Positions 1 through 64,000 of a DNA stretch of 64,000 nucleotides are shown here, piece by piece; position 1 is the stretch's first letter, and every line of letters starts with the position of its first letter. The position numbers were made by a program, and so were the translations under genes. This DNA comes from Anaeramoeba flamelloides (lineage: Eukaryota > Metamonada > Anaeramoebidae). The notes below the pieces were generated by a model. That model was not told the DNA's origin. It saw nothing but the letters and a program-made list of their open reading frames with translations, and did not search any database. The stretch is taken from NCBI GenBank assembly GCA_027625915.1, contig JANTQA010000045.1, forward strand, positions 3,737,719-3,801,718, read 5' to 3'.

Positions 1-1216
1 GATTTCAACAAATTTATTTGGAAAAGTGATCTTTGGTTTTTAGTCTTCAAAAATAAAAGATTTATTTTAAATATACATATCACAGCTCTATGTTTTTTGG
101 GTTTACTCTTTAATTTATTTCAACATTCGTTTTATAAGCACATTTCTAGATCCAAAACCAAATTTAATAAAACCAAAAATTTAATCAAAAAAAAAATTGT
201 TTAAAAAATCAAAAAATAAAAGATTCAGTTATGAATTATTGGGTTATTTTCACAAATAGAGTAGTGAATGATGTTTTAGTTTCAAAGTTTCACTAACTGA
301 TAATACCCAATATATATTTTTCAGTAAGTTTTTCACAATTAAAAATTTTACAAATTGTAAAATATACTTACTTCCTCAAAAGTCAATTATTTATTTTTAA
401 AAAAAAATACTAATTATTTGTAGATTATTTCTATTTCAAGATAATTTTAAGAGAGATTTTTTTCAATTTTGAGGTCTGGATATTGAGAATTCAACATTTA
501 TAATTGTTGCCTAAGTGGACATTTTTTTTTTTTTTACAACTCACAACCAGTAAAAATCAATTCATAAAATTAAAGTTAGCCAAAAATACATATTGAATTT
601 CAGTTATACATCTTTCATAAATTATTTTTTCAAAGAAATGATAATTTCATGTAATTCAGTAAAGATAGCCATTGAACTCCTGAAGATTCGAATGCCCCCA
701 TTTTTCAAAATTACCAACTTTTGAAAAAAACACCAATTTTTAGGTAATTTTTTTATTGAAATAATTTACAATGAATGAACTTTTGATTGAACATTAAGAA
801 AGAAAAAATAATAAATTTTAAAACAAATATATAAAAAAACAATTGGGAATATATAAATAAACTCGGACATAAAATATTTAAAATGATTAAAATTGTTCCA
901 AAAACATAAAAAAAAAATATTTTTTCAATTTAATTGAGTAATATCTTTTGATGGAAATATTTTGACTTTATTTTAAAATTGGAAAATCTGATTCTTTTTA
1001 AAAAATAGATGTAAATAATCTCTCCAATAAGTCAAATAAAAAATTTATAATTTTACAATTAAAAATGAAAAAAATATTACTGAAAAATTTGATTTTTTTT
1101 TCAATTCCTATTAATCTCTAATAAACTTGTTAACCATTTTTCAAAATTGTTATGGATAATAATGTGTTTTCGATGAATTTATTTCAAAAATAGAAAATTA
1201 AGAGATTTTTTTTGAG
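1..1216. other. AT-rich non-coding stretch
   Basis: No convincing gene is seen. The stretch is A/T-rich with many homopolymer runs and no long open frame on either strand. It may hold introns of a gene whose last exon is at 1217-1418, but I could not identify an upstream exon. Confidence 0.4.
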
Positions 1217-1418
1217 GAAAAATTTTCCCAGTTATGTAGTAGATTTTTTTGCCAATACTGAATTATATTTTTTAAAAGATGAAGATCAACTGATTAGTAC
1301 TGCTGAATTAACAGAATTTTTGGACCATTTGAACCATTCAAATATTACACTCTTTCAAAGTAGTAACGATCTACTTGATTTTGCACCACTTCCTTGGTTG
1401 AATCTCAAACAGCAATAA
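1217..1418 (+). CDS. probable terminal coding exon, unknown protein
   Basis: An open stretch of about 66 codons ends at TAA 1416-1418. Its composition is protein-like (many D, E, L, S, W and P, few homopolymers), unlike the A/T noise around it. No in-frame ATG opens it. A pyrimidine-rich run ending in TTTGAG at 1206-1216 would serve as a 3' splice site, so I read it as the last exon of a gene lying to the left. The C-terminus reads PLPWLNLKQQ. I recognise no family. It ends 187 bp before the WD40 gene and is separated from it by in-frame stops. It could also be a decayed gene fragment. Confidence 0.35.
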
Positions 1419-1604
1419 AAAAGCGATAAAAAAAGAGTTAATTATTTAATAAAGTGAGAGACTTCTCAGCAAATTTCCAAAACAGAAATTTAGAGTCAAA
1501 AATCGTACTAATTTTCCAAATTCAAGAAAAAAAAAATGACAAAAAATATCAAATCATTTTTTTTACTATTTATCCAGATTTATTAATTGATAGAAAATTG
1601 AGTA

Positions 1605-4600
1605 ATGTCTCAGTACCTTCATTTATCTGAAGAAAGTGGAACAATAATGCCACTTTCTCTTTATAATGGTCACACTTCAACAGTTTCCAGAATCGTAATT
1701 GACAACAACCAAGCATATTCCTCATCACATGACAAAACAATAAAAAAATGGGATCTCAATGAGCAAAAAGAAACAACAACTTTTCTTGGTCACACTGATG
1801 CAATTACAGACTTGCTAATAGTGAAAAATTCCTTATATTCTATTTCGGATGATTCTACGGTGCGCTTGTGGGATACAGAAAAAGGAAAAGAATTAAAAAA
1901 ATTTGAAGGACACAAAGACTCCATTTCTGCCATTTGTGTCAAAGACAAAACTTTGTATACAGGTTCTGCAGATCAAACAATTAGGTTTGTATTTGAACAT
2001 AAATAACAAACAAACATTATTTGTTTTTTTCTTCTTTTGTGTTGTTTGTATTTTAAAATCTTTGAAATAATACAATCCATTCTTTAAAATGGGACTTTTG
2101 TTTCAAATAATCGAACATTTTATTCAAACTCAATAACTTGTCACTAAAAATTTGATTCTTTTTTTGTTCTTTTTTTTAATCTTTTTTTTTTTTTTTTTTC
2201 AATTCTTTTGTTCTTCCAAACTTTCTTAAACGATTCTTTTTTAAAAAATAAAAAACAAAAAACCAAAAACACAAAAAGAATCTTCGACATTGAAAGTTGT
2301 TCCTGTAAAAAGGTAATTGATTCTCACTCTGGATTAATTACAAGTGTCTTTGGCTTTGGAGATAATATCTATTCAGCGTCTGTTGACAAATCTTTAATTG
2401 AATGGGACATGGCCACAGGGCAGCCTAAAAAACAATTTTTAAACCACAACTCCTTTATTACATGTGTAATTAATGACGAGAAATTCATTTACACTGGGCA
2501 CAAAAATGGACAAATCAAGATCTGGGATCCTTCTGTGGATAGATGTGTCAGGATTTGTGAAGGCTTTACGTACCCAATCACGAAATTATTTGTCAATGGA
2601 GATCAAATTATTGCAGGTTTGAGATTCTTTTTGTTACTTTATCTTTTTGATTTTCCATAACTAAATTGATCTTCTAAAAAACTATACAGTCATTTTGACC
2701 AAGTGTGACGAAAAAAGTTTTATAATAAGGCCCCTAAAAAATGGGTCTGTTTGAACTTTTTCAAGAGCTTTATCGTACTTTTGAAAACTTTTTTATTAAA
2801 CTTTTTTGAAACTACTTTTTAAGCTGGTAGAGTATTGAAATAAATCCCTGAAATGAAAACAAGTCCTGAAATGATTTTTAATTGGATCAATAATCGGAAA
2901 ATTGCTTTGTAATTTCCTTTTTTGAAGGATCAAACTTTGAAAATTATAACTCACCCACTTATTAGAATGATTACTAATAAAATTACACTTTTTCAAAACA
3001 ATATTCAATCAATCAATCAAAAAACAAGAATAAAAATTATGATTGTCCAAATTCATAGCTAACCTCTATAAAACTCTATTGTTTTTTCAAAATAGGTAGA
3101 TCTACTTACGGTCTCAAGCAATTAGATAAGTATTCTATATAGACACCCCATTTTGATGAACTTTGTGTAGTTTTATTACTTAGTTCATAAAAAATTTGTT
3201 TAGTTATAAAAAGGATTTGATTTTTAAATTTTCCGAAATTACACAACAATTTTCCTAATCTTAAAAATTAATAATTGATGTCTAGACTTATTTTCATACC
3301 ATGTATTTTTTTCAATTCTATATTTGAAATTTAAATGAAACAAAATTTCAGCTCACTATCATTTTTTCAATTCTGAAAAATTCCCTTCTTTGAGGGATGT
3401 TATTTCACCCAATATATACCAACATATAGCACAAAAAAAAAAAAAAATAACCAAGACAAAGAAATAGAGATCAAAAATTACAATCGATTTCTTTAAAATT
3501 CTATTGAAAAAAAAAGAAAAATAGGAAAAAAAAAGCTGAAGTGAAAGATTTTTTGCCATTTATTCTCAAAAAACTAGTATTTTTGCTTTTTTTTTCAAAT
3601 TAATAAACAAGAATTATACAATGATTTGTATTCTGAAAAAAAAAAAAAAATTAGAAAGATTAGAATGATAAAAAATTTTACCATTAAACACCTACTTTCG
3701 TATTATCTTAAAAATAATTGAAGACATACGTATATTTTGAAATTCTGGAAATTTTAATTGTGCTAACATTACTAAAAAAGGAATTTGAACAGCCCAATTT
3801 TGTGGAAAAAATCAAAAAATGATTATTTTTTCAAACAATATTTTTGTAAATCTTATTCATTTTCCAGAATTACCAAGTCACTATATTAATAGAGTTCTTT
3901 ATTTAAGATTTACCTTTATTTGTAAGTTGATAAATTTTATGCTGAACAACAAACTGATCTTCAAAAAAAATTTTTTTTTGATAATTAAAATTGTTTTTTC
4001 AAATAAAAAAAAACGAACAATAAGTCATCAATGATCAGATCAAAACAATTACGAAATTTTTTGTGATTAGATCTGACAAATTTGTCTTATTTTTCCATCA
4101 ACTCAAATAACAGCTTTAGGTAAATTATCATTTGCCAATCGATCATAACATCATATTTTGCTTTGAAAATAAAATACTTTACATGATACTACAAATTCTT
4201 CATGTATTCTGTTTTGAGTTGTTCTCAATTCAAATCATTTTCTAAAGTATCTGTCATACAAAAAGGAAAACTAAAGCAGATTTTTAAAGCTTTTTCAATA
4301 TCAGAATCATATAATCAAGAATTAATAAATTATTATTTAATAAGATTGTGATTCTCTTTTTTCTTCTTTTCTTAAATTTTACATTTTAGAGATATTTCAA
4401 ACTCAGGCTGAATGGTTTGTTTTTATCTGAAGTTGCTGTCTGGAAATTAATAATTTGAAGATATCTTTTTAATTTCCAGTTTTCTTTCTCTTTTGAAGAT
4501 TCCACTATCTTTTATCGGTCACTGAGAATATAAAGGAAATTTCTCTTTTTTATTGAAAATTGAACTTTTTTGAAAAATAAACACCTTTTTACAAAAAATT

Positions 4601-7600
4601 CTTCTATCTTGTTCTCGGTTTCAGCATCTTTTTCTGAATTGGTTGTTAATAATTATTTGTGTTTCGAAATTTGGAATTTGAATTTTGAATTTTATCAAAA
4701 ATTATTTTTACTTTCCTTGATTTTATTTTTATTGAACCATATAAATAATGATTCAATTCATAGTTTTCGACCTTTTATTTTGGCTTTTGTTTTTCAAGAA
4801 AATATTTTTTTAATAATTGTGGATCTAAAACAAAAAGATTTTCAAATTAATTTTGTATTTTTTCAACAAACCCTATTTTTAAATGTGTCTTAGTCACAAA
4901 AAAAAACACCTACTTATTGGCGAAAAAGTATTTATTAGTAAAAAAGTATTTATCCTCGAAAAAGAATTTATTTGCGAAAAATAGAGTCTTTTGTGAACAA
5001 GTAATAATATACATGAATTCATCACATATAGATGTAAAAATGAATTTAATACTTAAAATGAAAAAGTTGTATTTTTTTTCAATTTCTTCATTTAAATTCA
5101 TTCCAAATGGTTTTTGAACAGAAGATTTTTTTGTTAATTCTCACCTTTAAATTTTTGATTGGTGGCATTTTTTTATTTTGATTTATAATTATTTATTTTT
5201 TGTTTTGTGGGTTTTAGAATATTACAAACAATTGTTGACATTTCAATTATTTAGATGGTCCTAATTTAGTATTTTTTTGAGAATTGATTAAATAAGATTT
5301 TTTTTTTCAAAAATTGAATTTTGGTGTGTTCAAAATTTTGATTTTGAATTAGATCTATTGTTAAGAGCAAAGTCCTAAAACAAGATTTTATCTGTTAGAT
5401 AGAGAATTTTGAAGTAATTAAATTCGTAACTTCTAATTCAAAGAGTGTCTGGTATAGACACAGCCTTTAGAACATTTTTAAACTTAATTTAGTTTCCTGA
5501 AATAAAGGTTGAAATCAAGATTTGAAAAAAAAAAAAGAAAAAAAACAAAAAAAAAAAAAAGTTAAAAAATAGATAATAGTAAAAAACATAAAGTTATTGA
5601 AATTTAGATCAATATTTGTGAGACTTTACAATCCTGAATCATTTGGATTTGGGATCTTTTTTCCTTATCGGCATGTTGAGACATATTTTTAAGGAAACAT
5701 TCTATAGTAATATCGATGAATTTCTTTTATGTTCATTTTCCTCAACAATTCATCTGTATCTTCATTATCAATAACCTTAAAATCATAATCTTTAATTTTT
5801 TGAAGGACATTTTTTCCATTGTCTTCTATTTTTCTCAAATTTATTTTTATCATTCCCCATATGAAGCGTTTGACATCATCTATTTTTTTTTCTACAACAT
5901 GAAATATTTTAGAATCCACTCCATTTTCTCATTGTAAATGTATATCTATTGAAACTATTTGTAACAAAATACAAAGTCTGTATAGAGTTATTGATGATTT
6001 ACAGTTTAGTTATGGTTTGTTTTTAACTGAATTTGCTGTTTGAAAATTAATAATTTGAAGATATCTTTTTAATTTCCAGTTTTCTTTTTCTTTTGAGGAG
6101 ATTCCACTTTGACTTTTAATATGAATTATTCATTGAGTTACTTTAATATGAATTATTCAAGTTTTTCCTTGATCTCTTCTTTTCCCATATAAATTTTGAA
6201 TTGGGGTTTATTATATCAAAAATAAATAAAAATTATTAATTAATTGAAACGTACAATTTTTTTTTTTATATTACATTACTATTCTTTTCAACCAATATAA
6301 TTAATAATTTTATAAAATTGAATCAAATAATTCATTAGGATGCTGGGATGGTATGATTGGAATATTTTCGATCTCCACTGGGCAATTAATCAAATATTTC
6401 ATTGCTCATTCTGGGCGCGTTAATGATTTTCAAATTGTTGATAATGTTCTGTATTCAATTGGGAGAGACAATACAATGAAAGGATTTAATATAAAAAACT
6501 GGAAATGCGATTATCTGTATGAAGGGCATACATCATCAATAACCTCATTAGCTGTTTGCAATGAATGTATTTTAACTGGTTCCAAGGATACCACTATTCA
6601 ACGATGGGATTTAGCAAAGGGGAAAAAGGGGAAAGGGTTTAGTAGCGCGCCTTTGTTAACAGAAAAGGAAAAAAACAGAATTAAAAGAAAAAGGGATTCA
6701 ATAAACATTTTAATTTCACTTTTAACTGACAAACAAGAAGAAACAAATGATCAAATGGAAAAATTATTAAAGGCAAGTGAACAATACACTCGCTTTGGGA
6801 TAAATTCAGGTTCATTTGGTAAAATGCTTGGTGATGCCTTATATATCTTTGGTGTAAACGATAGTGGACTTGAGGATGAACAAGATGAATTGGAAAGAGC
6901 CATTAATCAAGAAGTCGAACAAAAGGAAGGCGAAATGAAAAAGGAACAGCAGGAACAGCAGGAACAGCAGGAAGAAGAATCGCCATTAACAAGAATTAAA
7001 TCAAGGGAATTTGAATTGGGTAAATTGATGATGAAATTCGGCGAATTACAAAAATCAACAGAAGAAAACCGTAAAGAAATTTTTCAATTTCTTTCAACCA
7101 ACTTTCCAGTTCCAATAATGGCAATTAAATCTGAACATTTAAAAAAAATTCAAAATTCTTTAAAAAAGGCGAGGTAAGCTTTACTTTTTTATTTCAAATT
7201 AAATAATTGGTGGGCTTTTTTATTTTATTTTATTTTTTTGTGATTTGGAGTATTAGTGAAACAATATCTTTAACATTAAAATAGCAATAACTCACTTTCG
7301 AAGGCCTTTTTAATCACTTTTACAAAATATTTTGCAATTTTAATTTTTTTTGAGTCAAATAATCTTCATTTTTTTCGATATTAAATTGTATGATCGATAA
7401 CGAAGAAGAAGTTTCTATTAGTGAAAATAAAAAAGTTTTTTTTTTTTTGAGAATTTCCTGTGTAGATTAGATACCATCAATTAATCTTATTTTTTTTAAA
7501 AAATTTAACTGAACTCAACTTTAACCCTGTATAATCCTCAAAAAAAAAAAGAACCAAAAAGAAAATTTCAAGATAACAAGAAAAAAAAAATGTAAAAAAC

Positions 7601-9493
7601 ACTTTTTTTCAAACTTATATCAACTTGTTTCAGTTAAAGGTGGGAACAAAATAAAATTAATTATTTTTTAAAATTTGTCTTTCAAAAAACAAATAAAAAT
7701 AAAGTCGAATAATACACATTAGAGAATTGTTGATAACCGTATAAACGATATTTAACAAATCTAAATATTTTCATAAAAATTAAAAAACCAAAATTCTTAG
7801 GAACCAATTGAGAAAAACAAATGTTCATTCTGATCTTTAAAATGAAGATCAAAGAAAATTACAAAAGAAATCAACTTAATTTTTCTACAATCATTCTCAC
7901 CGTTTCAATAACATTAGAATAACATATTGTTTTACGTGGTGACTTATCGATCTTGCAAAAAAAAAATTTACTCAAGAATTAGGGTCAAAAAACAATTGAA
8001 AAAACAAAAAAAAAAAGCAAAATGAGAAAAAATGATTTCAATTTTGAAATTTCCAAAATAAATTTTTTCACCATAATATCCATTCAAGCTATTTAAAATG
8101 TAGTAATTCACACATTGCATCTGGGCCCAGTGCCATAGAGTAACTATATTTTTTTTATTTTCGCAAATTAAAAAAAAACAAATGGGTTTTACTGAAAAAT
8201 AGTTTATTTAAAAAATATTTAAATTGGTAGGCAGTGTCTCATAAAATTAGAGGTTCTATAAATAATAAGCTCAATTTTTATTTACCATTAAACACCCGTG
8301 ACTTTTTGGGTGAATGATATACAATCTGAAAATAATGATAGTTACAAGTAATCGAATACGAGGCCTTTAGATTGGAATTGTAAACGGTTCTACTGGTTCA
8401 ATATCTATTCTATAATTATTTAATGATTGAAAAATATTTTTCAAAAATTTTTTATTCATTTTTTTAAGAATACTTTAATAAAATGGTACAAAAACATAAA
8501 CATGATGTCTCTATTTTTTTCGAAAAAATTTTTTCAACTTTTTAAGTGTAATAAAATGACCGAAAAAAAAATTCAAAATTTAAAATTGTTTTTTTTATTC
8601 TTTTTTTTTGCTCTTGTTTTGATTTTTTTATCTTTGGTGTATCAACTAATTTTTTGACAGAATTCACTAAATGATCATAATCATTTGATTCAAAATTCAA
8701 AAATTTTAAAAATAAATAATAAAAAATTGTTATTATTATTATTATGATTTTATTTATTTATTTTTTTTTATTATTATTTAATACTTACATTCATTTTAGG
8801 TCAATCCAAAAAGATTATTTAAATTCGTATGAAGCTCTTGTTATTGCTTCAAAAAAAAAAAAACCTGATCCACAAAGAATTTTAAATTTGGAACAAGCTT
8901 TGGCTGAACAAAAAAGAAATTTTACCATTGCAAAACTTGATCTAGATAAAAAATTTGATGAATTAGATGTTTTTACAAAAAGTGAAATTTTTGGTAATAT
9001 TATTACATTAATTCAACTCGAATTGAATTATTACAAAAATACCTATGACTTATTAATGGAATCTGAGCCAATGATCTCAAATTTAACTGATAAGATTGCA
9101 ATTGACCAATCAAAAAAACTATTTGAAGAAATGAAAAATGTCAAGAAAATGAATGTGATCAAAAAAAAGAAAAAAAATGAAGAAGAAAACGAAAACGAAA
9201 ATGAAAATGAAAACGAAAAAGAAATAAAAATAGAAAAGGAAAATGAAAACGAAAATGAAAACGAAAACGAAAAGGAAAATGAAAAAGAAAAAGAGCAAAT
9301 TAAAGAAAAGTTAATAAAAGGCGTTGTAAAAGTTACTGAAGATTATCAAGCAACAAACAAAAATGAACTTACTCTTAAAAAAGATGATGTTATTGAGATC
9401 TTAAAAATTAGGCCAATGAGAAGTGTTGGGATATGTAATGGGCTAATTGGAGTTTACCCTAACTATATAACAAAAAAAGTTGAAAATAAATAA
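1605..9493 (+). CDS. WD40-BAR-SH3 protein, 4 exons
   Basis: Predicted join 1605-1984, 2279-2616, 6339-7173, 8800-9493 (748 aa). Residues 1-333 form eight WD repeats of about 40 aa (for example GHTDAITD...DDSTVRLWD), enough for a complete beta-propeller. Residues about 344-617 are helical and match the BAR pattern: the end of exon 3 and the start of exon 4 give an LKK-rich helix, then a Lys-rich turn and a long final helix ending in NYYKNTYDLL. A Glu/Asn/Lys linker follows, then an SH3-like domain at about 692-744 (VTEDYQA, ELTLKKDDVIEIL, GVYPNYI). The usual SH3 tryptophan before the NG turn is absent (RSVGICNG). All three introns are GT...AG. Splicing rebuilds WD repeats 3 and 6 exactly and the BAR helix. 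BAR domains bind curved membrane, SH3 binds proline motifs and WD40 is a scaffold, so a membrane-trafficking or cytoskeletal adaptor role is inferred. The ATG at 1605 is the first in frame. Confidence 0.82.
2828..3322. mobile_element. MITE family M1, copy 1 (diverged)
   Basis: This is about 495 bp, similar along its length to 20426-20937 and 49397-49897. It shares the blocks CACCCACTTATTAGA, CTCTATAAAACT and AAAAAGGATTTGAT in the same order and orientation. The terminal repeats are weaker here (TAGAGTATTGAAATAAAT left, ATTTTTTTCAATTCTATA right) but still face each other. It lies inside intron 2 of the WD40 gene. Non-autonomous, with no ORF of its own. Confidence 0.75.
4412..4506 (+). repeat. 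intronic direct repeat, copy 1
   Basis: Starts ATGGTTTGTTTTTATCTGA and ends TTTTGAAGATTCCACT. It is nearly identical to 6012-6108, 1.6 kb further on in the same intron. It carries an internal AATTTCCAG that resembles a 3' splice site, so the pair may be decoy exons or the ends of an old inserted element. Confidence 0.7.
4917..4985 (+). repeat. short tandem repeat, about 3.5 units of 19-21 bp
   Basis: Units share the core CGAAAAAGTATTTATT with drift between copies. Both strands are open across it by chance, which explains weak ORFs at 4910-5117. Confidence 0.55.
5689..5919 (-). pseudogene. coding-like ORF inside intron 2, opposite strand
   Basis: The open frame of about 76 codons reads like a real charged helical protein (includes EKKIDDVKRFIWGMIKINL and DELLRKMNIKEIH) rather than translated A/T noise, and ends at a TAA. 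There is no good ATG: it opens at a GTG preceded by an in-frame stop a few codons upstream, so it is probably an exon remnant or a fragment of an inserted gene. No family recognised. It is antisense to the host gene and within its intron. Confidence 0.3.
6012..6108 (+). repeat. intronic direct repeat, copy 2
   Basis: Starts ATGGTTTGTTTTTAACTGA and ends GAGGAGATTCCACTT. See the first copy at 4412-4506. It lies 230 bp before exon 3. Confidence 0.7.
7174..8799 (+). other. 1.6-kb intron 3 of the WD40-BAR-SH3 gene
   Basis: Starts with a strong GTAAGC and ends TTCATTTTAG. Splicing joins codon AG-G and continues the BAR helix as KKAR-SIQKDYLN. Inside I see only A/T-rich sequence and a few short open frames that do not look coding. 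Confidence 0.75.
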
Positions 9494-9659
9494 TAATTTA
9501 ATTTTTTTCAAAACAAGATTCAAAATAAATTTTATTATGACTTTAATAATTATAATTAATTTAATTTTTAATAAATACAAATATAAAAAATTTATCATTT
9601 TTAAATTTTTGTTTCCTCATTATTTTTGCTTTTTCAATTATCTAAAAATACGAGAAAAA

Positions 9660-10250
9660 AAAAAATCTAAACTCCATTTCACTCAAAAGGACCCAGCCAA
9701 AAATGAAAAAGTCACTTTATTTTTAAGAATCAATCAAAAACTTAAATTGTTTAGAAACGCAAAAAATAATAAACTTCATATAAGAGTCGATACTCATAAA
9801 AGAAAACACTGAACAAACCATAAATTTTCGAAAAAAAATAAAGTTAAAAAAAATTTTTGGAACTTTTCATTGGAACACCTCGTTTCAAAATTTCTCAATT
9901 TCTTTGGAAAATTAGAATTGTTGACAATATGATTTTTTAATAGTAAATTTATTTTTCTTAAAAGAAGTCACAACGACTCAATTTTCTTAAGGTTAATTTG
10001 GATTTTAAAATATCTATTTTTAAATTTGAAAAATGTCAAGAAAATGAATGAAAAGAAAAAAAAAAAAAGTCAAAAAGTAAAATATGATTGAAAATGAGAA
10101 AAAAAATTTTGATCTAAAAATTGAAACAAATGAAATTAATCTAAATTATCAAATTCATTTTGCAAAGAATAATGAATTAAACTTATAGAATATATTCTAT
10201 TTCTTTAATGCAACTGTACCTCTTTTACTAAAAAAGAGTTTATTATTATT
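9660..10250. repeat. dispersed repeat R2, copy 1
   Basis: About 590 bp just downstream of the WD40-BAR-SH3 gene, similar to 48602-49165 in the same orientation. Shared blocks include TTCACTCAAA, CTTTATTTTTAA, TGAACAAACCATAAATTT, TTCATTGGAA and TAGAATATRTTCTATTTCTT. No terminal repeats or coding capacity are visible. Confidence 0.6.
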
Positions 10251-10925
10251 TTTTTTTTTTGAAATTATTATGATCGTCAAGAATTATTTTTATAATTTTG
10301 GCTGAAAAACAGAAAAGATTAGTAAATTTTCTATTTTCAGTGAACATCAGGCTTTTTTTGATTGGGAAAATCAGGGTCGATGGAAATCACTCAATTTTTT
10401 CCCCTTCTTTCCGCTTTAATACCCAAACTATTATTTTTTTGCCTGTTGATGCATTTGAATAAAAAAAAAAAAAAAATTGGTATAAATCAATATTTTGGAG
10501 AAATTGTAACCAATTGAAATATATAAATAAAAGTAGGTTAAATAATGATTTATTTTTTAGCTATATACTCATATTTTTATTATCAGCCTAACCTATCCAA
10601 AGATTAGTAAAAAAAAATACATTAAATATAAACCAAGAATATCAAAGTTAACTATATATAAACTTTTAAAATCAATAAAACTTGTTTATAATAAGACACA
10701 CATTGGTATCAAATTTTCATTTAATACTTAAAAATTGCAAGACTACATTATAATTATCCTTCTTGAACAACATTTTATTTTTATTCTAATTCTAATTGTT
10801 TAAACTTTCTTGAAAAAAATAAAGTTTAATAAAAGATTTTTAATTTTACAAACAATAATAGAACTTTTGGGAACAAAACAACAATTGGTTATTACTATTA
10901 TAATGGGTTTCAAAAAAGTTTAAAA

Positions 10926-11021
10926 TTAAATTAAAAGTTCTTCTAAGGTTAACTCATATATACCAGTTTTTAAAATTGATTTATTATTATCATCTTTACT
11001 TTGATTTTTTTGATTTTTCAT
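10926..11021 (-). CDS. 31-codon ORF, possible small protein or exon
   Basis: ATG at 11021 to TAA at 10926. The peptide (MKNQKNQSKDDN then KTGIYELTLEELLI) has protein-like composition in an otherwise silent A/T stretch. It lies 79 bp downstream of the hydrolase stop on the same strand, so it could be a separate short gene, a terminal exon of an alternative transcript or chance. No family recognised. Confidence 0.25.
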   Translation of the reverse strand: MKNQKNQSKDDNNKSILKTGIYELTLEELLI

Positions 11022-11100
11022 AATAGAAAAATATATTTTAAAGATTAAAAAAAAATTAAAGAAAAAATTAAAAAATTAATCAAATTATTATTATTTTATT

Positions 11101-12896
11101 TTATTTTTTATGTTTATACTTAAGTTTATGTTTGTGCTTGTGCTTGTGATTATGTTTGTGCTTGTGTTTATGCTTTCTCTTTTTTCCATTTTTTTTTGTT
11201 TTTAATTTATAATATTTTTTATGGTTTGATAAGTAATTTGAATTTGAATTATAGCAAGACTCCGAATCGAAAACAGAGGCCATGGACAAATTTGAAAGGG
11301 AACTATAACTAGTGTCTGAACTAAATGCTTGATCTGAATATATTTTTTTTTTTTTTTTAACCTTTGGGGAACAATATTTCAGATTTCTTTTTTTGAGTAC
11401 TAATCTTTTCTTATTATAATCTTTTGATAGCTTGTGTTTCTTCTTTTTCTTTCCTGTAATTTTGTTATCAATTTTTTTAAATTTTTCAAATTTATATTTT
11501 CTTAATTCTTGAACATTTTTTTTTTTAATCCTTTTTATAGGTTCCTTACTATGAAAATTTTTTTCTGTAAGGTTATAATTGACAGTCTTAGTTTCCTTCT
11601 GTTGAGGTAGTTTAGATACTAAGTGGTCAATAAAACGATTGAATTCAAAATAAAATTTTTTTCGAAACTTGGACTCAATATTGTTATGCCCTGCATGCTT
11701 AATCCATACACCATCAAATTTATTGGGGAATAGCTCGTATAATTTTTTACCGTGGTTTACAGAGACAATGGTGTCGTCTGTGCCGTGAAGTACCATGACA
11801 GGCTTTTCCATCTTTGGCGCCTTCTTTAAATTGACAAACATGTCGAATGGTGCGTTACAGACCAATTTGACGACAACCCGAAATATTGAAAGGATCGGGG
11901 ACATTAACAGAACACCGCCGCACGGGTGCTTGGACGCGATTTCAAGCGCAACTGCTGTGCCTAGACTGTGCCCAAACCATAGGATCTCTTCTGCTGGAAC
12001 CCTCTTCTTGTTGATCACCCATTTGTAAACTGCCTCAGCGCTTCGATAGCAATTCCTTTCTCTCCTTTTGCCTTTCGTTTGTGGATACCCTGGGTATTCA
12101 AATAAATAAACATTGCAATTCGTTTGATGCGCGATACGAAGCGCAAATCTTTCTAGCTCATAGATGGACTCTCCATTTCCGTGTGCAAAAATAATTGTTA
12201 ATCTTTTTCTCTTGCGAAACAGTTCATCTGACTTTTCTTCGTTTTGCTTTGTTTCTTCTTTATCACCTTCTTTTTTGTTCTTTTTTTGGTTTTTTTTCAA
12301 TTTTTGTGCCTTAATGTTTTTTGTTTTTTTTGTATTTTCGTTTTGTACAATTGTGCCTATTTTTGGTGGTTGATCAAAAAGGGTGTCATTTTGTGACAAA
12401 AAAAAATAAATAAGTACAACAAAAGACAGTTAGATCAGTCAAAATTTTCTCTTTCTGATTTATTTTGACAAAAGCGTATAAATCATTTTTTGAACAAAAA
12501 AAAGGAAAAAATGGTACTTTTTTCAGAGATTTCATCCTCAGAAACTTCCGAGCTAAACTCACAGTCTTTTATTTTGGAACTGTTATTATGGTTTGTAAGA
12601 CTACGAAGAAGTTTTTCAATTTCTGTTTCATCTTCATTTTCCTCTTCAGAAGAAAAATACCATTTATTTTGACTAAAAGATCCAAACTCAGAGCCTTCAC
12701 TATCTTCACTGTCTGTGTCCGAGTAACAGCGTATTTTTACCATTTGAAATTCTTCGTTAAAATCTTGGTCTGGTGTTAATTTTAAAATTGGAATGCTTAG
12801 TTTATTTGAAGTAGTTGTGTAAAATAGATTGTCTTCCGTTATTAAAGGAATGTTTTTTGGTGGCCTAAAAACGATTCTACTCATTATTGGACCCAT
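11101..12896 (-). CDS. ABHD17-like alpha/beta-hydrolase, 2 exons
   Basis: Predicted join (minus) 12896-12518 and 12356-11101, 544 aa. No ATG opens the hydrolase core by itself. The upstream exon supplies one (MGPIMSRIVFRPP) and joins in phase across a 161-bp GTACCA...AATAG intron. The core has the ABHD17/FAM108 landmarks in order: FAHGNGE (oxyanion strand), FEYPGYPQTKG, the nucleophile elbow GHSLG (Ser about 257), HGTDD (Asp about 321) and HAGHNNIE (His about 350). ABHD17 enzymes remove palmitate from membrane proteins such as Ras. Differences from the animal family: no cysteine cluster at the N-terminus, an acidic then Lys-rich insert (about residues 60-180) before the core, and a 170-residue basic tail ending in alternating Lys/His. 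Substrate specificity is inferred from the family only. Confidence 0.8.
12357..12517 (-). other. 161-bp intron of the hydrolase gene
   Basis: GTACCATTTTTTCC at its start and CCAAAAATAG at its end on the minus strand. It joins AAA-A to GC to give a Ser codon. The pyrimidine tract before the acceptor is weak, so the exact 3' splice site is less certain than the joint itself. Confidence 0.6.
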
Positions 12897-13840
12897 TCTA
12901 AGTTTTTTTGTTGAATAAATTGCTGAGAAAAGTGTTTTATTTTTGTCTGATATTTTTTTGTTGAGATTTCTTGTTTTTCACTTTGTTGTTGGTGAATATA
13001 AAAAAAAAATGAAATGGTCTATTTTCATTTACTTCTATTTACCAAAAAAAAACGGTTGTTTGAAAACCATTTGCGTCTTTATTCACATGGATAATATGAA
13101 GCTAATTTTTTTGCAAAAAAAAAAAAATTTACAAACTGTTTGGAAAATCCTATTTGTCTGTAAATAATTTACTGTACTTTTCTTTTTTATTTAACAAAGT
13201 TTTCCACACTTGAATGATTTTTTAAAAATATTGAGATTTTCTTATTTTCTTTTTTTAAAGAAATTGAAAAAAAAAATATGTAACAGATCAAGGAAATTGA
13301 AAACTCAGGTAAACAAAATTAAACATATTGTAACTACATTTAAACTCTGAAATTGAAAAAAAGTTTTTTGTTTTTGAATTTGTTTTTAATTATTGGTACT
13401 TTTATTCCTTATCTGAATCTTTATTTTTTTTTGTTAGAAACTAAATTAATTTTCTTTAATTTATTTTTGAATTGACTAGATCTGTTACAAATTTTTTTTT
13501 TCAATTATTGTTAAAAAAAGAAAATATGAAAATACCAATCTTTTTAAAAAGTCATTCAAAAACTGAAAATTTTCAGAAAATTCGAAAGTGAATTTAAATT
13601 ATTATATTTGAAATTTTGAATTACAAAAAAAAAAATGATTGATCTTGCAAAGGAATACCATATAGATCAAAGAAACGAAATGTGTAAGTATGAGAAATTT
13701 AGGATAATTTCTAATTTTTACTTTCTCCGTTAGGAAATTTTGGAATTCAAAGGAAATTATTTCTTGAGAAAAACAATACACAAATTATTTAGGATTTCTT
13801 ACTTTTTTATTTTTATAGATTTTGAGAAGTAAATTCCAAA

Positions 13841-14283
13841 TGAATTCTGCAGAAATACCCCCAAAAACCAAACTTTTATATTGGTTATGGATTAATAGGA
13901 TCTTTTATAAACACATTCAAAGAAATGATTTATTTTTTTTATAAAAAAAGTGATTTTTTGGGTCTTTATTTATTTGTAAATAGCAACTTACAACAAATTA
14001 TGAGGTAGTAATTAAGAGTAGTATTACTTTCGGATGAAATTATTGAATTCTGAACTTTTTTGGGTCATAACTGCACTTCAATGAAAAACTGATTGATTAA
14101 ATGTCTACTTATGTAGATTTCTAGGGTTTTGATAAGTGAGGTTTTAAAGGGAATATAAAAGAAAAAACCCAAAAAATAATATTTTTTACTACAATTAATT
14201 AGGTTAGACTGGTGATAAATAATCACCAAGTACAAAAATCAATATAAAAGTTTTGTTTTTGGGGGTATTTCTGAAGAATTCAA
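13841..14283. mobile_element. MITE family M4 with about 45-bp inverted ends
   Basis: The left arm (TGAATTCTGCAGAAATACCC onward, to about 13885) and the right arm (about 14239-14283) are reverse complements with few mismatches. Both contain ACCCCCAAAAAC and AACTTTTATATTG. The 443-bp body has no coding capacity. A diverged half-copy of the left end lies near 21080-21200. Superfamily not assigned. Confidence 0.7.
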
Positions 14284-14439
14284 TAAAAACGAACATCCTG
14301 AAAAGGTGAATTTTTGTGATCTAATTGAGTTTAAAAAAAGTAAAAAACACGAAAAAAATAAAAACATAATTGGAAATAGGATAACTCCAAATTAAAAACA
14401 TTTTTTTAAATTTTTTTCATTAATTTTAATTGTTTTTAG

Positions 14440-14580
14440 CAAAATATATTTATTTTATTGCAAGTCAAATTTCACTGAGTAAAAAAATGTTGTTCCTATG
14501 TTATTGGAACTGTGAGAATGATTGTTGAAAAAAATCATAATGTTTCCATTGGGAATTTTCTTTAATTGGAAATAACCATT
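14440..14580 (+). repeat. dispersed repeat R5, part 1
   Basis: Similar to 21905-22035 (TTATTGCAAGT, ATGTTATTG, then GGAATTTTCTTT in the same order). Further matches (15290-15350 and 16590-16700 against 22110-22330) suggest the 14.4-16.7 kb stretch is a copy of the 21.9-22.3 kb unit enlarged by insertions. Confidence 0.45.
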
Positions 14581-16195
14581 TTCCGGAGAAGGTGACCAAT
14601 TGTAAATTGATCATATTTTTCCCAAAATGCCCACCAATGTAACATCTTATAAATTAATAGCGTTGTGTCTTATAAGTATACAATTATTACTTTTTAATAG
14701 CTTATTTCTAATTGTCTATTGTTTTTTTTTTAATTTAAAAATGATAAACTCGAAAAAAAAAAAATCAAAGATCTCAATTTAAATTGTTATTGTTTGAAAT
14801 TTCAACCAAAGAGTTTCACAAATACAAACTAAAGAGATACATCTTCAACTTGGTGAAAACTTTTCCTAACCAAAAAAAAATTAAAAAATACAATTTATCC
14901 CCATTCACCAAAGGTATAAGTACGCAATAATAACCTATTTGTTTCAATATTAAATGATTATTTATATTGTTAAATCTATTTTTTGTGAAAATTTCTTGTT
15001 CTGGCTCACACACTTTTATTTATCTCTTTTTGTTTTAAATTTATCTCAAAAAATACATTAACTTTATAAATAAAAAAATGAAATTTCCATTTTTAAATTT
15101 TTGATATTGTTTGTTCAACTTTTAATTTATTTGTCCATTTCGACAAAAAATTGTTTTGCTTTAAAGAAAACAATTTCTGTTGAAATATGTTTGAAATGAC
15201 CATATTTCCATGAAAATTGTTGAGTTTTAAAATCGACATCTTCCCACAAAAATGGTCACTGGTTTACTGATAATTTTGGTTTTTCATTTTTTATGAAATA
15301 TCAAGCTTTATTAGATTTATTCAACAGATATCAACTATTCTCACATAGGTATTTTATTAAACACCATTCCATAATTTGGACACCCAAAATAAAAAATATA
15401 CAAAAAAAAATCTCAATTTATTATATTTTATCAAACATAAGATTAAACCACATGAAATTGATACTTATTAATGTTTTTATAAGCAATTGTATATTGAAAC
15501 GACCTCGATTGAAAATTTTTGGTTTATATTCCCTCCTATTTGGAATAAATTTGTTATTTTTATAAAAAGAAGAATATTTGGGTGAGTTATTTTTTTTTAC
15601 AAGTTCTGATCATTAAAGTATGGAAAGTTTTTTTGAACCTCAAAATGTTGTTCTGCAATTTTCAATTTTTAGTGTTTCTACATTAGACGATAATTCCTCT
15701 CATCTTTGAAATGTTTCAAAACTAAAGCAATTTTTGAAGAGGTTTGTTAATATAGTTGTTAGAGATTAGAGTTTTGGAGAATATTTTTTATTGTCTCTCT
15801 TTGAAAATATCGTTTCTTTTTGGAGTTTTTTTATTTGTCAAAAATTACTTTTAATTTTTAAAAAGTTTTTAATTTCACAAATAAATTTAAAAAACAAATT
15901 ATAGTTAAATGAAATACTCAAAATGAATTCTACCAAGATGAAATCGACTTAACGTATATAAAAGAATTATTTCAGATATTTAAGAATATAAATTATTGGA
16001 TGGTATTTGAGATTGGAGAATGGTATTATTTTAACAATAAAACCCCTTTTATTAATATTTTGAAGAGCTGATAGATCAAGAATTTTTATTCTTATAATAC
16101 TAGTAGTATTTGGCTTAATAAAATAAAATATAAAATTTTATCAAAATAGGTTAATTATTAAAGAATACCCAAAAAAATCGAGGTAGGTCCATCAA

Positions 16196-16600
16196 AAAAA
16201 AAAAAAAAATTTAAAACCCAAAAAGAAAAATTGATGTGTCCAAAATAATGAAACGAGCAGATACACAAAATATATTTGTAGATTTGTTAAAATTACTCCA
16301 ACAATGGTTGATCGATCAAATGATAAGATACCATGGACTGATTGTATGTGGTTTTTCTATTTAAACAATTTAACACTAACCCTTCTTTCAACCATCGAAA
16401 AAAAATTCCAGATCTAACTAAACAGATTACGTAACTGAAAAAAAGGAAATGAAAGCAAAACAAAAAATGAAATAATAGAAATAGTTTGTAAAATCAAAAT
16501 TATTCCCATATTGAATTTAAAGTGTGCATTGTTATTCTTTCAACTATTTGAGCTGTATTTATATTTTTGTAATTTAGTTTACTTATTTATAATCTGTCCT
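16196..16600 (+). repeat. dispersed repeat R4, copy 1
   Basis: About 400 bp, present inverted at 27240-27600. Shared blocks include AAAATAATGAAAC, ATATATTTGTA, TATGTGGTTTTTC, AGTTTGTAAAATCAAAATTA and TTGAATTTAAAGTG. No ORF. Confidence 0.6.
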
Positions 16601-17055
16601 TCAAAGGTCAATTATAAAAAATAATTGATATTTGGAATTTTTTTTTCTGTTCCTTTCAAGAAACAAAGTTTCGAATTTTCGGAGATTTTTGAACCATAGC
16701 TTCAACAGAGGATATATTTTGTTGTGCAACACATTTAACTTTCGGAATTTTTATGGACAAGTGTGGTTCAATTAATAGACGAAAAAATATCTATAATAAA
16801 AAATATTTTCATTTTTTTATTGTAATTTAAGGGAGGAGTTTAGAATTCCTCTTGTTTGCCCGAATTCCTAAACTTGAATTTAGAAATCGTATAATAGATT
16901 CAAACATAGTCTTATTATCTACTAGAGCGAATAAAGATATTGAATCTTGTTTATTAATAATATTATAAATATTATTATTATTTAAAATAAGTGAAAAATT
17001 ATTTTTTTCTAATTCAGAAATCCAGATTTTACGATTATTGTCATAGGCTGGGCAG

Positions 17056-17141
17056 TCGTTAGGTTTTCCAGAATTCAAAAGAATAGAGTAAAATCAAAGA
17101 TTTTACGCAATTCTTTTGAATCCTGGAAAACCTAGACACGA
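17056..17141 (+). mobile_element. modular hairpin, type Y, single
   Basis: Inserted in the LINE between GGGCAG and CAGAGAAAATG. Begins TCGTTAGG and ends CCTAGACACGA. The whole 86 nt can fold: AGGTTTTCCAGAATTC pairs with GAATCCTGGAAAACCT, and the inner GTAAAATC pairs with GATTTTAC around a 3-nt loop. The uninterrupted LINE at 52377-52395 shows the site without it. Confidence 0.75.
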
Positions 17142-17315
17142 TCACAGAGAAAATGATCCAAATCTTCAATGATATCCAAATCTTTATTTATTTTACACAA
17201 TTGACAAAATTGTGATTTATTTTTGTTCATAAAATAAGAATATCTATTAAGATAATTTGTATAATTTCTTAACTTTAGAATAGAAGTTGAACCCTTCCAT
17301 TTTAAATATTTTTTG

Positions 17316-17404
17316 TCGTTAGGTTTTTTTTAATTTAAGAAATAAACAGAAAATTTTAATAAATTTTCGGTTTATTTCTTAAATTAAAAAAAACCTAGAC
17401 ACGA
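17316..17404 (+). mobile_element. modular hairpin, type Z, single
   Basis: Inserted between ATTTTTTG and CTGTTTGTTAA of the LINE; copy A at about 52550-52570 has the empty site. Begins TCGTTAGG, ends CCTAGACACGA, with arms of about 36 bp (AATTTAAGAAATAAAC with GTTTATTTCTTAAATT, one or two mismatches) and a loop of a few nt. No target duplication is obvious. Confidence 0.75.
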
Positions 17405-17874
17405 CTGTTTGTTAATATTTCCCTGTATCAAAATTATTTTCAAATAATTTTGTACTTTCCAACTTTAACTATTTTTTAATTGATTAATTCGGTAAACTTC
17501 GAGTTCAGATTCTAATTCAAAAATATTTTCATTTAATTCTTTCTATTCCAATTGAGAGAGTCTATATCGCAAGTTAATTCTTTAATTATTTGTTTTTTTT
17601 CATCAAAGTTTCAAAAAAAAGAAATTAATAATAAAATAATTTTAATCAAATATAATTTATTTTAAATAGTTATAATTGATCCAAATTTAGAATTTATTTT
17701 AAAGTTAGAATTTAATTTATTAAATTGTGCTTTAATAATATTATGTTTATTATTATCTTTGCCAAAAAAAATATTAATATATCAAAAAAAGAATTGATCT
17801 TTAGAATTTAATTTGGTTCTTGTTAATCAATAAATTAAATATCCTACTTTGTATTTTTTTTTAAAAAAAAAAAA

Positions 17875-19697
17875 TTAATTTTCTTCTTTGGCTTCAATCC
17901 TTATTGGCTTTATTTGTTCATCTCCAATCTGAGAAATAGTATTGCTTTCTTTATCTTCTTCTTTTTCTTCTTTGTTATTCTCATTTTCTTCAATTTGGAC
18001 ATCTTCCTCATTTTCTTGATCAACATTATCATTTTCACTTTTTTCCTTCTTCAAGTCATCTTCTTTTTCTTCTTCTTCATCTTCTTTCTCGTCTTCTTCT
18101 TCTTTTTCTTCAATTTGAATGTCTTCCAGATTTTCTTCATCAACATTATCGTTTTCACTTTTTTCCTTCTTCAAGTCCTCTTCTTTTTTTTCTTCATCTT
18201 CTTTTTCTTCTTTTTTCTTCTCATTTTCTTCAATTTTAACATCTTCCTCATTTTCTTCATCAAAATTGTCATTTTCTTTTTCATCATCATCATCATCTTC
18301 TTCTTCTTTATCTTCTTTCTCGTCTTCTTCTTCTTTTTCTTCAATTTGGACATCTTCCTCATTTTCTTCATCAACATTATCATTTTCACTTTTTTCCTTC
18401 TTCAAGTCATCTTCTTTTTCTTCTTCTTCATCTTCTTTCTCGTCTTCTTCTTCTTTTTCTTCAATTTGAATGTCTTCCAGATTTTCTTCATCAACATTAT
18501 CGTTTTCACTTTTTTCCTTCTTCAAGTCCTCTTCTTTTTTCTCTTCATCTTCTTTTTCTTTATTCTCTTCTTCTTCCTCTCCTTCTTTATCCTCATTTTT
18601 TTCTTCAATTGTCACATTGTCTATATTTTCATTTTCTTGGGTATTTTTTAAATTTTGATTTTTATTCAATTCAATATTTTTTTCATTTTTATTTGTATTA
18701 TCAGTCTTTTTTTTTTTAATTGTTTTTTTTTTTATTAATTTATTTGATTTTTTTTGATTTATTTCTTTTCCTTTTTGTAATATCTTTTTTTTACCTCTCC
18801 CCCTTCCTCTTCCTTTACCCTTGGTTAATGTTTTTTTAGTTCCAGCTACCTTGGTAACTGTTTTTTTAATTTCAGTAACCTTGGCTTTATTTGTGCCTCT
18901 AACTCTCCCCTTACTTTTAAGTGTGGGTTTACTTAAAACAATTTTGGTGATACCTCTACCTTTGCCTCTGCCTTTTACTCTTCCCCTTCCCCTGCCTCTG
19001 CCTCTGCCTCTACCCCTGCCTCTTCCTCTGCCTCTGCCTTTTCCTTTGATCTCTCTAATTGAGGTCATACTTACTGATCGTTGTCTTAAATCTCTTGCAT
19101 CCTTTGGTAAAATTTTTCTTCTACTAAATCGTTTTTTCGATTTTTCTTCGTTTGGGGTATTTCCTTTATTTGCCAATTTTTTATGTGTTGTATTATTCCC
19201 AGAATTAATTATAGTTGATTGTTTAGTTTTTTTCTTTGGTATTCTTTTTCGAATAATTTTTTTTTTTCGATCAGATTTGTTTGATTTGGAAACAGTTTTT
19301 TGGCTTTTTGATTTTTCATCTTTTGGTGTTTTAGAAATATGGGTTGTAGTTTTTGGTGTTGACCTGGTCTTTTGAATGCGAATATTTAGCTTTTTAGAAC
19401 CAGTACCAATAGTTTTTATTCGTTTTTTTGTTGTTTTTGCTTTGATTTCAACAACTGTCTCTTTTCCTTTTACTTTTTCTGCTGTTTTAACATTTCCTCT
19501 TCCCTTTCCCCTGCCTCTTCCTTTTGCTCTTCCTCTTCCTCTTCCTTTGGTTAATGTTTTTTTAGTTCCAGCTACTTTGGTAACTGTTTTTTTACTTCCT
19601 GTGGGCTTTGGATTTGATTTTATTTTTGCCTTTCCTCTGCCTCTTCCTTTTGATTTTCCTTTTCCTTTTCCTCTTCCTCTTCCTTTCGAAGTTTTTA
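17875..19697 (-). CDS. RG-rich / acidic repeat protein, 5' exon not found
   Basis: The frame is open on the minus strand from 19737 to a TAA at 17875, but has no ATG until about 19066. The upstream start is probably on a separate short exon joined at a TAG acceptor near 19698. The encoded chain (about 606 aa visible) has three zones. First come Lys-rich stretches with two blocks of alternating Gly-Arg/Gly-Lys. Next is a Lys/Thr-rich middle in which KKTVTKVAGTKKTLTKG occurs twice. Last is a C-terminal third of Glu/Asp/Lys repeats (LKKEKSENDNVDEEN, then IEEKEEEDEKED). The acidic part contains a 351-bp (117-codon) near-identical duplication. RG-rich plus acidic tails are typical of nucleolar, RNA-binding or chromatin proteins. 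That role is inferred, and no folded domain is visible. Confidence 0.6.
18010..18560 (-). repeat. 351-bp tandem coding duplication
   Basis: The block around GTCTTCCAGATTTTCTTCAT at 18121 recurs at 18472, exactly 351 bp apart, with almost identical flanks over 150 bp. The reading frame is preserved (117 codons). Shorter repeats of about 40 codons sit inside it. Confidence 0.8.
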
Positions 19698-20425
19698 CTA
19701 TTTTATTATTCGTTCCATAACGTTTGATAAAAAGTTTTTAAAAAAAAAAAAATGTTAAGTAAATGAATAAAACAAATTTTTTTTTATTAGACATAGGGGA
19801 TTTTACATAATTTGGATACCTATATATATATATAAAATTTTAATTTTAATTTTTGAGAGCTATGCTTGAATAATTTGTTATACAGTATTCAAAAATAGTC
19901 TTTCGAAATCGAAAAGTTTTGATTTGTAGATTTTTTATTTTATAATTTATATTACACTGTTTGTATTTCATAATATCGATCCTTTAAGGGAGTAGCAACT
20001 ATAAAGTCAAAATTTTACCTTTTTTACCAATTTCTAAATCGGATCATAAAAAAACTGTATTGTTTACTTTCGCAGAGTACAGTTAATTTTTAGTATTCAA
20101 AGCACTTGATTCAAAATAATTAATATTAAATTTTTTTTCACAAGTAAAATTAAATGCCTAATAGGATGCTAAGTTGATTTTTTTCTTAACAACTTTTTGA
20201 AATGTTTAATGATTTATCTTTTTGTCACTTATATCAATATTCTACTGTGGCATTTTATTTTATGATTGAAAAAAAAAAATTAAATGAATTTATTTTAAAA
20301 AAAACTTTTTAATTCATAAAAACAAACAATAAACCCAGTGAAAGTAAATAATTACATTTTTCTGATCCCAATTAAAAATCGGTAAAAAGGTAAAATTGTT
20401 GACTTTTGGTATTACACTCTTCCTA

Positions 20426-20937
20426 TATAGTAGTGAAAAAAATACCGGAAATGAAAAAAATCCTGGACATGATTTTTAAATTGTGAATATTAGCAAAATC
20501 ATTGTTTAATTTCTTTTATTTTAAATCAAATCATTTTTTTATTTAAGAATCAAACTTTTAAAATTATAACCCACCCACTTATTAGAGTGATGATTAATCA
20601 AATTACACTTGTTCCAAAACACCATTCATTCAATCAAAAAAACACGAATAAAAATAATCTTTTTCCAAATTCATAGTAAGCCTCTATAAAACTAGATTGT
20701 TTTTTCAAAAAAAGTAGATCGACTTTTGCTATCAAACAATTAATTGAGTATTCTTGAGACAGCCTATTTTAATGAACTTTGGATAGGTTTATTACTACAA
20801 TTCATAAAAAATTTGGTTATTTATAAAAAGGATTTGATTGAAAAGAAATGCAATTACACATCAGTTTTCCGAATATTCACAATTTAAAAATCTTGTCTGG
20901 GATTTTTTTTGTGTCCGGTATTTTTTTCAATACTATA
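20426..20937. mobile_element. MITE family M1, copy 2 (best preserved ends)
   Basis: 512 bp with inverted ends TATAGTAGTGAAAAAAATAC and its near-perfect complement TATTTTTTTCAATACTATA. Only one mismatch lies in about 23 bp. The TA-rich ends suggest a TA target, as in Tc1/mariner-type MITEs. No coding capacity. Confidence 0.8.
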
Positions 20938-21904
20938 ATTTAACTTTCTCTTAAAATTTAATCGTGGACAATAAGAGTTAGATCAAAAAACTAGAGAGAG
21001 ATCCAGAAACTATCTTCAGATCTTTCATTTTGTATTTAGCTTATTGCAAAAAATTTTGAAATTTAAGTTGGTACGTTCTAAATGAATTCTTATGGTACAT
21101 TACAAAGACCAACCTTTTATATTAGTTAAGGTTAATACGATCTTTTGTCAACAGATTAAAAGATATTATTTTTTACAAAAATTGTTGTTTATTGGCGTTT
21201 TTATTTTTTGTTCTACTTGAAAATGTCACTTATTAAGTCCTTAAAAATACATCTAAAAAGATATTAATTCAATTACTTTTTCATATCATTGAGTAATTAA
21301 TATTTTGCTATTAATTACTCAGTGAAATCAAATAAATTTACCAGAATCATTACTATACTTCATTACAAGGTTCTTATTAGTTGGTGGGAATTTACAAAAG
21401 AACCAAAAATAAAATATAAATTCTCAGAAAAAAACATCTTTTTTGTCCAAAATAATTATTTTACTCCACAGATAAAGGATCCGAAAAAACCTTAACTAAC
21501 TTGAAGAATTAGCTTTTGTATTGTTTATTGAAAATTCATTCGGTGACTCCATTCTTAAACTACAGTTTTTAAGTTTAGATTGGGTGAACAAAATCAATTA
21601 ACTGAAGAAAATTAAAAATCTTGTTTAACTTTTGTTTTCCCAATTGTGAACTCTCTTTTGTTCAGTAAAAAAAAAAAAAACACATTTTTTATTTAAATCT
21701 ATCAGATATTTTATTATTATCAAAGTAAACCATTTTCCAGTCAAAGTACCCCAGTTGTGGTGGGTGAATTACACGTGTTCAAAGGGTTTGAATGGATATT
21801 AGAAGAAAAATATTTTTATTTTGGAAAATTTCAAAATTGAAAATCATTTTTTCACATTTTTACTTTTTTTTTTTCAATTTGTTTTATACCCCTAATAAGT
21901 TTAC

Positions 21905-22330
21905 AAATTTTTTTTTATTGCAAGTTTGAAAAGTTATTTGGTAAAAACGTGTTATTCTCATGTTATTGATAAAGCAAAAATGATTTCGAGAAATGATTTT
22001 GATTTATTTCTATTGGAATTTTCTTTGGATCTTCAATTCGGAGATCAAAATGAACATTGTTGTTTTTCTCAATATATCCCTAAGAATTTTTGTTTTTCTA
22101 TTTTTATGAAAATCTATTGATTTATTAGATTTATTTCAGGTGGATCAACTATTCTTTGATTTGTTTATTATTCTACTTATTTCTTATTTAATCTTCAAAG
22201 TTCATTTATAAAAAATATTTGATATATGAAAAAAATGTTGGTATCCTTTGACAGAAACAAAGTTTTATAGTTTTTGGAAAAATGTCAAATTTAGTAAAAA
22301 AAAACTTAAAATATTAAGACATCAATTTTA
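21905..22330 (+). repeat. dispersed repeat R5, compact copy
   Basis: Matches separate blocks at 14440-14580, 15290-15350 and 16590-16700 in the same order. A 64-codon ORF at 21926-22120 lies in it and is not supported as a gene. Confidence 0.45.
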
Positions 22331-22505
22331 TAACATGCTTTGTAAGCTTAATTTTATATATATTTGCCAATTCCTTATCATTTCAAATTATGTTGTACAA
22401 AAGAAAATATTATTAATTTAGTCTACTTATTACTAAAGTTAATAAAAAAGAACTTGAAAAATTAATCAATAAATGCAAATTAAAAATGGTTCAATGTTTA
22501 AAATC

Positions 22506-22507
<2 letters not shown>

Positions 22508-22547
<40 letters not shown>
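22508..22547. repeat. (TA)n microsatellite
   Basis: A run of about 18 TA dinucleotides after GTG and before TTTAAAG. Confidence 0.9.
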
Positions 22548-22548
<1 letters not shown>

Positions 22549-22719
22549 AAGAGTAACAGGATTAATTCTGTCTGTAAAATTCAAAGTAACAAAATTCAAA
22601 TTTTATCTCACAGTTCAAAAAGGAAGTGTTAAATTTAAATTGGGAAAATTTTTATTTCCAAGTGCTTTTGCAAAGATCTTGGGTTTTTTTCAATCTTTCA
22701 ATTAATTTGAAGGAAAAAA

Positions 22720-23574
22720 TTATTGAGAACCAGAATTTAAAATTTTCTTTTTTTGAAGCTGAAAAAGGCAATATTTCTCATTTTGGACTAAAACATTGAG
22801 AATTAATTCTTGACAATTTGGTTTGGGTTGTGTTGGTATTATTGGAAAACCTTCATTAAAGAAAACCCAAAGAAATATTTTTTTAAAAAAAATATTGAAA
22901 ATGAAAGGCAAACATAAAATAATTTGTTTATATGTTTTTTTTTGTTCGATACATGTTAGAAAGGGAATTGTTTCAATCAAGGTTGTTGTTTGAAAAATAA
23001 TTATTTTTCAAAGTGAAAATAAAAAGAAATCTTCATTTGACAAAAGAAAAAACTCCAAAAACACAAACACAAACAATAAAATAAAAAAAAAAAATTAAAT
23101 TTTTGAAAAAATTAAAAAAAAAACTTTGTTGATTGTCTAAAAGGAATTCATACCATTTTGAGCTAAATTGGTTTTTAGTTTTTGTTTGTGTGTTTGGTTA
23201 TCTTTTTTTAATTTTTCAAATTCTTTTGAGTTCTTCTTTCGTGATTGGCTGCTTTGTTGGCTGAGTTTTTGTTTTAAGATTTTTACTTGGTTTTCCAGTT
23301 TTTTGATCTCTTCATTATTTTTGTTTGGGCTTTGAAAGTTTAATGGTGAGACAAATAATCTTTCCTCTTCTTTATTAAAAGTTGCACGAAGCTGTTCCAA
23401 ATCAAAATCATCAAGATAAACTGAATCTGAATCTTTGTAATCCGATCCTTTTTCATTTCCACCAAGCTGTAGTAACTCATCTTCATCTTCAGAAAGTGAG
23501 AGCTCTTTTTCTTTTACAAACAACTGTGTGTCAAGTTCAAAATCGTAATCTAAAGTTTCAGTTGTGCTTGTCAT
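22720..23574 (-). CDS. small acidic/coiled-coil protein, 2 exons
   Basis: Predicted join (minus) 23574-23154 and 22850-22720, 183 aa. ATG at 23574. Exon 1 gives an acidic Ser-rich head (SLSEDEDELLQLGG, DSDSVYLDDFDLEQL), then a basic coiled coil (about residues 88-138) with heptad leucines (KKLENQVKILKQKLSQQ). Exon 1 ends at a consensus-like GTATGA. The acceptor AATGAAG at 22851-22852 keeps the frame and continues as NG-FPIIPTQPKPNCQ to a stop at 22720. Without splicing, exon 1 would end five codons later at TAG, so an unspliced 145-aa form is possible. No family recognised. The acidic-Ser head hints at phosphorylation by CK2-like kinases (inference). Confidence 0.6.
22851..23153 (-). other. 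303-bp intron of the coiled-coil gene
   Basis: GTATGA at the donor, TTTAATGAAG at the acceptor on the minus strand. Phase 1 on both sides. The intron interior is A/T-rich with poly(T) runs. Confidence 0.55.
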
Positions 23575-24377
23575 TTTTAGGCAACTGTTTATTTATTTTT
23601 TTTTATTCAAATTATGAAACGAGAAAAGAATAGGGTAAAAATAATAATAAAAAAACAAAAAAAAAGAAAGAATTGTAAAATATGTTTTGGAAAAAAATGG
23701 AATGTTTTCAAAAAATTGAAACCTCTGAGATTTGAGTACACTATTTCTGTTGTTTTGTCGGTTATGTTCAAATTTTATTCTAACTAATCAAAAAAGAAAT
23801 TTCTGAGTGTGGATGATTAGATAAAAGAATTGTTCGAAGAATCAAGAAAATACAAAAACTTGTTTTTGAAAATCAATCAAATTTTTAAAGTAAATTGTTC
23901 ACTTGATATTTTTGGTTTGGAATTTTATGTTTGTAAACTAAACTCTGAAAAGAATAGTTTTTTTGATTTGTTTTGTGTTTCATTTTTGAATTGTTATTCA
24001 TAAAAAAAAGTGAGAAACAAAAAAAAAAAAGTAAATAATTAATTTTGAATTTTAATAATTTAAATTGAGAATATTTGTAAAAGGGAGAAAAACACAAGTA
24101 TTTTGAGAAGAAATAAGAATGATAATCTAGACTAAATCTTTTAAGAGTTAGGAGTGTCTTTTTAGATTTTCAAAAATTGTTATCTATACTTGTATTTGAA
24201 TTCTAAATGGGAAAAAATTTTTACTTCCTTTTTAATTTTCTTGAAAAAATAAAAGCCACAAATTGCAATGTACTTCTTTGTACACCCAATTTAGAGTAAA
24301 AAAAAATATGGAAAAGGAAGTGAAAATATTTCTCCATTTAGAATTCAAATATGAGTAAGAGAATCAAGAGGATTGTA

Positions 24378-25139
24378 TTAAGAGATTATCGTCGCCATAT
24401 ATTTTTCTAGAATCAAAGTATGTTGTAATTGGTTTAAATGATATTATTATACCATGACTTAAAAAGCTCGAAAAAATCTATTATAAATCTTATTACACAA
24501 TAAATTATTGGATTTTTTTAACTCATGATCATAATTAAAAATTGTTTATGTTGGAAATTTTTTTTTTTAAATTCCTTTTCCGAATTTTTACAATTGAAAC
24601 AAAAAATAAGAGTATTCCAGTATTTAATAATTCATCTTCAGAACTTACAGAAGTGACTATTTTTATAATTTTTGAATTTCAAAGATTAATAATAAGATTA
24701 TCAACCGAAAAAACCCAATGGCTGATTAACTTTTGTTTTTTTTTTGATAAAGCTAATTATAGCATTAATATGTTACCTATATAAACAAAATAATTTGTCA
24801 AAAGGATGATAAAGTTAATTATTTCATTTTTTATCAGCTAATATACATTTTTTAGCAAGTAATCTACATTTCTCCAAAAATTTAAGAAAGATATTTTGTG
24901 ACTTTGGAGTATGAATATTGATAATTCAACCTTTAAATTTGTAGTGAAAGGCAGGTTTTTTTTGAAATTGTTGGGGTTTTGGGTTATAAATAGATCATTT
25001 TTAATAAAATATTCTAACAAATAGTACTTTTAATTGATTTTTTAGAGAAATTTGAAATTTGATAGCACTAATATGATTTTTATCCAATAATAACAAACTT
25101 TAATCTTAGGCTTCTCCTTTGTTGGCACTAATCCCTTAA
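24378..25139. mobile_element. TTAA-flanked MITE family M3, copy 1
   Basis: 762 bp between TTAA at 24378-24381 and TTAA at 25136-25139, with inward AGAGATTATCGTC and GCACTAATCCC ends. It aligns in opposite orientation to 43895-44654 (shared TTTCTCTATAATCAAAG-like and AAGTATGTTGTAATTGG blocks, and AATTTAAGAAAGATATTTTG inside). TTAA target duplication is the hallmark of the piggyBac superfamily, but no transposase is present. Assignment is by the target only. More diverged than copy 2. Confidence 0.65.
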
Positions 25140-25680
25140 AAAAAAATACTTAATTTTAAATCTAACTCAAAATTAAAAATTTAACAATTTTGGTGTTATA
25201 TAAAAAATAAAGATTTCAGAGTTTGGTAATTTAAAATTTAAATTTATACAATTTCACTTGTGCTCCTAAATATCGTTATTTATGGTGCCTGTAACTTGTG
25301 ATATATTCTTTTGACTGTGTAATAAAATTTTTCCGTTCTACAATAAAGTTTCAATTAAATTATACAACATTAGAATAATGAATTATCATTTTTTTAAGAA
25401 TTAATTTTTCCCAATTTTTTTCGGTAAAAAGATCTGATAATTTTTTTTTAGGATTTTAGTATCAAAAAAGAAAAATAAATTTCCCAAAACATTTTTATTT
25501 TGACAAAAACTAACTTTGAATAATTTTTAATAGTTATGAGAAATAAATAACCTTGAAATTTTAATTCTCAATTACAAAATACAATAAAAATAAATCAAAT
25601 AGTGAATCCTTGAAGATGAAAAAAAAATTGATTATTTATTGTATTCACTAAAATTTAGAAAGTTTCTTTTTATAAAAAAA

Positions 25681-25840
25681 AATATTACAGTTTTACCAAG
25701 TCTACCATAAAATTTTAAATAATACAAAATTGATTTTTCTATTCTTATTTTCCATTTTCAAAAAAATCTGAAATAAGAATAGAAAAATCAATTTTGTATT
25801 ATTTAAAATTTTATGGTAGACTTAGAAAGGCTGTAATATT
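25681..25840. repeat. near-perfect 160-bp palindrome
   Basis: Arms 25681-25750 and 25771-25840 (70 bp each) are reverse complements with about four mismatches, all in positions 11-17 from the outside. The inner 53 bp (from AAGTCTACCATAAAATTTTA to AATAAGAATAGAAAAATC) match perfectly. The 20-nt loop is AT-rich. A MITE of foldback type or a hairpin-RNA source is possible. Confidence 0.85.
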
Positions 25841-27239
25841 TTATATTCAAATATCAAAAGTTTAAAAAAATTACTAATATTATTATAATCAGTTATTTCA
25901 AATAGTTATTTTTTTTTTCTCAAATATAGAATGATTAATTTGAATTCATTTTATTTGTACGAAAATCTTTAAAAAATTCAAAATTAAAAGTAAAATATAT
26001 TGATAAATTTAATCTTTGAATTATTGTTAACCAATCAAAAAATTAAGATTAGGTAAATAATTATTGATCAATAATAATCAAATTAAAAAGAATTTTTTTA
26101 AATTAGACTTTAAATGTTTTAATATAATAAAAAAGTTTTTAAGGAGAATTTTTAATTTGACTGTTAATTTTTTTAACGATTTTATATATAATAAATTATC
26201 TTAATTATCAACTTATGCCATGATTTAATATTAAAAACCATAACATATTTAAAAATTCTGATAAAATTCAGCCTTTTTTTGAAATAATAAAAATAATTCT
26301 TTAGATTTTTTTCTGAAATTAAAGAAATTAAAAAAATTTTAAAGGGTTACTTCTAATGAAGAAACAAAAATGAGGAAATTTTTCTGATTTTAATATTTAT
26401 TATTTTGTATTATTTTAATTTAGTATCAGAGTTTTTTGGAATTCTTTTTGGATAAACATTTCAATAAACACCAATATTTGATAAAAATGTTGTATTTTTT
26501 TTTGATAAAAATCGTTTATTCTAATAAAAAATTATTGGTTGTTGGTAACAAAAATACCATTATTGGCGAGTGTGAAGGTATTCTTGTATATGTAGTTTGG
26601 GATTTTATACCATAATTGTAAAAAAAAATAAATAATCAAAAAATGGACTTTTATTACTTATTTAACATATTCAAAATTTTCGATTAACTTTTTTTCGTTA
26701 AAATTGGGTTTTGAACATATTTTTTATAAGTCTTTAGTATTAAGGATTTCAGAAATTGTTTATTCATCCCTAATTAAAAAAAAAAAGAATGTTATTCGTG
26801 TAATTCAGACATGTTACAGATGTTGAAATTGTTTTAAAAGTGGAAAAAAACTGATTAAACAAATATTTAACACATTATAACATGTGATAAAAAAAAATAA
26901 ACAAAATTTCTTGCCTTTTTTTAGTTTTAAAAGGTGCTTTAAAAGTTTTTAACATTTTCTATTGGTGTTTTATAATATAAAACCTGATTAATAATGTGTT
27001 ATAAATTAAGGATATTGAAAAACAATAATACTAAAAAAAAATTGCATAATACCTCTAGCTAAAATTGTTTCACCATTATAAAAATATGATAGAAAAATGA
27101 TTTAAATTGTAAAATTGTAATTAAAAAACATTTTTTTGACGAATTGTAATAAAATATTTGAAAATTTTATTTTTTAAAAAGATTTTTTTATATATTAAAA
27201 TTTGATATAAAAATTTCAAATATTTTAAAATAATAAAAA

Positions 27240-27600
27240 ATAAACTAAATTTACAAAAATTTGGAAACTGTTTAAACAGTTGAAAGAATAGTAATATTTC
27301 ACTTTAAATTCAATTTGGAAATAATTTTGATTTTACAAACTATTGAATTATTTGTCTTTTTTGTTTTGTTTTAATTTTTTTTTTTAGTTATATAATTCTG
27401 TTTCCTACAATCTGGATTTTTTTTTTGATGGTTTGTAGCAGGTTAGTGTTCTTTTTTTTTTAAACGAAAAACCACATAAAATTAGTCCGTTATTATCTTA
27501 TCATTCGATCAATCAATAATTGTTGGTGAGATTTCAACAAATTTACAAATATATTTTTTTCCAGTTAGTTTCATTATTTTAGATATCAATTTTTTTTTTT
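27240..27600 (-). repeat. dispersed repeat R4, copy 2 (inverted)
   Basis: The reverse complement aligns with 16196-16600 over its length. See that entry for shared blocks. Confidence 0.6.
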
Positions 27601-28452
27601 TCATTTAATATTTCTTTTCTTTTATTTGTATGAAAATGATTATTTATATGGGAATTAATACTGAGTAACTTAAATGTTGTTTTATAGTAAGTTTGGAAAA
27701 ATATAATAAATTGGGTTTTATTTTACCTATTTTTGATTTTGAGTGTGTCCAATTTTTTGGAATGGGGTTTATGACATGCTATAAAATGTTAATACATTTT
27801 TTATTAAACAATTACAATATCAAAAAGATTTTTGTTAAAAGAATATTTTCTAATTATTTTAAAATTATTTTTATATTATGTAAGAATTTTTATTATTATA
27901 AAGTTTATTAATCAGAAAATAATAAATTTTTTGGAGATATCTTTGTTAATTCAGGATACAGTTTCAATTCCTAGCCATCTGAAAGTTTTAAATATCATAA
28001 TATTGTAAAATTGTGATGTTTTAGATTTTTACCATAATTGAAAATATCGCCATAATTAAAAAGCTGCTATATGATATAATATATTTTAATTAATTCAAAT
28101 CAACAAATCTCAAAAAATTGTCATAACAAATTAATAGCAATATAATAGACCACGGCTTTTTGGGCTAATTCAACAATATTTTTTAAAAAGTTAAATTTTT
28201 TACGATCAAAAAATAGATCTGTGCAAAATTAGGTATTTTTCGAAAAAAAAAAAAAAAAAAATTTATTTAATAAAAAAGCTGATCAAAATTTTTACAAATA
28301 TTATATTTTTTTTTGGTTTGATTGTAAATCCTATCGATCATTTTTGATCAACAACAATAATAAATAAAGAGAAATAAATATTTTCTTAGACAAAAGTGGT
28401 GTTATAAACTGCGTTGAATAAAAGATTTTCAAAAATTACCCAAACTTCAACT

Positions 28453-28682
28453 GTTCTTTATGGGATGTGTTCTATTGGGTTATAACATCTTCAATATTCT
28501 CAGAAAGCTAAAAGGGGTTGGATAACTTTTCAAAAGCTTTCACAGCAACCTAGCCACATCACCCGTTCTTAAAAAAATGTGTTCTTGGGCTAAAACATTT
28601 TCTTAGTTCTTCGAAAGCTGAAAACAGGGTATGAATAACCTATCAAAAGCTTTCACAACAATCTATTGACAATATCACGCAT
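28453..28682 (+). repeat. two-unit tandem repeat of about 112-118 bp
   Basis: Unit 1 begins GTTCTTTATGGGATGTGTTC at 28453, unit 2 GTTCTTAAAAAAATGTGTTC at 28565. Both contain TATCAAAAGCTTTCACA-like and AGAAAGCT/CGAAAGCT blocks and end in ATCAC. GC is higher than in the surroundings. Function unknown. Confidence 0.7.
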
Positions 28683-29675
28683 TATTAATATTTTTTTTGG
28701 AATTGTTTTCTTTTTCTTTTCTCTTTTAATTTAGTTATAAAAATTAACCTTAATTTAAAGGTTTTTTTTTTCGGTTGATAATCAAAATAGAAAGAAAATT
28801 ATTCTTTATATTTTTTCGTTATTTAACTTGTAAAGGTATATATTCACTAATAAAAAAACACAAATTTATTTTATATTCAAGTATAATGTTGAAATGGATG
28901 ATTATTTGTTTGATCATATAATTCAAAGTAGTTTTTACTTTTGTTAAAAAAAAAAATAACAAGAAAAAAATATTTTCAAAATTATAAAAAAATAACTAGC
29001 TTTTTTGGGAATTTTAATTAATTCCATACCTTTCAAATATTTGGATACACCATACCATCCTTTCAAACATTTTGTAATATTTTTAAACAGGAAAAGTATT
29101 GTAAAAGAGACAAAGATTTCGAAAATCATACAATATTTTTATTAGGTGATTTTCAAAAAAATAATTTTCTATTTGTTAAGATTTTCTTAGAATTATTATG
29201 GTTTTGTGGGTTCTCTCTTGGTTTTATAATTTTTTGAGAATATATCAGTTTTGGGTAATTTAATATAATTATCACAAATTCATTGAAAATGTTGTTATAG
29301 AATCTTTTCTCATCAAAACCTCAAATATTTGCCATTTTTACCTCTAAAGCATTTGGAGCCCTTGAAAATTTTAATACAGACGAAATTAATTCGGATACTC
29401 TCCAAATATCCCTAGTATGAAAAAAATAAAATTAAAAATTTGAAGTTAGATATAACTGATACTCTAATTAACATTTTTTATCATTGGTAATTAAGTTTAT
29501 TTACAATCTAACCAAAAACACAGAGCTCTAAATTCTTGGGACTGATGAATATATTGTTGTTTGAAGTAGGTTTTTAAAAGTCTTTAAATAAGTATAAAAG
29601 GTCTTTTTGGTATAAAAAATTCCAAATAAATGGATTGGAAAATTGAGGTTTTATTCAACTTGAAGATATTTATTT

Positions 29676-29848
29676 ACCGTCAGTTTCACTTTTAAGAGAT
29701 AAACAAAATCTTAAATTAAGGCAACAAATTTAAATTCTAGTAAAATAAATTGTAAAAAAAAATTCCTTAAAATGTTTTTTAATTTGAGATGGTTTGTGCC
29801 TTAAATTTTCGTTCACAGTTTGTGTCTCAAAAGTGAAACTGACTGTAG
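29676..29848. mobile_element. MITE family M2, copy 1 (Tc1/mariner-like ends)
   Basis: About 173 bp, ends CCGTCAGTTTCACTTTTAAG and AAAAGTGAAACTGACTGTA facing each other. Internal GTGCCTTAAATT matches the M2 copy at 50549-50744. TA-type ends as in Tc1/mariner MITEs. No ORF. Confidence 0.7.
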
Positions 29849-30564
29849 TCAAATAACAATTCGGTCTGTATTCAAGTAATTTTGAAAACTTTAAAAGTGA
29901 AACAAAGCAGTTTTGTGTTTTTAAATGACTAAGTTGTGATTACCAATCAAATTGCCTACATTACCAAAAAAACAGAATATAAAAAGATCTTTTTTATGTT
30001 GTGTAACTTTCTCATATTTTGGGAACACTAAAATAAAGAATAGAAGATTATTGTCGTACAACAAACACCTTTTAAATAAAAATATTATATTAAGGAAGTT
30101 CTTCCTTAAAATGAATAAAGAAACAACAACCAACTTTTTATTTTTTTCAATCCTAGTGTGTCAAAAAAATCAAAAGTAGCTTTCCAATAAAAAAAAAATC
30201 TAAATCTTTACAAATGTGGGTTTTTTAAAAAAATAAAATACAATAATAAAAAGCTTATTTAGCAAAACACAAACAAAACCATAGACTCGAATTTCAAAAA
30301 TAAAGTGTAAATTCCATATGAAGTTAAAAATGGAAATTAAATGGTGGTCTTTTAAATCAAGGGTTCGCCTAACAAAAAATAAAAAGAATAATTCAATTTA
30401 TTTGTCGAGAACATTCTAAAAAATTTTATTTTTTCAGAAATATTTTTTTTATTATTTTTTATTTCTTTAAATACTCTTTCTTGATTAGCAACAACAAAAA
30501 ACTTTTTTTATTCTTTTCTCAAAAATACTAAACAAATTTCTTGGTAAATTCGTTAATTAACGTG

Positions 30565-32433
30565 ATGGATAATCAAAAAGATAAAAAAATAAGCGATCCA
30601 ATAAGTAACGATTTTGAAGACTTTTTCTCAAAAATCCCCCAAAACAAAACTATTGAACGATCTTTTGCACTACACCTTTATTCTACGTCCAAAAACAAAA
30701 GTGAAATTTTGTCCTTAATTAACGATCAAAATTGGCTTGAGAAAGAAATTGAAAAATGGAAAAAATTGGAGAAGGATGGTGGTGTTAAAGTAGAAATCAA
30801 TAAAGAAAAGGAAAACGAAAAAGAAAACGAAAAAGAAAAAGAAAAAGAAAAAGAAAAAGAAAAAGAAAACAAAATTGGTACAGAGGAAGCAACAGCCAAT
30901 GAAAAACAAGAAGGAAATGAAATCCAAAAAGAACAAGACAAGGATGAAAAAAAAGAAGAAGAAAAAGAAAGTCAAGAGCTACTTGAAAAACCAAAGGAAA
31001 AAGAAAAACCACAAGAAAAAGAAAAAGTAAAAGAAACAGAAGAAAAAATTCAAAAAGAAGAAGAATCAACAACCAATGAAAAACAAGAAGGAAACGAACC
31101 ACAAAAAGAAAAAGAAAAAGACAACAAAATGGAAGCTGCTGTAATTCAGTTACCTCTAAAAGAGGAATCTATTGAATCAGCGCTTCAAGAAGAAAGCATT
31201 TTAAAGACAAACAAGAAAAGGAAATTAATTCCGGAAAATGTTGTTCAGAATACACAAGAAGAAATTAAAAACAAAATAAGAAGGACAGGTAATTTAGATG
31301 AAAAAAAGCCTTCAAATACAACAGTTGATCCCGATCCCATTTCAAATAATTCCGAGACAAAATCTTTGAATGAAAGCAATTCCAAGAATGACAATCAAGA
31401 GGAGGTGGGGAAAATAGAGGAGGAAATAAAAGAGGAAGCAGAGGATGAAGGAGAAGTGAAGGAGAAGGAGAAGGAGAAGGAAGAGGGGGAGGACGGGGAG
31501 GAGGAAGGGGAAGAAATCAAAACTGAAAAATCCTTTTTGGTATCTATCAAAAAAAGTTCTTTTTCTGGTCGTAATATTAACACACTAAACCAATCGAATG
31601 ATATTGAGATAAGTCTAACCGAATCAAGTGAAGAGTCGGATTCTTTGTGTTCAGATTTTAAGCCATCAAGTGAGTCTGAACCGGAAAAAATTGAGGGAGC
31701 CAATGACCAATTGGAAGAAGGAGATCAAGCAAAGAATACCGTGACTAAAAAGAGAAGAAGAAATAAGCGTTATAGCAATTTACCAAGACCAAAGGACCCG
31801 CCACCAGAATGGGACAAATGGTCATATGTGAAGCAAGATGCCTGGCTAAGGTATGTCCAAAACCCAAACTCCTATTACTACCGCTTCAATGAAAAGGGAG
31901 AGAAGGACAAAAAGGGGAAATGGTCAGAAGAAGAAGAGCAGCTGTTTGAAAGGAGATTGGCGGAGTTTGGGCCCAGGGATTGGGGGCTTTTCTCCATTTC
32001 AATCCCTGGCAGGTGTGGCACCATGTGCTCAAACCATTTCCGTAAACGGTTGCTCCACGAGCCAGAGTTTTTCAAAAAATGGGGTGGCGACTTTGAATTG
32101 AAGGACGGCAAGCTTAAATTCGTTGGCGTGTCGAGGATCCAAGTTTCAAACGAAAAAAGGAAAAAACAAGCAAAACTTGAAAACGAGGCTCTACAGCTCA
32201 CAGTTGATCCAAATAAAAACAACAAAAGGAGAAACCAAAGAAGAAGAAATAGAAATAGGTTTGGTAATATGAAAAAAAAAAAGGGTAGGAATAATAGCAA
32301 TACTACAAAAAATCAGAAAGAGAAAAACACTGAAAATCAGAATGGTGAGGCCAATACAGGTAACGTTAATTTGGGTGACGACGATGTTGATGATATTTTA
32401 GAAAGCTTGGGCATAGAAACTGATAACAATTAA
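30565..32433 (+). CDS. SANT/Myb-like nuclear protein, single exon
   Basis: ATG at 30565 (context GTGATGG) to TAA 32433, 622 aa. The first 400 residues are low-complexity Glu/Lys/Asn with a short globular head (DFEDFFSKIPQNK) and Ser-rich acidic patches. A conserved-looking block follows (about 400-450: NLPRPKDPPPEWDKWSYVKQ), with YYYRF just before the SANT/Myb repeat at about 450-498: KGKWSEEEEQLFERRLAEFG, then WGLFSISIPGRCGTMCSNHF. The spaced Trp residues and the IPGR-x-G-x-x-CSNHF motif are typical of protist/algal SANT proteins with an added N-terminal extension. The tail is Arg/Lys-rich, then acidic (DDDVDDILESLGIE). DNA or histone-tail binding in the nucleus is inferred. The folded part has clearly higher GC than the linkers. 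Confidence 0.8.
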   Translation: MDNQKDKKISDPISNDFEDFFSKIPQNKTIERSFALHLYSTSKNKSEILSLINDQNWLEKEIEKWKKLEKDGGVKVEINKEKENEKENEKEKEKEKEKEKENKIGTEEATANEKQEGNEIQKEQDKDEKKEEEKESQELLEKPKEKEKPQEKEKVKETEEKIQKEEESTTNEKQEGNEPQKEKEKDNKMEAAVIQLPLKEESIESALQEESILKTNKKRKLIPENVVQNTQEEIKNKIRRTGNLDEKKPSNTTVDPDPISNNSETKSLNESNSKNDNQEEVGKIEEEIKEEAEDEGEVKEKEKEKEEGEDGEEEGEEIKTEKSFLVSIKKSSFSGRNINTLNQSNDIEISLTESSEESDSLCSDFKPSSESEPEKIEGANDQLEEGDQAKNTVTKKRRRNKRYSNLPRPKDPPPEWDKWSYVKQDAWLRYVQNPNSYYYRFNEKGEKDKKGKWSEEEEQLFERRLAEFGPRDWGLFSISIPGRCGTMCSNHFRKRLLHEPEFFKKWGGDFELKDGKLKFVGVSRIQVSNEKRKKQAKLENEALQLTVDPNKNNKRRNQRRRNRNRFGNMKKKKGRNNSNTTKNQKEKNTENQNGEANTGNVNLGDDDVDDILESLGIETDNN

Positions 32434-32982
32434 TTCATTATTTATTGCCATGTTTGAAGATTTTTAAATGTCTTTTTTTTTTTTTTTTTAAAATTTTTTA
32501 TGTTTTAAACAAATTCTTTAATAAAAATCCAAAAAAAAATCCATTATAAAAACTTATATTAAAGTGATGTTATTATTTATTATTTTTTTCATTTTGTTTA
32601 AAGAATTTTTCTTTAAACTTGCTGTTCTTTTTTTTTTATAATTTTATTTTCTTTCCCTTTTTAAAGTTCTTCTTCTTTTTCTTAAACTTTTGAGTTTTTT
32701 TTTTTTTGTTTGATTTTTCCTTTTTTTTTAATTTTAATTCAGTTTTTTATATTAATACTTTATATAATTCATTTTTTATTTCGCTTTGTTGAATTTGATT
32801 TATTTATTTGTACCTATTCTATTTTTTTTTTGAATTTCCTCTTTTTTCAAATATCCATTAAGTTAAAAAATCTCTGTTTTGAATATTTTATATTTTTTTT
32901 CTTTTAGATAAAAACTTGAAAAATATTTGTTTAAAAAAGAACTTTTTTGAAATTTCTAAACAAATATTTAGAAATTAGAGAA

Positions 32983-33350
32983 CTGCCGTAAAGTGTCGTA
33001 GAGTGCCGTCAAGTGCCTAGGTTTTCTTGAGGTATAATGTTTTATTTGTTAAGCCTTCTAGGTTTTTTTTATGGTTTTCTATTTTATTTGGGTAGTGTTC
33101 TAGGTTTTTTTGAGTTTTCAAATAAACTGAATACTCGGGCTAAGCTAACGAAAACTATTGATTTTACAAATAAACAGAAAACTCAAGAAAAGCTAAAAGT
33201 GGTTTTTTTTAATTTTTGAAATGAAAAGAAAATCTCTCCAATTTTCTTTATTTTTCTGGAAAAGCTAATGGTGGTTTGTTTTACTTTTTGAAATAAACTG
33301 GAAATTTCTTAAATTTTCTGTTTATTACAAAAATTAAAAAAGCCTAACGG
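32983..33350 (-). mobile_element. modular hairpin cluster (X-Y/Z-Z) with 10-bp repeat end
   Basis: The left edge is four tandem 10-mers of the type AGTGCCGTAG (32983-33021), leading into CTAGGTTTTCTTGAGG. Then come successive inverted-repeat modules that include the pairs AAATAAAC/GTTTATT and TTTTCT/AGAAAA. The right edge is GCCTAACGG, the complement of the CCGTTAG left end seen at 42258. The order of modules matches the cluster at 42633-42936 read in reverse. Confidence 0.7.
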
Positions 33351-33370
33351 AAAAACAATATATAAAAATA

Positions 33371-34862
33371 TCCCTTAGCACCCCAAATAACCTAAAAACA
33401 TTTCAAACAGAAATTTTAATTTGAAATGTTATCAAAGGATAATAAGGTATCTAATTAATAAACAATTATCTTAGAAAGAAAATTTTATAATTAAAAATTG
33501 TATAGTTACTTAAAATAAAAAAATAACTTGAAAAAAAAATTTTCAACATTGGGAATTTTTTTTTAGTTATTGTGATTTTATTATTTTTTCCAAATTTTGT
33601 CAAAATAAATTTTTTTTTTTTTTTGAAAAGTTTGTCTAGACATCAAAAACCTCTTAGTTTTAACATTTAAAACACATCATATTTTACTGGAAATTTTTGG
33701 GGGCCCTTTGCACCCCACAATTGCCTAAAATGCTTGATTAAATAATTTATTCATTATAAAAGTTATTATAACATCACATAGAAAATTTGTTTTATCTACT
33801 AATTACTATTCAATATCAATATCTATATTAGATTCTAAATAATTGAAAAATAAAAAAAATATAAATTAAATTTGAAAAAAAAAAAATCAAATTTTATTTC
33901 ATTGCAAAATTTTACAATTTTTTTCAACAAGATTTTTTTTCAATTTTAAATGATTTGGACAATAGTTAGAGTCAGATTAATAATTGATTTTTTTTTTTTA
34001 TTTTTTACAATTTTTTAATTTTTGACTTTTTAAAAGCTAGTCATAAAATAAACAATATTGTTGAATTAGATACCATATATCAGAACTTATTTAACAAGAT
34101 CTGGATTAATTTATTAAGGAAAAATCCAAATATCACAAATATATTATTCAAATTTTTACAAATAACAAAATGCAATAAAAAATTTGGTTTCGGAGATTAT
34201 TTTATATGATTGGAATAATATTTAAGAGTTATTTTTTATTTTATTTTAAATTTACGTATAATTATTTTATCCATTAAAAAGTAATTTATATTTGTTTTAT
34301 TCCAATTTAATAAATTGAAATTATTTTACAATTTTTTTTTTTTTTTTTTTTCAATTATTATCTATTGCTTAAATAAAAGTTTTAGAAAATTAATCATATT
34401 AAAAATTTAATTTTGGCCTAAAGAAATAAATTTCATTTTTCGCTTAATTCGATATTTATTGAAATTTTTTCTAAAAAAAAATTAAATTTCAAAGTAATTT
34501 ATTTTTTTATTTATTTTTTTATCATAAAATTAGCAAAATTGTTTGGTGATTATTATTAATAAATTAATGTATTGAGTTTTGAATTACTATTAATGTAATA
34601 AAATTTCTCATTTAAAAAAAATAAAATAAAAATAAAAATCTTTAAAAAAAATGTAAAAATGAATAATTATTATTTTTTTTTCAATTTCAAAAAAAAAATC
34701 AATAACTTAACAACTTTATCTTTGAACTATTTTGACTTTTTATTATAATTCAAATCTGGATTAAAGACAAATAAGTAAATTAATATATTAGTAGATCAAT
34801 ATCATTTTAAATCCAATTTAAAAAACTTGATGAAATTTAGGCAACTCCGGGGTGCTAAGGGA
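33371..34862. mobile_element. 1.5-kb non-coding element with 14-bp perfect TIRs
   Basis: Ends TCCCTTAGCACCCC (33371-33384) and GGGGTGCTAAGGGA (34849-34862) are perfect complements. A further CCTAAA block is shared just inside. A third, imperfect copy of the terminal motif (CCCTTTGCACCCC, then TTGCCTAAAA) occurs at about 33706. TATA-rich flanks on both sides fit a TA or longer TA-rich target. The interior is A/T-rich with no ORF, so it is non-autonomous. Superfamily unassigned. Confidence 0.65.
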
Positions 34863-36369
34863 TATATATATATATATATATGTTTTTTCCAATTTAATAT
34901 TAATAAATAATTTCTTTAATAGCCAAGATAATTGATTCCCTATTTGAAAGATATTCATTGTAATTAAAATTCTTTTAAAATATAATAGAATAACCTCTTA
35001 GCTAGAATCAATAAACTATTCAATTTTTTTACTATTAAATTTGAAAAAAATCTTAATAATGACCTGGAAAATTGGATTTTTCAACTTAAATTGTTAAATA
35101 CCTTAAATAATATTTTTTGATCAAAGATCTTTTATTAAGCAAGAGTTTTTATTCTAATTAAAGTTATTAAAAAGTGAAAAATTAGTAATTATTTAATTTT
35201 TGTTTAAAATATTTTTTTAATGATCGTGTATTCGAACTACTCTAGAATTTAGAGCTTAAAAGAGAATAAATATTCTCAATTTGTAAAAAAAAAAATAAAT
35301 AAAGATTTAATTTACCACTCAAGATAAAAAAATCCAGATTTCAACAACAATAGGATGCACTAAACAAAAAAAAAATCAATAGCTACAAATAATTTTTGAT
35401 ATAAATTTTTAAAAATAATATCAAGATTACAAAATTAAGGAGAATTTAGAGATTAAAATTTAAAAAAAAATCAAAATAAAAACCTATTTAACTTGTAAAT
35501 TAAAGTATAAAATTATTATTTAGATTATTTTAAATCTTTTTGATTATTATTATATTTATTATATTTAACTGGGTCAAAAAATTGTTATTTTGTTTTAAAT
35601 TTCTCTTTTTTTTTTTTTTTTTTTAGATATTGTTGGTATTATAAAGATGTATTATAGCATTTATTATTTACCCTTGACAAGATCTTAATTTTATAAATAT
35701 TATAAATATTTATTAAAACTAATAAAAAATGTAAATTCTGATTAAATTTCGACAGATATTTGAAAAGGACTCCAAAATATTTGATCTCAAAATAAATTCT
35801 TATATAATTTTAATTTTTTTTTTTTCTTTATCTTTATATTTTTTTTTCTTTTGATATAGTATATGACTTTGGAAATAATTTTTTCTTTAAATTTAATACA
35901 TAAACAAATATTATTTTTCCCCTGTCTCAATATATGTATATGTAAAGGAAACAGTATTGTTATTTTTCCTAATTTCGAGTGAAATGAAATAGTAATTTAT
36001 ACTTTTTAGGTATTTTTTTTTATCACATGTTCCGCTATAATTAACTTGTGTTACGATTCGAAGTAAATCAGATTAGTTAACAATAATTAAATTTATTCTA
36101 AAGCTCAATGGTAATTATTATTAAAAAAATTATTAATAAATTACTTACTAAGAATCATTCTAAATATAATTTCATTTTCATTTTTTTTAAAAAAATTACT
36201 TTATTTGTGTCAAAATTTCGAAACCAAAATAATAATGTGCAAGTATTTCAAAATTGAATTTTTTTAAACTTTCTAAAGTGAAAATTTTTTCAAATTTTTA
36301 ATTTCAAGATCTACAATTATCAAAAAAACCTTATAGAAAAGTTAAATATGTATTACAAACAAGTTTATT

Positions 36370-36830
36370 CTTCTTTTTTTCATTGAAAATATATATATTA
36401 AATCATAAAAGAAACCAGTAATAATCAAAAAATAAATATGCTGTTGGTTTCTTTAAGTTCGGTTCTAAAAAATTAAATTCAGTAAAATGAAGGATCAAAT
36501 TAGAAATTTATATCAAAAAATCAAGTTAATTTTTGAAAAAGTTTTTTACATCAAAAAAAATCAAAAAAATGAAAAATCGAAAAAATAAAGAAAAATTTTA
36601 AACAAATTTCATTATTAATAATTTTAAATTTACTTTAAACTTGTGGATTTTTTCATTCAAAATTAATTTAAACTGGTGTATATTGTTGGGTACTATGTTA
36701 TACGTTTCATTTAAACAAGAAGAAGAAAAAGTATGGATTATATTTTGAGATACCAATTATTGTTTTTAAATAATAACCTATTGATCACTGCTTAATAAAT
36801 AATTTTTACACACTTAGATTGATACAAAAG
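36370..36830 (+). repeat. dispersed repeat R1, copy 1 (MITE-empty)
   Basis: Aligns with 50225-50890 (TTGGTTTCTT, AATGAAGGATCAAATTA, AGAAGAAAAA, TTGATCACTG in order). At about 36680 it has GTGTATATTGTTGGG where the other copy carries MITE M2, so it is a paralogous empty site. Confidence 0.65.
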
Positions 36831-37608
36831 AGTTTTTCTGAAAAATATTAGTCTTTTTGTTTGTTGGGTTTTTTTTCCGATTAAAATTTGAGATTAGGAG
36901 GTTGTGGATTTTGATTGACAAGTTTGTTTAAATTTAGTTGAGTTAGATCTTTAATGAGGTGATTGAACTTGGAAGGTTGTAGAAAAATTATTTGATTAAA
37001 ATAATGTAGAACAAATATTGCTTGGTTCAAAAAGTACAAGGTTTTACTGAACTGTATATTTTGTTTAAAAACAAATTAAAATTTTTAAACAGTTATTAAA
37101 AAAAGAAAACTCAGAAAAAAGAAAAAACAAAAGTTATTTACAAAAAAAAACTCAAAAAATTTGTCAAAAAACAAACAAAAATTCAACATCAGTCATTAAA
37201 AGAACTGTTCAAAGTGTGTTTTTTAATTGAGCAAGATCGACTTTTTGTAGTATTTTAACAAGAGACTTTTTCGAGGCTTTTTAAACAATATATACTTTTA
37301 TGATTTATCTTTAATATCAATAGACTTTAATCATAGACATACCTATGGATACCTTTAATCACTTAAAAGAGAATAATTATGTCTCAGGAGATCACAAATA
37401 CTCTAGTAAGAGCATATAACCTATGTTTCAAATTCGGCCTGTGCTTTTTTTTTTATCTTGTCACATGTAACATCTAATTTCCACGTAATAGTATACTCAA
37501 GTTTAACTCAATTTTTAAGGTCAAATCAGTGATTTTTTGAGTAGATTTTAAATTAGGAATGAAATTTGTTCATGATTTTTATATTTTGATAAATTTTAAT
37601 TTATTTTA

Positions 37609-37734
37609 TTAGACTAAAATTTCTTCTTTTGACATATTCTTTTTAGAAAAACTTTTTGCAATTTGTTCATACTTTTCTATAATTTCTTTCAAGTCGTACA
37701 ACTTAACAAAACCAAGGCCCAATTTACTTAATGT
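37609..37734 (-). pseudogene. coding-like fragment, 41 codons
   Basis: The minus-strand open frame ends at TAA 37611-37609. Its composition is protein-like (includes KLGLGFVKLYDLKEIIEKYE and KSFSKKNMSKEEILV), in contrast with the neighbourhood. It lacks a start, and no convincing splice acceptor or upstream exon is visible. Best read as a remnant C-terminal exon. No family recognised. Confidence 0.3.
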
Positions 37735-38435
37735 TTAAATATAGTTTTTTCGATTTTTTTGGATCTCTGAAATGTGAAAGTCTTCAAAAGAAAAAAAAGA
37801 AAAAAGTGTTTTTTAATAAGATACAATAGTTTTACCAAGAACAAATAGGTTACTTAAGCTAATACACAATTAATTACCAACCAAATATTGTCAGGCAGGA
37901 TTGAATTTTCAGAATCTCCAAGTATCTCTCAATTCTATTTTACTGAAAAAGTTCGGAAATTCTTTTTGGTAAAGTAAAAGGAATAAAAATAGTTGGTTAT
38001 TCTTTTTCCTCCTTAAAATGAAATTGGTTTAGGATACTGGGATTGGAATAATAAGTAGGTAAAATATTCTCACTTCACTTCCTTTTCTATTTCTCTTTTT
38101 CTTTTTCAAAATTACGATAGTTTTAAAGAAGGCCGTGTACTTTATGTCTTTATTTTAATTGAAAAATTTGAAAATTCAATGTAAATTTATCCCCATTTAT
38201 TATTCAAATAACAGGATAGAAAAAATAAACTCATTAAATATTTGATTTTTCTGAGGATTATTAATGAAAGAAACAAAATATTCGCTGAAAAAACGAAGAA
38301 TTTATTTTTCCAACTTTCGATTTTTTTTTTTACAAATTAGAAAAAGAAAGATGTATTCCCAATTCTTTTTCAGAAAATTAGAAAAAAAAAACAGAAATTT
38401 ATTCCAAAAATATTTTAGTCTAATTTTTTGAATAT

Positions 38436-38515
38436 ATAAGGGTGGAGTTTTTAATTTCTATTGTTTGTCCTAATTCTTGATTTTTTATTGAGAAATAAAA
38501 TATTTGAATTCTTTA
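38436..38515 (-). mobile_element. LINE 3'-end relic
   Basis: GGGTGGAGTTTTTAATTTCT and TTGTTTGTCCTAATTCTT match the 3' end of the LINE at 52160-52205 with many substitutions. Only about 80 bp survive. Confidence 0.5.
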
Positions 38516-40055
38516 AAAAAAATAAAAAACAAGTAAAAAGTTTTCTCAGCTCTACATTGATCTATTTTGATTAATCTTGAATTTAGTTTCAGAATAATAA
38601 TTTGTATCAAATAAATTGGTTTTTTTTTTTAAAGAAGATTCTTGAACAGTTTTGTCCTTTCTCAAACCCACGATAGCAAATCATTAAATGATTTTATAAC
38701 GAATATTTTTCCCACATTTAAAAAAATGAATCTTAAATTCTCATGACTGTTACAATCCTAATATTTGTTTTTTCCTCTTTTAGTTTGTGTTTCAACGTCG
38801 ATCACCAGGTTTATATTTGCTCTAATGTTGGAAATATAATATTTTTGCTTTTCTCACAAAACTTCAGAGAAAAATCGGATTTTCTATTCGAAAACAGGAA
38901 AAGGATTTTCAAGTTTACAAATCTTTTTTTCTCAGGTTCTTGGGCAGAAAAAATAATTCAAATTTAACATTTAAACTGTAGGGATCACTCTTTAAATAAA
39001 CTTTATGAGAAAATTTACATTTTTCTAATTAGGAACTAACATAAATAAGATTTCTTTTTTTTTACAATAAAACTTTTTAAGCGAAGAAAAAGAGTAACAA
39101 AAGACTCATTTTTGGTATTTGCTTTTTTATTACAATTTCTAAAAAGTTAAAAGTTAAAAATAAACTCTTTAAAAACAATTTGTGTCAGATGTATTTCCTT
39201 CTGTAAAAAAGATCAAGGTCCAACAGAATGCTGAAGTTTGTTTATAATTCCTCAAATAAGTCTTGAAAATATTGAGATTGTGGCAAATAGATTTCCAAAA
39301 AAACAAGTAAAAATGGTTTGTGACCTATTATTAGTAAAATCAATAGTTTTGGGAATCAACAATAATCCAAGACAATCTACCAAAGAACACTTTCATTGTT
39401 ATAATAACTAACTTTCGTAAAAAAGATATTTTGGTTATAAACTCAAATCAAAAATCTTTATTTGAAGAAAAAAAAGGGGTTTACAAAAAAATTACTCTTT
39501 TAAATTCGAACAATTCCCTCTCCCTACTAATCGTATAAAAACTACTTTTTTGTAATCTAGATTTTTCTGGTGCAATAAACAATACAAATTTAGAATTAAT
39601 TGTTGAGAAGTTTTTTCAAAAAGTATTTAATTTTCAACTTTCAAGATTTTGGAAAACAAAATTGCTTTTCAAATCAAAAATAATTTTTTCAAAAGATTTT
39701 GAATGTTGATGTCGAAATTGGAACATAGAATTGCCCAAAAAAAAAATGATTAATTATAGTGTTGGGACATTAGTTCTGGAAACAGAATGCTTAACGATAA
39801 ACTATTTTCCTTTGAAAAGTTAATTCTTGAATAAAAATTGCCTTTGAGGGTAAATTTATTAAAAGAGTGCATTTTAAATACCTGATTTTAAATAAAGACT
39901 GGTTTGTTTTTAATTAATATAATTATTTTTTTCTAAATTGTTGAGGTTTCTACATATTTTCTTTTTTTTTTTTTACCTTTCTTTGTTTACTTTTTTTGAA
40001 AACAAAAAAAAAAACCGATTTTTAAATTTCATACAAATTAGTCTACTTTTCATAA

Positions 40056-43000
40056 ATGAGTCTCAAGAAAAAGCAACGAGCAATGTCATTTCTACCCAGA
40101 ATCCTCAAGCGTAATAAAGACAAGAAGAAACATCCAAAAGTGCAAAAGTCTCCCAAAAGAAGGTCTTCTTCTGTTTATGCGAATGTCGAACAAAGGGCAA
40201 TTGCAAGACTTGATTTTGTTCAATGCCATTTGGAAGAATTGAAAGTCAGAAAAGAACGTTTGTTCAAGAGCCATACTCAGCGATCACCAAAATTACATGA
40301 AAAATTAAGAACAACTCAGGAAAGGGTCTCTGCTGAAGAATTGGAAACCCAAAAGCTCAAGTTGGAATTGGTCTTTTTACAAAATTCCATACAGGAGCTG
40401 CTTACAAAGCAAGAAAATGAAAAGAAGCAAGGAAACGAAGTCGAAGTCGGAGTTGAAGTGGTAGAAGAAGAAGAAGAAGAAAAACAAAAAGAAAATAACT
40501 CCAAAACAGAAAACGAAGCAGAAGTAGAAAAACAAAAAGAAAAACAATTAAAAACAGGGACAAAAACAGAAACAGAGACAGAAATCGGGACAGAGACAAA
40601 GAAAGCAAAAAAAATCGTTGTCAGACAGGAAAAAGTGAATAGGGTCGAATATTTGGAGAGGTCTATTGAAAAATTAAAAAAGAGCGACCAAAAAGAGAAA
40701 TTACAAGAATGGTTTGTGGTTGAGAAAACCAAATTCAAAGAACAAACTTGTGTCACGAACAATTTATTAAACAACTTGTCTCAATTGAAATCTGCTTTGG
40801 AAAATGTGAACCAAGAAAACAAAAAGTATTTGGAGAAAATGACAAACTCTAAGGAAGGAAAAGAAAAAATGATGATCCAAAACCGCCTATTTGAGAGATT
40901 CAATGAAGAATATCAAAATATCAAAAGAAAGAAACAGAAAATCCAGTTTGATATCAAAAATATGAGGGCAATTAAAACAGATTTTGTGAAAGTCATGACG
41001 AGATCTAAAGAAATAAAAGCCAAAATGAAATTAGAAATGCGGGAATCTCAAAAAATTGAATTCAAAATCAATAAATTGAAAGAGCTATTGGATTTAAACG
41101 AGAAAAATCTCTCTTCTTCAGATTTTGACACAAGCCCATTAATATTTGATTCCAGTGACTCTGATAACAATAGTGGAATTCCAAGCAACATCAACAATAA
41201 CAATGTTAGCAATAATGAGAGGGGTAATAATTCGATTTCTCAGTCCGAAATTACCAACAATATGCTCTCTGAAAACAAGAAAATCTCAAAAATAAATAAC
41301 TCCAATTTGAATCAGGACGAAAAAGCAAATAAAAATAATCCTTTGAATGAGAAAGTAAATGAAAATGAAAATGAAAATGAAAATACTAACAATAATGCTT
41401 TCAAAAGAACAAAAATAACAAAAACAAATCGAATTTCAAGCAGATCGATGGGCAATATTAGAAAAAGAAATCGATCAAAAAGCATTACTTTAACCAATTC
41501 AAATTTTCGAAGGAACAACATGAATGGATTTAGACAAAAGAATAATTATAATAAGAGGAGCCCCACAAAAAAAAACGGTTCCATCGGCTCAAGTTCATTA
41601 ACAAATCTTCGTCATGCTTTTGGCAATTTTAGTAAGGAAGAAATAATTGGTGGTCTCACGAATAAGAAATTTAATTCGATAGATGATAGTGTTATTGATT
41701 TGAAAAAAAAAAAAAATTCCCTATCTATTTATAATTATGATGAAGAAGACACCCAAATTGAATTAACCTCATTAGAAATGCTATTACGGATACCAACAGC
41801 TGTTTCCTATTTCACCGAGTTTTTACGACAGCAAATGAATTTGGAGAACATTTTATTTTTTCAGGCTGCGAAGAAATTTAAAAGAAATTGTCATACGAAA
41901 AAAGTAATATTTTTTTTTGTAATTTTTGTTTTTTATATAATGATTGTTTTTGATTTTTATACAAACCCCACTCAAAAATTTGGGTAAACACATAATCAAA
42001 AATAGGAAAAAAAAAAATTCACATTTTTTTATATTTTGAAAAACTTAATATTAAATCACATTTAGGCTACTCAGTATTAATGTTTTTAATCCAAATAAAA
42101 GAAAAATGAAAAAAAAATAAAGAGAAAAAGTAAAAATCTAAATGTGATCAAAATGATGAAATGGGTAGAACGAAAAATTTCAGATGTATTCAAAATTTTG
42201 AAATTTAGTTTTTTTTTTTTTTTATTTCAAAGGGGGGAAATTAATTTCCTCTTACAACCGTTAGTTTTTTTTTAATTTAAGAAATAAACCGAAAATTTAT
42301 TTAATTTTTGGTTTATTTCTGAAATTAAAAAAAACCACCGTTAGCTTTTCCATAATTCAAAAGAATAGAGCAAAATCTTTGATTTTTCTCAATTCTTTTT
42401 TATTCTGGAAAAGCTAGGCACTCTACGGCACTCTACGGCACTTGACGACACGATCCCATAAAAAATGATCGATATCTTCATCTGTATCTAGGTTTGAATA
42501 TTTTTTGCATAAATTGCAAGATTTTGTTTTTGTTTTGTTCTTATCATAAACATAAGAATATTCATTTAGATAATTTATGAAAATTCTTAGTTTTAAGATA
42601 GAAGTAGAGACTTCCATTTTAAATATTTTTTGTCGTTAGTTTTTTTTTAATTTTTGAAATAAACAGAAAAATTTATAAATTTTCTGTTTATTTCTTAAAT
42701 TAAAGAAAAGCAATTAGCTTTTCCAGAATTCAATAGAATTGAGTAAAATCTATGTTTTTTCTCCATTATTTTGAATTCTGGAAAACCACCGTTAGCTTTT
42801 CTTGGGTTTTCTGTTTATTTGAAAAATCAATAGACTTCACAAATAAAATAGAAAACCTCAAAAAAACCTATAACACTTAACATATAAAACAGAAAACCTC
42901 AAGAAACCCTAGGCACTCTACGGTACTTGACGACACTTCCCCTGAAACAGGAGGAGTAAAAAACCGATAGAAAAATTATAATTATTATAATAAAAATTCC

Positions 43001-46000
43001 ACAAACTGTGATTAATAAATTGGTATTCCACTGTCGTTAGATTTTTTTTTATTTAAAAGAATGGAGTAAAATCTTTAATTTTGCCCAATTCTTTTGAATT
43101 AAAAAAAAAACCTAGACACAACCTCCGAAACGTGGGGCACTATGTACCCGAATTTGTATATTTTTTTACTATTTTAGGAATTTTTTATTTTCAATTTTTT
43201 TATTTTCATTTTTTCTTTATTATCTAAAGTTTTCTAACCATAAGAGCTTTGATGAAAAATTCTTGACAAGAACAATAACTTTCGTAATTTTGATTAGCCA
43301 GATTAAAGAGTTTTTGAGTATTTTTCCTAAGGATAACATTTTTATATAAGTTTTAATCGAACATTTTTGCTAATTTTTTTTTCCATTTGATTCTGATAAA
43401 TTTATATCTTTCACAATACCAAATAAAGTGTTTTATATTTTCATAATATTGAATACAATAATCACAAATAATAAGGTATTTTACAAATTTTTTTAGGGGC
43501 AATAGCCAATATAGATTAATAAATAAAAATGTTGTGTAATAATTGTATTTTTTAAAAGGCAAATGAAAAAAGAAAAAAATAACAATAAAAAAGTTTGCCT
43601 CTAATTTTGAAATTTGGTTTATATATAAAGAAGAAAAAGCAAGCCAACAAAAAGAAAAAGTTCAAAAACAAATTCTTATTCTTAAAAATTAAGTACTTTT
43701 ATTAAATATATCTGACAAATACAGTTTTTAAAAGTAATTTATTTACTTAAAGGGTATACTTTTCCATTTAAAAGTTATTAAGCAACTTACTAAAAACCTG
43801 TTATTTTTTTAATATGGATTAATAACTTGAAAACTTTGATTTTTAATCAAATGGAAAAATCATTCTATTTTTTTTTTGATTTTTTTTTCACCTTTTAAGG
43901 GATTAGCGTCTACCAAGATGTAGTCTAGGATCAAAGAGTGTTGTTATTGGGTTTAACTACATTAGTGCTACATGGTTCAAATGTCTCTAAAAAATCAATT
44001 AGTCAAGTAGTAATATTTGTTGATCTCATCAATTAAAAATGATCCTTGTATTAGTAAAAAAACTTCAACAATTTCAGAATAAAATCTGCATTTCGCCATA
44101 AATTTAAAGGTTGAATTATCAATTTTCAGACTACATAGTTACAAAATATCTTTCTTAAATTTGTGGCGAAATGTAGATTAGTTACTCAAAAATTCATTTT
44201 TTTAAAAAAATTAAATAATTAACGAATATAGTTTCTTTTTGACAAATTATTTCTCAAATCATGGAAATATATTGATGATACAAGTAGCTTTATCAAAAGC
44301 AAACAAAACCAACCAGTCTTTGTGTTTTTATGTTGATGATTATTGTGTTAATTTTTGAAATTAAAAAATTCAAAAAATAGTAACTTTTGGAAGTTCTAAA
44401 TCTAAATTATTAAATACCAGAATACTGTATTTCGGGTTTCTATTTTTAGATTTGGAAAAGGAATTAAAAAAAATTTTTTTAAATGAAACTTTTTTAATTG
44501 TGATCATTAGTAAAAAATCTAATAATTTATTGTGCAATTAGATTAATAATATATTTTTTAGAATTATTTGAGTCATTTGTGCACTAATATCATTTACACC
44601 CAATTACAACATACTTTGATTATAGAGAAATCTATGGTGACGCTAATCCCTTAAGTTTAAAAATATTTTTCATTTATTTTTCCTTTTCGGTAAAACAGAA
44701 AGTCCAAAATACCTCTCCTATAATAAAATCAATCAAAATTTCTCAAATAATTACTTTGCTAAAATTCTTACCAAAAAGTTGAATTAATTTTACATTTATG
44801 TTATTTAAAAAAAATATTTTTTTTCATTTTCCTTCATCTAATTTTTTCTTCTTTCTTTCCGAAATTCCATTTTTTGGCTTTTTTTTTTTTTTTTTTACGA
44901 CATTTTTTACCTTATAGCAAATAAAAAAAACTGCGAATAAAATAGCCAAAATATATATATATCCTGAATCGTTTTTTGAAATTAATATAATTTCTGAGAC
45001 AAGAAAGAACATTATAAAAAATATTGAGGAACAAAAATATTTTAAAAATATGTTTGATAAGGCACAACTGGCGGTATATAACCACATGAATTTGAACTCT
45101 TGGTCAGCATTTCAAGACAATAAGCTCTATGGTAATTTAATAAAAAATTTAAACAAGTCCTCGAACAAAATTAATTTAAAACAAAAAAAATGCACGTTGG
45201 TCAAGAACCAAAATAAAACAATCCAAAAAGCCCGTTCTTTAAATGAAGAAACCAACTATCAACTCTCAAGCCGAGATCCATTAGTTGTAGTGGAGAATGT
45301 ACTTATCCAGCTCTTTGATTTAATTAATATTTATTATTGTGTTAGCTCACAACAAATCAACTTCAAATTAATTTCCCAATCAATCCCATTCCAGAGGTTT
45401 GTGCAATTGACAGCAGAATTGCAAAACATTAAATTGCAAGAATTGATTACAGATCAATACAAGCTCCCCTTTTTTTTAAATTTATATAACTGCCTAACCT
45501 TTCATTCTTTAATTGTCAGCGGGATACCCAAGGATAAGGTTTCTGCAGACAAGTTTATGAAGAATTCTGTTTACACGATACAAGGATTGCGGTTCTCTTT
45601 AAATGATATTTATTATGGCATCTTGAGAGCCAACCACGACCAAAAGCACTTGAATCCTTATTTTATAAAAGGAGACCCAAGAAAGAAATTCACCATCTCT
45701 GAATTAGATCCCCGAATCCACTTTGCAATCATGAATTTTTATTTCCCCACACACCTTCGGGTGTACACCAAAAAGAATCTTAACCATTTGCTCAAAAAAG
45801 TCACAGTTGAAACTTTGTCGCCAATAGTTGCCATTCAATCAAAATTTATTTTTTTACCAAAACTATTTGGATTCTTTGAAAAGGACTTTGGGGGGGCACA
45901 TCTATTAATGGATTGGATTTCCAAACATTTAAATAACAAGAAAACTTTTAAGAAGAATCACTATTACTCTGTAAAGTTTTTACATAAAACAATTTCAAAA

Positions 46001-46060
46001 CCTAAATTTATTTTCGACACAAAAAGTACTTTATTAAGGAAATTTTCAAAGATAAGTTAA
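40056..46060 (+). CDS. coiled-coil RGS-DUF547 protein, 2 exons
   Basis: Predicted join 40056-41903 and 44918-46060, 996 aa. A basic head (SFLPRILKRNKDKKK) and long coiled coils (about 50-125 and 185-350) with a Glu/Lys/Thr-rich insert are followed by an Asn-rich linker (about 365-500). The RGS domain spans about 571-695 and is split by the intron. Exon 1 gives TSLEMLLRIPTAVSYFTEFL and ENILFFQAAKKFKRN. Exon 2 continues in phase with KIAKIYIYPESFFEINIISE, TRKNIIKNIEE and FDKAQLAVYNHMNLNSWSAF, the expected RGS order. DUF547 follows (about 773-925; FQRFVQLTAELQNIKL and LPFFLNLYNCLTFHSL are its signature). RGS domains speed GTP hydrolysis by G-alpha. DUF547 has no established activity. A G-protein signalling scaffold is inferred. 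An in-frame ATG at 45050 could be mistaken for the start of a separate DUF547 gene, but the RGS sequence runs through it. Confidence 0.85.
42225..42640 (-). mobile_element. LINE relic of a second subfamily, broken up by hairpins
   Basis: A poly(T) run and a LINE-like 3' end at 42225-42257, then a hairpin cluster, then ORF2 C-terminal sequence at 42454-42632. The latter encodes TSILKLRIFINYLNEYSYVY and CNLCKKYSNLDTDEDIDHFL, the same Cys-Cys-His arrangement as the LINE at 52.4 kb but with many substitutions. About 190 bp present between these parts in copy A are missing. Hairpins lie at both edges. Confidence 0.7.
42258..42453 (+). mobile_element. modular hairpin pair (Z-Y) with expanded 10-bp end
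   Basis: Begins CCGTTAG, a type Z hairpin with AATTTAAGAAATAAACC arms, joint AACCACCGTTAGC, a type Y hairpin with TTTTCCATAATTCAAAAG arms, then CTAGGCACTCTACGGCACTC and on to GACACGA. Read on the minus strand, the tail is four 10-mers (CGTGTCGTCA, AGTGCCGTAG twice, AGTGCCTAG). Confidence 0.75.
42633..42936 (+). mobile_element. modular hairpin triplet (Z-Y-X) with 10-bp end
   Basis: Begins TCGTTAG directly after ATTTTTTG of the LINE, the same joint as at 17315/17316. Modules in order: Z (AAATAAACAGAAAA arms), Y (CTTTTCCAGAATTC arms), joint CCACCGTTAGC, X (TTCTTGGGTTTTCTG, ending CCTCAAGAAACCC). Ends CTAGGCACTCTACGGTACTT and on to GACAC, three 10-mers. Confidence 0.75.
43034..43121 (+). mobile_element. 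modular hairpin, Z/Y hybrid, single
   Basis: Begins TCGTTAG, ends CCTAGACACAA. The outer arms are Z-like poly(T)/poly(A), the inner arms Y-like (AAAAGAATGGAGTAAAATC with a near-complementary AATTTTGCCCAATTCTTTT). A mosaic of the two module types. Confidence 0.7.
43230..43590 (-). mobile_element. diverged LINE ORF2 C-terminal fragment
   Basis: The minus-strand reading includes CDYCIQYYENIKHFIWYCER followed by a KW motif. This is the Cys-x-x-Cys...His...Cys arrangement that ends the ORF2 of the other LINE copies here, but too diverged to belong to the same subfamily. It is preceded (plus-strand right) by hydrophobic sequence and has no intact 5' part. Confidence 0.5.
43895..44654. mobile_element. 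TTAA-flanked MITE family M3, copy 2
   Basis: 760 bp between two TTAA sites, with inverted ends AAGGGATTAGCGTC and GACGCTAATCCCTT. Internal similarity to 24378-25139 in the opposite orientation. Ends are clean, so younger than copy 1. No ORF. Inserted in the RGS-DUF547 intron. Confidence 0.75.
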
Positions 46061-46496
46061 GAATGGCATTTCTTTATCCTTGATTTATAATTTATTATTC
46101 ATTTATAATGATTATTGACATTGATTGTTTGTACACATTTCAATTGGAGACACACCGATTAATAATTGAACAAAATCAATACATTCATGCTTTTTTTTGT
46201 GAATAATTTTTTTTTTTTTTTTTTTTTAATAATAAAAATATTTATTTAATTTTAATTTTTTCTGTTTTTTTTTTTTAAAGAATTAATGCCAAATTATTTC
46301 AATACTCTTTTTTTTTTTTTTTTTCTTAGATAACGTTAGCTTATTTTGATATAACAAATGAAGATTATGTTTAATAAAAAAAATATCTTTTTATTAAGAT
46401 CTAGAGAAAATTAATTTTTCTTCTATTCCACTGTCTTTTCTATTTTTTTAATATTTTGAGATATTTTTAAATAACTCAATGAGTCGAATAAAAAAA

Positions 46497-46612
46497 ACAA
46501 ATTTAAAAAATTCAATAATACTCTAGATCAGGAGAGTATTTTTTAAGAAAGATCTTTTTTCTTAAGAAATAGTGACTATAAATTGAGTGAGAAAAGAGGT
46601 TAATTTATATTA
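46497..46612 (+). repeat. direct repeat R3, copy 1
   Basis: Shared with 47067-47180: ATTCAATAATA, ATCAGGAGAGTATT, AAGATCTTTTTTCTTAAGAA and ATAGTGACTATAAATTGAG. Copies are 570 bp apart. Confidence 0.75.
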
Positions 46613-47066
46613 ATTTTTTAATGTGGGTTTCAAAAAAACCATATCTGTAATTATTTAAATGCCTTGGAGTTATAAGTACTGTTAATTGTAAATTAAAATG
46701 ATCAAAATTTTCATTCAGTATTCCAAAAAATCACATTCCTCAGAATTAAATAAACCATCAAAGTCTCCATTTCTCAAAGGAAAAATTACATATTTTTAAA
46801 CTGATTTTTGGAATTAAAAATTTGAAAAGTTACAGGATTTTAAAATCGTGTTTTTGTTGAAAACTGGATGAAAAATTTTGTACCTTTTATTTTGCAACAA
46901 ATAATAATGTACTTTTTCTTAATAGGGTGATATTGATATCGCTTCCTATCAAGAAAAATACCTTTCTAATTTTCGAAACAATGAGTCAAATTATATGAGT
47001 TATTGTTTGTTGTTAAAGTGACGAGTAACTTTAAGGTAAAAAAAGAAAAGAAAAAAAAATAATATA

Positions 47067-47180
47067 AACAAATTTGAAAAATTCAATAATATTCGACATC
47101 AGGAGAGTATTATTTAAGTAAGATCTTTTTTCTTAAGAAATAGTGACTATAAATTGAGCGAGAAAATAGGTTATTTTTTA
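47067..47180 (+). repeat. direct repeat R3, copy 2
   Basis: See 46497-46612. It contains a small inverted repeat, AAGATC...CTTAAGAA. Ends 412 bp before the tRNA gene. Confidence 0.75.
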
Positions 47181-47598
47181 TATTTTTTAACTTGACTTTA
47201 AAAAAAAAAATAACTCAAATATACCTTTTTAAACAGTGAATATGGTTACAATTTTTTATCTAAAATCATTTTTTTTTTTATGCTACAATGAAAAATTGTT
47301 TTTTAGAATTTTTTTTAAAATTAAAGTTTTGTATTATTAAAATAAGTTTTGATTAGATAAAATCTTTTATTGATTTATTTTTAAATTATTTTGAGTTTGT
47401 TAACAATGAATAAATTTATTTTTTGTTCTGTATTAATTTTATTATTTATTTATAGACTGACATATTAATTTTATTGGTATTGACTGATATTTGTTTAAAA
47501 ATGTAGAATAAAACACGAAAAAGCTTATTGTTTTTTTTATCGTTTTCTATTAGATAACTTCTTAAACTCAAAAATAATCAATTTAATGTCTGGCCAAA

Positions 47599-47609
47599 TA
47601 GTTTAATGG
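47599..47609 (+). promoter_or_regulatory. internal A box of the tRNA-Pro gene
   Basis: TAGTTTAATGG fits the pol III A-box consensus TRGYNNARNNG. Confidence 0.75.
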
Positions 47610-47639
47610 GAGAATACATGCTTTGGGAGCATGGGACCC

Positions 47640-47650
47640 GAGTTCGATTC
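47640..47650 (+). promoter_or_regulatory. internal B box of the tRNA-Pro gene
   Basis: GAGTTCGATTC fits the B-box consensus GGTTCGANTCC except for the second position and the final C. Confidence 0.7.
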
Positions 47651-47662
47651 TCGGTTTGGCCC

Positions 47663-47668
47663 TTTTTT
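47663..47668 (+). terminator. pol III terminator of the tRNA-Pro gene
   Basis: A run of six T immediately after the discriminator base. Confidence 0.85.
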
Positions 47669-48601
47669 ATTTAGTTCCCTTTTTTTTTACATTTTGATGA
47701 TTATGAAATAATATAACATTAAACTCACAAAGATCAATCTCCCAATTATTTTTTATTCGATCTTTTACTTTTGTTTCAAATTTTTTTTTAACTTTTTTTT
47801 ATTTTCATTTTTTATGAAAAAGAAAACCTTTAAATAATTTTATTTCTTAGATTATAAAACACTCATTCCATATTTATTACCCTTCCCATCATTATTGTCC
47901 AATAGCATTCTTTGTTGACAGGAATATGAAAATCAATATTTTTGTTCTTTTTTGAGATAAAACTTTTGGTTAGCTAAAAAAAAATGATATATCTAACGGA
48001 TTAAAAAATAATTGTATTTTTTTCAGAAGAATAGTTGTAATAATCAAAGTTTTGTGGTCATTTAAAAATTTTACTTTAAAATTTTTTCCAAGGGATTTTG
48101 TTTTTTACAAGAGAAAATTAGAGTATTTTCTCAAAATAAACTTTTCTTAAAGATATTTGGGAATTAAGTAATTTAAACCTTAGAATTCAAAATCATAGAT
48201 TGTTTCTGCTAATAAAAGATTTAAATTGTTCAAAGGGTTCTTGTGAATTTGACCAAACTATTTATTATAAAAATTCTTATATAAAGAAAATTTATTTGCA
48301 ATTTTATTCTCATTTTTTTTTAAAAAACAAAAAACCACTTTTTCAAAACATTAAAGAAAAAAAATTTTTTTTCTTAAATAGATCTCAATTTAATTGATAA
48401 ACCTGAAGTTAAACTTCTATCAAATATTCATTTATTAAATCACCTACGCTTCAATAAGTTTTATTTTCTGATATTTGTATTTGCATATCAATTATTAAAA
48501 ATAATAACCAAATAAAAAATTTTATTTCCAAATCAATACTTTCCAACATTATCTGAAAAATATGTTTTACCATTTTAAAGAATTAACAACAATGTTAATA
48601 A

Positions 48602-49165
48602 AAACAATAAACTCTATTTCACTCAAAGGTGCCCAGCAAAAAAAGAAAAATTCACTTTATTTTTAAAAATCAACAAAACTAGGATAGTTTAGTAATACGA
48701 GAAATAATAAACTTCTGATTCGAGTCTATAATCGTAAAATAAAAGCCTGAACAAACCATAAATTTCAAAAAAAAAAAATTGTTAAAAAATTTTATGGGCA
48801 ATTTTCATTGGAAAGTCTCATACAAAAGTTCTGAATTTCTTTAGGACATTAAAATTGTTCACAATAAGAGTTTTTACTCCCAAACATATGAATTCAAAAG
48901 GGATTTACAAAATCTCTCTTTTTTAAATGTTTATTAGGAGTTTCAAACATTTTTTTTATTCAATGAAAAAAAAAAAAAAGAAAAAAGTAAAAAAAAGCAA
49001 AAAATAATTACAAAATGTAAAAAAATTTTTCAAAATGAGAAAAAATAATGTGATCTAAAAAATGAAAATTAATATTGAAAAGAATAATAAATTAAATTTA
49101 TAGAATATGTTCTATTTCTTCAAAAAAAATGGATCCCTTTAACTCAAAAAGAGTTAAATTTACTT
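48602..49165. repeat. dispersed repeat R2, copy 2
   Basis: Same orientation and block order as 9660-10250. See that entry. Confidence 0.6.
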
Positions 49166-49396
49166 TTTTTTTCTTTTTAAATTGTATTCATGTGAAATCA
49201 ATTGATTTCAAAAAAGAGAATCAAATTAATAAATTGCTTTGATGTGGTTAACTCATCCATTTCACAAACCGTAACATAAATCACAAAATAAAATTTTTTC
49301 AAGATCTTGACCAGATTTTATTTTATTTTTAAAAAATACTACCCCTTTAAGGAAAAAACTTTTCAAAAGAATTCTTCCGAAAAAAAAGAGATGCTA

Positions 49397-49897
49397 TATG
49401 GTAGTGAAAAAAATACTGGGTATGAAAATAATCCCGTAAAAGATCCTTAATTTTTAATGATAGTAAAATTGTTGGGTAATTTCATTTATTTAAAAGCAAA
49501 TTCTTTTTTAAGAATCAAACCTTTACAGTTATAACTCACCCACTTATTAGAATAATGATTAACGAAATTACACTTTTTCAAAAAAATATTCAATCAATCA
49601 AAAAAAAACGAATAAAAATTATCTTTTTCCAAACTCTCGTAAACCTCTATAAAACTCGATTATTTTTCAAAAAAAGTTGATCTACTTAAATTATCAAACA
49701 ATTACTTTAGTATTCTTTAGAAACCCGATTTTAATGAACTTTATTTAGGTTTATCATTCAGCTCATAAAAAATTTAGTCTTTAAGAAAAAGGATTTGATT
49801 GAAAATAAAAGAAATTACACAACAAATTTCCATATATTCACAATTAAAAATCTTGCCAGTGATTATTTTCATGCCCAGTATTTTTTTCCCTACTATA
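49397..49897. mobile_element. MITE family M1, copy 3
   Basis: 501 bp, ends TATGGTAGTGAAAAAAATAC and GTATTTTTTTCCCTACTATA facing each other (two mismatches). Colinear with 20426-20937. Confidence 0.8.
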
Positions 49898-50224
49898 CTT
49901 TTTATTTTAGTTAAGGCTCTTCTTATACTTTTATCTAAAGATTAAAAGAAACCATACTTACAAAAAAAAATTTTGGTATTTTTGTTTTTATTTTTTGTTA
50001 TAATGTTGTCAAAATGATGCTTGTAGAAAAACTCAAAATGATTTTATAGATTATCATTTATTTGTTTTTGATAACACTAGTTACTAGGAGTTTGCATTAT
50101 TTCTTTATTTATTATCCATACTTCACTTTTAAATTTTGTTAAAGTTAATTATCTTTTGGTATTTACTGTTGTCAAAATATTCGTGCCAAAAAATTTAATC
50201 CTCCCTTCAAAATAAAAAAAAAAA

Positions 50225-50890
50225 AAAAGCATGTTTTTTTTGTGATAGAAACCCTATACATCAACCAATCAAAGAAAATGACAATAAAAACTAAGCAAGT
50301 ATGGTATTGGTTTCTTAAAGTTCTATTCTTTAAAATAAAATTCAAAAAATGAAGGATCAAATTATAAAATTTATCTCAAAAAATAGTGTAAATTTTTTGT
50401 TTAAATTTTTATCATTAAAAAAATGAAAAAAATCCAAAAAAATTGAGGAAAATTTAGAAAAAAATTTAAATAAAGTTTCAATCTTAATTTAAATTTTACT
50501 GAAAATATCAAGTGGTTTACTTTCAAAATTGATTTGAACTTGAGTATACAGTCAGTTTCAATTTCAAGAAACAAACTTTCAACGAAATGTAAGGCCCAAA
50601 AAAATCTCAAATTAAAGTACATTTTTTGAATTTTTTTGTATGCAAATTATTTTACTAGAATTTGAATTTTGTGTCTTAATATAAGATTTTTATTGTAGCC
50701 TTAAATTAAGTTCAAAGTTTGTACCTTAAAATCGGAACTGACTGTAATATTGGGTAGTAAATTCGATATTCCATTGAAACTAGAAGAAAAAAAAGCGCAG
50801 GTTATATTTTGAAATAAGGATTATAGTCATTGTAGATACATTCTTTTGATCACTGTACGTTGAAAAAATTATTACCTCGTAAAAAAACTC
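50225..50890 (+). repeat. dispersed repeat R1, copy 2 (MITE-filled)
   Basis: Aligns with 36370-36830 on both sides of MITE M2. The right-hand part is also duplicated at 56779 onward. Confidence 0.65.
50549..50744. mobile_element. MITE family M2, copy 2, in a dated empty site
   Basis: 196 bp between TA dinucleotides. Ends CAGTCAGTTTCAATTTCAAG and the complementary AAAATCGGAACTGACTG. The related sequence at about 36680 lacks the element, so target and TA duplication can be read directly. Tc1/mariner-like by ends and target. The duplicated segment copy B begins inside this MITE. Confidence 0.8.
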
Positions 50891-50943
50891 TATTTTTTAC
50901 AAAATTCCTTATTTATGCTTGTTAACTTACATTCTTGCCCCTC

Positions 50944-50956
50944 CCCCCCCCCCCTT
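50944..50956 (+). repeat. 13-C homopolymer
   Basis: A run of C after GCCCCT and before TTAGATTTAAATTCC. In copy B the same place has only five C (57062-57067). Exceptional in such an AT-rich region. Confidence 0.85.
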
Positions 50957-52158
50957 AGATTTAAATTCCCTTTCAGAAATTTAAGCGTAAAACAAGGGAT
51001 TTCTACAATTATTAATTAATGAAAATATTTTCAAACTGTCTTGATTTTAAATTAATTCATTAAGATATATTTCTTTTAATTTGTGATATAAATATTAATC
51101 TATTATTTTCATAGTGTAGGGTATGTTTATAAAAAATTATTAATATTTTCTAAAAGTTCCTTTTGTTCATATTTTAATAGGAAAGTACAAATTTTATTTA
51201 AATGTTCATTGATTACTTGTTGGTATCTATTTAAGCAGTTGGTGAATGTCCTGAATTTTAGAATTGTTAGGTTTGTTGGATACTGATTAAATCATTCTCT
51301 ATGATATTTATTTCAAAATAAGTTAGTTGAAATATTTTTAAAAAATGAAAAAAGAAATCTTATTTAGAGAAAACAATGTAGAAAAAGCACATTTCAATAA
51401 AAAAATGTAAATAAAAAAATGTCAAAAATGATTTTTTAAACAATAAAATATAGTTTTATGATTTCCATTCTATCGCTAAATAAGTTCTAAATTAAAGAAG
51501 TTATGAAAACAATTTTTTTATATCCAAAAGAAAAAAATCATTAATAATTTTCATAGATAAAAAATATCAGATATAATCGAAATGTGGAAATTTAATCTCT
51601 TTTTTTATTTATGTTATAATATACTAAAAAATAAATTGAATCATCACCAAGAAACAAGAAACTGGAGTTAATTATTTGCATATATTTAAAAAGTTTCATG
51701 AATAATTGAGCTTAATAAAGATATTTTATATAAAAAAAAAAAAAAAAACGATTTGATTTGATTAGTTTATACCCCCCTTCGCTGTAATGAACTTATGATA
51801 GTTTAATTATTGAGTTCATATAGCATGTACGAAGTTCTAAAAAATATTTAATTTAATTTTTTTTTTAAACACACAAAAATTTCGATAATATTAACAAAAA
51901 ATAATGATGTCCTGGCTTATTTTAAGGTATGAATAATTCCAATTTTCGAAAAAAAACACAAACAAGACTTTTGAATTGTAAAATAGTAGTAAATGATCTC
52001 ATTTTCAAATATTTTCAATGCACTTCATATAAAAACGTGAAACAGGGAAAAAAAGTTCATCCATTTTGGAATTGGAAAAATTAATATAACCTGAAAATAA
52101 AAAGGACTATCAATTAATAAAAGAAAAAAATAAATTATTTTTTTTTTTTTATTGTAAT

Positions 52159-55090
52159 TTAAGGGAGGAGTTTAGAATTCCTCTTGTTTGCCCGAATTCC
52201 TAAACTTGAATTTAGAAATCGTATAATAGATTCAAACATACTCTTATTATCTACTAAAGCTAATAAAGATATCGAATCTTGTTTATTAATAATATTATAA
52301 ATATTATTATTATTTAAAATAAGTGAAAAATTATTTTTTCTAATTCAGAAATCCAGATTTTCCGATTATTTTCATAGGCTGGGCAGTTCCAGAGAAAATG
52401 ATCCAAATCTTCAATGATATCCAAATCTTTATTTATTTTACACAATTGACAAAATTGTGATTTATTTTTGTTCATAAAATAAGAATATCTATTAAGATAA
52501 TTTGTATAATTTCTTAACTTTAGAATAGAAGTTGAACCCTTCCATTTTAAATATTTTTTGCTGTTTGTTAATATTACCCTGTATCAAAATTATTTTCAAA
52601 TAATTTTGTACTTTCCAACTTGGACTATTTTTTAATTGATTAATTCTGTAAACTTCGAGTTCAGATTCTAATTCTTTTTAAATTTCGAGCTTTCCAATTG
52701 ATGTTTTCTGTTTCTTTTTCTCTGAAGGGGAGAAGATTTATTAATTTATCAAATCCCAAAATTTTTAATTTTTGAATTAATTTGAATTTTCTTTTTGTAA
52801 ATTGTGATTCTTGCCAAATCAATTTTTGCTTCAGTTTTATAGATAAGTCTTGGGGAATGTGGGTTTATTAAAAAGCGATTCTGTGATTTTCTTATTAATC
52901 CAAATATCAATTTTTTTGAAATCAGATTCTGTAAAGTCAAATATCTCCAACCCATATAATAGTTGACTATGTAAAACGGCTTTAAAGAATTGAATTTTTT
53001 GACCCATTAGAAAAATTCCTTTCTTTAAAAATATGTAGGACTTTTTCAAAATTATTATTGACCTTATCAAAGTTAAATTTTAGATGAGTTTTTTTTATCT
53101 AACCAAATACCAAGATATAAAAATTTCTTTTGGTATTAGGGTTATTTTTGTTTTATTATCATTTGGATTCATTCCAAAATCTTTTATTATTTTATATATT
53201 TTTTGTAATTGATAATTTATTTCAATCATTGATCCTTTCATTATTAATATCAAATCATCAGCAAACATCTGTACGTGTATTGCTAGTGAATTGATTTTTT
53301 CTAAAAAGAAAATGAGAAATAAAACCAAATAATAGAGGAGATAATGGATCTCCTTGGTAAACACCTATTCCTTCCTTTGAGTAATAAGCAAGTAGAAACA
53401 TTTTTAAAATTTCATTTTTGATAAATTTTTTTAATTGAGTGATAAATCAATGAATGATGAATAGAGTCAAAACATTTTTGAATATCAATTGTAACTATAT
53501 ATACATTTTCATTTTTCTTTGTTTTTTCTATAATTTTTTTTATATTTATATAATAAATTCAAAACAGCAATCCGTGTATCTAATTTTTTTCTTAAATCCA
53601 AATTGTTTTTTTTGATACTATGTCCCAAGAATCTTGTATCCCAGCATATAATAATTTAAGAAAAAATCTTGGGAGTGTTTTGTTTATGGAAATGGGTCTA
53701 TAATTAAGTGGGACCCCCTCATCTCCTGATTTATGAATGAATAATATATTCTTTTTTTTGATAAAATTAATATTTTTTTGAGAAATATCTTGTATCCAAT
53801 TTAGAAATATTTTTTGAATTGTAATTAGAAAATTTTCATAATTTAAATAAAATTCGTTACTTTGATTTTTTACTTGATTTATAATGTTTAATTTTGTCAA
53901 AATCTTGAACTGATTTATTTTTCTGATATTTAATTAATTCTTCGATTTTGGCAACTGAGAATATTTCTTTAATTTCTAAATCAAATAAATTTTCTTTATC
54001 TAAATAATAATTTTTTATAAAAATTTATTATATATTTTTTTGGTTTTTTACTTATTGATTTGACATAATTAAAGTAGGGTTTTTCCAAATTATTATTATT
54101 TAAAATCATTTTTTTTGAAGATTCTCTTATCCGGCTAAGTTTTTCCAAAAATTATAATTACTTTCGAATTCCATATTAATTTGATCAATTAGTTTTCGAT
54201 ACTTATTATTATTTCTATCTTTAATTTCTTTTTATCAACTCTTTATTATCATAAACTCTGTTAATCAAACTAAATAATTTTAATTCATTTTTTAGGTATA
54301 TTCAAAACTACTCTATCTTTCATTATAAATTGTTTTTTAAACTTTTTTGAAGATAGATTCTGTTACTTTATAATTATTATTTTTAAAAAATAGATTGAAA
54401 TTTTTTTGAAAATTAAATACATCTTTTATACAATATGTTTTTTTTAATTTCCCATTTTTTATTAATATTAAATTGATTTAATATTGCGTTATGGTCACTA
54501 ATTGTATTTTTAATAGAAATTGATTTATTTTTTTTTAAAATTTTATTATTTGTGATGAAATAATCTAAATTGTTTTCATTCCGACTTGGTCTATTATTTG
54601 AAATTATTTTAAAATTATAAAGTGAAAATTGTTTAATTTGAATCTCATTTAAATTAAAATCACCCCCGATAATGGTTTTGTGGAATTGATATTGTTGTAA
54701 AATATTTTTAATTTTTTTTATAAAAAACTAAATTTCTATCATATCTTTTATATAAATTAATTATAATATAATCTGTGAATTGTATCCCCATTATATCCGG
54801 ATCTGGAACTAATATTTCTCTTGTAAAATCTTTAAAAATATTTTTTTTACAATTATTAGTAAACCACCTTTTCTATTTTTATCACCATAAGATTTTTTTA
54901 GTTATTGAGAAATAATTTATAAAATATGGCGTTTTTGTAATTTTTGTTTCTTGAATTAAACAAATATCTATATTATATTTTAATAAAAAAGATTCTAAAA
55001 TTGCAATTTTATTTTTTATCATTTAATCCCCGAATATTGAATGATAAGATTTTTTATATTAATAAGTTTATCGTTATATTCTCTTTTTTT
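52159..55090 (-). pseudogene. LINE ORF2, broken (endonuclease, RT, zinc motif)
   Basis: Separate open pieces read the endonuclease (SFNIRGLND at about 55040; PDPDIMG near 54800; GGDFNLNE near 54655), RT (KSGDEGVPLNYRPISI near 53720; FADDLILIMKG at 53265-53233) and the C-terminus (CQLCK...HFLWNCPAY; stop at 52161-52159). The pieces lie in different frames. The first part to be read is at the plus-strand right. Confidence 0.75.
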
Positions 55091-55201
55091 TCCTTTTTAG
55101 TAATAAAGATTTTTTATTTTTTTTGAAAGTAAAAAAATATATAAGTTTCTTGGTATTAAATAATTTATTTTTTAAAAGATATTTTTATATAATAATTAAT
55201 T

Positions 55202-55807
55202 TTATATTTTTAAATCCCATATTTCAATTAAATTATTTCCTTTTCTTTGATATCGTATCACTGGACGATTGTTTATAAGATCGAAAATCTCTAAAGTTGA
55301 AATATTCTTTTGAGAAAAAAATTAATTTATTTTTATTTGGAACATTTTGCAATTTTTTGATAATTTTACATTTATCCATATTAGAAAAATGTATGATTGT
55401 TTTATCATTTTTTGCATTTTTTTTAAAATCAAATTTTGAAATTAAAGTTTAACTTTTTTCAGATTGATGAATATTCCTCTATGATTATTTATTAGTTTAA
55501 TTATTAAAATAAATATTTTTGAGAATTGTAAGGATGTGTCATTAAAATTATAATCTCCATATAAATTGATAAAAGAGTAATTAAAGGATTTTTTTAATCC
55601 AATATTTTATTTGTAGTAATTTCATATTACATAATTCCCATTTATGAAATTCATATATAATAATATTTTTTCATTAAAAAAATAAGTTAAATTTATAAAG
55701 TGTTCAGTTCTTTCATAATTGTAAGAACATAAAATAATTATTTCATTTAATATATTTTTAAAATAATTATTATATTTTTTTACTAGTATCAATTGTGTTT
55801 TTTCCAT
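55202..55807 (-). pseudogene. LINE ORF1-like region, broken
   Basis: ATG at 55807 opens MEKTQLILVKKYNNYFKNIL. After frame breaks, the final part reads LIFSQKNISTLEIFDLINNR and ends IEIWDLKI at 55204-55202. A basic protein of about 200 residues upstream of ORF2 on the same strand fits a LINE ORF1 (RNA-binding chaperone). I see no clear RRM or zinc knuckle. Confidence 0.5.
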
Positions 55808-55925
55808 TATTTACACTAATAATATTTAAAATTTTATAATAAAAAAAAAGAAATTTTTTCTTTTCAATGAAATTTCTTTCTTTTTTATAAAAAATTTAGA
55901 TTGATGATTAATGGGTGTTCAAATT

Positions 55926-56778
55926 TTTTCATCACATGACAAAAACAATAAAAAAATGGGATCTCATACGAGCAAAAAGAAACAACAACATTTTCTTGGT
56001 CACACTGATGCAATACAGACTGCTATCAGTAAAAATTCCTATATTCTATTTCGGATGATTCTACGGTGCGCTTGTGGGATACAGAAAAGGAAAAAGAATT
56101 AAAAAATTTGAAGGACACAAAGACTCCATTTCTGCCATTTGTGTCAAAGACAAAACTTTGTATACCAGGTTCTGCAGATCAAACAGGTACAGCCATTTGG
56201 TTTGCATTTCAACATCAATAATGTTATACTTATTTTATTTTTTTTTTTCTTCTTTTGTGTTGTTTATTTTAATCTTTGAAATAATACAATCATTCTTTTA
56301 AAATGGACTTTTTGTTTCAAACTGTCCAGAAACATTTTATTCAAACTCAATAACTTGTCACTTCTAAAAATTTGGATTCTTTTTTTTGTTCTTATCTTTT
56401 TCAAGTCTTTTGTTCCTTTTAAACTTTTTCTTAAACGATTCTTTTTAAAAAAATAAAAACAAAAAGCCAAAAACTTACAAAAAAGTCTTCACGACAAGAG
56501 ATTGTTCCTGGCAAAAGACAGAATTGGTCCTCACTCTGGATTAAGTACAAAGTGTCTTTATTTGAGTTTATCCTATTCAGCGTCTGTTGACAAATCTCTT
56601 TAATTAAGTGGGACATGGCCACAAGAGCCTTCAAAAAACAATTTTAAATACAACTCCTTTATTACATGTGTATTAATAAGTAGAGATTCTGTTACACTGG
56701 GCACAAAAATGGACAAAATCAAGATCTGGGATCATTCTGTGGATAATGTCAAGGACTTTGTGAGAGAAGGCTTTTTTT
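55926..56778 (+). pseudogene. truncated copy of the WD40-BAR-SH3 gene (exon 1 to exon 2)
   Basis: Matches 1716-2567, starting at CATCACATGACAAAA and ending at the GAAGGCTTT of exon 2. It includes intron 1, so it arose by DNA duplication and not from a spliced RNA. Recognisable pieces are FLGHTDAI, KKFEGHKDSISAICVKDKTL and the region of ASVDKSLIEWDM. Many small insertions and deletions break the frame (for example around GGATCTCATACGAGC). It has no promoter or later exons and sits between two copies of an unrelated 5-kb segment. Confidence 0.85.
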
Positions 56779-57827
56779 GTGTCTTAATATAAGATTTTTT
56801 ATTGTAGCCTTAAGGCTAAGTTCAAAATTTGTACCTTAAAATCCAGGACTGACTGCTTGTAATAATGGGTAAATAAATTGATATTCCATTGAAAACTAAG
56901 AAGAAAAAAAAAGCGCAGGTTATATTTTTGAAATAAGGATTATAGTCATTGTAGATACATTCTTTGATCACTGTACGTTGAAAAAATTATTACCTCGTAA
57001 AAAAACTCTATTTTTTTACAAAAATTCCTTATTTATGCTTGTTAACAAACATTCCTGCCCCTCCCCCTTAGATTTAAATTCCCTTTCAGAAATTTAAGCG
57101 TAAAACAAAGGGATTTCTACAATTATTAATTAATGAAAATATTTTCAAACGCTGATTTTAAATTAATAGTATATTCTTTTAATTGTGATATAATATTAAC
57201 TATTATTTTCATAGTGTAGAATTCATGTTTATAAAAAAATTATTAATATTTTCTAAAATTCCTTTTTGTTCCCCTTTTAATAGGAAAAGTACAAATTTTA
57301 TTTAAATGTTCATTGATTACTTGTTGGTATCTATTTAAGCAGTTGGTGAATGTCCACCAAATTTTAGAATTGTTAGGTTTGTTGGATACTGATTAAATCA
57401 TTCTCTATGATATTTATTTCTAAAAACAAGTTAGTTGAAATTTTTTAAAAAATGAAAAAAAATCTTATTTAAGAAAACAAATAGAAAAGCACATTTCAAT
57501 AAAAAAATGTAAATAAAAAAATGTCAAAAAAATGATTTTTAAACAATAAAAATATAGTTTTATGATTTCCATTCTATCGCTTAAATAAGTTCTAAATTAA
57601 AAAGAAGTTATGAAAACAATTTTTTTATATCCAAAAGAAAAAAATCATTAATAATTTTTCATAGATAAAAAATATCAGATAAAGAAATGTGGAAATTTAA
57701 TCTTTTTTTTATTTATGTTATAATATCTTAAAAAATAAATTGAATCATCACCAAGAAACAAGAAAACTGGAGTTAATTATTTGCATATATTTAAAAAGTT
57801 TCATGAATAGTGAGCTTAATAAAGATA

Positions 57828-57859
<32 letters not shown>

Positions 57860-60800
57860 CGATTTGATTTGATTGGTTTATACCCCCTTCGCTTAATGAA
57901 CCTTATGATAGTTTAATTGAGTTCATATAGCATGTAGAAGTTGATAAAAATATTTAAATTTAATTTTTTAAACACAACAAAAAAAAACAAAAACCTATTA
58001 GTATAATATTAATTTTTCGAAAAAAACACAAACAAGACTTTTGAATTTATAAAATAAGCCAAGTAAATGATCCTCCATTTTCATCTATTTTCCATGCACT
58101 TCCTAAATATAAAGAAACGTGAAACAGGGAAAAAAAGTTCATCCCATTTGGAATTGGAAAAAATTAATATAACCCTGAAAATAAAAAAGGACTATCAATT
58201 AATAAAAGAAAAAAATAAATTATTTTTTTTTTATTGTAATTTAAAGGAGGAGTTTAGAATTCCTCTTGTTTGCCAGATTCTAAACTTGAATTTAGAACGT
58301 ATAATAGATTCAAACATACTCTTATTATCTACTAAAGCTAATAAAGATATTGAATCTTTGTTTTATTAATAATATTATAAATATTATTATTATTTAAAAA
58401 TAAGTGAAAAAATTATTTTTTTCTAATTCAGAAATGCAGATTTTCCGATTATTTTTCATAGGCTGGGCAGTTGCAGAAAATGATCAAATCTTCAATGATG
58501 TATCCAAATCTTTATTTAATTTTACACAATTGACAAAAATTGTGATTTAATTTTGTTCATAAAAATAAGAATATCTATTAAGATAATTTGTATAATTTCT
58601 TAACTTTAGAATAGAAGTTGAACCCTTCCATTTTAAATATTTTTGCTGTTTGTTAATATTACCCTGTATCAAAAATTATTTTCAAATAATTTGTACTTTC
58701 CAACTTAGAACTATTTTTTTAATTGATTAATTCTGTAAACTTCAAGTTCAGATTCTAATTCTTTTTTAAAATTTCGAGCTTTCCAATTAATGTTTTTCTG
58801 TTTCTTTTTTTCTCTGAAAGGGGAGAAAGATTTATAATTTATAAATCAAATTTTTTAATTTTTTAATTAATTTGAATTTTCTTTTTTGTAAATTGTGATT
58901 CTTGCAAATCAATTTTTCTTCAGTTTTATAGATAAGTCTTAGGGAATGTGGGTTTTATTAAAAAGCGATTCTGTGATTTTCTTATTAATCAAATATCAAT
59001 TTTTTTTGAAATCCAGTTCACTTAGCCAAGTCAAATATCTCCAACCCATATAATAGTTGACTATGTAAAAACGGCATTTAAAGGGTGAATTTTTTTAACC
59101 CATTAGAAAAAATTCCTTTCTTTAAAAAATATGTAAGTTTTCAAAATTATTTATTGACCTTATCAAAGTTAAATTTTAGATGAGTTTTTTTATCTAACCA
59201 AATACCAAGATATAAAAATTTTTTTGGTAATAGGTTAATTTTGTTTATTTTGGATTCATCCAATCTATATTATATATTTTTTTTATAATTTATTTATATT
59301 GATCCTTTCATTATAAGCTATCAATCATCATGAAACATCTGTGCATTGTATTGCTAGTGAATTGATTTTTTTCTAAAAAGAAAATGAAATAAAACTGATA
59401 ATAGAGGAGATAATGGATCTCCTTGGTAAACACCTATTCCTTCCTTTGAGTAATAAGCATAGAACTTTTAAGAATTTCATTTTGATAATTTTTTTTAATT
59501 GAGTAATAAATAATGAATGATGAATAGAGTCAAAAACTTTTGAATATCAATTGTAACTATATATACATTTTTCATTTTTTTTTGTTTTTTTCTATAATTT
59601 TTATATTTATATAATAAATTCAAAACAACAATCCGTGTATCTAATTTTTTCTTAAATCCAAATTGTTTTTGATACTATGTCCCAAACTGTATACAGCATA
59701 TAATAATTTAAGAAAAAACTGGGAATGTTTTTGTTTATGGAAATGGGTCTACTATAATTAGAAACAGGGAATTAAATAATATATTTTTTTTTTTTTTTGA
59801 TAAAAATTATTTTTTTAACTTATATTTTGAATTGCTTTAATTAGAAATTTTTCATAATTTAAATAAAAATCGTACTTTATTTTACTATTTATAATGTTTA
59901 ATTTTTGTCAAAACTGACTGATTTATTTTTCTGATATTTAATTAATTCTTCGATTGGCAACGAGATATTCTTTAATTTTAATAATAATTTTTTATTAAAA
60001 TAATTTTATAAAAATTTATTAATATATTTTTTAGTTTTTACTTATTGATTTGAACATAATTAAAATAGGATTTTCCAAATTATTATTATTTAAAATCATT
60101 TTTTTTTGAATTCTCTTATCCGTAAGTTTTTCCAAAAAAATTATAATTACTTAACATTATTGATCAATATTGATACTTATTATTATTTCTATCTTTAATT
60201 TCTTTTTATCAACTCTCTTTATTATCATAAGCTCTGTTAATCAAACTAAATAATTTTAATTCATTTTTAAAGGTATATTCAAAACTACTCTATCTTTCAT
60301 TATAAATTGTTTTAAGCCTTTTGAAGAATAGATTCTGTTACTTTATAATTATTATTTTAAAAAAATAGATTGAAATTTTTTTGAAAAATTAAATACATCT
60401 TTTATACAATATGTTTTTTTAATTTCCCATTTTTTATTAATATTAAAATTGATTTAATATTGCGTTATAGTCACTAATTATTTTTAATAGAAATTGATTT
60501 ATTTTTTTTAAATTTTTATTATTTGTGATGAAATAATCTAAATTGTTTTTCATTCCGACTTGGTCTATTATTTGAAATTTATTATTATAAAGGAAAATTG
60601 TTTATTTGATCATTTAAATTAAAATCACCCCCGATAATGGTTTTAGTAGAGTATTGATGATGTTGTAAATTATTTTTATTTTTATAAATAACTACATTTC
60701 TTCATATCTTTTATATAAATTAGTATAATATAATCTGTGAATTGTATCCCATTATATCCGGATCTGGAACTAATATTTCTCTTGTAAAATCTTTAAAAAT

Positions 60801-61800
60801 ATTTTTTACAATTATTAGTAAACCACCTTTTCTATTTTTATCACCATAAGATTTTTTAGTTATTGAGAAATAATTTATAAAATATGGCGTTTTTGTAATT
60901 TTGTTTCTTGAATTAAGCAAATATCTATATTATATTTTAATAAAAGATTCTAAAATTGCAATTTATTTTTATCATTTAATCCCCGAATATTGAATGATAA
61001 GATTTTTATATTAATAAGTTTATCGTTATATTCTCTTTTTTCCTTTTTAGTAATAAGATTTTTATTTTTTGAAAGTAAAAAATATATAAATTTCTTGGTA
61101 TTAAATAATTTATTTTTAAAAGATATTTTATATAATAATTAATTTTATAATTTTAAATCATATTTCAATTAGAATTCCTTTTCTTTGATATCCGTATCAC
61201 TGGACGATTGTTTATAAGATCGAAAATCTCTAAAGTTGAAATATTCTTTTGAGAAAAAATTAATTTATTTTATTTGGAACATTTTGCAATTTTTGATAAT
61301 TTTACATTTATCCATATTGAAAAAATGTATGATTGTTTATCATTTTGCATTTTTTTAAAATCAAATTTGAAATTAAAGTTTAGCTTTTTTTCAGATTGAT
61401 GAATATTCCTTATGATTATTTATTAGTTTAATTATTAAAATAAATATTTTTTAGGAGAATTGTAAGGATGTGTCATTAAAATTATAATCTCCATATAAAT
61501 TGATAAAAAATAATTAAAGGTTTTTTAAATATTTTATTAGTAATATAAACCTAAATTTTCATTAAAAAAATAAGTTAAATTTATAAAAGTGTTCAGTTCT
61601 TTCATAATTGTAAGAACATAAAAATATTTCATTTAATATATTTTTTAAAATAATTATTTTTTTTACTAGTATCAATTGTGTTTTTCCATTATTTACACTA
61701 ATAATATTTAAAATTTTATAATAAAAAGAAATTTTTTCTTTCAATGAAATTTCTTTCTTTTTTATAAAAATTTAGATTGATGATTAATGGGTGTTCAAAT
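56779..61800. repeat. 5.0-kb duplicated segment, copy B (degraded)
   Basis: Collinear with 50671-55925 but about 230 bp shorter and full of one- to few-base indels, mostly in homopolymers, along with short foreign-looking insertions. The junction with the WD40 fragment at 56771-56779 is a T-run, so the exact joint is ambiguous. Confidence 0.85.
58220..61800 (-). mobile_element. LINE, copy B (degraded duplicate)
   Basis: A duplicate of the LINE at 52138-55925 as part of the segment duplication, not an independent insertion. FSITKKSYGDKNRKGGLLII and the final ORF2 region are still readable. Far more breaks than copy A. Confidence 0.8.
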
Positions 61801-64000
61801 GGAAGAAGCACAGGTGATACTAGTAAAAAAATATAATAATTATTTTTAAGCTATTAAATGAAAAATAATCGACTAACTGAATATGAAAGAACTGAACACT
61901 ATAAATTTAACTTGACACAATGAAAAATATTATAGACTCGCCAAATAGGTATGTAATAGTACTACAAATAAAAATATTGGATAAAATCAGCACCAATTAA
62001 CATCGAACCTTGGCACAATGACACATCACCAATTCTCAAAAATATTGTACAACAGGCCAAACAATAAATAATCATGAAGAAATAATATCAATCTGAACAA
62101 TTTCAAACTGACACAAAAAAATACAAAAAATGTTTAAACAATCATACGGCCTGTATGAATAAATGTAAGAGCTGCAAAATATTCTAAATAAAAATAAAAT
62201 TAATTTTTTCTCAAAATGTGCTCGTCAGTGATACGACGCTCAGAAAGGAAACTGAGCTGAACAGAAGCTAAACGGATTAAAACAAGTAGTATTATAAGCT
62301 ATCTTTAAAAATAAGTATTTAATACCAGAAACTATGACACTTTCAAAAAAATAAAAAAAACTCTTTATTACTAAGGAAAAAAGAAGAACGACAAACTGTT
62401 AATAAAAATCTTATCATTCAATATTCGAGATTAAATGATAAAAATAAAATTGCAATTTTAGAATCTTTATTAAAAATATAGATGTTTGTTTAATTCAGAA
62501 ACAGAATACAAAACGCCATATTTATAAATTATTTCTCAACAACTAAAAAATCTTATATTGGTAAAAACTAGAGAAATGATTTAATAAATTGTAAAGCATA
62601 TTTTTAATTTACAAAATCTGAGGAATATATTATAGTGGTATATATAAAGGAGCTATGACCAGAAGACTGGTTTTTATAAAAAAATTAAAATACACAACAA
62701 TATCAGCTCCTACATCGAGGTATTTAATTAAATGAGATTCAAATTAAGCAGGCCTCACTTATGAACTACTAAACAATTTCAAATATGAAGTCAGGAATGA
62801 AAAACATTTAATTATTTCATCACAAGCATAGGAAAAAAACAAATCAATTTCTATTAAGCACAATTAGTGACTATAACACAATGGCTCAATTGTATTAATA
62901 AAAATGAAGTAAAAACATATTGTATAAGGCTATTTAATTTTCAAAAATTTCAATCTATTTTTTAAAAATGAATACAAGATCTATCTTCAAAGAGACAATT
63001 TAAATGAAATAGGTAGTTTTGAATATGCCTAAATAATTAAAAGCTATGACTGATGCTAAGTTGCGGATTGATAAAAAGTGTAGAAATAATAATAAAAATA
63101 TCGAAAAACAATTGACAGGGTAATATGGAATTCGAGAAACGGAAAACAGCCAGATATCTTCAAAAAATGTTTTAAATAATAATGAACGGAAAAAATCTGA
63201 CCTCAATAGTAAAAAACAAAAAAATAACGCATATATTATTTAGACAAAAGAAAATTTATTGTTAGAAATGAAATATTCTCAGTTATGGAAATCGAGAGAA
63301 GTCAGTAAATATCAGAAAAATCAGTTCAGGTACGACAAAATTAAACATTATAAATCGAAGTAAAATCAGAACACATTTAAGGAGTATGAAGAATTTTCTG
63401 GTAATTCAAAATTCAGTGATACAGTGTCTCAAAAAAATATTAATTATAAAAAATATTCGTGAAGTCCCAGACCCATTTCCATAAACAAAAACTGCTAGAT
63501 TTCTTAAGGGTATTCATATGCTGGGATCTAGACTGAGACTGTATCAAAAAAAACAATTTAATTTAGAAAAATTAGATACACGTTGCTTTTTAATTTATTA
63601 TATAAATATAAAAAAAATTATAGAAAAAACAAGCTAATGTATAGTTACAGTGATATTCAAAATGTTAAATTCACTGATTATCTCAATTAAAAGAACAAAA
63701 AATGAGGCACAAAATGTTTCTGACACATACTCGAGGAAAGAATAGGTGTTTACAAGGAAGTCGTATCTCTGGTTTTATTCTCATTTCTTTGAAAAATCAA
63801 TCACTAATACACGATGACTGACAATGAAAGGATCAATGATGAGAAAGCAAGTATCGAGCCCAAAATATATATAAAATAAGATTTTGGAATAGAAAATGAT
63901 ATAAAGCAAAAATAACTAACCAAAAGAAACACCTGTGGTATTTGGTAGATAAAAACAGCTTTTGACTGGAGCAAAAATCCTATTTTAAAGAAAGGAATTT
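61801..64000 (+). repeat. inverted, highly degraded copy of the LINE segment
   Basis: From GGAAGAAGCACAGGTGATAC onward, this is the reverse complement of 61687 back to about 59110 (and of 55807-53013 in copy A), ending with AAAGAAAGGAATTT. The two arms are separated by 113 bp. The inverted arm is 2.20 kb against 2.58 kb (B) and 2.79 kb (A). Substitutions and deletions are frequent. It continues beyond the window. Confidence 0.8.

Follow-up and report, generated by a model that had tools for sequence, protein, structure and literature searches.

Target site duplications are usual for cut-and-paste MITEs, and the REP/BIME palindromes with their RAYT, a Y1 transposase, are bacterial. In the excerpts available, the DHE of Allomyces and the RHE of sponges are described as short mitochondrial hairpins that occur singly or in tandem strings and comprise related motif types (PMC2800124), and for the Allomyces elements the same excerpts report no flanking duplications and a proposed RNA intermediate (PMC2800124, citing Paquin et al. 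2000). Spy transposons, according to the portion of the report at hand, insert within AAATTT without target duplication (PMC4482050), the introners of Amoebophrya have direct repeats of 3–5 nt in the sections consulted (PMC7789003), and partial text on the nonconventional introns of euglenids gives a purine at +1 and CAG/CTG pairing at +4..+6/-8..-6 (PMC4770533).

A hairpin family with shared ends

The window, by which we mean the whole 64-kb stretch of DNA that was analysed, looks like nuclear DNA of an AT-rich eukaryote, and the surroundings of the hairpins, which include LINEs and Myb-like and WD40-type genes, look nuclear-type. All six hairpin loci proposed by an earlier, sequence-only reading were located at their positions. 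Single hairpins lie at 17316–17404 (E1, type Y, 89 bp), 17056–17141 (E2, type X, 86 bp) and 43034–43121 (E3, an X-like core on a Y-like stem base, with four adjacent pairs altered on both sides relative to E2). Strings lie at 42633–42936 (E4, Z-X-Y with two 10-bp repeat units), 42258–42453 (E5, X-Y with three such units) and 32983–33350 (E6, Z, an X/Y mosaic and Y, with three 10-bp repeats and a degenerate left end). E6 is on the plus strand, opposite to the minus-strand orientation of the other loci, which corrects the earlier listing; the module names X, Y and Z are our own and may differ from the X, Y and Z of that reading.

The exact left bracket [TC]CGTTAG occurs 11 times in the window, and nine of these copies pair, in the expected orientation and with 60–400 bp between, with a CTAG[AG]CAC end, compared with none in each of 200 dinucleotide shuffles; the earlier observation holds. 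The nine paired copies have six right brackets in common, and the unpaired ones lie at 13727 and 47993. At 43121 the right bracket is CTAGACACAA rather than ...CGA, and of the fixed joint said to connect the strings, the exact form AAACCACCGTTAGC occurs twice, both times at 42 kb, the other joints being variants. By eye, the long right bracket differs from its short form in containing 10-bp tandem repeats (GTMRAGTRYC in sense).

A scan of the 64 kb for ungapped palindromes (spacer ≤12 bp, score ≥18) returned six, all members of the family (E1, E2, and the X and Y modules of E4 and E5), and none of that score in six shuffles. RNA-fold z-scores of the 11 modules ranged from -12.6 to -0.7, and 10 of the 11 had z ≤ -3.8 with 0/200 shuffles folding as well, among them E1 (-12.6), E2 (-11.3) and E3 (-3.8); the fold of the middle module of E6 (33199–33270) was not significant (38/200 shuffles as good). 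In E1 and E2 the whole-hairpin fold is closed by TCGT/ACGA. A sequence-only profile of the 11 modules, whose recovery of its own members is by construction, gave no further match in the window at E<0.01 (next best E = 0.015). Because X, Y and Z are out of structural register, a covariance model of the modules contained zero base pairs and is usable as a sequence profile only.

The elements have traits of MITEs and foldbacks, being short, with terminal inverted repeats and no coding capacity seen, and with copies dispersed within this one 64-kb window. A Pfam scan of 14 distinct ORFs or pieces recognised no mobilising gene, none of the six loci was seen to fall in a recognisable host gene (without gene prediction), and at gathering thresholds tRNA was the sole Rfam match. 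In viral_contigs, the 14-base right bracket had at least 120 matches, of which the 120 listed included none with the exact left bracket ≤160 bp upstream and 36 with a one-mismatch left bracket nearby, in contexts that look unrelated by eye. A 17-mer from the 10-bp repeat had no match there; a 17-mer from the joint had 15, none with the element by eye in the 60 bases before and 100 after, and a LINE piece had four pattern matches, none confirmed and none a relative. The two-bracket gapped pattern matched once in genome_contigs, in Gemella, where by eye it looks like coding DNA rather than a hairpin.

Occupied and empty copies of a LINE

E1 and E2 both lie within a 5'-truncated LINE (copy A, 16815–17518, minus strand). 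Two further minus-strand copies, C (52110–55924; Exo_endo_phos_2 above and RVT_1 below cut-off) and D (58195–61800), part of the same segmental duplication as C, are empty at both sites. The window itself thus holds empty alleles, which the sequence-only reading had missed, for the comparison with occupied ones that this reading had proposed, the inserts being 89 bp at site 1 (E1) and 86 bp at site 2 (E2), each one whole hairpin, TCGT...ACGA in sense. E1 is an exact gap relative to both C and D; E2 is a gap relative to C (86 bp) and to D, with two alignments to C differing in its placement by 3 bases and two flanking bases differing between A and C. Site 1 reads AACAAACAG^CAAAAAATATTT in sense (AACAG^CAAAA), with no target duplication and a boundary that cannot be slid. 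Site 2 reads TGTGA^CTGCCC, with a target duplication of at most 2 bp, since the context GA-TCGTG...AAC-GA can be read as a 2-bp GA. The 16-bp target duplication of copy A itself, an exact repeat (upstream copy 17519–17534, downstream copy 16799–16814, minus strand) with just two copies in the window, is intact around it, so the hairpin inserts have ends distinct from the ends of the LINE. The three pieces of A are 92.0, 100 and 96.5% identical to C and 87.8, 95.9 and 93.2% to D. These are two clean occupied/empty pairs, both in copy A, and C and D are duplicates of each other.

A more diverged fragment, B (42454–42632, minus strand), lies between E4 and E5. It matches A at 137 of 170 aligned bases (81%, with 13 gap columns) in a global alignment and at 73–74% by blastn, the two values differing because gaps are treated differently. 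The right end of E4 falls on site 1 and the left end of E5 on site 2, with hairpins of the same type and orientation as in A, so that all four cases point the same way along the LINE. Hairpins at the same site (E1 and the Y of E4, 72/79; E2 and the X of E5, 66/79) are no more alike than hairpins at different sites (E1 and the Y of E5, 72/79; E2 and the X of E4, 63/76), as expected for a dispersed family and not for inheritance with each LINE site. Same-site hairpins differ at 20/158 positions and the LINE copies A and B at 33/170 (Fisher p = 0.10), which weakened the idea that divergence is much lower in the hairpins than in the surrounding LINE.

Flanks of the other loci were aligned locally to copy C, with 60 mononucleotide shuffles per flank. 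The left flank of E3 (score 41, shuffle maximum 43) and the right flank of E6 (40, maximum 53) have no clear LINE homology, the E3–E4 spacer scored 30 (maximum 39), and the left flank of E4 is not recognisably LINE. The left flank of E6 scored 47, above all 60 shuffles (maximum 45), in a low-complexity A/T-rich match away from the hairpin sites; together with a blastn match of E6 that continues 17 bp beyond its right end into the site-1 flank, this leaves room for a link of E6 to the LINE. The right end of E5 adjoins a stretch that resembles the 3' end of the LINE and immediately precedes the A-run, which is suggestive only (score 44, maximum 48). A 13-bp repeat around region B, with its upstream copy from 43615 and the other just after the A-run, could be a target duplication. 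With the left boundaries of E4 and E6 set at 42934 and 32985, two bases inside their listed parts, G was enriched post hoc in the six bases left of inserts (14/36, p 2.7e-5; without E5 11/30, p 3.6e-4), and C was the first base on the right in three of five (p 0.013, likewise post hoc).

Origin of the hairpins and their strings

Two hairpins cleanly inserted in a LINE whose sister copies are empty look like small mobile elements, and the earlier proposal of a mobile hairpin or foldback family with defined ends gains support from these copies. Our leading interpretation, in which we have about even confidence, is that the hairpins are a family of small non-autonomous foldback elements that are inserted as entire hairpins and favour certain sites. 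At its smallest the unit is a single complete hairpin (86–89 bp, TCGT-GTC-TAGN...stem...NCTA-ACGA) whose terminal bases pair with each other and whose 5' arm bulges at GTC; in larger units this bulge contains 10-bp repeats, and two or three hairpins follow one another as (Z)-X-Y. Such a unit would be mobilised in trans by an enzyme recognising the hairpin base and bulge, and would be joined as a whole, by way of a hairpin or single-stranded intermediate and not by a staggered cut of both strands. It would also prefer certain targets, which would be why two LINE copies carry hairpins at the same two sites. A single-strand or RNA step, raised by the sequence-only reading, is possible in view of the whole-hairpin inserts and the lack of a clear target duplication.

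Against the leading interpretation count the single orientation of all four LINE-associated hairpins, the absence of a recognised mobilising gene among the 14 ORFs or pieces, the origin of both clean pairs in one LINE copy, the GA that can be read at site 2, the possible LINE link of E6, and a divergence of A from B that is not significantly above that of same-site hairpins. A weak target preference hardly explains that A and B have sites 1 and 2 in common; descent, conversion or an intron-like life would. It is conceivable, if somewhat unlikely, that the hairpins are intron-like inserts in the LINE reverse-transcriptase gene, removed from RNA by pairing of their ends in the manner of nonconventional or introner introns. 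Copy A would then come from unprocessed RNA and C and D from processed RNA, so that both hairpins were lost at once and a single processing event replaces two precise losses. The stem brings the ends together, and the sites, types and orientation shared by A and the diverged B, like the absence of both hairpins from C and D, would follow. The ends, however, are TC...GA and not GT-AG, at a site-1 boundary that cannot be slid, and +1 is T, compared with a purine in 51/55 euglenid nonconventional introns in the text available (PMC4770533); nor is there a clear LINE flank at E3 or right of E6, or a recognised host gene across the six loci. For the LINE, intron-like and mobile origins are about equally parsimonious; elsewhere the former is unsupported.

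The strings bear on another alternative, namely that these are ordinary MITEs or foldbacks, moved by an ordinary mechanism, that arose through internal deletions in a single long parent (left repeats-Z-X-Y-right end) and whose target duplications were lost or are very small, if there were any. Module order is Z-X-Y in E4 and E6, which are colinear over their full length (68.8% over 378 bp) in different surroundings, and X-Y in E5, which has the same layout without Z; a single long parent, against which the sequence-only reading had set its proposal, therefore fits these nested, colinear strings, and it can fit the single hairpins. The strings are not free cassettes, and the swappable cores added one by one that had been envisaged were only partly right: modules within strings are divergent or mosaic relatives of one another, yet in a fixed order. 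Elements with such ends and without target duplications are on record, in the excerpts available, for Acanthoeca introners with TIRs (PMC9860276) and for Spy (PMC4482050), and site 2 can be read as having a GA duplication of 2 bp. We nevertheless consider ordinary MITEs unlikely, as site 1 has no duplication, the Spy target AAATTT is absent, and deletion alone would not yield the mosaic E3 or the mosaic middle module of E6. For the favoured mobile hairpins, tandem duplication, arm-templated conversion and recombination between copies could have produced the strings, mosaics and 5' repeats.

It is doubtful, slightly more so than either alternative above, that the hairpins move as RNA. Entire hairpin RNAs would join the transcript of a retrotransposon in sense at fixed sites, leave no duplication and be exactly removable; they would then be self-pairing, homing, intron-like elements of the nucleus rather than of organelles, and not of the GT-AG kind. 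Gene conversion between LINE copies, in which hairpins inserted once per site moved from a B-like copy into A, would account for the shared sites and types but is very improbable, since in A the 171 bp separating E1 from E2 match C exactly and are not B-like, and two separate, very short tracts would be needed.

Nearly base-exact limits of the inserted unit come from the occupied/empty pairs, which suggest that, in a nuclear genome, a hairpin by itself can be mobile and leave a very short target duplication or none. The sites shared by two diverged LINE copies set target-specific insertion sharply against intron-like removal, an issue of consequence for introners and mitochondrial hairpin elements as well.

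Comparison with known systems

Like REP/BIME elements, the family sets a fixed short motif next to variable palindromic cores and forms strings; those elements are bacterial, whereas these are eukaryotic. Unlike usual cut-and-paste MITEs, it lacks a target duplication at site 1, and at site 2 there is a GA of 2 bp at the most. With Spy and other PHIS DNA transposons, as far as the excerpts describe them, it shares inverted-repeat ends, and with Spy the lack of a target duplication at site 1 (site 2 being ambiguous for 2 bp); the targets here, in contrast, are AACAG^CAAAA and GA^CTGCC, AAATTT does not occur at the flanks of the six loci, and no transposase was seen in 14 ORFs or pieces. Introners of Amoebophrya, Acanthoeca and others, in the sections available, likewise have hairpin-forming inverted repeats and insert cleanly in coding frame (PMC7789003, PMC9860276), those of Acanthoeca with TIRs and no TSD (PMC9860276), but the hosts here are retrotransposon remnants or unrecognised DNA, and the hairpins are known from DNA alone. 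Stem-paired ends and non-canonical borders recall the nonconventional introns of euglenids as partially consulted (PMC4770533), from which the present ends (TCGTGTCTAG...CTAACGA) differ in having T at +1 and no CAG/CTG at +4..+6/-8..-6. The mitochondrial DHE and RHE, from what the excerpts report, are organellar and differ in ends and sequence, whereas here genes and LINEs are of nuclear type; they and the present family are alike in the insertion of hairpins without flanking duplication (site 2 again ambiguous for 2 bp) and in the tandem arrangement of hairpins.

Hairpin family and module anatomy

All six hairpin loci claimed by the sequence-only reading are present as described, with some corrections, and their brackets, the fixed motifs at the left and right ends, co-occur beyond chance: nine of the 11 exact [TC]CGTTAG motifs in the window are paired with the opposite bracket, with six distinct right brackets, while no such pairing arose in 200 shuffles. 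A short-spacer palindrome scan returned six palindromes, every one a family member, and none in 6 shuffles. Folding was significant in 10 of the 11 modules, which were delimited by eye, and was not significant in the remaining one.

Read in the sense matching the LINE strand, E1 (17316..17404, a single Y-type module) and E2 (17056..17141, a single X-type module) each form one hairpin spanning the first to the last base. At the base TCGT pairs with ACGA, the 5' arm then bulges out by three bases (GTC), and above this TAGG pairs with CCTA and a long stem begins; 36 pairs follow the bulge in E1 and 34 in E2, with loops of 4 and 3 bases, respectively. In the strings, the 'long bracket' is this GTC bulge filled with 10-bp repeats, by eye two units in E4 (42633..42936), three in E5 (42258..42453) and three in E6 (32983..33350). 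Comparison of module order, proposed from sequence alone, showed that order is kept: E4 and E6 are colinear as repeats-Z-X-Y (68.8% over 378 bp), and E5 reads repeats-X-Y. Divergence at aligned bases is 9–21% among modules of one type (X or Y) and 14–35% when X is compared with Y, the latter with 7–27 gap columns. Compared with E2, E3 (43034..43121) has four adjacent pairs altered on both arms with the stem retained, which suggests that hairpin patches have been exchanged or re-templated from arm to arm.

Occupied and empty LINE sites

LINE copy A (16815..17518), the host of E1 and E2, is a genuine 5'-truncated insertion, bounded on both sides by an exact 16-bp duplication. Its 3' region is also present in copies C (52110..55924) and D (58195..61800), which belong to a segmental duplication (91% identity over 4,933 aligned bases). 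In this direct duplication (50667–61800, about 91% identical), the WD40-type gene stretch 1722–2567 recurs between C and D at 55929–56774 (83.5%). Several homopolymers in D have a different length from those in A and C, which may be sequencing noise, and we therefore avoid statements on LINE frame.

The alignment of A with C contains two gaps of at least 18 bases: 89 bp at site 1, where E1 lies, flanked by AACAAACAG and CAAAAAATATTT, and 86 bp at site 2, where E2 lies, at TGTGA / CTGCCC. Owing to differences at two adjacent bases, two alignments place the latter gap 3 bases apart; the flank reads GGAA in C, GTGA in A and GGGA in the LINE fragment B, as single substitutions from a GGGA form would explain. 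A and C show no difference over the 171 bp that separate the inserts, and both sites are empty in C and D. This occupied/empty comparison, also proposed by the earlier reading and comprising two pairs, both in copy A, reveals no target duplication at site 1. At site 2, GA precedes the TCGT...ACGA element such that a duplication of at most 2 bp could be read; given its absence at site 1, it is not a rule. The hairpin itself constitutes the inserted unit and brings little or no duplication with it; that the hairpins are mobile, with defined ends, is well supported.

Recurrence at the same LINE sites

Fragment B (42454..42632) comes from a different LINE lineage and is identical to A at 137 of 170 positions. 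The end of E4 falls precisely on site 1 and the start of E5 precisely on site 2; the hairpin orientation matches that in A, and so does the type of the site-nearest module, Y for site 1 and X for site 2. By our estimate, the chance of both sites coinciding is of the order of 1e-5, if two sites were placed uniformly over some 529 LINE bases. Colinearity with the LINE is lost past E4 and E5; the LINE is not recognisable in the left flank of E4, and the right flank of E5 weakly resembles the LINE 3' end. The left flank of E6 scores slightly above its shuffles against the LINE, and a blastn match in its right flank runs 17 bp into the site-1 flank; thus, E6 may be linked to the LINE. At 51115–51285, a weak LINE match (28% identity, E 1.7e-5) crosses site 2 without a hairpin. 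Upstream of E3, 43356–43661 (minus strand) may, as judged by eye alone, encode another LINE C terminus (CxxC...HFIWYC) and likewise has no hairpin; it gave no Pfam match and no tblastn match from pieces of C and D.

Same-site hairpins are no more alike than different-site hairpins. This favours repeated insertion of a dispersed family, probably with some target specificity, over inheritance with the LINE, although the test is weak (two comparisons of each kind) and compatible with descent. About as parsimonious is descent with the LINE plus one loss via processed RNA, in which the hairpins would be intron-like. That reading predicts RNA junction reads and would bring the hairpins close in behaviour to the nonconventional introns of euglenids and the introners of Amoebophrya, yet the hairpins do not follow the end rules of the euglenid introns.

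Genomic setting and known relatives

All element comparisons were made within one 64-kb window, of 23% GC, containing a tRNA-Pro and nuclear-type eukaryotic genes (matches to Myb-like, WD40, abhydrolase and DUF547). Its minus strand carries several LINE retrotransposon copies (Exo_endo_phos_2 above cut-off, RVT_1 below its own) and, at 17875–19737, a 620-codon open frame built of RGRGKG and acidic EEKEDEE repeats inside a stretch of extreme strand skew. Among other repeats, a 760-bp dispersed element in two mutually inverted copies (24378–25141 and 43893–44654; 77%), with ends GGGATTAGCGTC/GACGCTAATCCC, appears to represent a TIR element family of its own, and inverted-repeat elements at 29667–29855 and 50547–50746, with the similar ends GTCAGTTTC / GAAACTGAC and variants, are possibly another MITE family. 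A long palindrome at 25654–25867 lacks the brackets (arms of 105 bp, 83% complementary), and a repeat of about 500 bp occurs in three copies (2828–3332, 20423–20947 and 49394–49901; 75–81%), its two ends matching each other inverted.

Among the entries listed by keyword searches of an open-access library, none describes a nuclear family with such ends, which does not prove its absence. We file the hairpins as a variant of small foldback/hairpin mobile elements, outside any named family. Nearest in behaviour among described elements are mitochondrial hairpin elements, for which an absence of flanking duplications and a route through RNA were proposed in Allomyces, as recounted in PMC2800124, together with Spy transposons, described as without TSD (PMC4482050), and Acanthoeca introners, reported to have TIRs without TSD (PMC9860276).
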